Shown one piece after another: positions 1 to 64,000 of a stretch of DNA of 64,000 nt (within the stretch, counting starts at the first letter, position 1; each line of letters opens with the position of its first letter). The notes beneath the pieces were generated by a model that saw only the letters and a program-made list of their open reading frames with translations, had not been told where the DNA came from and did not search any database. The position numbers and the translations under genes are program-made. Source of the DNA: Brasenia schreberi (lineage: Eukaryota > Streptophyta > Magnoliopsida > Nymphaeales > Cabombaceae); assembly GCA_036023115.1 (NCBI GenBank), contig JAYKKT010000074.1, forward strand, positions 8,206,501-8,270,500, given 5' to 3'.

Positions 1-1600
1 TAAGTTTATTAGAAAACAATTTTTACAATTTTCAAGTTTGGATGATGACATTCTATTTATCAAATATACGGATGTTAGATCAGTTTCGGTCCACAAGTGT
101 TTTAGAACTTTATTAGTTAATAACAAAGTTCTAGTAGTTTTAATAATATGTCTATGTTTTTCTCGGTTAAACCATTTTATTGTAGGGTTTTGGTGTAAGA
201 TTTTTTATGTCAAATTCTATTTTTTAAGATAGTTTTTAACTCATTTGAGAGATATTCACTCCCGAAAACAGTTCTTAAGGCTTTGGCATTAGTTTAAAAT
301 TGGATCTTGATCATATTGTGAAAAGTTAAAAAATATTTTAAAACTTTCAATTTATATTTCAAGAAATATAGCTAAGTGTGTCGAGTGATGTCATCTATAA
401 AAATAATATAATAGGTCACTCCTCCTTTTGAGGTTATGGGAGTGGGTGCTCAAACATCAAATGTACTAATTAAAATGCCTTTTTTGTGATAAATATTCTA
501 TCACAAAATGATGTATGATGTGTTTTGCCAAAAATACAATCATGTGAATTTCTTGGCACTCTTAAATAAGATTATAGGCTGTACACTTAAACTTTTAGGG
601 TTCCAGAATGAGACATCATGGAACTTACTATGAAAAGCAGAGGCCTTGGCATGACTAAAGTGGGCTGTGGCTCTCAAACCGCAAAGTCAATTTGTTTACT
701 GTTTGTCAAATCAGTGCTTATTAAGGTCTGCAACTTTGTGCTTCAGGTTGTGTTTGTGTCGTTAGAATTTGCGGACTCACAACCAGAACAACATGAACAC
801 AACCGAGTCTCTTGTAACTTTGAGTGCACACGTGTTTTCCGTGTCATGGTTGTGTTTATTGCCGGAAATTGCTAGCAATTTCATTTCATGTGTTGTGTCC
901 TCGTGTCAAAACAGATAAAGCCACCTGATTTCTCTCCTATAACTCTTCAGGTGGACAAAACACAGGCTTTCGGATCGCGTTTACTTCTGATAACCGTGTC
1001 AGTGAAAGAAGATGTGTACAAGTTAGTGTTCATGGTCCTACGTATTTAGAAGGACATCAATCAATAATTGCCAAAGGAGGCCTTTATACGATCTTTGTTG
1101 GCCAAATAAGAGGCTAGAACGTTCAATGGCAGACTTAGGAATTTTTCAGATTTCGAATGAGGTGCATGTCTCATTTCACACTCAAGTAGGTCCGCCACTG
1201 AGAACGGTGCTTCCTCCTTGAGATCTTCAGACAATGTGGATCACCACAACAAAAAGTCTCGCAAAATCCTGACAGAAATCCAAATTAAATTTTCTGGAGG
1301 AAAATGCACTTTGAATGCCAAGAATAAGTAATTAGACTATTAACAACAACAAAAGGGATTTTTCAGTAATAACTATATTTGACGGAAAACCCCTTTATAT
1401 TTTAGGACACGCATTAACGCATGCACCCACACACACAAAGCATGCACAAATGAAAAGGTTTGCATTGGATGTGAAGCCAAATTAGTACGTTGAGAGGTCT
1501 TCTCTAGGGGTGACCAATTCACGTTAGTAGTACACCACCACCCATCAAAAGCATGAAGTTGAGCATGCTCTCAACGTTCAGAAAATGAGACGACATATTC
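1..1600. other. Intergenic, no gene recognised
   Basis: AT-rich sequence without a convincing exon or a conserved protein motif on either strand. The short open frames here have no recognisable similarity and are probably chance. I see no tandem repeat of note. Confidence 0.5.
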
Positions 1601-1609
1601 CGAAGACTT

Positions 1610-1715
1610 TTTCTTCTTGGTTACGACAGGAGGCCAAAGCCTTGTAACGACCAGGAGTCGAACTCCTGCCGAGGCGATAACTTCCACCGTGCACTGCCAT
1701 TAGGCCATCACTCTA
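1610..1715 (-). repeat. tRNA-derived SINE-like element
   Basis: Read on the minus strand, the segment has a polymerase-III-like layout: an A-box-like stretch (GATGGCCTAATGGCAGTG) and a B-box-like stretch (AGGAGTTCGACTCCTGG), followed by a tail containing GGCCTCCTGTCGTAACC. A second copy with the same B-box and tail pattern lies at 25,318-25,440. A tRNA-like head plus a shared non-tRNA body in two dispersed copies suggests a SINE family rather than a functional tRNA. Confidence 0.5.
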
Positions 1716-2567
1716 GGTGACATGTTCTAAGACTTTAAGTAACTGTTTAATCCAAATCCTCTATTTAATCTAAATGAATTTCCATGTTCTTAACAAATTC
1801 AAAGTTATTTTCAAAAACCATAGCTGCCGTTTGATCCCAATCCTTAATTAGCAAAAATGAGAGAGAGGTATCGTCCAAACACCTGCTGTTAAAACTAGCT
1901 TTTACTGTAACATGTTAATGATCCGAAATAGCCTCAAAACTTTGCTGCAAAAAGAGTTGAGTTCAAACCAGAACCGAAACCAGCCTGGTCCCGCTTTGAT
2001 TCTGGCTCTTGGTTCCCAGTAATTCAGAATTGGTAGTTTGGAACCACCAGTTCTGGTTTACCTGGAAGCGGCTGTGTCTACTTGTGATGGAACGGTGTCT
2101 ACTTGATGATTTATGTCTTTTTTTCAATAGTATTTCAACAAAATCAGAAAAACATTCTCTAAATACAAATCAAACATGCAAAACCGGTTGTTTGTATCAA
2201 ATATATAAAATCTTAAAACGGAAAATAAAATAAGCATTTGATTTTTTAAAAGACCATGTTGCTGTCTCAGCTGTGACATGGGCCAGCATGAGTGGCGCTG
2301 CTAAGCAAGTCGATAGCAACTTGTGATGCATCTCAGTGGAGTTTGTCTCGGGCTTTATTCACATATAGCTCGTTAATCCAATGAACTGAACAAGAACGAT
2401 TCAGCAAAGCCAAATGAGCCGCAGAAGAATTGGTGTTTGGTTTGCAGAAGTGTGCCTAGAAAACTTTCTGGGTTGAGACATATCTTTCACAAAACCCGAC
2501 CATCTATATGTATTTTTTTCCCGGATTCTTTCGGGTTTTAAGTAACACAGCCGCCTTAGCTCGCCAT

Positions 2568-2707
2568 CAGTGGTGGATCTAGAAACTCTTTTGGGGTGGA
2601 CGAATATTGCCTTGAATGGTTTCGGGTGGGGCAAACTCTGCACCATTGGACTTTGAGTTGATTTTTGAAATTTCGGGTGACCCCTGTTCAATGTGGATCC
2701 ACCTCTG
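2568..2707. mobile_element. Short MITE-like element with inverted ends
   Basis: The ends form an imperfect inverted repeat: CAGTGGTGGATCTAG on the left against CAGAGGTGGATCCAC read inward from the right. The interior is about 110 bp and G/T rich with no coding potential. The CAG terminus would fit a hAT-type non-autonomous element, but I cannot see a clear 8-bp target duplication. A related partial sequence (CAGTGGCAGTCCTAGAAAAT) begins near 6,742. Confidence 0.45.
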
Positions 2708-3007
2708 TGATGCTTGTATAGTTCGATTTAGTTGAACACACCTACAGATGATCATGTATACGTAGTGTAAGCACGCAAACCCAAACGAGCTGGATGGACA
2801 TGCAAGCAGGTGATCAATTATTTTATGCTTGATCTAAAAATGTAATATTTTTAAAGTCGAGCAAGAGTTTAATCTTTTCAAAAGTTTAATATGGTAGCCG
2901 TGTACAGACCAAACCGGTTACGATGTTACGGACGCAGCTCGGGACAAGAGGTCAGGAGCTTGATGCCTGACTGGTCTAGATCATCCGAACACCTCAATTG
3001 AGCACGA

Positions 3008-3009
<2 letters not shown>

Positions 3010-3098
<89 letters not shown>
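3010..3098. repeat. (TA)n microsatellite
   Basis: An uninterrupted TA dinucleotide run of about 90 bp. Open frames across it encode only Tyr/Ile alternation and are artefacts. Confidence 0.97.
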
Positions 3099-3099
<1 letters not shown>

Positions 3100-3394
3100 C
3101 ACGATGATTGACGAAGGACAACTTGTTGGTAAAGTTTTAGACTGTTCATCATCAGCTATCATATGGTTAAGATTGAAGAATATGTACTTTCTTAGTATCT
3201 TAATCATTCTCCCTCCTCTCTTCTTTTGTCCAGAGTAGTGTTAAATGGATGTCTTTTAAGGTATAATTTTATATGAATATTTTCACAATTCAATTTTCAA
3301 GATCAATAATAGAAATTTAGATTACTTATTTTTAATTTAAATTGTTATTATTGATCTTAAGATCGAATGATAAAAGTATATGTGGAAGACTGTA

Positions 3395-3498
3395 TTATCA
3401 TACAACTGAGCCTGCTTTGCTTCAACACCAGTTTTCTTGTGGGACGTTAGAACTGTTAGGTCAACATAGTCAAGTAAACCTTTTCTCAACACAAACAA

Positions 3499-3531
<33 letters not shown>

Positions 3532-3736
3532 AATTTATTACATGCATAGTTTTGAAAATATATTTCTATTATTTGATCTTTAACAACAACAGCTAAGCCT
3601 TTTTCATACTAAATGGAATGGGTTATATGGATTCTAGGACTTTGTGGAAATAAAGAATCTATGTAGCCGACTCCATCTAGTATGAGAAAAAACTTAGTTT
3701 ATTGTTAAATATCTCTTTAAGACCATGCATGCATGT

Positions 3737-3823
<87 letters not shown>

Positions 3824-3945
3824 TACCGGGTTGTGTTTGAGAAAATGGATAGTTAACCAACCATGTTGACCTAACGGCGCTAACGTCTCACGAGAAAACC
3901 GGTGTTGAAGCAAAGCAGGCTCGGTTGGATGACATGTCAACACCT
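3395..3945. repeat. Large imperfect inverted repeat (foldback)
   Basis: The left arm (about 3,395-3,610) and right arm (about 3,670-3,945) are reverse complements of each other. Both carry the stretch GAGCCTGCTTTGCTTCAACA, a TC/GA run, a TA run and, near the centre, an RTE LINE 3-prime-tail fragment (AACAACAACAGCTAAGCC on the left, its counterpart at 3,661-3,705). The microsatellites differ in length between the arms, so the arms have diverged since they formed. This is either a foldback element or an inverted duplication of a sequence that already held the LINE tail. Confidence 0.6.
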
Positions 3946-4558
3946 GAACGAATAATGAGCGCTAGCTCACTAAATTTTTGGTGAGCACTCCGCACCATAA
4001 ATGTATGATAGACGGCACATAATCCAACTACAGAGCAACAGTCTGCAGATTACGACCGAGCAACGGTCGCCACCCGCAGCTTTAATTTCCACCTCTAACG
4101 AAATCACACCAACAAATTAAATAATTCTTTGAGCCCTTGGACGTGACGAATATTATATTAGTATCTATATGTATATAGAGGGATATATATTATATATGAA
4201 AATCTAAGTGGTATCAAATTTAATCAAACTTTTTATGATAAATTATCAGAATTTAAATTTTAAAATTAAAAAGTATATGTATATTGTGTTCTAAATTCAA
4301 ATTTCAACTACTCAATTGAATTTTTTTTAGATTTGTTGAAAGTATGTTATCATCTTTATATATATATAAAGTTCACTCGTACTTATCCATTGCTTTTAAG
4401 TGGCATTAATATCAAAAAATAATTACTACAACTAAGTCTTTTAAGTGGTATGAGTATAATTACAAAATTTTAAATGAGCTTTGAAATAACACCGAAGATA
4501 TTTTTATTACTTCATGCTATGCAAAAGCAATGAACGAACACTATGGAGAAGGATCCAA

Positions 4559-4560
<2 letters not shown>

Positions 4561-4589
<29 letters not shown>

Positions 4590-4694
4590 GTATATATATG
4601 TATATATGTATATATATGTATGTATATATATATATATGTATATATATGTATGTATATATATATATATGTATGTATATATATATATATATATATG

Positions 4695-4760
<66 letters not shown>
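4561..4760. repeat. TC / TA(TG) / GA compound microsatellite
   Basis: A short TC run, then about 170 bp of TA with interspersed TG steps, then GA. The compound order TC-TA-GA makes the tract roughly self-complementary. Frames across it are artefacts. Confidence 0.95.
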
Positions 4761-4764
<4 letters not shown>

Positions 4765-4865
4765 CCTAACCTCCTTAATTGGCGTATCTGAGTGGCCTTT
4801 AAAAGGTATACCTGAAAGTGGCTTTTCTTAAATTTGAGAATGCGTGCGTTTCCCATTGTGAAGTC

Positions 4866-4960
<95 letters not shown>

Positions 4961-5062
4961 CCTAACCTCCTTAATTGGCGTATCTGAGTGGCCTTTAAAA
5001 GGTATACCTGAAAGTGGCTTTTCTTAAATTTGAGAATGCGTGCGTTTCCCATTGTGAAGTCG
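4761..5062 (+). repeat. Direct repeat of about 106 bp, two copies
   Basis: The unit at 4,761-4,866 (starting GACTCCTAACCTCCTTAATT and ending TGTGAAGTCGT) recurs at 4,957-5,062 with almost no difference. A TA/GA microsatellite of about 90 bp separates the copies. The microsatellite lies immediately upstream of each copy, so unit and microsatellite were duplicated together, probably by slippage or unequal exchange. Confidence 0.9.
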
Positions 5063-5597
5063 TTCAAATGAAAATATGCTTTTGAATGGAAAATCATTTA
5101 CCATCAATCCGTGTCCTACAAGTAGCGTCCTATTGAGATAATTCTAAAGTACAGTCATTTGTGTACGGGAAGCTTCCCTGGTTACCTCTCCATTAATGAA
5201 AACAGAAGCCATTTGAAATTACTCCAGTGGTGTTAGGGTAAATTCCATCTTATTACTGAGTTTCGCTGGTTAGGCACACTAGTTGGGCGATTTTCGCCAT
5301 AAAAAAAGATCAATTTGCTCAATGCTTGCTTTAGGAAGATGTTTCCGGTTAGTGTCGACTATCGATCGTCTTCCTCACCGTCCGACCAAACCCTGTTTTC
5401 AAACACCAGCTCACTGTTCATTAGCTCCACACTCAATGTGGAAACTTAAAAGAGTGATTCAGGTTAATGACCTAACCAAGCAAATTACATTTTTGTCATA
5501 GCTTCTCAAACCCCATTAAGTTCAACTCTTGTGGCCTGCAGTCGATGCTTGTCAAGACCGGTGCTCAATCTTGTGACATATTAGTATAGCAGATCAT

Positions 5598-5848
5598 GTG
5601 TTAGAACTATACGATTCTGTAAGCATGTCATCACTGAAAAATGATTCGAGGATAAATGTATTCCATGATTTAGTAGATCATCACTGAGAAATGATGTACT
5701 GTAGCTATTGAAGAACCTAGCAGTATAAAGAAGAAAAGCTACTCATGTTTGGCTCATCTCTCAACGAGCTTCGCTTGTTGAGCTCAGACGAAAACACACA
5801 AATCATGTTTATCTGAGTTAACTTTTCAAGTGATCATGGTATCAGAGG
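5598..5848 (+). mobile_element. LTR fragment plus primer-binding site
   Basis: TGGTATCAGAGG at 5,837-5,848 matches the usual plant LTR-retrotransposon primer-binding site for initiator tRNA-Met (TGGTATCAGAGC) at 11 of 12 bases and directly follows a CA dinucleotide, as an LTR end should. A TGTTAGAAC start near 5,598 and a TATA-like TATAAAG around 5,730 fit a short LTR of about 240 bp. No gag/pol coding follows and I see no second LTR, so this is a remnant or TRIM-like piece. Confidence 0.45.
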
Positions 5849-5936
5849 TAGTTAAAATGCTCTTTTTCATCAAGCATCGTCCTAACACAGGTTATCATGC
5901 TTCTTCAGCATCATCTTCGCCAAGCTTCAACGACAG

Positions 5937-6197
5937 ATAATAATGCCTTCAATTTTCTTAGAACTAGAGAGTTACGGTGACTGTGTTACCTTCTCTGGAT
6001 TTTGCCAAGGCCTTAATCAGGTGGGCAGTTTTTCTTAAGAATCAATATGTAAGATGCTCTAGGTCATCTATTCTAAGATCCTGCTGGTACCTCTACAGTT
6101 AGGATTAACCAACGGCCTAAGCTTTGAGGAGTTGCAAGACTTGTGGATTGAAGCTGATGCAGACGGAGACGGTGTTCTTGATTATAAAGAATTCCTG
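5937..6197 (+). pseudogene. EF-hand protein gene fragment (two exons)
   Basis: Two exons join in phase 0. The first, 5,937-6,020 (28 codons), is bounded by CAG upstream and a GT donor downstream. The second, 6,099-6,197 (33 codons), follows CTCTACAG and ends at CTG|GTAAAC. The second encodes a canonical calcium-binding loop, DADGDGVLDYKE, after the helix LSFEELQDLWIEA, so it should bind Ca2+ as half of an EF-hand pair. I find no further exons in the flanks, so this looks like a captured or truncated piece; a real gene with exons I cannot recognise is the alternative. The LTR remnant ends 90 bp upstream. Confidence 0.5.
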
Positions 6198-6310
6198 GTA
6201 AACACGTCTGAGAAATTTGCTCGTGTATCCTCATTATAATTTAACGACTTAAAGAAAAAACCAGTTGCACGTCTCTCAATTTGTTTCATAATCGGTACGA
6301 TGAAAGAGCT

Positions 6311-6398
6311 CCATCAACTACTACAACAACAACTAAGCCTTTTCCCATATTAGATGGGTCGGCTACATAGATTCTTTGTTTCCACATAGCTCTATCAT
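6311..6398 (-). mobile_element. Truncated RTE LINE 3-prime end
   Basis: Contains CAACAACAACTAAGCC, then TTCCCATATTAGATGGGTCG and GCTACATAGATTCTTT. This is the same 3-prime end as the long RTE element at 52,501-55,512. Only the last ~90 bp are present, as expected from 5-prime truncation during insertion. Confidence 0.75.
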
Positions 6399-7481
6399 AA
6401 TCAAGGACACCGTTTTAATTAAGCCAACATGAACGAGCTGCAAGCGAGCCAACCTACGAGCAGCTTGATTTGTTTACCTGCCCTATTTGGTGGGAGTTAC
6501 CTGCTCAAAAATCTATTTAGACCTTCCTGCCAGTAGGTTACTGAGAGTTTCCCGTATTCCTACTCCATGGTCGTTACAGTTGGTATTAATCGAATTTCCA
6601 TATGGCATTCGGTAGGAAACAGAAGAAGATATGAGCTTCGACTTCTTTTTTTCTTTATTCCTGCTGCAACTGTAGTCAAGAGGGGAGGGACAGGGGCAGT
6701 TGAGGGCGTAGTTCACCAACACGCCCGGTGATCCAAGTAACAGTGGCAGTCCTAGAAAATTTGTTGGGGAGAGGCCAATTTTGATTCAGTGAAATGCAGA
6801 TTAGATTTCATCAGGTTCGAGTAGAAACGGCCGCCTCGCCTCGCCTATGGGTAGGTCCATCACCTGGAATTATCCAGGTAGGCTCCCTCACCCATAAAGG
6901 GGTCTGTAGTGGAGTACCTTGTATAGGAGGAGTTTGGACACGAATCCTCACCTGGATACGATAAAAGCCACGGCAGAATGAGGAAAGAAACCTTATTGGA
7001 ATTCAGTTGCCAATAAGAAAAGGTTAGCCATAAGTAATACTTATATTTGTTTAATGACTTTCAAATCTTGACCTTACTTGATTAACATGAAATACGAAAG
7101 CAATGGGACAACGAATAAGAACATGTAACCGTGCAGAACAAGACAGCAGGATCCTAAAAGGACTGCACTTTTGACCTTGTGCTTATAGATAGAGAAACAT
7201 TTCTTACATCCTAAAACTGTGTGCGTGTGTGTGTGTGTTGAGGATTGCATTTGTATACTAGAGAAAATCCAATCAAGCTCCGCAACATTTGTTTCATCCT
7301 TTACACGGAAGAGCACGGAAACGATATATTACATAGTGTTACGTCTATTTTGGAAAAGAAAAGATCAACACTTAAATTCTCTATATCCTTATTATAAATC
7401 AAATCCACTAGCCCTAAAGCGTATATAAACAGGAGATAAATTTCTTTTGCACCACCACATATGCAGTCGTTACGAAAATGC

Positions 7482-7561
<80 letters not shown>

Positions 7562-7631
7562 CTATATATATATATATGTATGTATGTATATATATATGTA
7601 TGTATATATAGATACATACATATATATATAG

Positions 7632-7680
<49 letters not shown>
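7482..7680. repeat. TC / TATC / TA(TG) compound microsatellite
   Basis: About 60 bp of TC, then TATC units, then TA with TG and GATACA interruptions. Simple sequence; frames across it are not genes. Confidence 0.95.
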
Positions 7681-7687
<7 letters not shown>

Positions 7688-8133
7688 AATCGCATTCTAC
7701 TACCAACCATTGACATTCCTTGAGGGCTTCAGCGAAAACTCCATCTCAACGATGCATCCGCCAACCAACCACCTTAGTAACTTCAACAAATTAACCCCCC
7801 AACAAATTGTCCAACCAACAGGCTTCCCCACAGCGGGAACGTTCATGCTTATACCGCTGTTCTCCGCCCCACATAGAATTGTGACGTTTCCTCTCAGAGC
7901 AAAATTTTTTTTAACCAAGACGCCAAAACCATTACGCCGAGATGACACCAGCGCTCTAGAGGTGTACTTTTCAACTATGCAAGCGATCAGGTAGCCTGTA
8001 TTTTTCATTACGATCCGGTGGGGCGCCCTGCTGCAACAAGCATGACAGCTTCTATGATATTAATTCTCAACACCCAATTAAGCAAAAGCCTCAAAGCTAT
8101 CAATCAGCACAATAATTTCAGAGGAACGCGAAG

Positions 8134-9096
8134 ATGAATAACAGGATGCTGCTAAATCCACAGCATCCAGAGTTTCACCTCGAGTGGGCACTAGCCAATC
8201 TCACAACAACGTTCTTCAAATGCACAAGATGGCAGGTAGAAGAAACCACTGATCCATTCACTTGCCCTTACCATTATTACTGCGACAGCACCTACGCCGG
8301 AAATTATCCAGCCTCGGTTGATCTCACGGTTCTGTTCCTCTCGGCAGTGTCCTATCTGCTAACTGTAGGTTTTGCAGTGACAGAGGTGAGATACATCCGG
8401 CAACAACCTGGCCGGAGATACTGGGTGCCTTCTGGTCCCTTCATCCTCCCTCTCATCCTCCTCTGCTTGGCGAAGGGTCATAGAGTCGATACTGTTTTCC
8501 CACTTTCCTTCACTGCGCCTGCACTGCTACAACTCGTACATGTATCTGCGCTTGCCTTTGCGAACCCACCTGCTGCATCTCTTAAGTCAATCTTTCTCGA
8601 GGTCTCAACGATTTCTGGCATCCTGCACGGCAGCCTGTACGTGGACTCTGTAATCTTGCCTTACTACACCGGATTGGAGGCACTGGTGTCATCGACCTTC
8701 TCCGGGGAGTGCACTTCATGTGTCTGCCGCAAAGAAGCTCTGACAGTGGGTGGAAAGTATATTCCTTATCAAGGATGGTCAGCAACAATGGTATCAATTG
8801 CCGGTATTTTGTGTGTGAGGCTGGCATTTGGTGTATACAACAAAACAGGCAAAATGGCCACTACAAGTAAACTAATGCTTGAAGGCATGGCCTGGTTTAT
8901 GTTGACGAAGGATAATGTGCGCCTCGTAGCAAACTCCACGGAAGGTCCACTTGTGGAAAAAGCTGCTTGTCGAAGCATTTCTCTGTTGATATGCCTGCTA
9001 CTCTTGAAGAGGTTCTGTAATCTAGTAAGCAGCAGAAAGCAATCATTGGACATGAAAACAGAAGCAGGTCTACCACTCACCCACAGAGACTATTGA
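8134..9096 (+). CDS. Plant multi-pass membrane protein, unknown function
   Basis: A single-exon frame of 320 codons. The start has good context (GCGAAGATGAAT) and no better upstream ATG. Hydrophobic segments lie at roughly residues 62-82, 102-113, 122-144, 214-233 and 281-294, so this is an integral membrane protein. The N-terminal part contains HPEFHLEWALANLT and three cysteines (C30, C44, C50); a second cysteine cluster is at C193, C196 and C198. I do not recognise an enzyme motif and give no function. It reads toward the RPF1 copy on the other strand, whose stop is about 270 bp beyond this stop. A decayed copy with stop codons at 48,800-49,490 shows that purifying selection has kept this copy open. 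Real gene: confident; function: unknown. Confidence 0.8.
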   Translation: MNNRMLLNPQHPEFHLEWALANLTTTFFKCTRWQVEETTDPFTCPYHYYCDSTYAGNYPASVDLTVLFLSAVSYLLTVGFAVTEVRYIRQQPGRRYWVPSGPFILPLILLCLAKGHRVDTVFPLSFTAPALLQLVHVSALAFANPPAASLKSIFLEVSTISGILHGSLYVDSVILPYYTGLEALVSSTFSGECTSCVCRKEALTVGGKYIPYQGWSATMVSIAGILCVRLAFGVYNKTGKMATTSKLMLEGMAWFMLTKDNVRLVANSTEGPLVEKAACRSISLLICLLLLKRFCNLVSSRKQSLDMKTEAGLPLTHRDY

Positions 9097-9364
9097 AGCA
9101 TCCTTTTACACATCAAACTTTTGTTGTAAATTGCATTTTATTATGAATTTTGCTTGTGTAACATTGCCGTTTGAATCAAAGGCATAATACATCCTCGTGA
9201 AAAGATACAAATCGTGTTAAACAAGACCCAAAAGATTGGTCGGTGATCTTTCTGTGTGCATGAGATGTAACGCATTACTATGTCACAGAAGGTTGCTATT
9301 GCCAATGAAGCCCGAAATGCTATCCAGGATATATGGCTGTTCAACAAATGGAAGCTGCGCGTTA

Positions 9365-12300
9365 TCACAGGAAGAATCGCCTGCGGCTGGTGTCCATCTC
9401 CGGCTGTAGTAATGAAAACAAAGGCTATGTAAGGTCCCAGAGGTAAATAAAGAAACAAAATTGCAGCTTGGTGAACTACTATTACCAAAATCTTCTCAAA
9501 AAGAGCTACCAGCACAAAAACACATTACCTTGTGAACCCACTCATATTCTCCACTTTTGCTATCAAATGTTCCATACTGCAGGCTAACAAGTTTCAATGT
9601 AAAGCGAGGACCACACTCCTACAAAAATCCCAAAGTTTAAAGATTACGAAGAAACAAATGGGTCAATTAAGTCAGATACGAAAGAAAAGAAATTTCAAAG
9701 GAAAAATGTCATGATAGTCTCACATGTTCCTTTTATAAATAGGGTTATTTTATATTAATGTATTAGAATCCGTAGAAAAAATTCCTTGATTCTTGCATTT
9801 CGACTAAATTGAAATAGCTAATAGTTTCGTTCATTGGTATACTGCTAAATTGGAATTGAAAATCCAACCCTATTCAAATAGTTCCTTATTGATGCCTTAC
9901 CAAAAGGACTGAGTAAAAGAAAAACACATTTTTGGATTTTAGAATTAGAGTTATTAGTCTTTTTTATGTCATTTCGTATCGTACAATTCCTTTTTTTTGG
10001 GATAATTTACCCGCAAGGGGTCTCGGATAAATGGATCAGTACTAATAGTTCCATTTTCTCTTGGATTTGAGAAGAATTTTAAAATGGATTGCAAACTATG
10101 TGGAAATTTTATTGATAAATTTCTTAAAAGATGAAAACATTGGGACTCGATCAGTAGGAAGAAAATTATAGAACATGTAGTTCTTTGGGATTTAACATTA
10201 TCTGCAGATATGACCAAGAGAAAATAGATCAGAATGGTGACTACGACCCATGTACTCAACGCCATCTAGAGTGTGGAAAGGCTTGGTTTTGCTGCAATCA
10301 ACGACAGGGATGTGCTTTCTGTTCCACAAAGTTGGCCTCCCGCAGGCATCATTCATCAGCCAATGGAAAGTGAATAGTCTTAGTACATCAAGGATCATTA
10401 AGCCTAGGAAAACTATGATCCAAGACAACCACGCCAGATTCTATTCCTCAGAACGCCAGCCTCATCCAAAGCCAGCCTTAGCAGAACAAGACAAAAATGA
10501 CGACTGAAGGACCCGAAAGCAGGTCTGGCCTAAAAACGTTCCTAAACCCACAATGGGTACTGGTTTTATATGCTTTGGCATCCAATTGTGATGGAGTGGA
10601 ATGAAGCAGAAGCATAATTGTGACTGAAAAAGATAAATTGTATTCCTTGCAGCCACGCCCCACTAACTCCGTACAGTTCATATCAATAGCAAAGTTGATC
10701 CTCGAAGTGCACCGAGTGTATAAGGTTCCCTCACCATTCCCCGTCCAGTTCCAGTCATATACATTATGCAAATCGCAAGGGTTCTATTAACTTTGGAATT
10801 CCTTACGCATGACATAGTTGATATCAAATTTAGCTTGTCCAACCACTTGTATACATCTTCTGGACATTATTCAAGTCCTAATGATCGATTTATAGTGTTC
10901 CAACACTATGCTGACAAATTGCCAAAACTTTTCATTAAGAAAATTTGAAAAAGAAAAATTAAAATGTGTAGGGAACAACCGTTACTCTTCAATAAAATAG
11001 CAAAAGAATTTAAGGCAGAATTATTTATTAAGAGATAATTAAATAAGTGAAAGTAAAATGTTGAACCTGAAGCCGAATAATGAGGTTGTCACCAGATATT
11101 TTCTTCAACTTTTTAGCTCCATCCTTTGGTGGGTTCTTATTCTCCTTTTCTCCAAAAATGTACCTGCATATGAAGAAAAGTCATTAAGAAATGAAAGGTT
11201 AGTCTTACATGTGCATAACAATGGTCACAAGAGCAAATAAATAACCTGTGATAACGAAAGAATATAAAATCTGGCTGGTTGTGAAAGGACACAACTTGCC
11301 GGCCACGAAAGTTTGAATCTTGGGGGAAAAGTGATGTAATCAACCTGAAAATCACAAGCATCCAAAACCAAAATCACAAAAGTACAAATCTGATTTATTC
11401 AGAAAGATACATACTTGAAATAGCTGATATTCTGAAAGTCGAGAAGAGAAAATCGGAGAAAGTACACCTTGCAATACCATCACCTAGATGTGTTGTAAAG
11501 TTTGCTAGTATCAACTCTGGCTTATGACTGGTTGGATTTCCATGATTCTGCATACAAAAACGAATTAATCTCCACTACTTCTGTGTGTGCATGAGCATGA
11601 GAGAGAGAGAAGTGGATGTTTCAATTATAAATAATGTCTTAGAAGCATGTGCACCAAACAATGAAGAAACGAGTTTTATACCTTACTATTAATAGAACAT
11701 ATCCAAAAGGACAAGAATGTCATAGATACAACCGGTGTTATCTGTATCGCACATGGTGCAATATATATCATATAGTGAAACGCCACGATAGATACAAGAC
11801 TTTGTATTGCATTATACAAAGTATCGTGTCGTATCGTGCGATATGTAACCGTATCGCACCGCGTTTTTATGGGTTTTTGGCTTGTGTTCATGACTCTCCA
11901 AGGCTCCCTCCAGTGGCTCTCCGCCTTCTTGGTGTTTAAGGCTTGAAAAAAAGTGCTCTACGATGTTCGTGAAAGTCACACAACTCGGATTGTGGTATAT
12001 TTTTTGTGTTTTTCAGAATTTTGTATTTGTATTTGTTGTTTTTTGGTATTATTTATAATTTTTTTTAAATGACAAAATATGAAGTTATGAAGTGTGTGGA
12101 TATGATTTTTATTACAATCGTGAAGTGGGAGACACTCTATTTGATTGTTATGTGAAAATTGAGAATTTATAAAGTGATTTTATTTTCATATTTTTTAGGA
12201 GATTAAAGTGTTCAATTGAGATGACAGGAAGGGGTGTTAGGGACTCCCAATCTTAGTCTCATGATCCAGCATGACAATGGGGTACAACAGTTAAGAGAAA

Positions 12301-15300
12301 TAGATTGAAGATCAAATGTTTGTTTTATGATAAGGTGGTTAGTGGTGAAATTTCATGATTGAAACATCACCTAACAGAGACTAAGAAAGAAGTTGCTCCT
12401 TCTATGGGCAGAGTTAGAAAATTGTTAGAAGCTATTAAATAGCAATGTATGCACATGATTGAGAGCATACATGAGAGGAAACAATAGAAGGATTATTTAG
12501 AGATGTTTGAGGAAGAGGATGATTATGCTATTGAATTGAGTGATAGTATTCCTTCTGACGGTAGAACAGAGGTTGATAGTAGTAGTTCTCGACCATCAAC
12601 CAGGAGAAAGAGGATTATTGAAGATTTTGAAATTGGAAGTGGTAGAAGATGAATGAGTAGAGGAAGAACTTCTTCTGGCATACAATCATTTTTTTTCTCC
12701 TAGCAATACACATGGTGCTCAACCTGAAATTCATGTTGTTATGGCTTCAAAGCAACTGCAAGAGCAAGCAGACCTTGCAAGGGGTAGATAGTTTTACGAT
12801 GCATGCATTCAATTTAATGCATTAAACAATTTTCATTTTCAAGTAATGGCAGATGCAATTGCTAATATTGGTCGAGGATACAAGATACACTCTTATCAGA
12901 AATTGAGAGAAAAGTTATTAGATAAGATTGTCCTTCAAGTGTAAAAAATATTGTTCGACTTTTAGAGAGTCATAGAAGGAGCTAGGATACACTATCATGG
13001 CAGACAGATGGACATATAGGCGAGGAAGAACTTTGTTAAACTTTCTTGTCTACTGTCCTAAAGGACTTATGTTTTTTTAGATCTCTAGACATGTCAAAGG
13101 AGAGGCATACTACCAAGATCCTAAGGCAAGAGTTAGATAAGGTGATATCTGAGGTTGGGCTAGAAAATATAGTCCAATTCATTACAGATAATGCAACTAG
13201 TTATAAAGCAGCTGGGAAGGAGTTAGTAGATACTTATGAGACTTTCTATTGGACACCATGTGCAGCCTATTGTTTAGATTTCATTCTTGAGGATATTGGT
13301 GAGATGGATGAGATAAGGGCAGCAACTGGGTGTTGCCAAGATATCACCAAATTTATCTACAACCATGCATTTGTATTATGTATGATGAGGAGATATACAT
13401 ATAGTGCAAAGCTCTTTCGTACAAGTGTAACCCGGTTTGCAACTAATTTCTTATCTATAAAGAGCATTATGAGACAAAAGCAAGCCTTAAAGAGAATATT
13501 CTCCTCAAATGAGTGACAATAATTTGTAGAGTTTCTTCAAAATAAAAGAAACAAAAAAGTTAAATGAGATTTCAGAGATATTTTGGAATGCATGTGTTAG
13601 ACTATTGAGGATTACATATCATTTAGTGAAGGTTTTGAGATTAGCTGATAGCGAGGAGAAATCATATGTGGGTTATCTTTATTAAGTCATGAATAAGGCA
13701 AAAGAAACCATTAGAAGTAATTTCAATAGAAGAAAGAGGGATTATATGCTTGTGTGGAACATTTATAGATAATAGATAGAACAAACAATTATATCAGCCT
13801 ATTGATACAACAACATATTACCTAAACCCAACATTCAGGTACCCAACAAGCTTTAAAAGGGACAGTGAGGTTAATCGAGACATCATTGAAGTGACGGTGA
13901 GGTTAATCAAGGCATTATTGATAGTATAGATAGATTAGTCTCTGATTAGAGTAGAGCAGATGCTAGAGATGGAAATCTATGATAATGCTCTTCACTTATG
14001 AGTTTGCCTGTAGCAATCCACAACCGCTCTAATATGTGCTAAGGTAAACTGTTTATCTTTGTATTTAAGTTTCTTAGATCTTATATTTATTGTGGACTAA
14101 GTCCCTGATATTTATTTTTTCTACAGATGTTTGGTGGAATAGGTTTGGAAGTGATTGCCAAAACCTTAGAGACTTTGAAGTAAGAGTTCTGAGTTAAACC
14201 TATAGTGCAACGGATTGTGAAAGGAATTGGAGTGTCTTTAAACACATCCACACAAAAAAGCGTAACAGGTTGAAACATAAGCGGCTCAATAACTTAGTTT
14301 TCATCCGTTATAACATACGGCTTCGACTGAGGTAATCTTGTATTAGTTACTACTTAATGATTCAATTTAATATTTTGTTTGACTTCAATTATTAATGTTA
14401 TTTACTAATTACTTATCTTTCCTTCTTATAGGCAATCAAAAAAGTTAAATAGAGAAGAAAACCAATTTGATCCAATAAGTTTGGATAATTTTGATATATT
14501 AGAGGAGTGGATTATGAAAGATAATGAAGAAAATGCACCCCTAACAGAAGAATACATTGCATGGATTAATTTAGAAGGAGCACAACAACATCGTCAAAGA
14601 GTAAGATTTTGATTTTGAAGCAGAAGGTGGTGAGAAACTTCAACAAGGAGAAGATGAAGATTATTTAGTTGAATTGAGAACGGAACTGAATTCATCTGCA
14701 TCATTATCGGCAAATAACTGCATGTACATGAATCAATCAATGTGTCACCCTAGTAACAACTAACACAACCCAAGTCCAACCAAACAAAACTCAAAAGGCA
14801 CTACAAAAAAACAACTCAGCAAAGAAAACATGAATGAAAGAAGTAATTAGTGCAGAAACCTCTTCGTCATCAGGTCTACAAATGGTCTCCTCGGCCTCCC
14901 TTGTATTTTCGATAGTGTGAGGGATCTTCCTTGGCAGGGGCTGCACGTTAAGGCACAAAGACATGCATAGACATTACACAATTAGATTAATCCTGCAATT
15001 CACTCACACACACACAGAGACACACGCATAGAGAGACAGATAGGGAATAGAGCAGTACCCCTTCGCCAAGCTCAAGGGATTTCTTCTCGGCAGCATCACG
15101 GGCCTTTACACGCTTCCTCTTCTCGATCTTCTTGTCACGTTTGAGCTTGGCGTGAATGGAGGACCTCTTCTCCTTGTTCTTGATGGACGAAGGAATGATC
15201 GTCCCTTTCTTCTTCTTCTTCTCCACCTCGACCTTTTCTCTTCTTCATCTCTTCTACAATGTCGTCCGCAACGCCCTGTTCGAGCTCCTTTCTCTTCTTC

Positions 15301-15335
15301 TTCGTCTTCTTCATGTCAGCATCCTCGGACATCAT
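9365..15335 (-). pseudogene. RPF1 (Brix-domain) pseudogene, copy A
   Basis: Exons recognisable by alignment to the intact copy: exon 1 15,335-15,059, exon 2 14,940-14,860, a piece of exon 3 ending at about 14,673, exon 7 11,547-11,468, exon 8 11,344-11,246, exon 9 11,163-11,067, exon 10 9,618-9,529 and exon 11 9,403-9,365. Exons 4-6 are absent. Exon 1 is 277 nt against 273 in the intact copy and carries a one-base insertion that shifts the frame before the basic [10 protein letters not shown] region. Exon 8 still encodes [18 protein letters not shown] and all remaining splice sites look normal. With both a frameshift and a missing Brix core it cannot make RPF1. A short 3-prime transcript is possible but unsupported. 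Confidence 0.9.
11732..14672 (+). mobile_element. Degraded hAT element, 3-prime truncated
   Basis: The left end, CGGTGTTATCTGTATCGCAC, resembles the terminal repeat of the intact element at 19,981-23,423. The transposase relic follows on the plus strand: start ATGACAGGAAGGGGTG at 12,221, BED-finger remnant, DUF659/hAT core (best preserved at 13,046-13,516, with the CAAYCLDFILEDIGE region), C-terminal dimerisation segment at 14,127-14,330 and the acidic tail to about 14,670. Stop codons and frameshifts are frequent. The sequence stops within the last exon at ...GATTATTTAGTTGA and joins RPF1 exon 3 sequence directly, so the right terminal repeat has been deleted together with RPF1 exons 4-6. 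Both transposase introns sit at the same positions as in the intact element. Confidence 0.9.
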
Positions 15336-15399
15336 TGTGGACTGAGTCCGTTTCCACAGCAACGTGTTATAAATAGTGATTAGCGGGCTGTTCCCTAGC

Positions 15400-17500
15400 A
15401 GATTTAGATCATTTAAGATTAAAAACTAATATATATTTATAATGGATTCTCTAATTTCTAAACAGTATCAAGAAACACCATATTTAATTGTTAAATAAAA
15501 AACAAAAACATTAATGTTACCAAGTTATTCTAAGTAGAAGAATTAAAAGGAACAAATATATTATACTTATCTAAGATAATGTTAGCATGAAGTTATTCAA
15601 GATGCACAAAATATAACATCACCAAATGACCAAAATATCTATAGTATTTTGAAGCAACATCACGTATAACAATTTAAGAAATCTAAAATATAACATCCAC
15701 CAAATATGATTACAATATAAACTAAATTGTTTAAGATACCACACTCTCAGCTCAGCAGAAGCGTGCCTACAAAAATTAAGCGTGCTGCAGTTGCCACACT
15801 CTCAGCTGCTGTTGTTAAGGCTTAGAAACCAAGAAGAAGAGCAAATTCGTGAGGTCTGCTATTTTGTCATTGAGAGACAGGTACTTTTGAAAGCATGGAG
15901 CCACCAATTCTTTTCTAATATTTGGCGAATGCAGGTGAATCTTATGCAGTTGCAAAAATTGGAGGTGAAGTTTAGATCAATCGGATTCATGAGGGACAGG
16001 CAAAGGCTTATGCTTTAGCGCAATCAGATAATTGCAGCACGGTTGGGTATTTTGAAAGCATGGAGCAAATTCGTGAGGGCTAGGAAGTGGCACCAAGTAG
16101 ATGCGGACAGCAAAGCCATCAGTTTCATCGCTCATTAGCCAGAGGCGCTGGAAAGGCTTTAAATAAAGAGAGAGAGAGAGAGACTTATCCTAGCCGTCGC
16201 CGGTGGTTGCTGCGGCCGGTGGTGGAAGCGGTATAAGAGAGAGAGAGAGAGAGAGAGGCGGTAAACTGAATATGAATTAGGCTTGAATTGGATCGGAGCG
16301 ACTCATATCTATATGAATCGGTCCACCTTATCACGCCTTAACGGACCCCCCTATCACTGTCCGCAATTAGCCTTTTCTTTTAGGTCTGCCGTTGCATTAT
16401 AATAACGGCCACCAGCGGTTTGGTTCGGATTCATTCCACATCAAGCGATAGAGGGGTCAGCTCACAAGTCGAAGGTCGTCATGTCAATACCTGGGGCTGA
16501 CATCTGCCTTCAGCCTCTCCATTATACCAAAAATAAAAAATCGGCACAGGTCACTTGATCACCTGACAAGGGGCTCAACCCACAAAACAAAGGTTGTGAG
16601 TTCGAACTCGAGGAATGCAGCCTGGCCGGGGTCTCAACTCACAAGAAGATGATAGTGAGTTCCATACATGAGGCATGCATAACTAGTGATTAAGGTTGGT
16701 AACTCAACCCAATCCCTCTTGGTTGGACTCAGCTTAACGCGCGACGAACTCGTTCATGTCAAGCAATGTGAGCTCAACATGAACAACTCAACTAATATCA
16801 GCTCGTTTTGTTTGAGTATATAAAACTTTTTAGAATACCATGTTAAGCCGATGGATTGGGTGGGCACAATGTAATTACTTATTATGTGTTTCAAAAATTT
16901 ACCCACAATCCTATTAAAGAAAATGTTTACTTTTACCCAAAATTATATGAGAAATATAATGTTTTTAACTTTGACAAGTAGCTGAAGTCAAGCCCGACTA
17001 ACTGAGCTGAACATGAACAAGAGCTTGAGTATCGATTAAACAGAGTGGCTGTGGTTCTCGTGCCGAGATCAGCTATATCTAAAACCAGTTTTACAAACAC
17101 GGTCAATGGCCAGACATCGAACAGAGGACAATTTCATATGGTTCTAATCATCTATTTCATTTGTATTGACACAATCTGAGACTCATCTCCAGAAACAAAC
17201 TGCAGTCTGCCAGGCACTTTATTCAGGTGTTTCTTGTTCCCTTCAAGTCAGAATTGATACCGGATAACCATTTTCTAATCAACTTGTTTTCTACACCCAA
17301 ACCATGATTTACCTATAAATCTCTTCCATTGGACATGAACTGGCTGTAAACGAGACATTGTGCCTTTACAAAGACAAAAGAGAAAGAGCAAGGTTAAATA
17401 ACTACATTCATGCTTGCATACTATGACCACCAGTGATCCAAAATGAGGTTCTGATGTCAAGAAACCTCAGATCAGTCAAGCTGGTTTCTCATATGTGTTC
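15400..17500. other. No gene recognised
   Basis: AT-rich sequence with two short GA runs near 16,160-16,190 and 16,234-16,258. A 78-codon frame at 15,782-16,018 shows no recognisable motif and I do not call it a gene. Confidence 0.5.
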
Positions 17501-17536
17501 TCTTCTCTTAACTCGTCAATCCGTCTGTGAATCATC

Positions 17537-17649
17537 TCAGACACATTCGGCTGCACGAACACGTGCGTCATCTAAAATTTTCAAAATAAACTTCTGTGAA
17601 GGTGGTAGCGCATCGTTCATGCTTTCAATTAACTGTAGCATGGGTATCA
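17537..17649 (-). pseudogene. Possible terminal exon, unrecognised protein
   Basis: A splice-acceptor-like TTTTGCAG precedes a frame encoding MLQLIESMNDALPPSQKF and then LDDARVRAAECV before a stop. The composition is protein-like (amphipathic helices). A candidate upstream exon near 17,765-17,822 does not join in frame, and I do not recognise the family. It may be a relic or the end of a gene whose other exons I cannot see. Confidence 0.25.
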
Positions 17650-17699
17650 CTGCAAAATTGTTGAATCAGAAGTTCAGTTGCTGTTTCAGTAGCAGATAA

Positions 17700-19970
17700 T
17701 AAACACAAAAGCATAAGAAATCTCAGTAAGGAAAAGGTTATAATTTGTAATACAAACCAAGAAATGAATAAGCCTTTGGTAGCATTCACCATCTCGGGCT
17801 TTCCCTCCTATGCCTGCACCCAGAGAAATTCAATATCAGCTGAAAGCCTTAATTCAGACATCAAAATGAGCTAAAACCTCACATTAATAAATTCAAGATA
17901 TAGGTGCATGGGTACATACATATGCACTCACATGTATTATGCAACATATCATGAATCTATAAAGTGGAGAAAACCTGATAGGCATAAGGATTTATGAAAA
18001 ACACAAAAGGGCATTAATTAAGTCTTATTCTTGTTTCTAACAATTATAGCGACATGCAGATTTAACAATTGAGTGATGCCTCTGCTGTTGGCCTCATGGT
18101 ACCCATTGAACGATCAACTCAACTTTGGCCACAGAACTACCAAAGAACTGTATAAAGCAAGATACTGTTTTCAATTTGAAGCATAATTATGCATTTTATT
18201 TTTCATTCCAAATATGGATAATGGATATTCCCTTTTAAGGCTCAGCTCTTTCTCTAAGATTTTTCAGAATCAGATCATTAAGATAGAGGAAACTTGTTTG
18301 GGAGCATCTCGAAATTTCAAGTCTCCATCTCTAGTTTTCGGTGCAAGTTTGGTAGTCTTGATTCATTGATTTCCAGTGCATAGGTAGAAAGCAGATTATA
18401 ACTGTCCTACTACTCTCATCCTAGGATTTGAAAGTTGAACACAAACTCTCATCAATGACATGAATCCCACACAGGGTAGCTTGCTTTATAATTGTCCTAT
18501 TATCCACATCCTAGGTTTGAAACTTGAACACAAACCCCCAACAATGATATGAATCCAACACAGGGTAGGTCTGCTTTAGTACATGATTAGTGAGCTACTG
18601 CACGAATCACATCTTCTCCTTTTCACGTAAACAAGGAACTCTGTGATGTTCAGTACAATCTGATAGACTTCAACCCTCAAAACCTGAGATAGTAAATTAC
18701 TATGGGGCTGGAACCATAGAATTTAAAATCACAGTTGTGATACGACAAGCATACCCTTTAGGGATGCATCTGATCAGTGGGAGAACAGAATCATAGGTGA
18801 AGTGCTCATATTGCATTTTAACAAACATGATGTAGCAATGCTGTTCCCGTTTTAAAGTATTAAAAGAAAAAGGGGATCATTAGACTCACACCCTTAAACA
18901 TCATTAACCACCTTATGACATGACAATTCATCTGGACATAGATCTAAGATCTATACAGACAAATGCTGTAAAAAATTTAGATTTCTAGTATGAGACTTAT
19001 CGGTTCAAATTGTACGATAGCAAAGAAATGTGGCTAACATTTGTTCTGCAAGAAAGAAGGATGAGTTTTGGTTCTAGCCTATAAATGCTCTACACTGACA
19101 ATAAAGAGATTCACAGAAAATAACAGGTAATGGTAATCTAAAGCCAACACTGGCGGGTCCCCGATTCTTGGTGAGGGGGGCAACTTTATTAAATAATAAA
19201 ATCTGAACATATTTAACAAAATATGCTTGAGACAAATCATTCCTTGTATGTTAAAATAAGACACAGTATAAATAAAATAATTACAACTAATAACAATAAT
19301 TTAACACTACCTACAATTACAACAAGCATTAATAGTTCATAGGCAAAATTAAAATCCAAAAGTATAAATGCTAGATGTGATCAAGTGAGTAGTTAATTGA
19401 TCCTTGAAGAAGGTAAGTGGTACTCAGGAAGATCGAAGTTTTTGAAAAACAAAGGTTTTATTTAATGCTATAAAAGGTTGGGTTTGTTAATAGTGGGCAG
19501 GAAATCTTTTTTCTTCTAACAGAAGTTAACAGAGGGCAAATGAAGCATAACAATCACACACAAAGCTCAAAAATTAGACTAACAATTCATTCACTTTTAT
19601 GAATCTCAAATAGACATAGCAAAACCAAATACAGCACAAGTAAAATTCGATGATACCAAAATGAAATAAATATGTTTTAGTAGAATATGTGATAGCAATC
19701 ACCAAGTCTAAACCAAACTACAATGCAACTCAATTTTGTTGGAGCACAACAACAAACAACATAACATAATAAACTACAAGTAAAAGAGTAGGAGAAGCGG
19801 AAAGAGCAACATCAAATTAATGTGATTCAATACCTTTTGAACCTCAAAACAACCGTCCTCTCTCTCTCTCTCCATTACCCAGGGCTTGTTTGCACCATAG
19901 AAAAGTTAACTAGAAAAGTAATATTTCAGAACTAGTGTTTCTAGAAAAGGTAGGTCCTATCACACCATTG
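17700..19970. other. Intergenic; contains a 90-bp tandem duplicate
   Basis: No gene recognised. At about 18,398-18,488 and 18,488-18,578 two diverged copies of a ~90-bp unit stand side by side; both contain CATCCTAGG, TTGAACACAAAC and CACACAGGGTAG or a close variant. Confidence 0.55.
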
Positions 19971-20319
19971 TAGCAGATGCCAGTGTTGTCTGACGCGTAT
20001 CGTATCGTGTATCGCTGGGCTCCACGATACGGGCGTATCGTATCGTATCGTATCGTATCGTATCGTATCGTACTTTAATATTAAAATAATGTAAAAATAA
20101 TTAAAAATTAATAAAAAATCGAAAAAAATCGAAAAAAATCAAGAAAAAATCAGGAAAAATCTGATAATTGCTTTAAATTCATATAATGTAAGTTTAGTAC
20201 AGATTGAGCATTCAACATTGAACAATTGCATCCAAATTTATATATTTTGAATCCAAAAAATAAAATACAGACATAGTTTACACTTTACAGTACACTACAG
20301 TTACATATAATGTTACATT

Positions 20320-22817
20320 TTACAAATTGTAATCAGGATCATCAACTAAATAATCTTCATCTTCTCCTTGTTGCAGATCCTCATCATCATCAGCCACGCC
20401 CACACCTTCTTCTTCAAAATCAAATTCTTCATCTCCATAATGTTGTTGCGCTCCTTCCAAATTAATCCAGGCAACGTCTTCTTCTGTTAGGAGGGCATTT
20501 TCTTCAGTGTCTTCCATAACCCAATTTTCTAATATATCAAAATTATCCAAACTTATTGGATCGAACTGACTTTCTTCTCTATTTACTTTTTTTAATTGCC
20601 TACGACACAAACAAAGATAAACAATTAGTAAGTAATATTAACAATTGAAAACTGAAGTTAAATAATATCGAATTGAAAATTTGAAAGTAATACAACATTA
20701 CCTTTCACGAAGGCGCATGTTACAACGAATATAAACCAAATCATTAAGCCTTTTGTGTTCCAACCTGTTGCGCTTTTTTGTATGGATGTGTTCAAAAACA
20801 CTCCAATTTCTTTCACAACCTGTTGCACTACAGGTTTGGCTTAAGACTCTAACTGCAAAATCTCTAAGGTTTGGACAATCACTTCCAAACCTGTTCCACC
20901 AAACATCTGTAAAGAAAATATAAACATTAGAGACATAATAATCCACAGTAATGTAAGATGGAACTTAAATATGAAAATAAACAATATACCTGGACGCATC
21001 GTAGAGCGGTTGCGAATTGCAACAGGCAAACCCATCAAGTGAAGAGCATTATCATATATCTCCATCTCTCGATGTATCGCATCTACTATGCTCTCATCAG
21101 GGACTAATCTGTCGATGCATTCAATGATTCCTCGATTAACCTCACCGTCCCTTTTGAAGGTTGCTGAGTACCTCAATGATGGGTTTAGATAGTAGGCTGC
21201 TGCATGAATAGGCTGATGCAATTGTTTATTCCATCTACTATCAATTATTTTCCACACGGGCACATAATCTCTTTTTTTTCCATTAAAGTTATTTCTGATT
21301 GCTTCTTTTGCCCTGTCCATGGATTCATAAAGGTAGCCCATAGATGGTTTCTCCTCGCTGTCAGCCAATCTCAAAACTTTCACTAAAGGACAAGTAATTT
21401 TCAATAATCTGATACATGCATTCCAAAATGAACTTCTAAAAACCGTTTCTGCAATCTCATTTAACTTTCTGTTCCTTCTGTTTTGTGGCAACTCTGCAAA
21501 TTGTTGCCACTCATCTGAGGAGAACATTCTCTTTAAAGCTTGCTTCTGTCTCACAATACTCTGTACAGATAAGAAGTTTGTTGCGAACCGAGTTGCAGCT
21601 GTGCGAAGAAGCTCTGCACCTTCTGTGTATCTCCTCATCATACATAAAACAAATGCATGGTTGTAAATAAATTTTGTAATATCTTGGCAACACTCAGTTG
21701 CTGCCTTTATTTCATCCATCTCACCGATGTCCTCGAGGATGAGATCTAAACAATGGGCTGCACATGGTGTCCAGTAGAAAGTCCCATAAATATCAGCTAA
21801 CTCCTTTCCGGCTGCTTTGTAGTTAGCTGCATTATCTGTAATCAATTGGACTACATTTTCTAGCCCAACCTCTTGTATAACCTTATCAAATTCCTCTCGT
21901 AGGATCTCTGCAGTGTGCCTCTCCTCTGACATATCTAGAGATCTCAAAAACATGAGTCCTTTAGGACAATATACAAGAAAGTTTAGCAATGTCCTTCCTC
22001 GCCTATCGGTCCATCCATCTGCCATGATAGTGCATCCTGTTTCCTTCCACGATTGTCTCAAAGTCGAACAGTATTGCTGCACTTCAATCACGGTCTGATC
22101 TAATATCTTCCCTCTCAACTTCTGATAAGAGGGCATCCTGTATCCTGGACCAATGTTAGCAATTGCATCTGCCATTGCTTGAAAATGAAAACTGTTTGCT
22201 GCATTAAATGGAATGCATGTATCATAAAACCATCTGCCCACTGCAAGGTCTGCTTGATCGTGCAGTTGTTCTGAAGCCATAGCAGCACGAATTCCTGGCT
22301 GAGCACCAGGTGTAGTGGAAGGAGGAAAGAACGAATGTATGCTAGAAGAAGAAGCTCTTCCTCTACTCCTTCCTGAACTTCCTCTTCTGCCACCTCCAAA
22401 GTCTTCAGATGCAACCCTCTTTCCTCTGTTAGGTGCTCGCGAACTGCTACTACCAATATCTGTTCTAGCATCTGAAGGCAAACTATCAGTGAATCCAACT
22501 CCAGTGGCAGTAGCATCATCAGCTTCTTCACACATCTGGAAATCATCCTTTTGTTGTCTCTTTTCCTGTATGCTCTCAATCATCTGCAAGCATTGCCATT
22601 TAATACCTTCTGGCACACTTCTAACTCTGCCTGTGCATGGAGCAACTTCTTTCCTGGTTCCTGCTAGGTGGTGTTTCAACCTTGAAATTCCACCACTAAC
22701 CACCTTTTCACAAAATAAACATCTGATTTTTAACCTTGAACCCTCAACTGGTATACCCCACTGCCATGCCGGATCATCAGACTTTGAATGAGAGTCTCTA
22801 CCACCCCTTCCTGCCAT
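20320..22817 (-). CDS. hAT-family transposase with BED zinc finger
   Basis: Cuts and rejoins the ends of its own element. Three exons: 22,817-20,990, 20,906-20,702 and 20,599-20,320. Their sum is 2,313 nt, an open frame of 770 residues. The N-terminal BED finger has CLFC at residues 33-36 plus His/Cys near 50 and 61. A low-complexity Ser/Arg linker follows (about 125-165), then the DUF659/RNase-H-like core with MADGWTD (D267), ITDNAANYKA (D328) and CAAHCLDLILEDIGE. The hAT C-terminal dimerisation region follows, with ATGCERNWSVF (Glu near 641) and THTKK-type basic residues. The last exon is strongly acidic. D267, D328 and the Glu fit the hAT catalytic triad. The degraded copy at 11,732 has the same introns, which supports the splice model. 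Confidence 0.93.
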
Positions 22818-23160
22818 CTCAATGAGTACTTTAATTCAAACAAAAACCTGAAAATAAAAGCACTTCGTAAATCCCCCAATCTTCAAATAACACTCAAATC
22901 GAGTGTCTCCCACTTCATGAATGCAATAAAAATCGTATACACACACTTAATAACTTCATATTTTGTCATTCAAAAAAAAAAACCCGAAATAACACAAAAA
23001 ACAATAAATATAAAGGAAAAAAAGGAAAAAAACATTAAAAATATACCTAAATCCGAGTTTGGAGGCTTGGACGGACACCGTAGGGCACGATTTTAGAGCT
23101 TTGAACACCAAGGAGGCGAAAACCGACTCTTAGGGAGCTTGAAGAACCCAAAAGGAGAGA

Positions 23161-23217
23161 GGAAACCCGCGAAAAATCGCGGGTTTCCCTCGGCCCGGGA
23201 CCCTTTATAAGGGTCCC
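23161..23217 (-). promoter_or_regulatory. Putative transposase promoter with hairpins
   Basis: On the minus strand TATAAA (23,209-23,204) is the centre of a near-perfect palindrome with arms GGGACCCTT (23,197-23,217). About 20 bp downstream is a perfect 12-bp stem with a four-base A/T loop (23,161-23,188; arm GGAAACCCGCGA). Both lie between the GTATCG array and the transposase start about 340 bp away. A core promoter and a structured 5-prime leader are plausible; expression itself is not shown by sequence. Confidence 0.5.
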
Positions 23218-23431
23218 AGGGCGTATCGCCCGTATCGTACGATACGGGCGATACGCACCGTATCGTGCGATACGGGCCGTATCGTACGATACGGGCCGTA
23301 TCGCACGATACGGTGCGATACGCCCGCACCTGCGATACGGGGGCCCGTATCGTATCGTGGTGGCCCACGATACGATACGTATCGCACCGTATCGTACGAT
23401 ACGGTGCGATACGGACAACACTGGCAGATGC

Positions 23432-24990
23432 ATAATGTTAATCTTAAACCATTAGTAACTTTCCTAATTCGTGTGGATTCTCTGCACCACTTTTTATCAA
23501 ACATCAACTGATAAAAAACTAATATATGTAATTCAGATGATTGTTTAAAAGTAAACATTTATAAATCTTTTGTTGCAACAATTTTGATTTTGTGTTATTC
23601 TCCTAAAAGTTCATATAATTCCTCATTATTCTAATTTCAAATGCATTTATGCTGACATTTATGGTACATACAAATCACCCATTTGGTCTAGGAAGTGTCT
23701 GAGACATATATTACAATGTAAAGAAGAATAGGGAACCGAAGAGAATAAGAGGCTCTCTCTAGTAAGGTATCTTACAAACTCGTGAGCATGATCAAATGTC
23801 TTATTCAACCTTGGATCATCTATGACATGTTTATGGTCAAAAGTGACGAAAATAATGCAAGATAACACCCACACTGTCATTCATCCAATTGAGAAAATTG
23901 ACAAAAAAAAAACTCTCAAATCGTTCTTCACCATTTATGTATTATGTGAGGGGGAGATATTACAGAGAGAAAGTGGAAATGTCTAGCATAGGAAGAAGAA
24001 GGGTGCGAATGAAAATGTTCACTGCATTCCATTGTCACCATGAAAACCATTACCCCCACCATGACCAAGCGTATCTGCGAACGACATTGTGTGAGAGAGA
24101 GAGAGAGGAGGAGGAGGGGAGAGATGCATTGGAAAAAGTAGGAATTACCCTCAATGCGATGAACATGAGTTACAGCACGTGCATAAATGCATTTTTCTAG
24201 AGAATTTAATTAAAAAAAAAGAGTCGCTTCACTCGACCGCCGACTTTTTCTCATTCCTTTTCAGAACTGTTACAAGAACCATTTAAAAAAGAATTGTTTT
24301 TCTTAAAAACTCAGAGAGGCCATGGCCTCCAATGGCCCCAACGTGACTATGCCCCTTCATACCAAACAACCCTTCAACATGGGTCGGTACAGAAGAAAAC
24401 CTTTTATGATGGAGCAAAGATGAAAGTAACACGGCTATTGTCATATCATGTCTACTGCCATAAGCCACACTTAAAAATCTCAAACTCCCTCTCGGACTCA
24501 ATATTGATATTGTCATCGTATATAAATGTTCAACAGTTCAACTACATCAGTGAAGTACTAAGCGCTTTGCCAAGTTGTTCAAATGTTCCACCAAAGATGA
24601 AAGTGACACGACTATTGTTACATCATATCATGTCTACTGCCGTAAGCCACACTTAAAAATTTCAAACTCCTTCGCGGACTCAATATTGATATTGCCATCA
24701 TATATAAATGTTCAACAGTTCAATTACATCATTGAAGTACTAGGCACTTTGCCAAGTTGTTCAAATGTTCCACTGCATTCCTATGATTTTATACCTTTGG
24801 GATACACTTGTCTAAGAGATGGAAAATCTAAAAAGAGAATTTGAAGGTCTTAAAGTACACTATTTATTATTGAAGTGAACGAAACAAGAGAATTTGTATT
24901 AAAAAAGAGTGGCTTTTCCACTGGGCCGACTGGTGCCATGTTTCTCATAGTCATTGTCTACACTTTAAAATTTATCTTCAAATGTGTATC
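23432..24990. other. Intergenic with a 177-bp tandem duplicate
   Basis: No gene recognised. Two adjacent copies of a 177-bp unit occupy 24,418-24,594 and 24,595-24,771. Both begin AGATGAAAGT and contain CATATCATGTCTACTGCC, TAAATGTTCAACAGTTCAA and GCCAAGTTGTTCAAATGTTC. Differences are scattered substitutions plus a small indel. Confidence 0.7.
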
Positions 24991-24996
24991 ATTCTA

Positions 24997-25067
24997 TTGC
25001 CTGTAGTTTAGTGGTAGGAACTCTACGTTGTGGCCGAGAAGACCTGAGCTCGAATCCCAGCAGCCAC
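24997..25067 (+). pseudogene. tRNA-His(GTG)-like pseudogene
   Basis: The segment follows the plant nuclear tRNA-His pattern: CTGTAGTTTAGTGGTA (A box), ACGTTGTGGCC around the GTG anticodon, CTCGAATCCCAGCAGCCAC (B box and 3-prime acceptor strand). The acceptor 5-prime strand (TTGC) does not pair with the 3-prime strand, and the anticodon stem (CTACG against CGAGA) has two mismatches, so it is probably inactive or the head of a SINE. Confidence 0.7.
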
Positions 25068-25317
25068 AATTTGTGACGTTGTTGAAGTTGATCAGAAGTC
25101 GGGTTTTCCTGTTTCTTTCATTTTCTTTCTCGTCTCGTGTTGTTTGTTAGCTTAATCGGGTCCATCCAACTACGAGAAGCTTGTTTCGTTCCACACCACA
25201 CCCCTACACAACCGAGGCCACTCCTTTTCGCTTGCTTGAACTGACCTTAAACTTTACCCCTTTGGTACACCGTAGTTCTTGCCTTTGATACTTTGGCAAG
25301 GGAACTTGATTTCAAGT

Positions 25318-25440
25318 TTTTTTTTGGTTACAAGGAGGCTGAAGCCTAACACCCACACTCACATTTGCACCCTTGGGAGTCGAACTCCCCACCAGCAGCA
25401 ATAACACTACATGTGCTGCCGTTGAGCTAAGGGTCGGTAC
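25318..25440 (-). repeat. tRNA-derived SINE-like element, second copy
   Basis: On the minus strand it has an A-box-like TTAGCTCAACGGCAGCACA and a B-box-like GGGGAGTTCGACTCCC, then a body ending in GGCTTCAGCCTCCTTGTAACC and an oligo-A-like end (a T run on the plus strand at 25,317-25,324). The layout matches the copy at 1,610-1,715. Confidence 0.55.
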
Positions 25441-27590
25441 CCCTTGGGTGCGCGTACGGAGACGGCCTTAACATCGAGGAGACTTTCATTTGATGTATTT
25501 TAGATTCAACTTATATATTTTTGGATTCTTTTTGGGTTACGAGTGCCCTGAGGTCTCACATGAAGACTCGGTGTTTAAGATGAATTGTATCATATTGAAT
25601 CCATTAGGGAGTTTTTGATCCGCTCCATATTAAGACCGAAGTATCGGTTCCATAGTCTATATAATGAACCGATTGAGACTCACATGAGGGTTGACTCATT
25701 GCAGAATTCAGAGAGAGGAGAGAGAGAAGAGGGGAGTTGGGGATTCTATTGACGGTCGCCATCTTCATTGATTCTCTTGGAGGGTTGAGACACACATCAT
25801 TTTGTGCTATTTGATATCTCTTATGTTTGTTGATTGCATCTTCAAGAAGTATGCAAGTTTGTGCTTATGCCTGTTATTAAAAATTGTATCTTTGTATGTT
25901 CATTGGGTTTTCGAAGGACTGGATAGCAATGGTACTAATGTCATCAGAACTGGCATGGTGACATAATTAGGATTCTAATTTTTGTTAATATGTCGATCTG
26001 CAAATGCTTGATTGAGCCTAGCGTCTCATTTCGTAACCTCGTAGTCATTAAGAAAGCTTAATTTCCTCTAGATTGCTCGTTTGGTTGCTAATAAACCTCT
26101 CAAGAGACACACCAGCAATTTATTTTAGAATGTCTCGCTTGGTTAACATCACCTTAACCTAAATCATGAAATGTTTCATTTCTGGATTCAAGATCACTAA
26201 TAGAGGGTTGTGATTCCAAATCGCTCACCAAAATTCAACAGAAATTGTATATATTGCTGCATGGGCTACACTACTGTTAACGTTGAAAACATTGAGTTTT
26301 AAGAACTGGGTACGAGAAGTGATATTAAATATTTGCCCGGATCCAAAACAAGAAATAGTTGGGGGAAGAAGACCCTTAGTGGGGTATTCATGGATCCGCC
26401 AGAACCGTTCAGTTCTAGGTGTCGTTTGGTATGGTTCAGTTTTAGTTTGAAAAAATTCTGGTGGTTTTGTTCACGATTTCAATGTTGAAACCAACCCAAC
26501 CATTATATATATATGTGTGTGTGTGTATTCATATTATATATAATGTTATAAAACTTATATATATATAATTTTTATAGGTTTATGTATATGAGTTTTATAT
26601 CCTTATATACATATAAAATATATGTATTTATATATAGAGAGAGAGTCATGCTTAATCCTCATCTACACTCAATCCTTTTCAAACATTTCTATTGTTCGAT
26701 CTCAGTAATCAATAGTAGAGATTTGAATCTAAAAAAGCAAGTATACCATTATACTTTTCCTACTCACATTATGTTAACGATACACTTCACTTTCTCATTT
26801 CAAATCTCCATAGTTGATTAATATATTGGATTGAACATGTATCTCTCTCTTTATATATATATACTTTGAGTTTATAAGTATATATATGAATTTTATAACC
26901 TCACGTACATATAAATGTAGACTGCAGATTCAAAGAATCTCGTGGCATATTACAACGTATTTAGCAAAATCCTTAAATGAGTACAATTATGATTCAGAAA
27001 CAAACCAAACTGGAACTGGCAGTTGGATCTGGTTCGGGCCATAACACAGTTCAGTTCAGTTATCTGAGAATTGAAAGTATTAGGGTTGAGGCTAGAGCCG
27101 AACCTAACAGTTGAGCCGTGAACACCCCCCTACTTAGAATTCTAAACCCGATTGAATTCATGTACTAAACAGCACGCTAACTGCGTGCGTCCTGTCCTTC
27201 CTTTTGTGTTCACTTTGCTTTTGGATTCTTTTGAATGTTGTCCCAATGCTTCATAGATTGCTTTCTCAATATAAATGAGAGAAGACGAAGTCTGAAGCTA
27301 ACTCGGTCGGCTCATACCGACCCTAGAGAGAGTAGTGCCAAACAATTTTGGCTTCTAGCCTTTGCTTGATACACAGGAACTACCTTACTTTTTTACGTCA
27401 TATAATATTGGCATAACTATAGGGTTTCTTTGTGATACATGCAAGGTATCCCATTCTTACGTAGCCCCTTCGATCTCGTGCTCTGTTAAGTATGACCGAT
27501 CCCCCCCCCTCCATTAAAATCACACCACGGAAGAGACCAATCTAAGCATCTCAGTCTGTTCTTTCACCGTTTCTCGTCTTTGGAAATCAA
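25441..27590. other. Intergenic, no gene recognised
   Basis: AT-rich, with TA/TG microsatellites near 26,505-26,580 and 26,850-26,890. A dispersed repeat at about 26,390-26,515 (GTTCACGATTTCAATGTTG, then TA) resembles 47,075-47,215. A run of C (27,500-27,508) precedes the next gene. Confidence 0.5.
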
Positions 27591-27599
27591 AACCAAGCC

Positions 27600-28145
27600 A
27601 TGTTCTCCGACGATTCCAAGGCGCGAAAGACCAATCCAATTGCAAATGAAGAAACACAAAGGAGACTTGAACGTGAGATCAGAGAGCTGATTCACGAACT
27701 CACAACTAAGCTATCGAGCCTTCATCTTCTATCCAAAACCAACCATCTGAACCAGCATGATCACCATGGCGGCCACGGGATCGATGACGAAAGCCCGAAA
27801 CTTGTTTCGCTTACCGGGCATAACACGGGGGCTTCCATGAGAGCAGATTGGGGGGAGGCTGTGGATGCCCATGCTGGTTTTGGACGTGAGGGTGAGGTTG
27901 CCGGTGCATATGCCAACGGCAACTTTCAGGCTGTGAACAACTCTCTCGTGTTAGGAGGGAGCTGCACGGCAAACGACCCTGGTATTCATTTAGTTCTTCC
28001 AATCCATGTGGGAGAACCGGGACTGCATTATGAAGAGAAAATGAAGATGAAAAAGAAAATGAACAAGAACAAGAAGCCAGGGACCTCTAAGGCATCATCT
28101 TCTTCTTCTTCCGATTCCTCCTCCGATAGTGAAAAGAAGAACTGA
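27600..28145 (+). CDS. Small plant protein, acidic/Ser-rich, unknown function
   Basis: A single-exon frame of 181 codons from the first ATG after a C/T-rich leader (AAACCAAGCCATG). The N-terminal third is a probable amphipathic helix or coiled coil (RRLEREIRELIHELTTKL, residues 22-39). The middle has a glycine-rich region followed by NNSLVLGGSCTANDPGIHLV, a motif I associate with a family of small uncharacterised plant proteins. The C-terminus is a lysine run, then serine, then acidic residues and Lys-Lys-Asn, suggesting a soluble, possibly nuclear protein. No catalytic motif is visible. The codon pattern and composition differ clearly from the neighbouring AT-rich DNA, which supports a real gene. 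Confidence 0.7.
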   Translation: MFSDDSKARKTNPIANEETQRRLEREIRELIHELTTKLSSLHLLSKTNHLNQHDHHGGHGIDDESPKLVSLTGHNTGASMRADWGEAVDAHAGFGREGEVAGAYANGNFQAVNNSLVLGGSCTANDPGIHLVLPIHVGEPGLHYEEKMKMKKKMNKNKKPGTSKASSSSSSDSSSDSEKKN

Positions 28146-28534
28146 GAGAGAGAGGGTCATGCAAATAGTGATCAATATATGCATCCAGGAAGTGATACGA
28201 GAGAAGTATGATGGAGTTGTGAACAAGCATATAATGTATCATACAATTCATAGTTTTAAAATAACGTACAAAATAAGGAATTCCATGTAACAACACCATG
28301 CAAGAGCAGATAGATCAATAAGCAACAACATGGAAAGCAGTGCAAGTTTCTCTTTAAGTGGTTGAGATTTGTTGCATCTGTTAATATATGACTTAGTGGA
28401 TATACTGCATGTCTACTCTCTCTCTCTCTATATATATATATATAAGAGGTAACCGTCATGCAAGTCAGTATCATATAGAATCTTGGGACTTTGAGTGCAT
28501 GTGTGTGTATGCGTGTTTGAGGTTGGTTCAGATC

Positions 28535-30770
28535 TTGATCTAGCAAGAAATCACACAATTCATGCCATCGAGATTACATGGAAGACATTCTTGAGGCGCC
28601 AGATCAATTATGATCTCCTAAATCACTTAATCCATTGCCTAAACTTTCCATACGCACTATAAAGTTCAGACCCAGCTTCCATATTGTTACATCTCCTTGC
28701 AGGGCGAACCCGAGCGCAACCGCTTCCAAACTTGCCATTAAGCATATAAGTGTAGTTGCTATATATCTTGCGGGGTAAACTTTAAATAACTTGACCTCTG
28801 TCTTTCTACGTATACAAACCATCCTAAATCATTATTTTATCATCCATTAGTATCATTCCCAAATTTTTTTAATAATCTCATTATATATAAGGTCTTTCGT
28901 TGTGTAACTACACATTTTCTCTCAAGATATCTTTTTAACCATGATTAACTCATATAGTGGGTCTAATTACTGCTCTATAATATTTACCTTTCAATTTTAA
29001 TAATAAGTTCTTGTCACATCGAATATACCTAATGCACCTCCTCATTTTAACCAACCTACATTAATATTTTCATGAATTTTTTCAACATCCTCAAAAACTG
29101 AACGTGTGCCAATCTTAATTTCTACACGATCATCATTGACTTAAAAAAAGGAAGATCCAAAACTTGCATATAATGTTCTCCAGGTGGATCATACGTGTGG
29201 TTAATATGGCTCACAGTTTAATACAGTGCTAACTATATTATGGCCCACGGATTTACTGGAGGTTTTGCTCCATGTTTCTGTTCAAATTTTAAAGAGGACA
29301 GCTGCTCTACCATGCTTCAATGTAAATCTCTGGTTGTATATTGGTTATTCCGCTAGAAGAGTGTACTTGCTTTAAGGCTAGCCTTTCCAGTAACAAAGCA
29401 CCCGCGAAGTAAAGCTGCAGAAACTAAATGTGCTTACTGCTGAACCTTTAATTTATAGAAGTGCATCTTTGACAAATCTTTTTTACCTTTCTGCGTTTGC
29501 AGGAGGTTGCATTATGAGTGGAAGAGAGAAATTTCAGATGCTACCATGTACTTTTAGACAGGGAGCCGCACCCCAATAGTTTGGCGAACACCTGCACCAT
29601 AATCATGCTGATTGCCGGCCGGAATCTCTTGATCGCCGGCGGGAAAGCCATGACGGCCACCAACTCTCCAGATTTAGTCGCCAATGTGAGCAAGTGTTAC
29701 AGACTACACAGCTGCATCATAAGACTATGAATGTTATGGAAAGTATCGCCGCGTAGCTGAGAATAACAAGCACCAGTAACTTCTTTCACTATTAAAGTAA
29801 AGCATTAAAACACATTTCTGTTTTGAACTTGTGACTCTGTGTGCGCGTGTACAAACGAAAGGTATGAAGGCAAAGCGTCTACAGCAGAGAAAACTTGCAC
29901 ATTTTCTGTCAAATCGGTTTCATGAGCGCTTTTATATGTATGAGTGCCGTTCAACAAGCTGATGCCTCCAGTCCCAGGAAGGAATAATGCAGTCACTTGA
30001 ATGGAAAGCTCTTTAAAACTAGTTTAATAAGAGGAAGGATCGATCTGCACCAAAACCAGTTCCTTTGATATGTCCCAACCCATTTGGCTGCAGCTAGTAC
30101 ACATCCCTCATAAGGAAAGATGTTACAAAATTAACAAAAAAGAAGGTCTACCGCTTCTACGTGATACGTCGGATGGATACGTGATGGACACAAGGATATT
30201 GTTGAGGATACGTGCAAGCAAAATCTATATATACGATTTTGATACATATGGTTTTGGTGAAACGATTTTTTAATGTGAAAATATCAGGGAAGGTACTCGT
30301 CTTGTCCAAGGAAGGTGTGGGTGACACGAGAGAGTAATGCTAGCCAGGCTCGTATTGTTAGCAAGGGCAGCGAGCAGGTCGAATTCGTGTTATAATTGGT
30401 TTCGGCTTTAGTACTTACGATTACTGGAGATAAGCTCATTTCGCCAAACGCTTGTCTCATTGGTGAAGAATATGATCGATCTCATTAAATAGGGCATATT
30501 TAGTAAGCCAACAGCTGTGTTCATGGCTTCACGAGACTGGGCAATTGTCGGCTCATCCGGCTTGTTTGTTTTCTACGGCACTGCAGCTAACGGTATCATA
30601 TGGATGTATGACCAGATGAGGAAAACTGATGGCATGAATCATTCTTGTCAGTGGGTAAAATGGTAAGTGGCTCCACAAATATAATGCTTTTACATCATCT
30701 TCTAGACTTAAAGATAGCAAGGGGGTGTGGACGCTCATGAACCTTTTCATCGAAAGGAGCTGCTGTGTGA
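28535..30770 (-). pseudogene. Decayed partial copy of the WAT1-related transporter locus
   Basis: Blocks of 28,535-28,805, 29,150-29,565 and 29,570-30,770 match 32,634-32,925, 34,210-34,800 and 35,790-36,900 respectively. It keeps a relic of exon 5 (28,800-28,650; KLFKVYPARYIATTLICL) and the start of exon 1 (from ATG at 29,651; RFRPAISMIMVQVF), which breaks off after about 24 codons. Exons 2, 3, 4, 6 and 7 are missing. An RTE fragment sits at 28,865-29,130 between blocks. It cannot encode a transporter. Confidence 0.85.
28865..29130 (-). mobile_element. RTE LINE fragment
   Basis: Matches the reverse-transcriptase 3-prime part of the RTE element near 52,880-53,080: shared stretches include ATTACTGCTCTATAATATTT, CATTTTAACCAACCTACATT and TGCCAATCTTAATTTCTA with substitutions. 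Heavily diverged and without an open frame, so an old insertion. Confidence 0.75.
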
Positions 30771-30872
30771 CTCACCTTATCATGGGAGAGAGAGAGTTTT
30801 GATCAATATATGCATCTAGGAAGTGACATACAAGAAAAATAGAAGTTACATGTCTCGTACAATTCATAATAT

Positions 30873-30876
<4 letters not shown>

Positions 30877-30939
<63 letters not shown>

Positions 30940-31149
30940 AAAGAGAGAGAGCATAGTCCATGCATACACCACCTTAAAAATATTCAAGCATCTCAATCAC
31001 GATCAACGACATCAACTGATATAACTTTCAAAAACAAAAAAGTATGGTGATACTTTTTATAGGTGTAATAAATGCACCCAATATTAATTATTTTTTAACT
31101 TTAAACTCTTAAACTACTTCATCTTCTCTTAAGATGGAACCGTTGATGA

Positions 31150-31230
<81 letters not shown>
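30877..31230. repeat. Two long (TA)n microsatellites
   Basis: TA runs at 30,877-30,935 and 31,153-31,230, the first followed by an A/G-rich stretch. They lie between the decayed copy and the intact transporter gene. Confidence 0.95.
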
Positions 31231-31232
<2 letters not shown>

Positions 31233-31801
31233 ATATGTCCATCTACTAATTTCCCTCTATACATAGTATATAATCTTTGTATCACATGAAGAATGGTTTA
31301 CGTACCGATCATGTATGTCCGTATCACAGAGAATCTTAGGATTTTGAGCGCTTAAGAACATGAGTTCTACCACCTTTTCCATTCAACCAAATCGTAAAAG
31401 GACTGGAACTTTTGAATTGTCATTCTTCTAGAATATTTTGATATTTTGGTACAAAAACTTTCACTGAATTATATAACAATTATCAAGAAAGTCTTCAAAC
31501 AGACCTGGATCTTTTCTGCTTGCCTCTCACATGGTTTGGTCCAAAACTGCTTGGAGTTTTGATATTTGGATCAGGTGATGTCTTATAACAAAGACATGGG
31601 ATATATGACGGGGAGAGACGGAGAGATCTGGTCTCAGAAAAGGAACTTAATTGCTACCCTTTAACCAAAAGACAACCTGCATCAGTATAAACGAATTGTG
31701 ATTGGGGTTCTCTAATGACATTCAAAATCAACGAAATCATATATGGCTTCTTCAACTTCCGTAAACATTGAATATCTCTTCTTTTCCCACAGAATTGAGC
31801 A

Positions 31802-34800
31802 TTACTGTTGGTCTGCTGCAGGCTTTTCTACATGCATATTGATGCCAATTTCTGACACAGGAACAACGGCTTTTGCATGAAGGCTCTCAGAGGGGTCAAG
31901 AATTGTACTCTCCTGCACTTGAACACATTCTTTATGGGCTGATTCTTTCTTCTTTCCCCAAAGATAAGAATATAATCCTGTTACTATAAGAGCCGAGCCC
32001 AATATGCTGCATGTATTAAATACAGACTCATGGTTAACTAAACACACAAACTATCTTGAACTTCCCGTGTGTGTGTGTCAAGTTAAATACCCGAGAAAAA
32101 GCCAAGAGGGCATGCAGGTGCCATACACATCCAATCTCAACCTCCACCCACAAAACACACACAAAAAAAATTACAGTTTGCATTTAGGCTGATCTGGTGG
32201 CCTCCAAAATTTTACATTTACATTGACTAGCCACACAACTTTCATTGAGTCTCATCAATACAATTTTGCAGCACAGCGTCCCCCGACAAGTTTCTTCTCG
32301 CTCTTGCCCAGTTTAATAACTTCATTTCTATTAAATTTTCATGATTATTGGTAAGAATTGCAGGAACTGACCTTCCAATATAGAGACTTTCTCCCAACAG
32401 AACTGAACCACTGATGCACACAAGGACGAGAAGAACAGGATTAAACATTGTGGCGTATATCGGACCTTTTTTGCTGACACACCACGATATTAAACAGAAG
32501 GTCGCAGCAGAAGAAAAGATTCCCTGCAACGAAACTAGTTATTATAAGTGTTCTCTGATCTCTAGAGAAAAAATAATACATACACACACATATAGTTGTT
32601 TGTTCATATTTATGTTGGTTCAGACGATTTAGGAGATCATGATCTAGCAAGAAATCACATAATTATGCCATCGAGATTACATGGAAGACGTGCTTTAGGT
32701 TCGAGATCAATTATGATCCCCTAAATCACATAATTCATCCCCTAAACTTTTCATACCGAATAAACTATTGTAAGCAGTCGCAAGTTTAGACCCAGCTTCC
32801 ATATTGTCAGGTCTCTTTGCAGGGCGAAACCGAGTACAACCGCTTGCAAACTTGCCAGCAAGCATATAAGTGTAGTTGCTGCATATCTTGCTGGGTAAAC
32901 TTTAAATAACTTGACCTGTCATTAGTTAAATAATAGCATTAAACAACCTCTTTGTACTCATAATACACACACATACACATACACATACACAAACACACAC
33001 ACTCACGCAAAAACATACCTGAGCAATATACCACGCAGAGTAGCTCATGCTGCTCATGACTAACAGCAACCCTCCTCTGACCCAGTTAGGTTTCACCAAA
33101 TGAGTAGAAGATGGTCCATGGTGGGTGTGCCAAAGAGAAGGCAACAAGTTTACAGAGGAGCCTTTGTATAGTGTGACGATCATCGCCCCCGACACGCACA
33201 TAACAGTGCCGGCTACTTTCACTCTTCCGGCTACAGTGGTTAAGCCTGCAGTCTCCATTCTGAATTTTAAGGCAAAACTAAATTTCCATTGACTATCAAC
33301 CTAATTTTCAAGAATTCTCAGGCATCCTATTTGTAAGGGAAATTTTCTCTAATTGCGTTTTATTAAACTATATATAAGAGAGCTAGCACGAATTATATGC
33401 TAGCCCCTATCTGCTTAAGCATGTGATGTGAGTTAGAATGAACGTACTACTATTTGTTTGGCAGAGCTACACATTTCTTCTATGAATTGATTGTTTTTTC
33501 TTACCTCAAGATAACAGCAAAGACGAAGGTGACCACTGGAACCACGTTGAGGAAGGTGGCCGCGATTGTGGTGGATGTGTACAAGAGTCCATAATAGTAA
33601 AAGCCCATTCCCATTGTAATACTGTGAATGCAGAATAGGTCAAATATTCATTAGAGAAACAAAATATTGACCCGGATCTTTAGTAATTTATGCCAATCTC
33701 AATCCCTCGACAATTGTAGATTCAAGGTAATTTCATCAAAATAATAGATCGAACAGAGCACTTGTCTGTGGATCACCATGCCTGCATAGCTCAACACTGC
33801 GTAACTAATACTTTTTTTTTCTTGTTATGAGGAGGAACCCCAGCGTGCCTTCTGGGTGTCACCACCCTAAAGGTTCAGTGCATCGGCGCCAATGGATGTT
33901 AACCCTAAAGCGTCTGCTGCCGATGCCATTGTGCGAACATGTATATTGGACTCCAGTAAAAGTTTCATGGTACTTTATTATAATTATGAGAGATGAGAAC
34001 AAAGCAAAGCATCAACTGATCACATTACCCAAGCAGCGCACATATGAACATCCAGAGGAATGCTAAGAACGTCAGCTTCTTTCTCCCATCCCTGCAGATT
34101 AACAAGCAAACAGGGAACGAGAAAATGCAAAACAGAATTAAATACATCATCAGGCGAAGAGATCATGTCACGTACGTTACATAGATTATGATTGACTAGG
34201 GAAAAGGAAGATGCAAAACTGGGTTTATTAATGCTCTCCAAGTGGATTATACGAGCATCTCGAGTACTTTTTAAGGTTGGGGGAGTAGCTAATGGTTATT
34301 ATAGTTCACAGTTTCAATATGTGCATATAACTTTGGAAAAAGAAAATTAAAGTGAGAACGTTAGTTATATTACCATTTGCCACATACAGTGATAACTACT
34401 GTATTATGGTCCACAGACTTACTGTCATGTATGCTATCTTTCTGTTTCCTGAAATTTTAAGGAGGGCAGATGCCCCCACCTTGCTTCAATGTAAATCCAA
34501 AGCACTGATTGTATAATGGCCACATCAATCGGTTATTCCGCTAGAAGAGTATACTTGTATTAAGGCTTTTCCAGTAACAAAGCACCGGCAAAGTAAAGCT
34601 GCAGAAATTAAATGTGTTTACTGCTGAATCTTTAATTTATAGAAGTGCATCGTTGAGAAATCTTTTCACCTTTCTGCGTTTGCATGAGGTTGCATTGTGA
34701 GTGGAGGAGAGAAATGTGCATCTTATGTGGTGTCTGCGTGTGTGCGTGTATATATACCATTATTTCACATGCTGCCATGTACTTTTAGAAAGAGAGCTGC

Positions 34801-35863
34801 ACCCAAATACCATGAATTTCGCCTTCTTTTCGGCTGTTCGTTCAACACATGAATGAATGATGTAGATAAGAAGCAGAGTTGGGGAAATCAACCTGACTGC
34901 TCTGACTGAACTTTAAAGTAAAGCTGTAGATGAGAGCAGATGAGGTATACTCGTAATAGCTTATGCATGACAATATCAAGTCATGTTGAATATAACCCAC
35001 TTGTTTGGATTGATAAAACATCTGCCCTACATCTCCCTTGATGGACATCTGAGTGGACCCCGCTTTCCCGAAATCATAAGTGGAGGGTTTCCAAGTACGG
35101 TTGAGATTCTATATGACCCACTTTGCTATCTAGACAGCGTTTTCACTTGTCGTCTATCGTGTGTATGTTTAATCCCTGTATAGACACACATATATACATA
35201 CATGCATATATATAATTATATAGAGAGAGATACAAACGTTTCTCAGAAACTCCCTCTGATCTTTTTCAAGAATTTTTTGGTTATAAAGCTAGGACAAAGC
35301 TTATCCTTTTCAAAATTCTTCTTTGATAAGATCATTCTCAGCTATAGCTGCAACATAGAAGCGGATTCTATGGCGTTACTTGTGGAAAAACCTGCTGGGT
35401 ATGATCTTTTGTTCTACGATATGAGTCATATCTGTGTCTAATATTCATCTCCAAGATCTTAACAAGGACAGAAATGCATGTTATTTCATTTACAATATGC
35501 TGCAGGTTGTAGATTTGACGATTTCCATGACACTCACAAGTTGGTGCATAATCCGAGACCTAGTTTAGACCTTGGGAAAGAAAGGTTCAATTGAACTTCG
35601 AAGTTTAAGGCTAGGTGGTCGCTGTGCAAAATTTTCATGGACACGAAAGAATGAAACATGGGGAGTGCGTACCTGTCAAAGAAATAGGCGAATGGCGCGA
35701 CAAATGCGGCCGCAACCAAGTGTCGGTAGGTCATAAGGGCGAATATGTTCATGCCCCTATCGAGACATAGTTTGGATAGCAGCAGCATCACCGTCGCGAA
35801 CACCTGCACCATGATCATGCTGATGGCCGGCCGGAACCTCTTGATCGCCGGTGAGAAAGTCAT
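31802..35863 (-). CDS. WAT1-related (nodulin MtN21/UMAMIT) transporter
   Basis: A drug/metabolite-superfamily (EamA) permease; characterised plant members move amino acids or auxin across the plasma or vacuolar membrane, but the substrate here is unknown. Seven exons: 35,863-35,673, 34,091-34,029, 33,621-33,505, 33,259-33,019, 32,915-32,757, 32,523-32,372 and 32,006-31,802. They sum to 1,128 nt, an uninterrupted 375-residue frame with all junctions GT/AG. Diagnostic segments are the first helix (AISMIMVQVFATVMLLLSK), TYRHLVAAAFVAPFAYFFDR at the end of exon 1, LTFLAFLWMFICALLG in exon 2, TSTTIAATFLNVVPVVTFVF in exon 3 and VKVAGTVMCVSGAMIVTLYKG in exon 4. Exon 5 adds KVYPARYAATTLICL, exon 6 SWCVSKKGPIYATMFNP and exon 7 SALIVTGLYSYLWGK. 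Length and ten-helix layout match the family. An in-frame stop lies upstream of the chosen ATG. A decayed partial copy lies just 3-prime of it. Confidence 0.93.
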
Positions 35864-38800
35864 GACGGGCACCAACTCTCCTGATTGAGTTGCCAATCTG
35901 AGCAAGTGTTACGGACTACGAGCTGCATCATAAGACTATGAATGTTATGGAAAGTATTGCCTCATAGCTAAGAATAACAAGCAACCAGTAACTGCTATCA
36001 CTATTAAAGTAAAGCACTAAAACACCTTTCTGTTTTGAACTTATGACTCTTTGATCTCTCTCTGTGTGTGAAAACGAAAGCTATGAAGGCAAAACGTCTA
36101 CGCCAGAGAAAACTTTCACATTTTCTCTGTCAAATCGGTTTCATGACTGCTTTAATATATGAGTGCCGTTCCGTAAGCTGATGCCTCCAGACCAGGGAAG
36201 GAATAATGCAGTCACATGAATGGAAAGCTCTCTGGAACTAGTTTAATAAACCTTTTGAAGAGGAAGGATCGATCTGCACCAAAACCAGAAAAGGGTGTGT
36301 TTGGCATGCTAAATAAGGCTATTTCCTTTGATATGTCCCAACCCATTTAGCTATAGCTAGTACACATCCCTCATAAGGAAAGATGTTGCAAAATTAAGAA
36401 AAATGGACAAGCGCTTCTACGTGATACGTCACATGGATACGTGTTGGACACAAGGATATTGTTGAGGATACGTGCGAGCAAAATTTATATATATGGTTTT
36501 GGTGAAACGATTTTTTAATGTAAAAATATCAGGGAAGGTACTCGTCTTGTCAAGGAAGCTGTGGGTGACACGAGAGAGTAATGATAGCCAGGCAAGTACT
36601 GTTAACAAGGGCAGCGAACAGGTTAAGTTCGTGTCACAATTAGTTTCAGCTTGAGTACTTATGGTGAGAGATCAGCCCATTTGGCCAAATGCTTGTCTCG
36701 TTGGTGATGGCATGAATCAATCGTGTCAGTAACTAAAGTTATTAGTGCTCCATAAATATAATGCTTTTACATCATCTTTTGGGTATAAAGTAGCAAGCAG
36801 CTACGTACATTCCAAGAGCGTAGGCACGTGGCTCATGAACCTTTTGTACACGGCAATATCGAAAGCAGCATCTGTGTGAGTCACCTTGTCATGTGGATTG
36901 GAGAGAGAGAGAGAGATCCGGGTTCGTGTTTGAAGCCATCAGTCAGAAATCCAAATCTAGACACGGAAAAAAGACATGGACAAGACTGGTAAATGAACTG
37001 AGAAGCTTTTAGTTCCGCACGATCCAGTTCGTGCCGCAGCCTGGCTCTCATGTTCAGTTCGCTAAACTATATAAGCTGAATATGGTATGTTCAGCTCGTG
37101 ATCTGCAATCGAACTCACAAAGCAACGTGAGAGTCAAGAACCCTGGCAGATGAGCTAACATAGCATAGGCGATACAAATTCATCAACAGTCCAGATTTCA
37201 TCCGTCTCCCAAGAGCTGTGCTGAGAATTTGAAGTCGAGACTGAATGATTTCATAATGTCATTTGAATATGTGATGAACCCATTTCAAATGCTCCATGCA
37301 AGCTCTCTCTCTCTCCCCCAAAGCATATACGGGAACCGTTGAGAGTTGAGAGACCACGCTTTGACTCCCACTGCTGCTGCAAAACGTGAAATATGAAAAG
37401 ATGGAGTTGCCTTCGTTGCTCCCTTTCTGTTTGCAAGCTATCACCACTGATCACAGCCAGCTAAAACCTCTCTCACAGCTATCATCTTTATCCATTTTGG
37501 GAGTACCACCCCGGACGTCCCCGTAAAAGCCAACATCTGCAAGCACCACCCTGAGCCTCTAGTCACTCTACCACCTTCCTTGTCATTGTTCGTCATTCTC
37601 TGACCTTGGTTCCTAACTTATCCCATCAGATGTTGAACCTGTTCGAGCCCAACATGATACTAGATTAAAAATTACCCCAAGTTTAACAGGTTGAATTCCT
37701 GAAAGTCGAAATTGGATTGAATTGAATTAAATCTACAACATGACCTTATTGTAGATTTGAATTGCATTATGACACTTTGTTCTAACTCGAAATTGAAGGG
37801 TTTACTTGGCCGATTTTCATTGCATACACATTGTCGTTTTCTCGCAGTGGTTGAAGGTCCTGCTCCGGCTTCCCTGTTCTCCGGCTTCGGCTCACAGTGA
37901 ATTATAACTTGAGGAAGAGACCGACGTTGACTGATGAAATTTGTCACGTGTCAAAACGTGTACAATTGCACTCCAGCCACCATCCAAAGTGCGACACGCC
38001 CCTCAATAATGGCTCCTGCAGATGCGCACTTTGGGTGGCGGTGCTCCAGAGGTAACTTAGATTCTGTCAAACCTTGTACTAAACAAGGAATTAAAAAGTC
38101 CAGAAAACACAACAATGAATGAGCCTTAGGAATAAGTCGAATATTTTTTATTTATTGGCGTGGATGGCTTTTCAAGAACTGGGAATAAAAGTTCTTTCTT
38201 GCCATTAGCTTCATAATGGTGGTGCACTGTGCGGATCTAACAATTAGTTTAGTGTGGGTAGAAAAGCACACTAAAATCTTAAGAAACCACCATTGTTCAA
38301 CGAAAAGACGCTCTAGCACTGTTGCTTCTGGTGGGGAATTCGATTTTGAGATGTGTGTGTTAGGCTTTGGTGTCTTTTTATAAATAAAAAGAAAAAGAAA
38401 ATCTTAAGAAATTATGTATAAACCGAAAAGTTCAAATGTAAATGAAACGCGTACTAATGCAAGATGCGAAACTTGCGTGGTAGAAAAAAAAAGTTCCGTG
38501 GTAGAAAAGAAGTAATCCTACTCCATAGACACCACAAAGAAAAAATACTCTACCATGATCAACATCATTACAGGACCAAAGCCACTTTAAAGCATTCCTT
38601 TAAAAAAGAGAGAAAATTATAATGATACTCATAAGCTGGATGTCGATGTCCGGTACGAAAGAGTAAATCGCGCTTCACATCTCCAACATGAAATGTTTAT
38701 GATGGGATGGACCCTGTATTATAGGCCACACATTCTATCGTAGGTTATAGCTTTCGGAGGTTTTTTACAAGAGATTAGCGACGAAATTTGTAAAATTTGG

Positions 38801-40700
38801 TCACTGATTTGACATCAGGGAGAAATTTCGTTTCTTGTCGTGTACAATTCTCTCCAAGCGTGTAGCATATGCTCAGTTAGAGAGGTAATACCCATTAAAG
38901 TCGAACCCTTATAAGATCTAGGCCCTGGAGTTATATCTATGCTTTACCAACTTATCAACCGCGACAAAATGGTGCCTCGAGTTAGACACAAGTTTAGAAA
39001 ATTGCCTTTCATCGTTGCGAGCTCGACGAACTGTACGCACATGCAAATGCAGGATGGTGCACTTACCAAATGTTCATCATTTCGTCGACTTGGAAAACGA
39101 AACGAAAACCAGAGCGGCCATTGATTTCATCATACGCTCAGTAACACTTCTAGTCTTTTCAGATGAATGCCTGAACTGTGCAGGTCTGCCTACCACCACC
39201 TTGCCATGAAAAGTGGCTGGAGGAAAATAACGGGCCCTTTTTCACGAGCTGTAATAGCTGCGTGGAACCATGGGCAGTCGTGAAAGTCGTGCATGCATCA
39301 TCGCCGGAGATATGTGAACAAGACATTTAGTTGAACCTAGAATCCACTACCTCTGGGGTAGGCATGTGCTCTTATTGCTTTAGAATAAGTGGGGAACGTA
39401 AATGTGGCAGTTTTCCAGCAGGGATTTTCCTGAAAGAAAGAATGTCGTTATATGGCAAAATTTTGAAGAAAAAAAACAACTCAGTCCTCAGTGCCTTTGA
39501 TCTCATTTCTACAAGGGTTGAGACAATGGGCCAATAATTGAGATGATTAGATATAACAAGTGATGGCACCTAGTGAGTATGAAAGGTGGCGCGGATGCTT
39601 ATTTACATCCGGTAGGCATCTCCATCAAACCTCAGCTTGCCATTTTAAACAAAAAAAAGGTTTTTGGATGATCAAGTCTTTGTGAAATTCGAACGAGATT
39701 TTGATTCTGGAAGACGCTCTTAAGTTTATCAGCAGGTGGTGCGGCTGAACTACCACACTACATAAAGTTATTGACACTCCCACTGTCGAACAATCAAACT
39801 TGGAGTGCCTTCAACTTCGCATCTTTGTTCAAACCCCTCGGTACCCGTTATGACTTGTTATCTGAAAACATTAATCATTGTCTGTGTCATTCCAGTGACA
39901 TTTGATTGCAATCCATCTCACTTTGGATCGCACTGTAAAGAGGGATGTGTAATGCACTTGGAAAAGTCGAAGCAGAGTAGTTCGTACAATTGCGTAACCC
40001 TCTTGAAGGTAAGCTGGTTGGGGGTGTGGGGGAGGGGGACTACCACTCTTAGCTAAAGCTATTCACACTACGCCGATTGAGAATTGGATTTGGAGTTCCC
40101 TCAACATAGAACCTCTATTCAGAGCCTCCAGCTGCGATGCAGACCTACACAGGACTTGTATCGAAAGTGATGGACCATTCTCTTGGTTCTTCGAGTGACA
40201 TTTGCTTGCAATTTACAGCGCCGAAGATCGAAACAGACAAAAAATTAGAGTTACACAGGTGAGGTAAAATTAATGACACAAAGATATCGCTTAGAACAAG
40301 CAACCTAATACCAGAAGCATACAGAGAAGTGAGTAAATGATGGAATTAAGGTGCAAAGCCAATCCAGCGAGCCAATATGCTCTCAGATTCCCTTCTCTAA
40401 ACATATTGGTTGATTACATAGGATCTCTTGTGTTCTCATCGGCATCTCAGTGGACGTCACTCTCACAAGCCAAGTAACTGCAGAGCTTCCAAGTCACATG
40501 TACGGTTGAGATTCAATTTGATTATCTCCCCTTCGAATCAGTAGGTAATGGGGTTTTATATGACGGAGATTGTGGCCTTTTGCTTAATTGGCCCCACTGA
40601 TCCACTCTTATAAGGGCCGTGCCACTCACATCCATCTTACTACAAAGCGCCTAGAGCAATCCCAGCAGTATCTTTAAAGCAGTTGAGAGAGAGAGAGAGA
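35864..40700. other. Intergenic between transporter loci
   Basis: 35,864-36,900 is the upstream flank of the intact transporter and is also present in its decayed copy (30,770 and below). Beyond that I see no gene. A loosely repeated segment (about 39,745-39,920 and 40,040-40,215) shares CCAGTGACATTTG/GAGTGACATTTG and nearby words, a diverged duplicate. A GA run (40,685-40,705) immediately precedes the next exon. Confidence 0.5.
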
Positions 40701-42528
40701 GAGAGCAAATGTTTATGGCTCCAGGAAAGCAGAACAGCGGGAATTGTTTGCCAGTGGCGGCGGTGGTGTTTGCTGTGATGAACGTGCTGATCAAACAAGC
40801 TCTAGACGAAGGAATGAGCCGTTTCGTGTTGATTACGTATCGGCAATTTGTTGCGACGATCTTCATAAGCCCTATAGCTTACTATGCTGAGAGGTACTGA
40901 TAATCGGTATATCCGTCATACTTTGTCAATCTTCCCTTTCCACCAAAACACGTAAAGGTAAGGTGATTGCCTCTTTGACAACGTGCTACTTAGCCATTTG
41001 CGGTGTTGTTACTGTCTGAGAAAGTGGAAGTAGCGGATCAGGACACTTGCTTCGAAGAAAAAAAAAGGTGAGTCCCACATGCACGAGTTCATGTCTCTCC
41101 ATGATAATTTAAAATGGTCTCAGCAGCTGCATCAACAACGGTTTTTGACCCATGTCTGCAATATCTCATAGCCCGAGAAAATCTGTTTCCTAGTTAAAGG
41201 ATGCGTATGAATTATCCAATCAAGAACATAACTCTTGTCGAAATCTAGGCTCTCAACAGCAAAGTTAGCATGCACTTGGAACTCAAGAAAGTTGGTCACA
41301 AGACGGAAACCTTGGTCAATTTTTTTACTGCAAATGATAAGTTTGACTCCCAAAGGAAAAATTGGTATCTTCTCTCCATATATCATAGTGCAGGATCTGA
41401 TGTTTGATTTGATATATTATAATGTCTGGGAGCACTTGGTAGAGGAGAGTGCATACTTGTGGTCGAAAAGGAAAAGAAGGAGAATCATTTTGTTATTCGT
41501 GTATTTGTCTGAACCATGAAGACCATCCAAGGGAGCCTGCAAGAAGGGAAAGAGAACCGAGCAGCCAGCTCTTTTGTGACTCATGATCATCCACCTTGCT
41601 TGAGGTTTGATTAAGATGGGAACTGGAGTTGTGGGTAAGTGCCCTGCCCTTATACAGGGTCAGAAGCATTGCGCCGCTGACGCAGACTATCGTTCCCGCA
41701 ACCTTCAGCACTCCAGGCTTACTTTTGATGTTTAATCTTTCCATCCTGCAACCACCAATCCCAATTTGTGATAGATTGTGATTAGCATGATAACAAAAAT
41801 TCACACTCAATCAGAGGCGCTATCATGTGACACTTGAGCATAGGTATAGGTAAAACCTTCTCCGTGAGTGGAAAGATGGAAGACACAACGACACAGGCAT
41901 ATCTCCTCTTTCTAAAACTCCATGCAACGCTCTCATCTCCCTTCTCAGCTGCATTCAGTCCGCTGCTTTCACCTTGATCGTACACTGGGACCCTCCCTTG
42001 TGGTTATTGAGAGGAAAGCTACAATTTGTTACTGTGTAAGTCTCTACTGCTATATAACATGTCCTTTTTGGTTTTGAATACGTTCGGATTGAAATTTGTA
42101 GACACGCGAAAATTTTCACTCTGGGTTCTTAGGCCTCATGTGAACCTTTTCGTATGTCTAAGTCGCTTAAAGGGCGTGTCAGCTAGCTTACTCAAGCTAG
42201 CGAAGTAAGTTTTGAAAATATCTAACTTATGGGACGACTGTGGACAAGTGAACTCTTTTCGTCGCAGACCTTCTTGAACCGATGCTCAAGGGTCAATCTG
42301 TATGCTTAGAAAACTCGATTTTAAGCAAACATGACCTTTTTGAAAATATGCAAAGTGTTTGATTTGGTTTTAGTTTGTCTTCTTGCAGATTTTATCAACG
42401 TGGGATTTGCACGTTTCTTATGTCTTGGGTTTTCGTCAATTTAGGCATGTAGTTGTGTGCATCCAATGTTCAAGGTTACTTTGATGCAATATGCACCCTA
42501 TCTCGTGGTATGGCGGATATGCAATGCA

Positions 42529-43040
42529 AACTCACACAACTGAACAGGAAAACCCAGAATTGAAAGACATAGCCGAAGGGAAATTACAAAAAGAAAATAT
42601 AGCTATATCTTAAGAGCGGAAAGGCACAATTGTGTAAGTGTATGCCGTGTAAAAATTGAAATGCAACTCACACAACTGAACCTTAAAACCCGAAATTTAA
42701 AGACATAGCGAAAGGAAAATACAACTATATATATATGGGCCCGAAGGTTGCCAACGTGTGCGTGGGTGTTATGTGTATATGTAAAGACAACTCACACGAC
42801 TTGGAATGTAAAACTCAAATTGAATTGCAATATGGCTCTTATTAGAGTCTTGGGAGTAAGAACGAAAGCTCAATGTATGTGAGTGTGGAATTAAAAGACA
42901 ACGCACACAACTTCAAAATAAAACCCTAAATTGAATTGCAATACGGCTCTTATTAGAGTCTTGGGAGTAAGAGCGAAAGCTCAATGTGTGTGAGTGTGGA
43001 ATTGAAAGACAACACACACAACTTGAAAATAAAACCCACG
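42529..43040. repeat. Minisatellite, about 110-135 bp units
   Basis: The core AACTCACACAACTGAAC (or a close variant, then AAAACCC and AAATTGAATTGCAAT) recurs at about 42,529, 42,664, 42,789, 42,900 and 43,010. Later units contain GGCTCTTATTAGAGTCTTGG. The units are diverged, and the last two are closest to each other. Confidence 0.75.
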
Positions 43041-45400
43041 CAGTTGAATTTATATAAATAAGATTATATCTTAGGGGCGGCCAAGGCCCTTGTGTGTGCA
43101 AAAGTGTGCAACTGAGAGCGGAAAGGCTCAAGTGCACGTATGTACTTGTATGTCATACACCAATATTACATCTTGGGGGGAGACTATGCTCCATTATTAC
43201 AACCCCATATCAAATTGAATTAAGTGTAGAAGGAGATATAAAATATCGAATTTGAAACACTTACATGATTTGGATGTTTGTCCACTCCAATTTACACGGA
43301 CTTGCTTGGCTTCGCACCCACGAATGAGTCTTCCTTGAAACTGGAAGCGAAAGATGGCTGAATGGAGCCTTTGAGCTTGAGGGTTTTGGCCTTGAAGGGT
43401 ATGAGTTCACGGCGAGAGTGGGTGCGAGTTTGATGTGGGATGTAAGGTCATGGGTGTGGTAGGGACGTGAGGCGGTGGTAGGGGAGTTACGGGTGTTAGG
43501 CTTAGGTGGAGTGATGGTATGGTGTGGGATGAGGAATGGGAGCAAGGGTCACGGCGCTAGGTAGGTGGGGTGATGAAATGATGGCTGCGGGTAAGGAAGT
43601 GTCTAGCTAGGATGGGTTTGGCTAGGTTGTTAGAGGGGATGTTAGGCGGTAGATGGAAGGCTAGGAGGTGGTGGAAGGTAGTGGCTGGGACGAGGTAGGA
43701 TAGCAGGTCGGTGGAAGGTAGTGGCTGGGACGGGGTAGGATAGCAGGTCGATGGAAGGGCGGCAGAAGGTCGGTATAGGGCGACAGGCGCTGGGCGCTTG
43801 TCGCAGGCACTAAGGCGGGGTGTGGGCAGGGCGCGGGAGTGGCAGGCTACGCAGGGCGCGCGGGAGCGGGAGTGGGGCGCATGTAGGGCGCGCGGGACAG
43901 TCAGGGCTCTTGAGGTTGGGGTCGGTTAGGGTTTAGATGGGTTTAGCTTAGGCTTAAGGGTGTTGTGGAGTAGTTAGGTGGGGTTTGATTAGGGTTAGGT
44001 GAGGTCAGTTTAGGTGGTTTAGGGTGGTTTAGAGGGGTTAAGAAGAGGGGTTTAGGGCGCTTAGTAGGGCTTACCTCTTAATGACGATTTGGGGTGTGCT
44101 TGAGCTCCAATCAACCACCTTAAGCCTCCTTGTTCAAGCCACTTCAGCCCTTCAATTAGGGTGGGGCAACCCTTAACTAACCCTACACTAACCCACAATT
44201 AAAAAACCCTAAAACAAAGAAAGCACTAAGCACTCACCTAAGCACCTTTTCTCTCCTCCAAGGCCTCCCTTCAAATTCACGTGAACCTCTTGTTTGGGAC
44301 CCCCTCACCTCTATTTATAGGCATTTGAGGTGGGTCTTGGATTTGGGTTTGGATTTGAGATCTGGATCCAAATCCAAATACTATTTGGGTTTGGGTTTGA
44401 GATCTGGATCCAAATCCAAATACTATTTGGATTTGGATCTTAGATCTTGGATCTTAGATATTTTAATATCTGTATCCGATCCAAATCCAACATTTTTATG
44501 GATATGGATCTGGATATTTTGGTCCAGATTTGATCCAATCCAAACACTATTTGGATCTAATCCAAATCCAAATACTATTTGGATCGACCCAAACACTATT
44601 TGAATCGGCCCAAATCCAAACACTATTTACTATTTGGATTTGGATCTGGATATTTATGGTCCAGATTCAATCCAAATTTTCTCTGGATGGTCCTTCATGA
44701 CTTCTCGAGGTGAACGATCGGTATGGGCCCTAGCTTCATCAGTGCTCCGTCTGGTGTTGGGTTTCCCCAATCTTTGTCGTTCGGACTCCTTTTCGCCTTT
44801 TCGGACTCCGTTTTTTCTCATTCATGGCTTTTCTGGTTCATAATCTTGAGGTTTTGATGAGAATGGTCGATCTGGCTTTATGATGCTCCTGACTTACAAA
44901 CTGTTTCGTGCTTGGGCCTTCCATTCGCCTTTCGAATCTGACTTTTATCAGGCCAGGATGATCTTCTAGGCTTCAAAACAGGTTTCTGAAGCTGCTTCTG
45001 GAATTGGCCTTTAGGAGCCACTTGCTGGGGTGTTTCTGGATCAGGTGTCATCTTCGCATGCTCCACCTGTTCGTCTTTAGCCTTTTGACAAAATGAGGCT
45101 TAGCCCGGGTTTAAAAACTCGTATTTGGATACAGAGCTTTCAAAACACTATTTACAGGCTTAAAGCAATATTTACAGGTTTTAAAATAATATGTACAGGG
45201 TTCTGAAGGCTCCTGGGTTTTCAGAACTCAAAATGGCTCTTTGGGGCTGATTTACAAACCAGGTATTGGTTTTAGAAAGTCATGGGATTTTAGGGTGTTT
45301 ACAAAATCATTAGACCGACTCTAAACCAAACATGTCTACTCCAAATTATCAATCAAGAAAGTGATTCTTAATGTCGGTAACTAATCATTATTGAAGCCCA
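43040..45400. repeat. Repeat-rich, locally GC-rich non-coding block
   Basis: Contains a 41-bp tandem pair near 43,675-43,757 (GGTAGTGGCTGGGACG repeated), a stretch of GGGCGCGCGGGA motifs at 43,800-43,900, and repeats of CAAATCCAAATACTATTTGG at 44,360-44,660. A TATTTATAGG box lies near 44,311. Base composition is unlike the AT-rich surroundings. It separates the parts of the broken transporter locus and may be LTR- or satellite-derived, but I find no coding domain or paired LTR. Confidence 0.45.
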
Positions 45401-46233
45401 TAACATGGGCTATTCAGGGGTTAGTGCTCAACTAATATTCCATATTAATTGAAGGTGACAAAAAGTTTGCACTGTGTTGTGTTGGGCTGCAGGGGGGGCA
45501 TGTGCTCTGGGATGGCATATATCATTATGGCGTGGTGTGTGGAAAAGAGGGGCCCTGTGTTCACTTCTGCATTCAGCCCCCTCATCCAAGTGGTTGTAGC
45601 CATCATCGAGGTCCTCTTCCTCCACGAGCAACTGCACCTGGGCAGGTGGGTCACCCCTCTTTCTCAAATTAATTTGAGATGTCAACAGATCCGAAGTCTA
45701 AGACCACACATTCTCTCTCACACACATAGAGAGAGAGAAAGAGAGAAGTAGATCCGAACAGTTAATGATTGTATCCTACATGAATTTTGATGTAAGAATC
45801 CACGGGCTGGTAGTTGCACCGAAACCCTTGTATGAAGCGCCGGAGTCAAGTATTTAGCTGACTTCTCCGGACGCCGTTGAGGTTAATTTGAACTTTGAAC
45901 CTAGTTGTTTGTGCTAAAGTTATTGTAGAAAAAGAGCATTTGAAGGATATGTGAACTTTCTACAAGAGGAAAAAACAGATATTTCAATTTTCAAAAATGT
46001 GCGGGACACGACCAGTTTTGGGTCGATTTATTGGCCCTTTTATCTCTCTTCTCCTGCCACTGTGATAGGCTTACCATTTAAAACAAGCTAAGAGCTTTTA
46101 TTTCTTTGGCAGCATATTGGGTTCTATCATCATTGTAATCGGGCTTTACATGCTGCTGTGCGGGAAGAGCAAACAGCACGAGTGCTTGCTGCCGAAACAG
46201 ATACAAGTCATTGATGACAGCACAGCAGTATAA

Positions 46234-47180
46234 CTCGATCTTGTTTTCTTCAACATTGTATGCAAGATATTTAAATCTGCCTCTCTCAACGATCTTTCTG
46301 TAGTGCTTGATTCAAGGAAGAATGCGTCTCACAGTATCTGTCTGTATTAACATTCTCTCACCATAGAGAAGTATTTCACACAGCCACAATATTACCTCTT
46401 TGTCAGAACTGAATGGGATGGTTGAGACGGCATTGGCAGTAACAATCTTCGGGGTGGATCACAAATCATCATGGTCAGGGTGTTGATTCAAGCAAAACTA
46501 AAACCAAGTTTTATGACTCTTATCCACACAAGTAGATCAGTCGTCCATATTAATTGTTGTAAATGAATTAAGCGGCATGGTGACCCCTCATGAGGCTAAA
46601 GAGATTTATAGGTCATGGATCACAGCTTAGTTTAGTTATACTTCACACTACTATTTTATAAATATTGTACCTCAACTCGCACATCACAGCATACCAATAT
46701 GCATATATTGCACGATATTGATACGATACAATGCTTTGTTCTTTGATTGAAGGAAGAAACTTAATTTAAAAAGAAAAAAGAAAAAAATGATCTCATAGTA
46801 TATCGTACAACAATACACGGGCAAATGGCCCAAAACGATACATGTATCTGATAATGTGTGGTATTATAGTCCTTAGTTCTGCGTAGGGTTTATCCAGACA
46901 CAACACACTACTTCCTATTTCTCCTTTTGAGCATGAACACCACATTTTGTTAGGTTGTAACCCGATTCAGGCACGGACACGGACATGGATTTTCCTGGTC
47001 GTTTCTGTGTCATGTATGGAATCATGTAATTTTCAAGTGAGCACTCCTGCGGTGACCATCTTTGTCTGGGTGCTCATGAAACCTCCAGAACCAAATCAAA
47101 CCGACAGTTTGATTTGGTTCTGTTCTAGCAATAAAAAAGCCAGGCAGTTTGGTTCACGATTCCAATGTTGGAACCGAACT

Positions 47181-47218
<38 letters not shown>

Positions 47219-48080
47219 GATATAAATCTCTATAAGTTTATATGTTTAGATATGTGTGTGGGGGGGGGTAGGTGGGCTTATATATAAAGTTTATATACTT
47301 ATATGGATATAAATCTTGACACGTTTATAAGTTTATATATATGAGTTTTATATGCCTCTAAAGCGAGGAATCGCAATTCATGAAGCTCCGAGACTAAACC
47401 CTGAGCCAAGATACACCAAGCATTGGCTTGTGGAGAGAGGAATGCCGAGTGGAATTGAACTCCCAACTGCTCGGTTAGTAGCAAGAGACTCTTTCACGAC
47501 ACCGACCCCCCCTTGGCGTGAAGCAAACAGGAACTTGCTCGTTCAAGTTATTGATTTGTTCTAAGTAAATTAATTTGATTTTGATTAGAAAGAAATTGCC
47601 TCACATTCAAGTCAATAGGTATACGGTTTTGATGGTATAATTCGACTCTAACTAAACTCGCTCTTAACAAGCTTACTGGTTTCCCAACCCAATTTCTATG
47701 TTGAGAATCGGGATAACAGCAATTCACATTAACTGTAGGAGTTTAGTGCAGTCAATGGCTGATCCAATGGGTAGCGGCCGTGCCCCTGCAATCGCACACC
47801 AACCCATCCCGGACGTCTGGGTCTTGAGAAGATCCAAAACCTACTTTCTTACAAACCAGGTCACACTTCACTAATCTGCACTTTTATTGTAAACCATAAA
47901 CACAATGCATGTGGGCATCAAAGGCACATGCAATATCTATATGATTGGATTTTGTTCTCTGCCATGATTCCTTATGCATACACATTTTTAGGTGTCGAAT
48001 AATATCTTAGAAATCCATAAACAGAGCTCATTTCTCAATTCTCAAAAGGAAAACTTAAAGCCTGTTTCTCTTGGTGTTGG
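46234..48080. other. Intergenic, no gene recognised
   Basis: Contains TATCG/CGATA words at 46,700-46,840 that resemble the subterminal array of the hAT family, a (TA)n run at 47,185-47,215 and a G run near 47,261. No coding exon recognised. Confidence 0.45.
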
Positions 48081-48089
48081 ATCTGAACC

Positions 48090-48256
48090 ATGAAGGGCTG
48101 CATTCCTTACATAGCAATGCTGCTGGTCCAGTTCTACTTTGGGTCCAATTTCCTGTGCAAAGCAGCCTTAGGGAATGGGATGAGCATCTGTGTTCGTAGT
48201 TATCAACATATTATAACCACGCTCACTTTGGGCCCATTTGCTTACTATCACGAGAG
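48090..48256 (+). pseudogene. Orphan first exon of a WAT1-related transporter
   Basis: 167 nt from ATG to CACGAGAG|GTAAAC. It encodes MKGCIPYIAMLLVQFYFG and ends LTLGPFAYYHER, the first two helices of the family, with the same phase-2 exon end as the two other loci. No exon 2 or later exon follows before the duplicated block that begins about 550 bp downstream, so it looks truncated there. Confidence 0.75.
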
Positions 48257-48799
48257 GTAAACTTCTATAACACAAGAAGTTCCTAATTGACACGTACACG
48301 CACGAGCGTGTACAAACACACGCTCACACACATATATAGACACGCAGCAGCAGCTTATGACATAGAGTAGGAAGAGGAAGGAGTATTCAACTAGGGGCAA
48401 GCACGAACTCAATTCCCCTTCATATCTACAGCAAAACTTCGGTAAGTCAGAGATAAGATGATTGGATCCAGGGCTCGGCTCTCATCACAAGCAGGTGCAT
48501 TGGATTCAGTTCATCTCTTATCATTCAGGTTTGTTTGGTCATAGTCTTTCAGAAGTTCCTTCTTATCTATCCCATACAGCTTTTTTTTCCCTTTTCCTTA
48601 ACTGTATTAAAGCCATTAAAGTCAGCCATGATCTTCATCGCGCAGGCTATGATTTACCACCAGTTAACAGCATCACTGTCAGTCACTGCCTTAACCGGTT
48701 CTTTTTCATCACTACAACCACTTAGTAATTGCTCTTGAGTTTGAAAGGCAAACTGAAGCTTGGAGATTGCAATGGAACGTACAACTTGACACAATTGTG

Positions 48800-49490
48800 T
48801 GTGTAGGTATTACCCCCTTTTGAAACTTCCAACTTGTCTCCTCCATCTCATCCTCCTCAGCTTGGCGAAGGGTACTGTTTTGCTAGTTTCCTGAACTGCA
48901 CCTGCACTGCTACAACGCATACATGTATCTGCGCTTGCCTTTGAAAACCCACCCGCTACATCTCTGAGGCCAATCTTTCTCGAGGTCTCAACGATTTCTG
49001 GCATCCTGCACCGCAGCCTGTACGTGGACTCCGTAATCTTGCCTTACTACACCGTATTGGAGGCACTGGTGTCATCGACCTTCTCCGGGGAGTGCACTTC
49101 ATGTGTCTGCCGCAAAGAAGCTCTAACAGTGGGTGGAAAGTATATTCCTTATCAAGGATGGTCAGCAACAATGGTATCCATTGCCGGTATTTAGTGTGTG
49201 AGGCTGGCATTTGGTGTATATAACAAAACAGGCAAAATGGCCACTACAACTAAACTAATGCTTGAAGGCTTGGCCTGGTTTATGTTGATGAAGGATAATG
49301 CACGCCTCATAGCAAACTCCATGGAAGGTCCACTTGGAGAAAAAGCTGCTTGCCGAAGCATTTCTCTATTGATATGCATGCTACTCTTGAAAAGGTTCTG
49401 TGATCTAGCAAGCAGCAGAAAGCAGTCATTGGATACGAAAACAGAAGCAGGTCTACCACTCACCCACATAGAGTATGATGCATCCTTTTA
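48800..49490 (+). pseudogene. Membrane-protein pseudogene, copy B
   Basis: Aligns to codons ~100-320 of the intact gene at 8,134-9,096. The first ~100 codons are missing. A small deletion removes the AGAGTCGATA region, a TGA follows in GTTTCCTGAACT, and GTATTTAGTGTG creates a TAG where the intact copy reads TTG. The 3-prime part remains open (49,198-49,491) but has no start context. The spacer to RPF1 is retained. Confidence 0.9.
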
Positions 49491-49743
49491 GACATCAAAG
49501 TTTGTTGTTAAATTGTACTTTATTATGAATTTTGCTTGTGTAACATTGCTGTTTGAATCAAAGGCATAATACATCCTAATGAAAAGATACAAATCGAGTT
49601 AAACGAGGAGCCAAAAGATTGGACGGTGATCTTTCTGTGTGCATGAGATTAACGCATTACTATGTCACAGAAGGTTGCAATTGCCAATGAAGCCCGAAAT
49701 ACTATCCAGGATATATGGTTGTTCAACAAATGGAAGCTGCGCG

Positions 49744-52700
49744 TCACAGGAAGAATCGCCTGCGGCTGGTGTCCATCTCCGGCTGTAGTAATGAAAACAA
49801 CGGCTATGTAAGGTCCCAGAGGTAAATAAAGAAACAAACATGCAGCTTGGTGAACAATACGACCAAAAGCTTCTCAAAAAGAGCCACCAGCACAAAAACA
49901 GATTACCTTGTGAACCCACTCATATTCTCCACTTTTGCTATCAAACGTTCCACGCTGCAGGCTAACAAGTTTCAATGTAAAGCGAGGACCACACTCCTAC
50001 AAGAATCCCAAAGTTTAAAGATTAAGCAGAAACAAATGGGTTAATTAAGTGACAGGTACAAAAGAAAAGAAACTTCAAAAGAAAAATATGTCATGATAGT
50101 CTCACATGTTCCTTTTATCAATATAAATTTCTTAAAAAGTGAAAAGACATAGGGACTCGATCAGAAGGAAGAAAATTATAGAACACGTAATCCTTTTGGA
50201 TTTGACATTATCTGCAGATATGACCAAGAGAAAATAGATCCATGAAGGATCCAGCAATGCCTCATTTACATGAATAGGAATGAATATCAGCCAACAAACG
50301 CTTGGTAAGAAGTAGAGTGGAATTGTGTCACTCGACGCTATCTTAGGACATAAGACCAAGGATAAGAGAAGAAAGGATAGGCATGCAAGAACATCTGATC
50401 TACAAGGGTCAAAATATATCTAAATATGTTTTTCTAAAAAAAGTTGAAATTTGAAATATTACACCGTGTCATACGATACACACTGTATCATAGTGTGTCG
50501 TATGATACGGTTGCAATAAATGTATTTTTTATACAATATCGGTTCAGATACCAAAACACCTGTATCGTGTATCATATCGTATGACACGGTTTGATTTTTT
50601 TAACATTGGTCTGGCCTAACAGCATCCCTAAAACCTACAATGGGTACTTGTTTGATGTTTTTGCATCCAAATGTGATGGAATGGAATGAAACAGAAACAT
50701 AATTGTGACTGAACTCAAACATACCACGTGACTGTAATTTAAGATAACATGTAGCACTCAGTCCCATCTTCGTATTTTCACCCCACGCACCCACTAACTC
50801 CTTACGGCTCATATCAATAGCAAAGTTGATCCTCGAAGTGCACCGAGTGTATAAGGTACCCTCACCATTCCCCGTCAAGTTCCAGTCATATACATTATGC
50901 AAATCGCAAGGGTTCTATTAACTTTGGAATTCCTTACGCATGACATAGTTGATATCAAATTCAGCGCTTGTCCAACCACTTGTATACATCTGCTCAACAT
51001 GTTCTGGACATTATTCAAGTCCTAGTGATCAATTTATAGTGTTCCAACGCTATGCTGACAAATTGCCAAAACTTTTCATTAGGAAAATTTGAAAAAGAAA
51101 AATTAAAATGTGTAGGGAACAACCGTTACTCTTCAACAAAATAGAAAAAGAATTTAAAGCACAATTATTTATTAAGAGATAATTAAATAAGTGAAAGTAA
51201 AATGTTGACCTGAAGCCGAGTAATGAGGTTGTCACCAGATATCTTCTCCAACTTTTTAGCTCCATCTTTTGGTGGGTTCTTATTCTCCTTTTCTCCAAAA
51301 ATGTACCTGCATACGAAGAAAAAAGTCATTAAGAAATGAAAATTTAGTCTTATATATGCATAGCAATGGTCACAAGAGCAAATAAATAACCTGTGATAAC
51401 GAAAGAATATAAAATCTCGCTGGTTGTGAAAGGTCACAACTTGCCGGCCACGAAAGTTTGGATCTTGGGGGAAAAGTGATGCAATCAACCTGAAAATCAC
51501 AAGCATCCAAAACCAAAATCACAAAAGTACAAATCTGATTTCTTCAGAAAGATAGATACTTGAAATAGCTGATATTCTGAAAGTCGAGCAGAGAATCTGA
51601 GAAAGTACACCTTGCAATACGATGACCTAGACGTGTTGTAAAGCTTGCTAGTATCAACTCTGGCTTATGACTGGTTGGATTTCCATGATTCTGCATACAA
51701 AAACGAATCAATCTCTACTACTTCTGCGTGTGCATGAGCATGAGAGAGAGAGAGAGAAGTGGATGTTTCAATTCTGAATCATGTCTTAGTGGCATGCGCA
51801 CCAAACAAAGAAGAAACGAATCTTACACCTTACTATTAACAGAACAAATACATAAGGGCCAGAACATCATAGATCCAACACTCGGCAGAAAATCTTAGTG
51901 TATTAAACAGTCTACACTCTAAAATCATTTCTCAATCATGGATGTGGAATTTATTGGATAATTTGAAGTTAGTGAATCCAGGAGAAAGCATTCACATGTA
52001 TGTAGCCTACCAACTTGAAAGAGTCGGTCACCTTTATTTGAATGAAGCCAAACAGGGAAAACAGAAACGTGAAACACCAATTGCCGGACTATTTCTTCAA
52101 TGCAGCAATACAACAGGAGGGAAACATAGAACATGCATAAATCCAAAGGTAATGGATCAATAGGCATGTGACAATCGACTAAATATAAAGTGGCTATCAC
52201 AAATGTGAAAAATCAATCCAAACAGTCCTAGTTTACGCTTCTGGGTAATGCTAAAATCACTAAAAGTAGGATAGGAGAAGACTCAACATTGCAGAGGGAA
52301 ACCCCAACTATATGAATAATAAAATTAGATATGTGGTACTATCAATAGAACCCCACTACCACACTTAAGAACTTCAGAAGCTCAGGAAATGCAAAGTATT
52401 TCTGTTTACGGCAACTAAAACGTTGTATACTGTTCAGACATGTCAAAGGATGCAGATGACAATGACATACAAAAGTTATACATAGGTGTTCAAGAGTTTA
52501 AACAACTACAACAACTACTAAGCCTTTTCCCATACTAGACGGGGTCGGCTACATGGATTCTTTCTTTCCACAGACCCCTATCGTGTGCCATGTTAGCAGT
52601 TAACTCCCAATAAGCTAGATCATTCTTTATTGTTTCTTTCCAACACTTTTGTGGTCGTCCTCTACCTCTTTTAATACTTTCTAAATTTAGTTTTTCTAAC

Positions 52701-55700
52701 CTTCTTACTGGTTCTTCTTTTGATCTTCTTTCTATATGTCCAAACCATCTTAAACGATATTCTCTCATTTTATCATCTATTGGTGCCACTCCTAATTTAT
52801 TTCTAATAACCTAATTATGTATACGGTCTTTTCTTGTATGATGATTAATTGCCCAACACTCAGAACCATAAAACATGGCAGGCCTAATTGCTGCTCTATA
52901 ATATTTACCTTTTAATTTTAATGGTATCTTCTTATCACAAAGAATATCTGATGCTCCTCTCCATTTTAACCAACCAACATTAATTCTATGTGTAACATCT
53001 CCATCAATTCTTCCATCACTCTGAAAAATTGACCCTACGTATTTAAAACTTTCCTTTTGGGGAATGCAATGTGTGTCAATTTTAATTTCTATGTCCTCTG
53101 AAGTAACCAAATGATCAAACTTACATTCCATATATTCTGTCTTTGTTCTACTAAGTTGGAGACCTTTGCTTTCTAATGTTTCTCTCCATAGTTCCAATTT
53201 TCTATTAACTTTTTTCTTAGACTCCTCTACTAATACAATGTCATCTGCAAATAACATACACCAAGGTACTTCATCTTGAATATATTTTGTTAACTCATCC
53301 ATCACCATTATAAATAAGTATGGACTTAAAGTTGATCCTTGATGTAACCCAATATTAACTTCAAAGAGGCATGTCGTTCCTTTATGAGTCCTCACACATG
53401 TTTTTACACCAACATACATGTCTCTTATAAGGTTAATATATGTCAATGGGATACCTCTTTTTTCCAAAGTTCTCCAAAGAACATCCCTCGGTACCCTATC
53501 ATAAGCTTTTTCTATATCAATAAATATCATGTGAAGGTCTTTCTTTTTTGCTCTAAAATGTTCCATAAGACATCTCAAAAGGTGAATCGCTTCAATAGTA
53601 GATCTGCCTGGCATGAATCCAAATTGGTTCTCTGTTATACTATACTTGTCTTAACCTACGTTTGATAATTCTTTCCCATAATTTCATAGTATGACTCATT
53701 AACTTGATACCTTGATAATTCGCACAATTTTGAATGTCTCCCTTGTTCTTATATATGGGTATAAGTGTACTTCCTCTCCATTCCTCGGGCATCTTTTGGT
53801 TTTTCCATATTTCATTAAATAGTCTTATGAGCCAAGTGATTCCTGTTTCTCTTAGTATTTTCCAAACTTCTATAGGAATATTATCTGGTCCTACCGATTT
53901 ACCACCCTTTATATGTTTAAGAGCCTCTTTCACTTCATTCTTTTGAATACGTCAATAGAAATTGTGGTTTATATACTCTTATGACTTGGCTAAATCTCCT
54001 AAACTAATACTAACATCTTTATTTTCATTAAAAAGATTATAAAAATAGTTTTTCCATCTATTTCTTATATCATCATTTGTCACTAAAATTTTTTCATCAT
54101 CGTCTTTTATGCATCTAACATAATTAAGATCTTTAGTTTTCTTATCTCTAGCCCTAGCTATCCTAAAAAATATCTCTTTCACCCTCTTTTGAGTTGAGTT
54201 TTTTATATAAGTCTTCCCAAATCTTAGCTTTTGCTTCACTAACGGCCTTTTTTGCTTCCTTCTTTGCTTTCTTATAAGCTTCTAAAGTTTCACTAGTTTT
54301 CTTAGCATAATGTAATTTGTAACATGTCCTCTTTGCCTTGATTTTATTTTGTACTACTTCACTCCACCACCAAGCTTCTTTTTGTGCCGGTACACCTCCC
54401 TTAGATACCCCTAACACATCTTTCGCCACTTTCCTAATATGTATAGCCATATTGTTCCACAGATCACAGGGTGTGCCAACATAATTTCAAACATCGACTT
54501 TTTGTTTAAATATATCTTCTTTCTCGCTTTTGAGGTTCCACCATTTAGTCCGAATAGCTCGATGCACTCTTTTCTTCTTTGTCCATTTTTTTATTTGTAA
54601 ATCCATAACTAAAAGTCGATGTTGGGTGTTTAAGCTTTCTCCTGGAATTACCTTACAATCTTTACAACATGCTCTATCTTTTTTTCTACGAATAAAGTAA
54701 TCAATTTGTGTTTGTGATAAGCCACTCTTATAAGTAATTAAATGTTCAATCTCATTTTTTGAAAATTGTATTGACTATAAAGAGATCAAATGCCATAGCA
54801 AAATTTAAAATCTCCCTACCTTCCTTGTTTATATCCCCAAAACCAAAGTTTTCATGAATCCCTTGATATCCTAATGCCTCTTTACCGACATGTCTATTTA
54901 AATCTCCTCCTAAACAAATCATCTCCCTTTGTGGAATCTTTTGAAACACCTTATCTAACTCTTCCCAAAAAACTGTCTTTATACTATATTCTAGTCCTAC
55001 TTGGGGTGCGTAAGCACAAACTATATTCAAAACCTCTGCTCCTAACACTAATTTCAACGTCATGATTCGGTCACCATATCGTTGTATGTCTACTACACTC
55101 TCCTTTAAATCCTTATTTATGATAATACCAACTCCGTTTGAAGCCTTTTCTTTACCTGTGTACCATAATTTAAAACCTGTATCCTCTATCTCTTTTGCTT
55201 TTTCTCCAACCCATTTTGTCTCTTGTAAACATAGAATATGAATCTTTCTCCGAATCATAGTATCTACCACCTCCATTAGCTTACCCGATAATGTTCCGAT
55301 ATTCCAAGAACCAATACGAATCTTATTATCTAGGACTAGCTTCCTTACCCCCCGCATCCGTCCATAATCAAAATACGGAGACCCTCTCTGAAAATTTTTC
55401 ACTACGTTCGGGCGACAATATAGCGGGACTAACTTCTTTACCCACACCCGTCCATGATGTGGGAACCCTCTCTGCAATTGATTAACTACATTCGGGCGAA
55501 AATGTAGTGTATGAGTTTGTGCCATCAAAATGCACTTGCTTGAAGTCAATCTCAAAAGAAGACCATAGAAGGACTGACAGATGCAAAAGATAGAAAATCA
55601 AATACTGCAAAGACAATAATGTACATGTTCTCCAAATAAAGGAATTAAAAGTTGTACTTGGGACAATCCCAACTATACACAATGTTCCAGTGGTACCACC

Positions 55701-58586
55701 ACCACTTCAAACAAAAGGAATGCTCACCTTTATATCTTTTCGCAAGACCAGCCTTGAAAGCTTAAAATGAGCAGTAGGTCCATTAGGAAGTCCAATGATC
55801 AGAAGTGCATCTATAAAAAAGCAGAACCAGACATCAAATATAATGTCCAAGAACAATATAGTTCCACAAATTCTTTCATAAACCGATGGTAACAGCAGAA
55901 CTAAACAAAATCAACAGAAAATTGTATTGAGCTGGAGGGACAGTTAACGATAAAAAAAGAGTACAGATGGAAGCAGGGTATACTTGTGATAAACCGCAAA
56001 ACATTAGGTCGTTAGCTATGTGGAAGAAACTAACAAAGATAATATATGCGAGATTGCAGAACATTAATAGCAATAATATAACATAAGAATTTTATAAGAT
56101 GCACATTGGCTCTGCAGTAAGCACTAAGCAGAACCATCACAGACATGCTGATGCAAACCATAAGTCACTGTCGTCCCTCAAACCTAGACAGAGATGCATG
56201 AATCATGGATGTGTCCAAATATAAACAAATGCTCCTCCAAACCTACAAATTCATACTATACAAATATTTCGTGTTAAAAGTAATAAATGAACAGTATAAG
56301 TTACACAGTAACAAATGAGCAATGGTACAACAAATTGAAATCCTGATTTGCCCCAAATGAGATCTAAATAACGGAAACTACTAACCTGGCTCCTTGCGAT
56401 TGGTGTGGACCACAACAACTGAAGTGAAATCTCTATTCCTTGCATATTCTGTAATCTATACAAAGGGGGGAAAGAGAAGATATAAACTCCAATGAGTAAC
56501 CAAACTAATGTGCAAGGAACATTAATAGAAGATGAAAGCTGATACCACTACCTATGCACCAAAGCACCAAGTTAGTTCAGAATCAGACAACATCAGTGAC
56601 ACCAATTTAAAGCAACAAAAAGAGTTTCAACTGCATTGCAAAGCGAATACCTTGTTGGTGCACCTACAACATTGTATTTTGGAAGGCTATTGTCATAATT
56701 TGCAAACAACATTACTAGCTTGAAAGAAAATAAAGCTTACCTTTTTCAAATCATAAGTTCCCCGTTCATGATAATGAGCATTGGGAATAACTGTTAATAG
56801 TTCTTCAATAAATGCAGGTCCTCTCTGTAAATATGTAAATGTGGTACCCATTAAACTTGCATGTGAAAGTTTATTTTAATACTATATTCTCTTGCATCTA
56901 TCATACAAATGGTAGGAGCTACAGCAATAAGCAAAAATGTTATACATATCACATAGATAATGGGTCACAAATTGTTCTAGAAAGAATCATATCGATCATA
57001 AATTTGGAAAAGTAAAAAAGACGGGAGACAAAAATGACAAAACCAAAAGCAGATACTTCCTGTAAACAAGTATGAAAGATAAAACCAAGTATTTTAGGAT
57101 TTTCAGCTTATACATATGCTTCAATCAATGTCAATACTCTTAAAAGATTTAGGAGGCTGCACAAAGGACTATTTAGCAATCATCGATCAGTTTCTCAGGC
57201 TATCAGAAGAGAAGAAGAAATTTATTTGTGAACAAGGAAAAGCATTTCCCAGGCACGTGAATAGCCTGACCGTGAAACAACAATGATTAAGACATTGCTA
57301 AAAAAAATAACCATTATTCATTTTTTTACCTTAACTTAATAATGTAAAACAAATTGAAAAAGACAAGTTGTTTCAGAAAAGATTTGGTCAAACTCCAGAA
57401 CTATTGGATAGACTAGCCAATTGAGTTCTTTTCATCATGAGATCTATCCATAAAGCAAAAAGTATTTAGGTACCCACGTTGGCTACCAAGGAATTATCTT
57501 TACTTTTCCTTTTCAGGTATCTATTATCATTTCACTGAATGACAACGCGACGCCAAATTAGACTTCGTGACTCCCTTAGAAGTACATAAAAGCAGGGTTT
57601 TGTGTACGTGTACGATTATAAGAGGGTTAAAGTTCAATGATTGCTCCCAGTACCTAAAGGGAAAAAAGAAAGCATTTCCATCCCTTGCCCTGGGGTAGAA
57701 ACGGAAGGAAGAGGACCCAAAAACGTCTACGAGCATTTATCTTTGTCAAGTAAAACCAAATTCTTAACAAATCAAATTTGGTTAGGCTATCCATTATCAA
57801 TTGAAATTATTGAAAAGGAGGACAAAAACAAAATACGGAGACCATTGCATCTAAAAAATGAAATAAAATAGAAATTAGCAACAAGAACGAGAAAGAGTGA
57901 AGCACAATAAAGAGGATTCCTACAGTCGAGTGAAATCTCGATGTCGTGATCAATGTCTTCGGCGTACGCTCCCGATTGAGAATGGAATTGAATTCATCTG
58001 CACCATTATCAGCGAACAACTGCATATACATGAATCAATCAATGCGTCACCTCAGTAACAACCAACACATCCCAAGTCCAACCAACCAAAACTCAAAAGG
58101 CACTACAAACAAAACAAAGCGAAGAAAACATGAATAAAGGAATTAATGCAGAAACCTCTTCGTCGTCGGGTCTACAAGCAGTCTCATCGGCCTCCCTCGT
58201 ATTCTCGATAGTGCGAGGGATGTTCCTTGGCGGAGGCTGCACATTAAGACACAAAGACATGCAGAGACATTACAAGATTAGATTAATCCTCCAATTCACA
58301 CACAGAGCCGCACCTCTTCGCCAAGCTCAAGGGCTTTCTTCTCGGCAGCGTCACGGGCCTTTACACGCTTCCTCTTCTCGATCTTCTTGTCACGTTTGAG
58401 CTTAGCGTGAATGGAGGATCTCTTCTCCTTGTTCTTGATGGACGAAGGGAGTGTCGTCCCTTTCTTCCTCTTCTTCTCTACCTCGACTTTCATATTCTTC
58501 ATCTCATCTACCGTGTCATCTGCACCGCCTTGCTCACACTCCTTTCTCTTTTTCTTCGCCTTCATGTCAAGATTGTCGGCCATCAT
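49744..58586 (-). CDS. RPF1: Ribosome production factor 1, Brix-domain protein
   Basis: RPF1 acts in the nucleolus in assembly of the large (60S) ribosomal subunit and processing of its rRNA. Eleven exons: 58,586-58,314, 58,236-58,156, 58,019-57,924, 56,824-56,741, 56,455-56,386, 55,810-55,728, 51,690-51,611, 51,489-51,391, 51,306-51,210, 49,996-49,907 and 49,782-49,744. They total 1,092 nt, an open 363-residue frame, close to the usual RPF1 length. The N-terminus is Lys/Arg-rich ([19 protein letters not shown]; about residues 50-85), probably nucleolar targeting. The [13 protein letters not shown] region follows, then the Brix domain (about 140-350): [75 protein letters not shown] and [18 protein letters not shown]. 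It ends [12 protein letters not shown]. Two ATG codons stand together at the start (58,586 and 58,583). Intron 6 (about 4 kb) holds a same-strand LINE. Confidence 0.95.
50463..50590. mobile_element. MITE-like insert with 16-bp inverted ends
   Basis: ACCGTGTCATACGATA at the left end and TATCGTATGACACGGT at the right end are a perfect 16-bp inverted pair enclosing about 96 bp. The words TATCG/CGATA resemble the subterminal array of the local hAT family. The corresponding place in copy A lacks it, so it is an insertion after duplication or a deletion there. I see no clear target duplication. Confidence 0.6.
52501..55512 (-). mobile_element. RTE-clade LINE, near full length, decayed
   Basis: About 3.0 kb. 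The order on the minus strand is a 5-prime region with two ~95-bp related monomers (55,375-55,510, each with a TTCGGGCGA word), an APE-type endonuclease (54,752-55,555: [21 protein letters not shown]), a Lys-rich connector, then reverse transcriptase (53,640-53,933 and 52,811-53,614: [20 protein letters not shown]) and the C-terminal region with [11 protein letters not shown] (52,535-52,789). Frameshifts and stops split the frame, so it is not active. The 3-prime tail is TTGTTGTAGTTG-like, the hallmark of plant RTE. GAGTTT occurs at both edges (52,494 and 55,513), a weak candidate target duplication. Confidence 0.9.
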
Positions 58587-58630
58587 TGTAGACTCAGTCC
58601 ATTTCCACCACAACCAGTGTTGTTCCCCCC

Positions 58631-58816
58631 TGCAACTCGTCCCTTCATTACGGTTTATAAAACCCTCGAATTTGCATATGACACGTGAAACACCGGGAGA
58701 TATACACAAGATAACAGAATTCATATGCTCTCTCTATAATGAACATAATTGAGAAGAAAAACAGGCTGCTCTAAATAAAGGCTTAAAGGCAAGGTCGACT
58801 AAGAAATAGCGCATGA
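58631..58816. promoter_or_regulatory. RPF1 upstream region up to the retroelement
   Basis: Less than 250 bp separate the RPF1 start codon from the LTR of the Ty1-copia element, so the promoter is either short or partly within LTR sequence. I see no clear TATA box at a standard distance. Confidence 0.35.
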
Positions 58817-59950
58817 TAGATACATCCATGTAATAAATATAAACATCTCTCACACATACCGCAAATTCAAAATATGTCATAAATAAATCGTACAAAAAAC
58901 AAAAGAGAAGCTACGCAATTTCTTACAGCAGGGCGGATTCTTAGAGAAATAAGTGACCGATTATAAATACATACAGGTACCTATGCCTTCTCACGGTATA
59001 AAACACACACAACTCAACACAACTCGAAAGACACGTACCTACCTTCGAGTCGACCTCAACCACATTCGCATATTCGCCTATGACTAAAAAGAAATACGAC
59101 AGAGAGTAGTCACACCGCACAAAATACCATGAGCATAGGATAAAACGAAGGCGAGAGGAGAGTGTTACTGAAAAAACGAAAAACGTCTCATTAGGAAGTC
59201 CTAACCACGTATTTATAGACTGCATTGCATCATAAATCTTGGACGCACCTCTCCATCACGAACGAAGATCAAAATATTTTCCTGCAAAAAGATAGACTAA
59301 ACACCAAAGACAATTCCCAAAACCAATTCCAAGTCAAGGCTTGATCCGACACACATGTGTGTGGTCTATCATATCCTTTGAAATCTCTTTGAACAAAGGT
59401 TCATGAGCTACCAACTATATAAAAGAGCATATAGGTTTATAGAATGAAATACCCCGGGCAGAGGAGAGCATGGAACGAAGACATGAGGAGAGTGTTACCA
59501 CAAAAACATCTCATTAGGAAGTTCTAACCATGTATTTATAAACTATGTGTTGATCCTACATCGTGGATCCAATCCAAACGACTCATCTCTCCGTCACGGA
59601 CGAAGATGAAAAGATTTTCGTAAAAAAAGATAGACTGAATATCGAAAACAATTCCCAAAACCAAATCCAAGTCGAGGCCTGGCCCGGCCTAGCCTAACAC
59701 ACGCGTGCATGTGTGGTATATCATGTCCTCTGAAATCTCTTTGAACAAAGGTTCATGAGCTATCAACTATATAAAAGAGCATAAAACGATATGTGGGTTT
59801 GTCTCCTTCACATATGATATTTTCTACTTTAAGACTTTTACATATATCAATGATGCATCAATTCAATATTTAAGGATACTAACATGAATTAAATGTTATT
59901 AATTCACACAGGTTTAATTAACCCAACCATAATTGAAATTAAATCCAACA
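58817..59950 (-). repeat. 3-prime LTR of the copia element, internally duplicated
   Basis: Begins TGTTGG at 59,950 on the minus strand. A ~330-bp part is present twice inside it: words such as GAGGAGAGTGTTAC, CATCTCATTAGGAAGT and GGTTCATGAGCTA occur at about 59,150-59,420 and again at 59,480-59,780. The right copy keeps the true LTR end. Confidence 0.75.
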
Positions 59951-62949
59951 TCTCCCACAAAGTCCTTAAAGTGTAAAAGTGCCCTCCCAAACAACCATCA
60001 CACTATTCTTTCAGTAATGGTACCTTTTTCTCTCTAAAACTTTATTAATATATGATTTTACGAGACAAACCCAACAATCCAAGTGATCTATCCCGGAATA
60101 TTTCTATTCCGATCACATAGTTTGCCTCTCCCATATCTTTCATTTCAAAGTTGTTAGAGAGAAAATTCTTAGTCTCACTTAATAGACCAAGATCATTAGT
60201 TGCAAGTAAGATATCATCAACATACAGAATCAAAAATATAAACTTACTCCCACTGACCTTCAGGATATATACACCGATCAACAAGTGTTTTCCTTAAATC
60301 CAAAGGACATAATAGTATCATTGAACTTGAGATACCATTGTCGGGAAGCTTGTTTAAGTCCGTATATTGATCTCTTAAGTTTACACACCATGTGTTCCTT
60401 TCCTTTCCTATGAACCCCATTGGTTGATCCATATAAACATCTTCCTCTAAATTCCCATTTAGAAAGGCAGTTTTCACATCCATTTGATCATAGGTTGCCA
60501 TGAGAAATCACGCTTAGTCTTAAAGGTCCATTTATTTACACCAACTCTCTTGCAACCTTCGGGTAATTCCACAAGGTCCCAAACTTATACACCATTCTTG
60601 TTCCATTGATTTAAGCTCATCTTTCATGGCATCTAACCATTTATCAACATTATCACTATTAATGGCTTATGAAAATGAAACCGGATCATTATCATTAATT
60701 CCTAAGTCATTTCTAGACTCTTGTAGATATACCACATAATCATTCGAAATAGGCGATCTCTTTTCTCTTTGGGATCTTCTTAATACTATTTCTTGTGGTT
60801 GTTCTACTATAGTTCATTATTAACCTCGGGATCATTAATTTGTTGTTCTTCTTGATTATTATTGGTTCAAACAATATGAGGAACAACAACTTAAGTAGTA
60901 GAGACACAAGTCAAAGGAACTTGTATTCTAACTTCCTTAATCTCCACATTTTGAAACTTCACTCCCACTTTGGTTTCACCATTCTCAATGAACCTAGCAT
61001 TTTCAGTTTCAACAATTCTTGTACTATGGGTAGGACGGTAAATCTATACCAGAATAAAATTATACTCTTTAGACTACGGATAACCAATGAAATATCCCTT
61101 GATTGTTCTTGCATCCGTTTCTTTTCATGTGGATTATAAATCCTAATTATTTACTGGACAACCCCAAACATACACAGTGTGCCTTAAACTAGGTTTCTAC
61201 CATCCACAGAGTTCAAATGGTGTCTTTGGCTGCACTTACTAGGAACCAGTTTGTTTACAAACACATGTGATTTTTAAGGCATACATCCTGATGATAAGGG
61301 TAAAGACATGTTACTTAACATACTTTCCTAACCATATCCATTAAGGTTTGTTACTTTCGATACACCATTTTGTTGTGGTGTACCTAACGTGTGTATTGAG
61401 CACATATGCCACTTTTCTAGGAACTTAGCAAATGGACGGAGTGTTGTCTAGTTTCATCATACCTTTCCGTAATACTCACCACCTCTATCGGACCTAACGA
61501 TTTTCACCTTTTTGTCCAATTGCCTTTCAACTTCATTTATGTAAATTTCTAAGGCATTCAACTTGCTTGTGAGACTTCTCATGCGATTGACTTCTCATGG
61601 TAAATAAGGTACATATCCATAACGTGAATAATCATCAATAAAAGGTGATAAAATACTTTTCTTTCTTTGAAAGAATTGACATCAAAATGGTCCACGTATA
61701 TGGTGTGTGTACTATTTCAAGAAGATGAGTGCTTTTGTGGCACCTTTCTTTGTGTGTTTTGTTTGTTTTCCTTTAATACAATCACACAAATATTAAGATC
61801 AATGAAAATCAAATCTGGAAGAACTTCATTCTTTACTAAGTCTTTCCATTCTTTCTTTGGAAATATGACCCAAACATTTATGCCACAAATAATGCAAAGC
61901 GTTCATTCACTAAACTACGTTTAGTGCCAACATTATGATGCAATGTCGCCAAAGTGTTTGACATATAAATTATCAAGATTCAATTTATATAAACCATCAC
62001 AAAGTATACGAGATCAATCATAAAGGTATGCTTATACAAAATGAAACATCCATTACCAAACCTAAAAGAGTATCCAATGACAACATCAAGTTTAGACAAA
62101 GAAACTAAATTCCTAGAAATATTAGGTACATACAAAGTTTCTAACAAATCTAAATGATGTCTAGTGTCTAGGATCAAGCGATAAGTCTAGCGACACTGAC
62201 TTCCACTAGAACTTTCACTCTATTTCCCATGAAGACAAACTTCTCATTTGGGCTTATGGTTTGGATTGAAAGGAATCCTTGCATCGTATTAGAAATATAT
62301 GAGTTGTACATCCGAGAATCAATTCACCAAGTATTATGTGAAAACTTAGGTTAAATTTGATTCAGAAATATATATAAGCATTAAGCTTACCTTTCTTTTT
62401 GAACCAAGCCTTACGTTTGGGCAATCATCGCGGAAGTGTCAGTTTCCACAGAAATGATGACATTTGTCATTGTTTGATTCTTTTCTTTTGGATCTTATAT
62501 TGCTATGTCTACCATTAGATGATCAAGGGTCATCTTACTCTTCTTATGTTTGAGATCTATGCTGAAACCCTTAAGACTTAGGAAATTTCCCAATAATAGA
62601 CAACAATAAACTTGTCAGAGAGCTCCATCTCGCCTTCCTTCAGACCATGGTATAAAAACTGAAACTTGTGAGCCTGTTCAGTCACAGATTTACTTAAGAA
62701 ACTTGGTCATGAAATTCTTTTCAAGACCGAGGTCTTCAGTAGTGTATTTCTGATACAAGACAACCAACAGATCTTTCGTGGGAAGAACTATATATGTCGA
62801 ATAAAACATTTGATGGTACCAATAAAATTCAACATCAGCACATGGTGTCCTTCCATTCGGCGATTTTATCTGAGATTCTAAGGTCGGTATCATCAGGTTG
62901 AGAACAATCTGACTCGATATACAAATGCAACCCTAATATGGTTAACCAA

Positions 62950-64000
62950 ATTGTCATGCATTGTGCCAACGTTTAAAATGGGGATTGACAAACTTTTTCG
63001 AAATCAAGATCAAGTCGACTTTAGGTTCGAAGGGTAGCAGTCGTAGACATGTTTATTATGAAAAATATTGATTTCTGTAAGATTGTTGACAAAATCCATA
63101 GAAATACATGCATAATAAACCAATATGCAATAAATATAAACATGCCCTACATAACAACAATCGTAGATCCAAAGTATGACATAAACAAATCATACAAAAA
63201 ACAAAAGCAGAAGCAATAATCAGAAGAACTTATTTGTGTGAGTCTCCCTTGCGTACTCGCCTTAGAGAAATCAATGCTCCACTATAAGTATGTATGGGTA
63301 TCTACCCCTTTCTCTCCGGATAAAATACACACAACTCAAAAGACACATACCTCACTTAAAGTCGACATTGATCATGCCTCAGTCACCTATTGCTAGAGGG
63401 AAGGACAACAAGGAGCAGTCACATCGTAGGGAAGACCACGAGCAAAGGGGAGCAAAGAATGGAGGCGAGAGGAGAGAGTGTTACCATAAAAAATGTTTCA
63501 TTATGGAGCTCTAATCACATATTTATAGACTGTGTGTTGGATCGTGGATCGTGGATCCAATCCAAATGACGTACCTCTCCATCTCATAATTGTTCCCGCA
63601 TGAGCACTCTTGACTGTTAGATCAAAAGATTTTCGTACAAAAAGATAAACTAAAGACAAATCCCAAACCAAAACCCAAGCTGAAGCCCAGGCCTGGCCAA
63701 ACGTGCGCGTGCGCACGTGTGGTATACTATGTCCTCCCGAAGCTCTTTGAAATAAGGTTCATGAGATACCTTGTCATGCGTTGGTGCCAGCGTTTAAAAT
63801 GGGGACTAACAAACTTTTCAAAATCAAGATCAAGTCGACTTTAGGTTGAAGGGTAGCAGTCGTAGACATGTTTAATTGTTTATTATGAAAAATACTAATT
63901 TCTGTAAGATTGTTGATAAAATCTATAGAAATACATGCATAATAAACTAATATACAATAAATATAAGCATGCCCTACATAACAACAATCGTAGATCCAAA
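62950..64000 (-). repeat. 5-prime LTR region, tandem copies
   Basis: Leader plus LTR sequence at 62,950-63,770 is followed by the start of a second copy from about 63,774: both contain GCCAACGTTTAAAATGGGGA (or a near variant), GGGTAGCAGTCGTAGACATG and ACATAACAACAATCGTAGAT. The first LTR is cut short of the TG end (about 190 bp missing compared with 59,765-59,950). The second copy leaves the window, so the full structure is not visible. Confidence 0.75.

Follow-up and report, generated by a model that had tools for sequence, protein, structure and literature searches.

Probable relocation of RPF1 by partial segmental duplication in Brasenia schreberi

A block holding a membrane-protein gene and RPF1 is present twice in the window (the whole stretch of 64,000 nucleotides analysed here), and each gene is open in just one of the two blocks, the membrane-protein gene in block A and RPF1 in block B. 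We think it probable that a partial segmental duplication moved RPF1 to a new place and that the copy in block A died afterwards. The observation is real, and on this reading the case is an ordinary gene move by duplication and loss.

The duplicated block

A sensitive blastn comparison of the window recovered block A at 8,444-15,368 and block B at 48,839-58,621. The sequence-only reading had described a block with both genes present twice about 40 kb apart, and the alignment that it suggested bears this out: the copies lie approximately 34 to 40 kb from each other and align in four collinear blastn pieces, listed after the features.

8444..15368, no strand: block A, duplicated segment (by blastn against B), broken up by a hAT-like element and A-only inserts
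8134..9096, plus strand: membrane-protein gene, intact, 320 aa (open frame, homologs, hydropathy); the duplicated block excludes its first ~310 bases
9365..15335, minus strand: RPF1 pseudogene A, exon 1 frameshifted, exons 4-6 and half of exon 3 absent
11735..14672, plus strand: hAT-like element in RPF1-A, abutting exon 3 directly, own 3' end lost; left border set by comparison with B
48839..58621, no strand: block B, duplicated segment (by blastn against A), with a LINE-like element in RPF1 intron 6
48839..49491, plus strand: membrane-protein pseudogene B, ~104 codons missing, a 12-bp in-frame deletion and two stops
49744..58586, minus strand: RPF1, intact, 11 exons, 363 aa, all exon borders GT-AG, Brix domain
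52501..55597 (limits approximate), minus strand: LINE-like element in RPF1-B intron 6, with reverse transcriptase and endonuclease pieces
58738..64000 (to the window end), minus strand: copia-like element, LTR start ~150 bp upstream of the RPF1-B start codon, read by eye

Piece 1: A 8,444-9,741 and B 48,839-50,123, 91.9% identity
Piece 2: A 10,115-10,230 and B 50,123-50,240, 90.7% identity
Piece 3: A 10,522-11,732 and B 50,608-51,879, 88.5% identity
Piece 4: A 14,673-15,368 and B 57,975-58,621, 81.5% identity

The left edge of the homology falls inside the membrane-protein coding sequence at about codon 104, and the right edge is reached about 37 bp before RPF1 starts, on its upstream side. 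Rfam and ARAGORN scans gave no feature relevant to the block. The element in RPF1-A was assigned to hAT by its nucleotide identity to a fuller copy at 20,342-23,402 (78.2% over 11,859-14,672 and 67.5% over 11,744-11,859), which carries a BED zinc finger and a DUF659 transposase region at 20,844-22,835.

Divergence between A and B is uneven. To the left of the hAT-like element the blocks differ at 178 of 2,602 sites (6.8%) and to the right at 78 of 645 (12.1%; Fisher p 2.7e-5), so that a single simple event may not suffice as an explanation. RPF1 shows 22 synonymous differences in 79.2 sites in exons 1-3 versus 3 in 86.3 sites in exons 7-11 (Fisher p 1.4e-5). An independent, earlier origin of exons 1-3 of RPF1-A was considered for this excess and rejected: introns 1-2 differ at 10.8% (23/213), and at non-CpG intron sites the two sides are not significantly different (83/1,242 versus 19/205, p 0.19). 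CpG decay as the sole cause of the excess in exons 1-3 was rejected as well, because non-CpG exon sites still differ at 36/341 versus 9/379.

Open and dead copies of the two genes

Proteins of the RPF1 family take part in pre-60S ribosome assembly, and RPF1-B is predicted to do so by family membership. It contains a Brix domain (E 7.8e-30) and is closer to RPF1 than to IMP4 or BRX1; among solved structures it is nearer RPF1 (1.3e-90) than IMP4 (3.3e-35). As the sequence-only reading had stated, RPF1-B is fully open over 363 aa and 11 exons, with GT-AG borders throughout. RPF1-A carries the frameshift that was reported for exon 1 (near 15,232), and its reading frame ends after 66 residues. The accompanying statement that exons 4-6 are gone has to be corrected, since half of exon 3 is missing in addition: of its 96 bases the first 45 are left, and exons 4, 5 and 6 have no counterpart.

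The membrane-protein gene had been described as open in A, and its 320-aa frame there has an N-terminus that can be aligned to homologs (8 aligned). The B copy is dead, again as described, with about 104 N-terminal codons absent and two in-frame stops (TGA at 48,892-48,894 and TAG at 49,192-49,194). Upstream of about codon 104 blastn found no match in B to the A copy, and no remnant of the 5' end of the gene or of its upstream region was found near block B.

Damage at conserved residues falls mainly in the dead copies, and the tests of this bias are small. Among RPF1 positions conserved in at least 115 of 120 homologs, 9 are changed in A and 2 in B (binomial p 0.065). For the membrane-protein gene we used positions where at least 100 of 120 homologs agree and both Nymphaeaceae sequences have the consensus; B departs there 6 times and A never (binomial p 0.031). 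The bias is weaker over all 28 amino acid differences in this gene, 14-15 of which fall in B and 5-8 in A, with 5 undecided. The Ka/Ks comparison of surviving and dead copies that had been proposed gave an A versus B dN/dS of 1.10 for RPF1 exons 7-11 and 0.62 for the membrane-protein gene.

Origin of the arrangement

Under the relocation that we favor, block A would be parental and would hold the old tail-to-tail pair. A copy of the stretch between about codon 104 of the membrane-protein gene and a point about 37 bp ahead of the RPF1 start would have been placed at B, some 40 kb away. The membrane-protein fragment in B, truncated and probably dead on arrival, would then have accumulated stops. 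RPF1 would have been redundant for a period until the A copy was killed by the frameshift and by the arrival of a hAT-like element with a subsequent deletion, perhaps in that order, and RPF1-B, presumably expressed, would have survived with a new or short promoter beside the copia-like LTR. The left edge of the block interrupts the membrane-protein coding sequence, so the copy of that gene in B may have been limited from the outset to the 3' two thirds, in which case one partial duplication and the death of RPF1-A account for the observations. A single event yields both block edges, and a right edge about 37 bp before the RPF1 start resembles the transposed genes that a section of PMC4700967 describes as moved without their regulatory sequence. 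The membrane-protein N-terminus, common to homologs, occurs in A only. The disabling lesions, the conserved-site bias, the dN/dS values and the neighborhood of both genes in other plants also support relocation. We found what is expected of a relocated gene, namely a dead remnant and an intact intron-bearing copy elsewhere, with the likeness confined to a bounded segment. Against relocation with A as parent, RPF1 would have been lost where it had its old promoter and retained where that promoter was missing; the promoter-like motifs at B, the uneven divergence and the small bias tests also count against it.

The motifs bear on the sequence-only reading, in which a duplicated gene pair had undergone reciprocal loss. 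Its account of a duplication with one surviving gene in each block stands. Reciprocal loss also needs both genes to have been complete in both copies, and in B the homology to the membrane-protein gene begins at the block edge near codon 104, so that this copy may never have been complete. True reciprocal loss would start from two complete copies of the pair, made by duplication or by a move from B to A; afterwards B would have lost the 5' end of the membrane-protein gene and A would have lost RPF1. Upstream of RPF1-B there is a TATAAA at -73 and a telo-box-like AGGGTTT at -80; upstream of RPF1-A there is a TATAAA at -106 and a TATTTA at -40, and no telo-box was found within 1.5 kb. The telo-box-like motif, present in B and absent from A, favors B as the old home of RPF1, as weak evidence of polarity, and the membrane-protein gene is complete in A. 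This history needs an extra deletion that ended inside the membrane-protein gene exactly at the homology edge, and no trace of the 5' end or upstream region is left near B; we regard it as rather unlikely. With random loss of two genes, the survivors would by simple arithmetic end up in opposite copies half the time. An attempt to polarize the move by synteny used a neighboring frame at 27.5 kb, which has only two homologs, too few for reading gene order.

Another tentative possibility, compatible with the other explanations and slightly less doubtful than reciprocal loss, is that RPF1-A and RPF1-B form an extra, relaxed lineage and that a normal RPF1 lies elsewhere in the genome. RPF1 evolution here is unusually fast, partly before the duplication and unlike the membrane-protein gene, which hints at another RPF1 copy. 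With eight outgroups, 19-29 residues are unique to RPF1-B versus 5-10 unique to Nymphaea thermarum (p<0.05 in 7/8), and no comparable excess was seen in 18 comparisons for the membrane-protein gene. RPF1-B departs from 95%-conserved columns 8 times; at least 8 departures are found in 4 of 121 sequences (median 2). The changes common to A and B are older than the duplication. In Brasenia, 51.7% of BUSCO genes are duplicated (PMC10356934). However, RPF1-B is fully open with correct borders at its 11 exons, the residues that look unusual in it are in some cases standard in human or yeast RPF1, and it departs only once from invariant columns, as 21 of 121 sequences do at least once. The homolog set was also picked by similarity to RPF1-B. 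Misjoined haplotypes, which the sequence-only reading had named as a reason to discard its claim, could place two similar copies on one contig. We rejected this artefact as having next to no probability: only the block is common to both places, the unlike flanks and the inter-block sequence are not repeated in register, and the copies differ at 7-12% of sites with different insertions.

The further suggestion of a textbook route to incompatibility was overdrawn, and there is no evidence here of a breeding barrier. In incompatibility from duplicates, as outlined in a portion of PMC8042742, different copies are silenced in different genotypes. Function is retained by one of two copies at HPA, FOLT, TIM22 and TAD3 of A. 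thaliana as it is here, but there the dead copy differs from genotype to genotype; here a single genome is involved, in which each block carries the dead version of a different gene. After recombination with a single-block haplotype only one of the two genes could be lacking, and such recombinants would be rare because the tightly linked copies are approximately 34-40 kb apart. In SG3/SG3i (At4g30720) of Arabidopsis thaliana the working copy was likewise displaced after duplication and paralogue loss; the part of PMC2869320 on this locus describes two states between accessions and a growth phenotype in crosses, in contrast to one genome with copies ~40 kb apart. Return of duplicated genes to one copy also recalls fractionation (PMC2893956), but here a small segment is involved, not a genome duplication, and the copying of one gene may have been incomplete from the start.

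Adjacency of the membrane-protein gene and RPF1

In block A the two genes stand tail to tail with stop codons 268 bp apart. Homologs of both carry consecutive locus tags in six eudicots, and by these tags the linkage looks ancient. Among the matches listed for literature on RPF1/MEE49/Brix (10 of 22), reciprocal loss with tandem and segmental duplication (2 of 2) and convergent gene pairs (8 of 1,036), we saw no account of the pair, which does not prove absence. It is conceivable, although quite improbable, that some function, with 3' ends that may overlap, has kept the pair adjacent in water lilies and eudicots alike, that the link was broken here when a partial duplication gave an already fast-evolving RPF1 a new promoter, and that the uneven divergence reflects gene conversion between the copies at a later time. 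If confirmed with orientations, the adjacency would be a marker pair for asking why some neighbors persist across flowering plants. The locus itself offers a clear example of a gene leaving its old neighborhood: a bounded copy, then a dead remnant in one place and a live copy in the other.

Two copies of the block and the state of each gene

A collinear block was found twice by self-comparison of the window, at 8,444–15,368 (block A) and 48,839–58,621 (block B). Beyond these limits no likeness between the A and B neighbourhoods was detected within the window, even with 7-base words. The left edge lies inside the membrane-protein coding sequence (about codon 104) and the right edge upstream of RPF1, about 37 bp from its start codon. 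The gene copies are:

8,134–9,096 (+), membrane gene A, open frame of 320 aa
48,839–49,491 (+), membrane gene B, pseudogene
9,365–15,335 (−), RPF1-A, dead copy
49,744–58,586 (−), RPF1-B, open copy

RPF1-B encodes 363 aa in 11 exons with GT-AG at all borders. Its product carries a Brix domain, its top match among solved structures is RPF1, and the closest named relative among the best 120 homologs is from Nymphaea thermarum (79%). RPF1-A has an exon 1 frameshift near 15,232 and the frame closes after 66 residues. A hAT-like element (about 11,735–14,672), without its own 3' end, directly abuts what is left of exon 3. The loss covers the remainder of that exon, introns 3–5, exons 4–6 and the greater part of intron 6. 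In the simplest order, the element would have inserted into intron 6, followed by a deletion from within the element into exon 3. A 373-bp insert (9,742–10,114) with TTTTAT at both ends is present in intron 9 of RPF1-A only.

The membrane gene A product gave no family in a Pfam search and 269 homologs at E ≤ 0.001. Among the best 120 of these, most named homologs are annotated as uncharacterised, hypothetical or transmembrane proteins; every species named is a flowering plant, and the closest named relative is from Victoria cruziana (70%). The Victoria protein agrees with another relative (P0001) at 289 of 328 residues; the window protein shows 74 and 72% agreement with P0001 and Victoria, respectively, and so probably falls outside the group that these two form. 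The closest named relatives of both genes place the plant in or near Nymphaeales, perhaps in Cabombaceae. A 19-residue Kyte-Doolittle scan gave five hydrophobic stretches above 1.5, the last two overlapping. The N-terminus, outside the duplicated block, could be aligned with 8/8 homologs aligned. In membrane gene B about 104 codons are absent, 12 bp are deleted in frame, and stop codons lie at 48,892 and 49,192. The sequence-only reading had claimed a block present twice, with membrane gene A open, its B copy lacking the N-terminus and carrying two stops, and an open 11-exon RPF1 in B; all of this was borne out. For RPF1-A it was right on the exon 1 frameshift and the loss of exons 4–6, and fell short in that the loss also takes the rest of exon 3.

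Linkage of the two genes and direction of copying

In six eudicots the two genes lie on equally long contigs, and their locus tags follow one another directly or nearly so:

Diplodiscus, Ditri11bG0131200/0131100
Reevesia, Repub17cG0135400/0135300
Cornus, LOC132276869/867
Ulmus, UlMin_021848/849
Jatropha, JCGZ_25121/25122
Rhamnella, RR18046/18045

In Juglans, Mangifera and Cephalotus they share only equally long contigs, and in 11 species the contigs are unequally long (Cinnamomum, Magnolia, Telopea, Tripterygium, Actinidia, Malania, Vitis, Clitoria, Neltuma, Acacia and Spatholobus). Equally long contigs are thus seen in 9 of 20 species among the matches listed, a count that uses the best 120 homologs per gene, includes species with more than one copy and applies irrespective of orientation. 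Nelumbo, Xanthoceras, Rubroshorea, Ziziphus, Salix viminalis, Anthurium and Elaeis were excluded (rows apparently from different assemblies, or no contig). The adjacency seems to be as old as the last ancestor shared by Nymphaeales and eudicots, with apparent losses in some of the other lineages.

The favoured account is that a partial duplication ran from A to B and that RPF1-A died afterwards: a single event would then yield both block edges, and the membrane fragment in B would not call for a loss of its own. Copying from B to A, which calls for a further deletion, is less favoured. It would leave RPF1 with a plausible promoter, as B has TATAAA at −73 and AGGGTTT at −80, while RPF1-A has TATAAA at −106 and no telo-box within 1.5 kb. 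With 15 occurrences of AGGGTTT or its reverse across the window, one such site is weak evidence. Since a copia-like element starts roughly 150 bp ahead of the RPF1-B start codon (the exact position was judged by eye), the promoter must be short or borrowed. Other features of the window are:

58,738–64,000, copia-like element just upstream of RPF1-B; extra LTR-like repeats at 62,951–63,173 and 63,771–64,000 (90% alike)
20,342–23,402, fuller hAT-like element, 664-aa open frame with zf-BED and DUF659
28,530–30,721 / 32,634–36,797, 41,496–41,810 and 45,449–45,748, repeated transporter-like pieces
27,603–28,145, 181-aa open frame with two homologs found, including one from Nymphaea colorata
4,673–5,064, tandem repeat of a 196-bp unit (two copies, 94% alike) with many AT and GA runs

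The repeated pieces presumably resemble WAT1-type transporters; their only database match is a weak EamA below cut-off at 45.4 kb. A weak tRNA match lies at 24,997–25,068 (Rfam 30 bits, cut-off 29), where ARAGORN makes no call.

Divergence, selection and possible redundancy of RPF1

The copies differ at 178/2,602 sites (6.8%) left of the hAT-like element and at 78/645 (12.1%) right of it; non-coding sequence on the left gives a distance of 0.081. Synonymous differences number 22/79 in RPF1 exons 1–3 (14,673–15,368 / 57,975–58,621) vs. 3/86 in exons 7–11 in the rest of the block, an excess that may reflect gene conversion or a local mutation hotspot.

Ka/Ks between surviving and dead copies, proposed in the sequence-only reading as a check, was obtained by Nei-Gojobori counts, though the values mix the live and dead branches: 0.39 for RPF1 (267 codons; 0.27 in the 133 codons of exons 1–3 and 1.10 in the 134 of exons 7–11, with 3 synonymous and 12 nonsynonymous differences) and 0.62 for the membrane gene (211 codons). 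Changes were therefore assigned by homologs. At RPF1 sites where at least 115/120 homologs agree, there are 9 departures in A and 2 in B (binomial p 0.065). At membrane-gene sites where at least 100/120 agree and both Nymphaeaceae sequences have the consensus, B shows 6 departures and A none (p 0.031). Positions 122, 124, 152, 166 and 269 (at least 100/120) were excluded since the Nymphaeaceae sequences lack the consensus; B departs from the Nymphaeaceae state at 152, 166 and 269, where A keeps it, B alone has it at 122, and neither at 124. All 28 amino-acid differences of the membrane gene were sorted: to B (14 clear, 1 likelier) or A (5 clear, 3 likelier), with 5 undecided.

RPF1-B has 19–29 unique residues vs. 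5–10 in N. thermarum RPF1 with eight outgroups, roughly a 2- to 4-fold difference (p < 0.05 with 7/8). It departs at 8 of the columns that 95% of homologs keep (the median is 2, and 4/121 sequences reach at least 8) and at one fully invariant column (21/121 have at least one such departure). In none of 18 comparisons did the membrane gene show a significant excess (lowest p 0.16), which indicates that fast evolution is not general to this lineage. A natural reading is that RPF1 was redundant, before or after the duplication, which would speak against the claim that each gene survives exactly once. Against this reading, some unusual RPF1-B residues are the usual ones in human or yeast RPF1, and the homologs were chosen by similarity to RPF1-B. 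In a passage of PMC10356934, 51.7% of 1,614 BUSCO genes are given as duplicated in Brasenia.

For timing, we counted RPF1 positions with a firm consensus kept by Nymphaea in 176 codons readable in A (exons 2, 3 and 7–11). Six changes were common to A and B, and thus older than the duplication, three were in B only and none in Nymphaea only; A had a third state at three positions and seven were marked unreadable. Codon 59, one of these seven, falls in exon 1, where A equals B; with exon 1 codons 46–91 included, there were seven shared changes and three in Nymphaea only. It is suggestive, not proven, that the excess predates the duplication.

Meaning of the split pair

The split gene pair is real and well seen, yet of an already known kind. 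By chance, the survivors of two genes fall in opposite copies half the time. Passages of PMC8042742 and PMC2869320 describe Arabidopsis cases with copies dead in different genotypes. The sequence-only reading had suggested that recombinants between ancestral and split arrangements could lack one gene. If A is parental, this would hold for RPF1 only: such a cross may give recombinants without RPF1, never without the membrane gene, and the former would need a crossover within about 34–40 kb.
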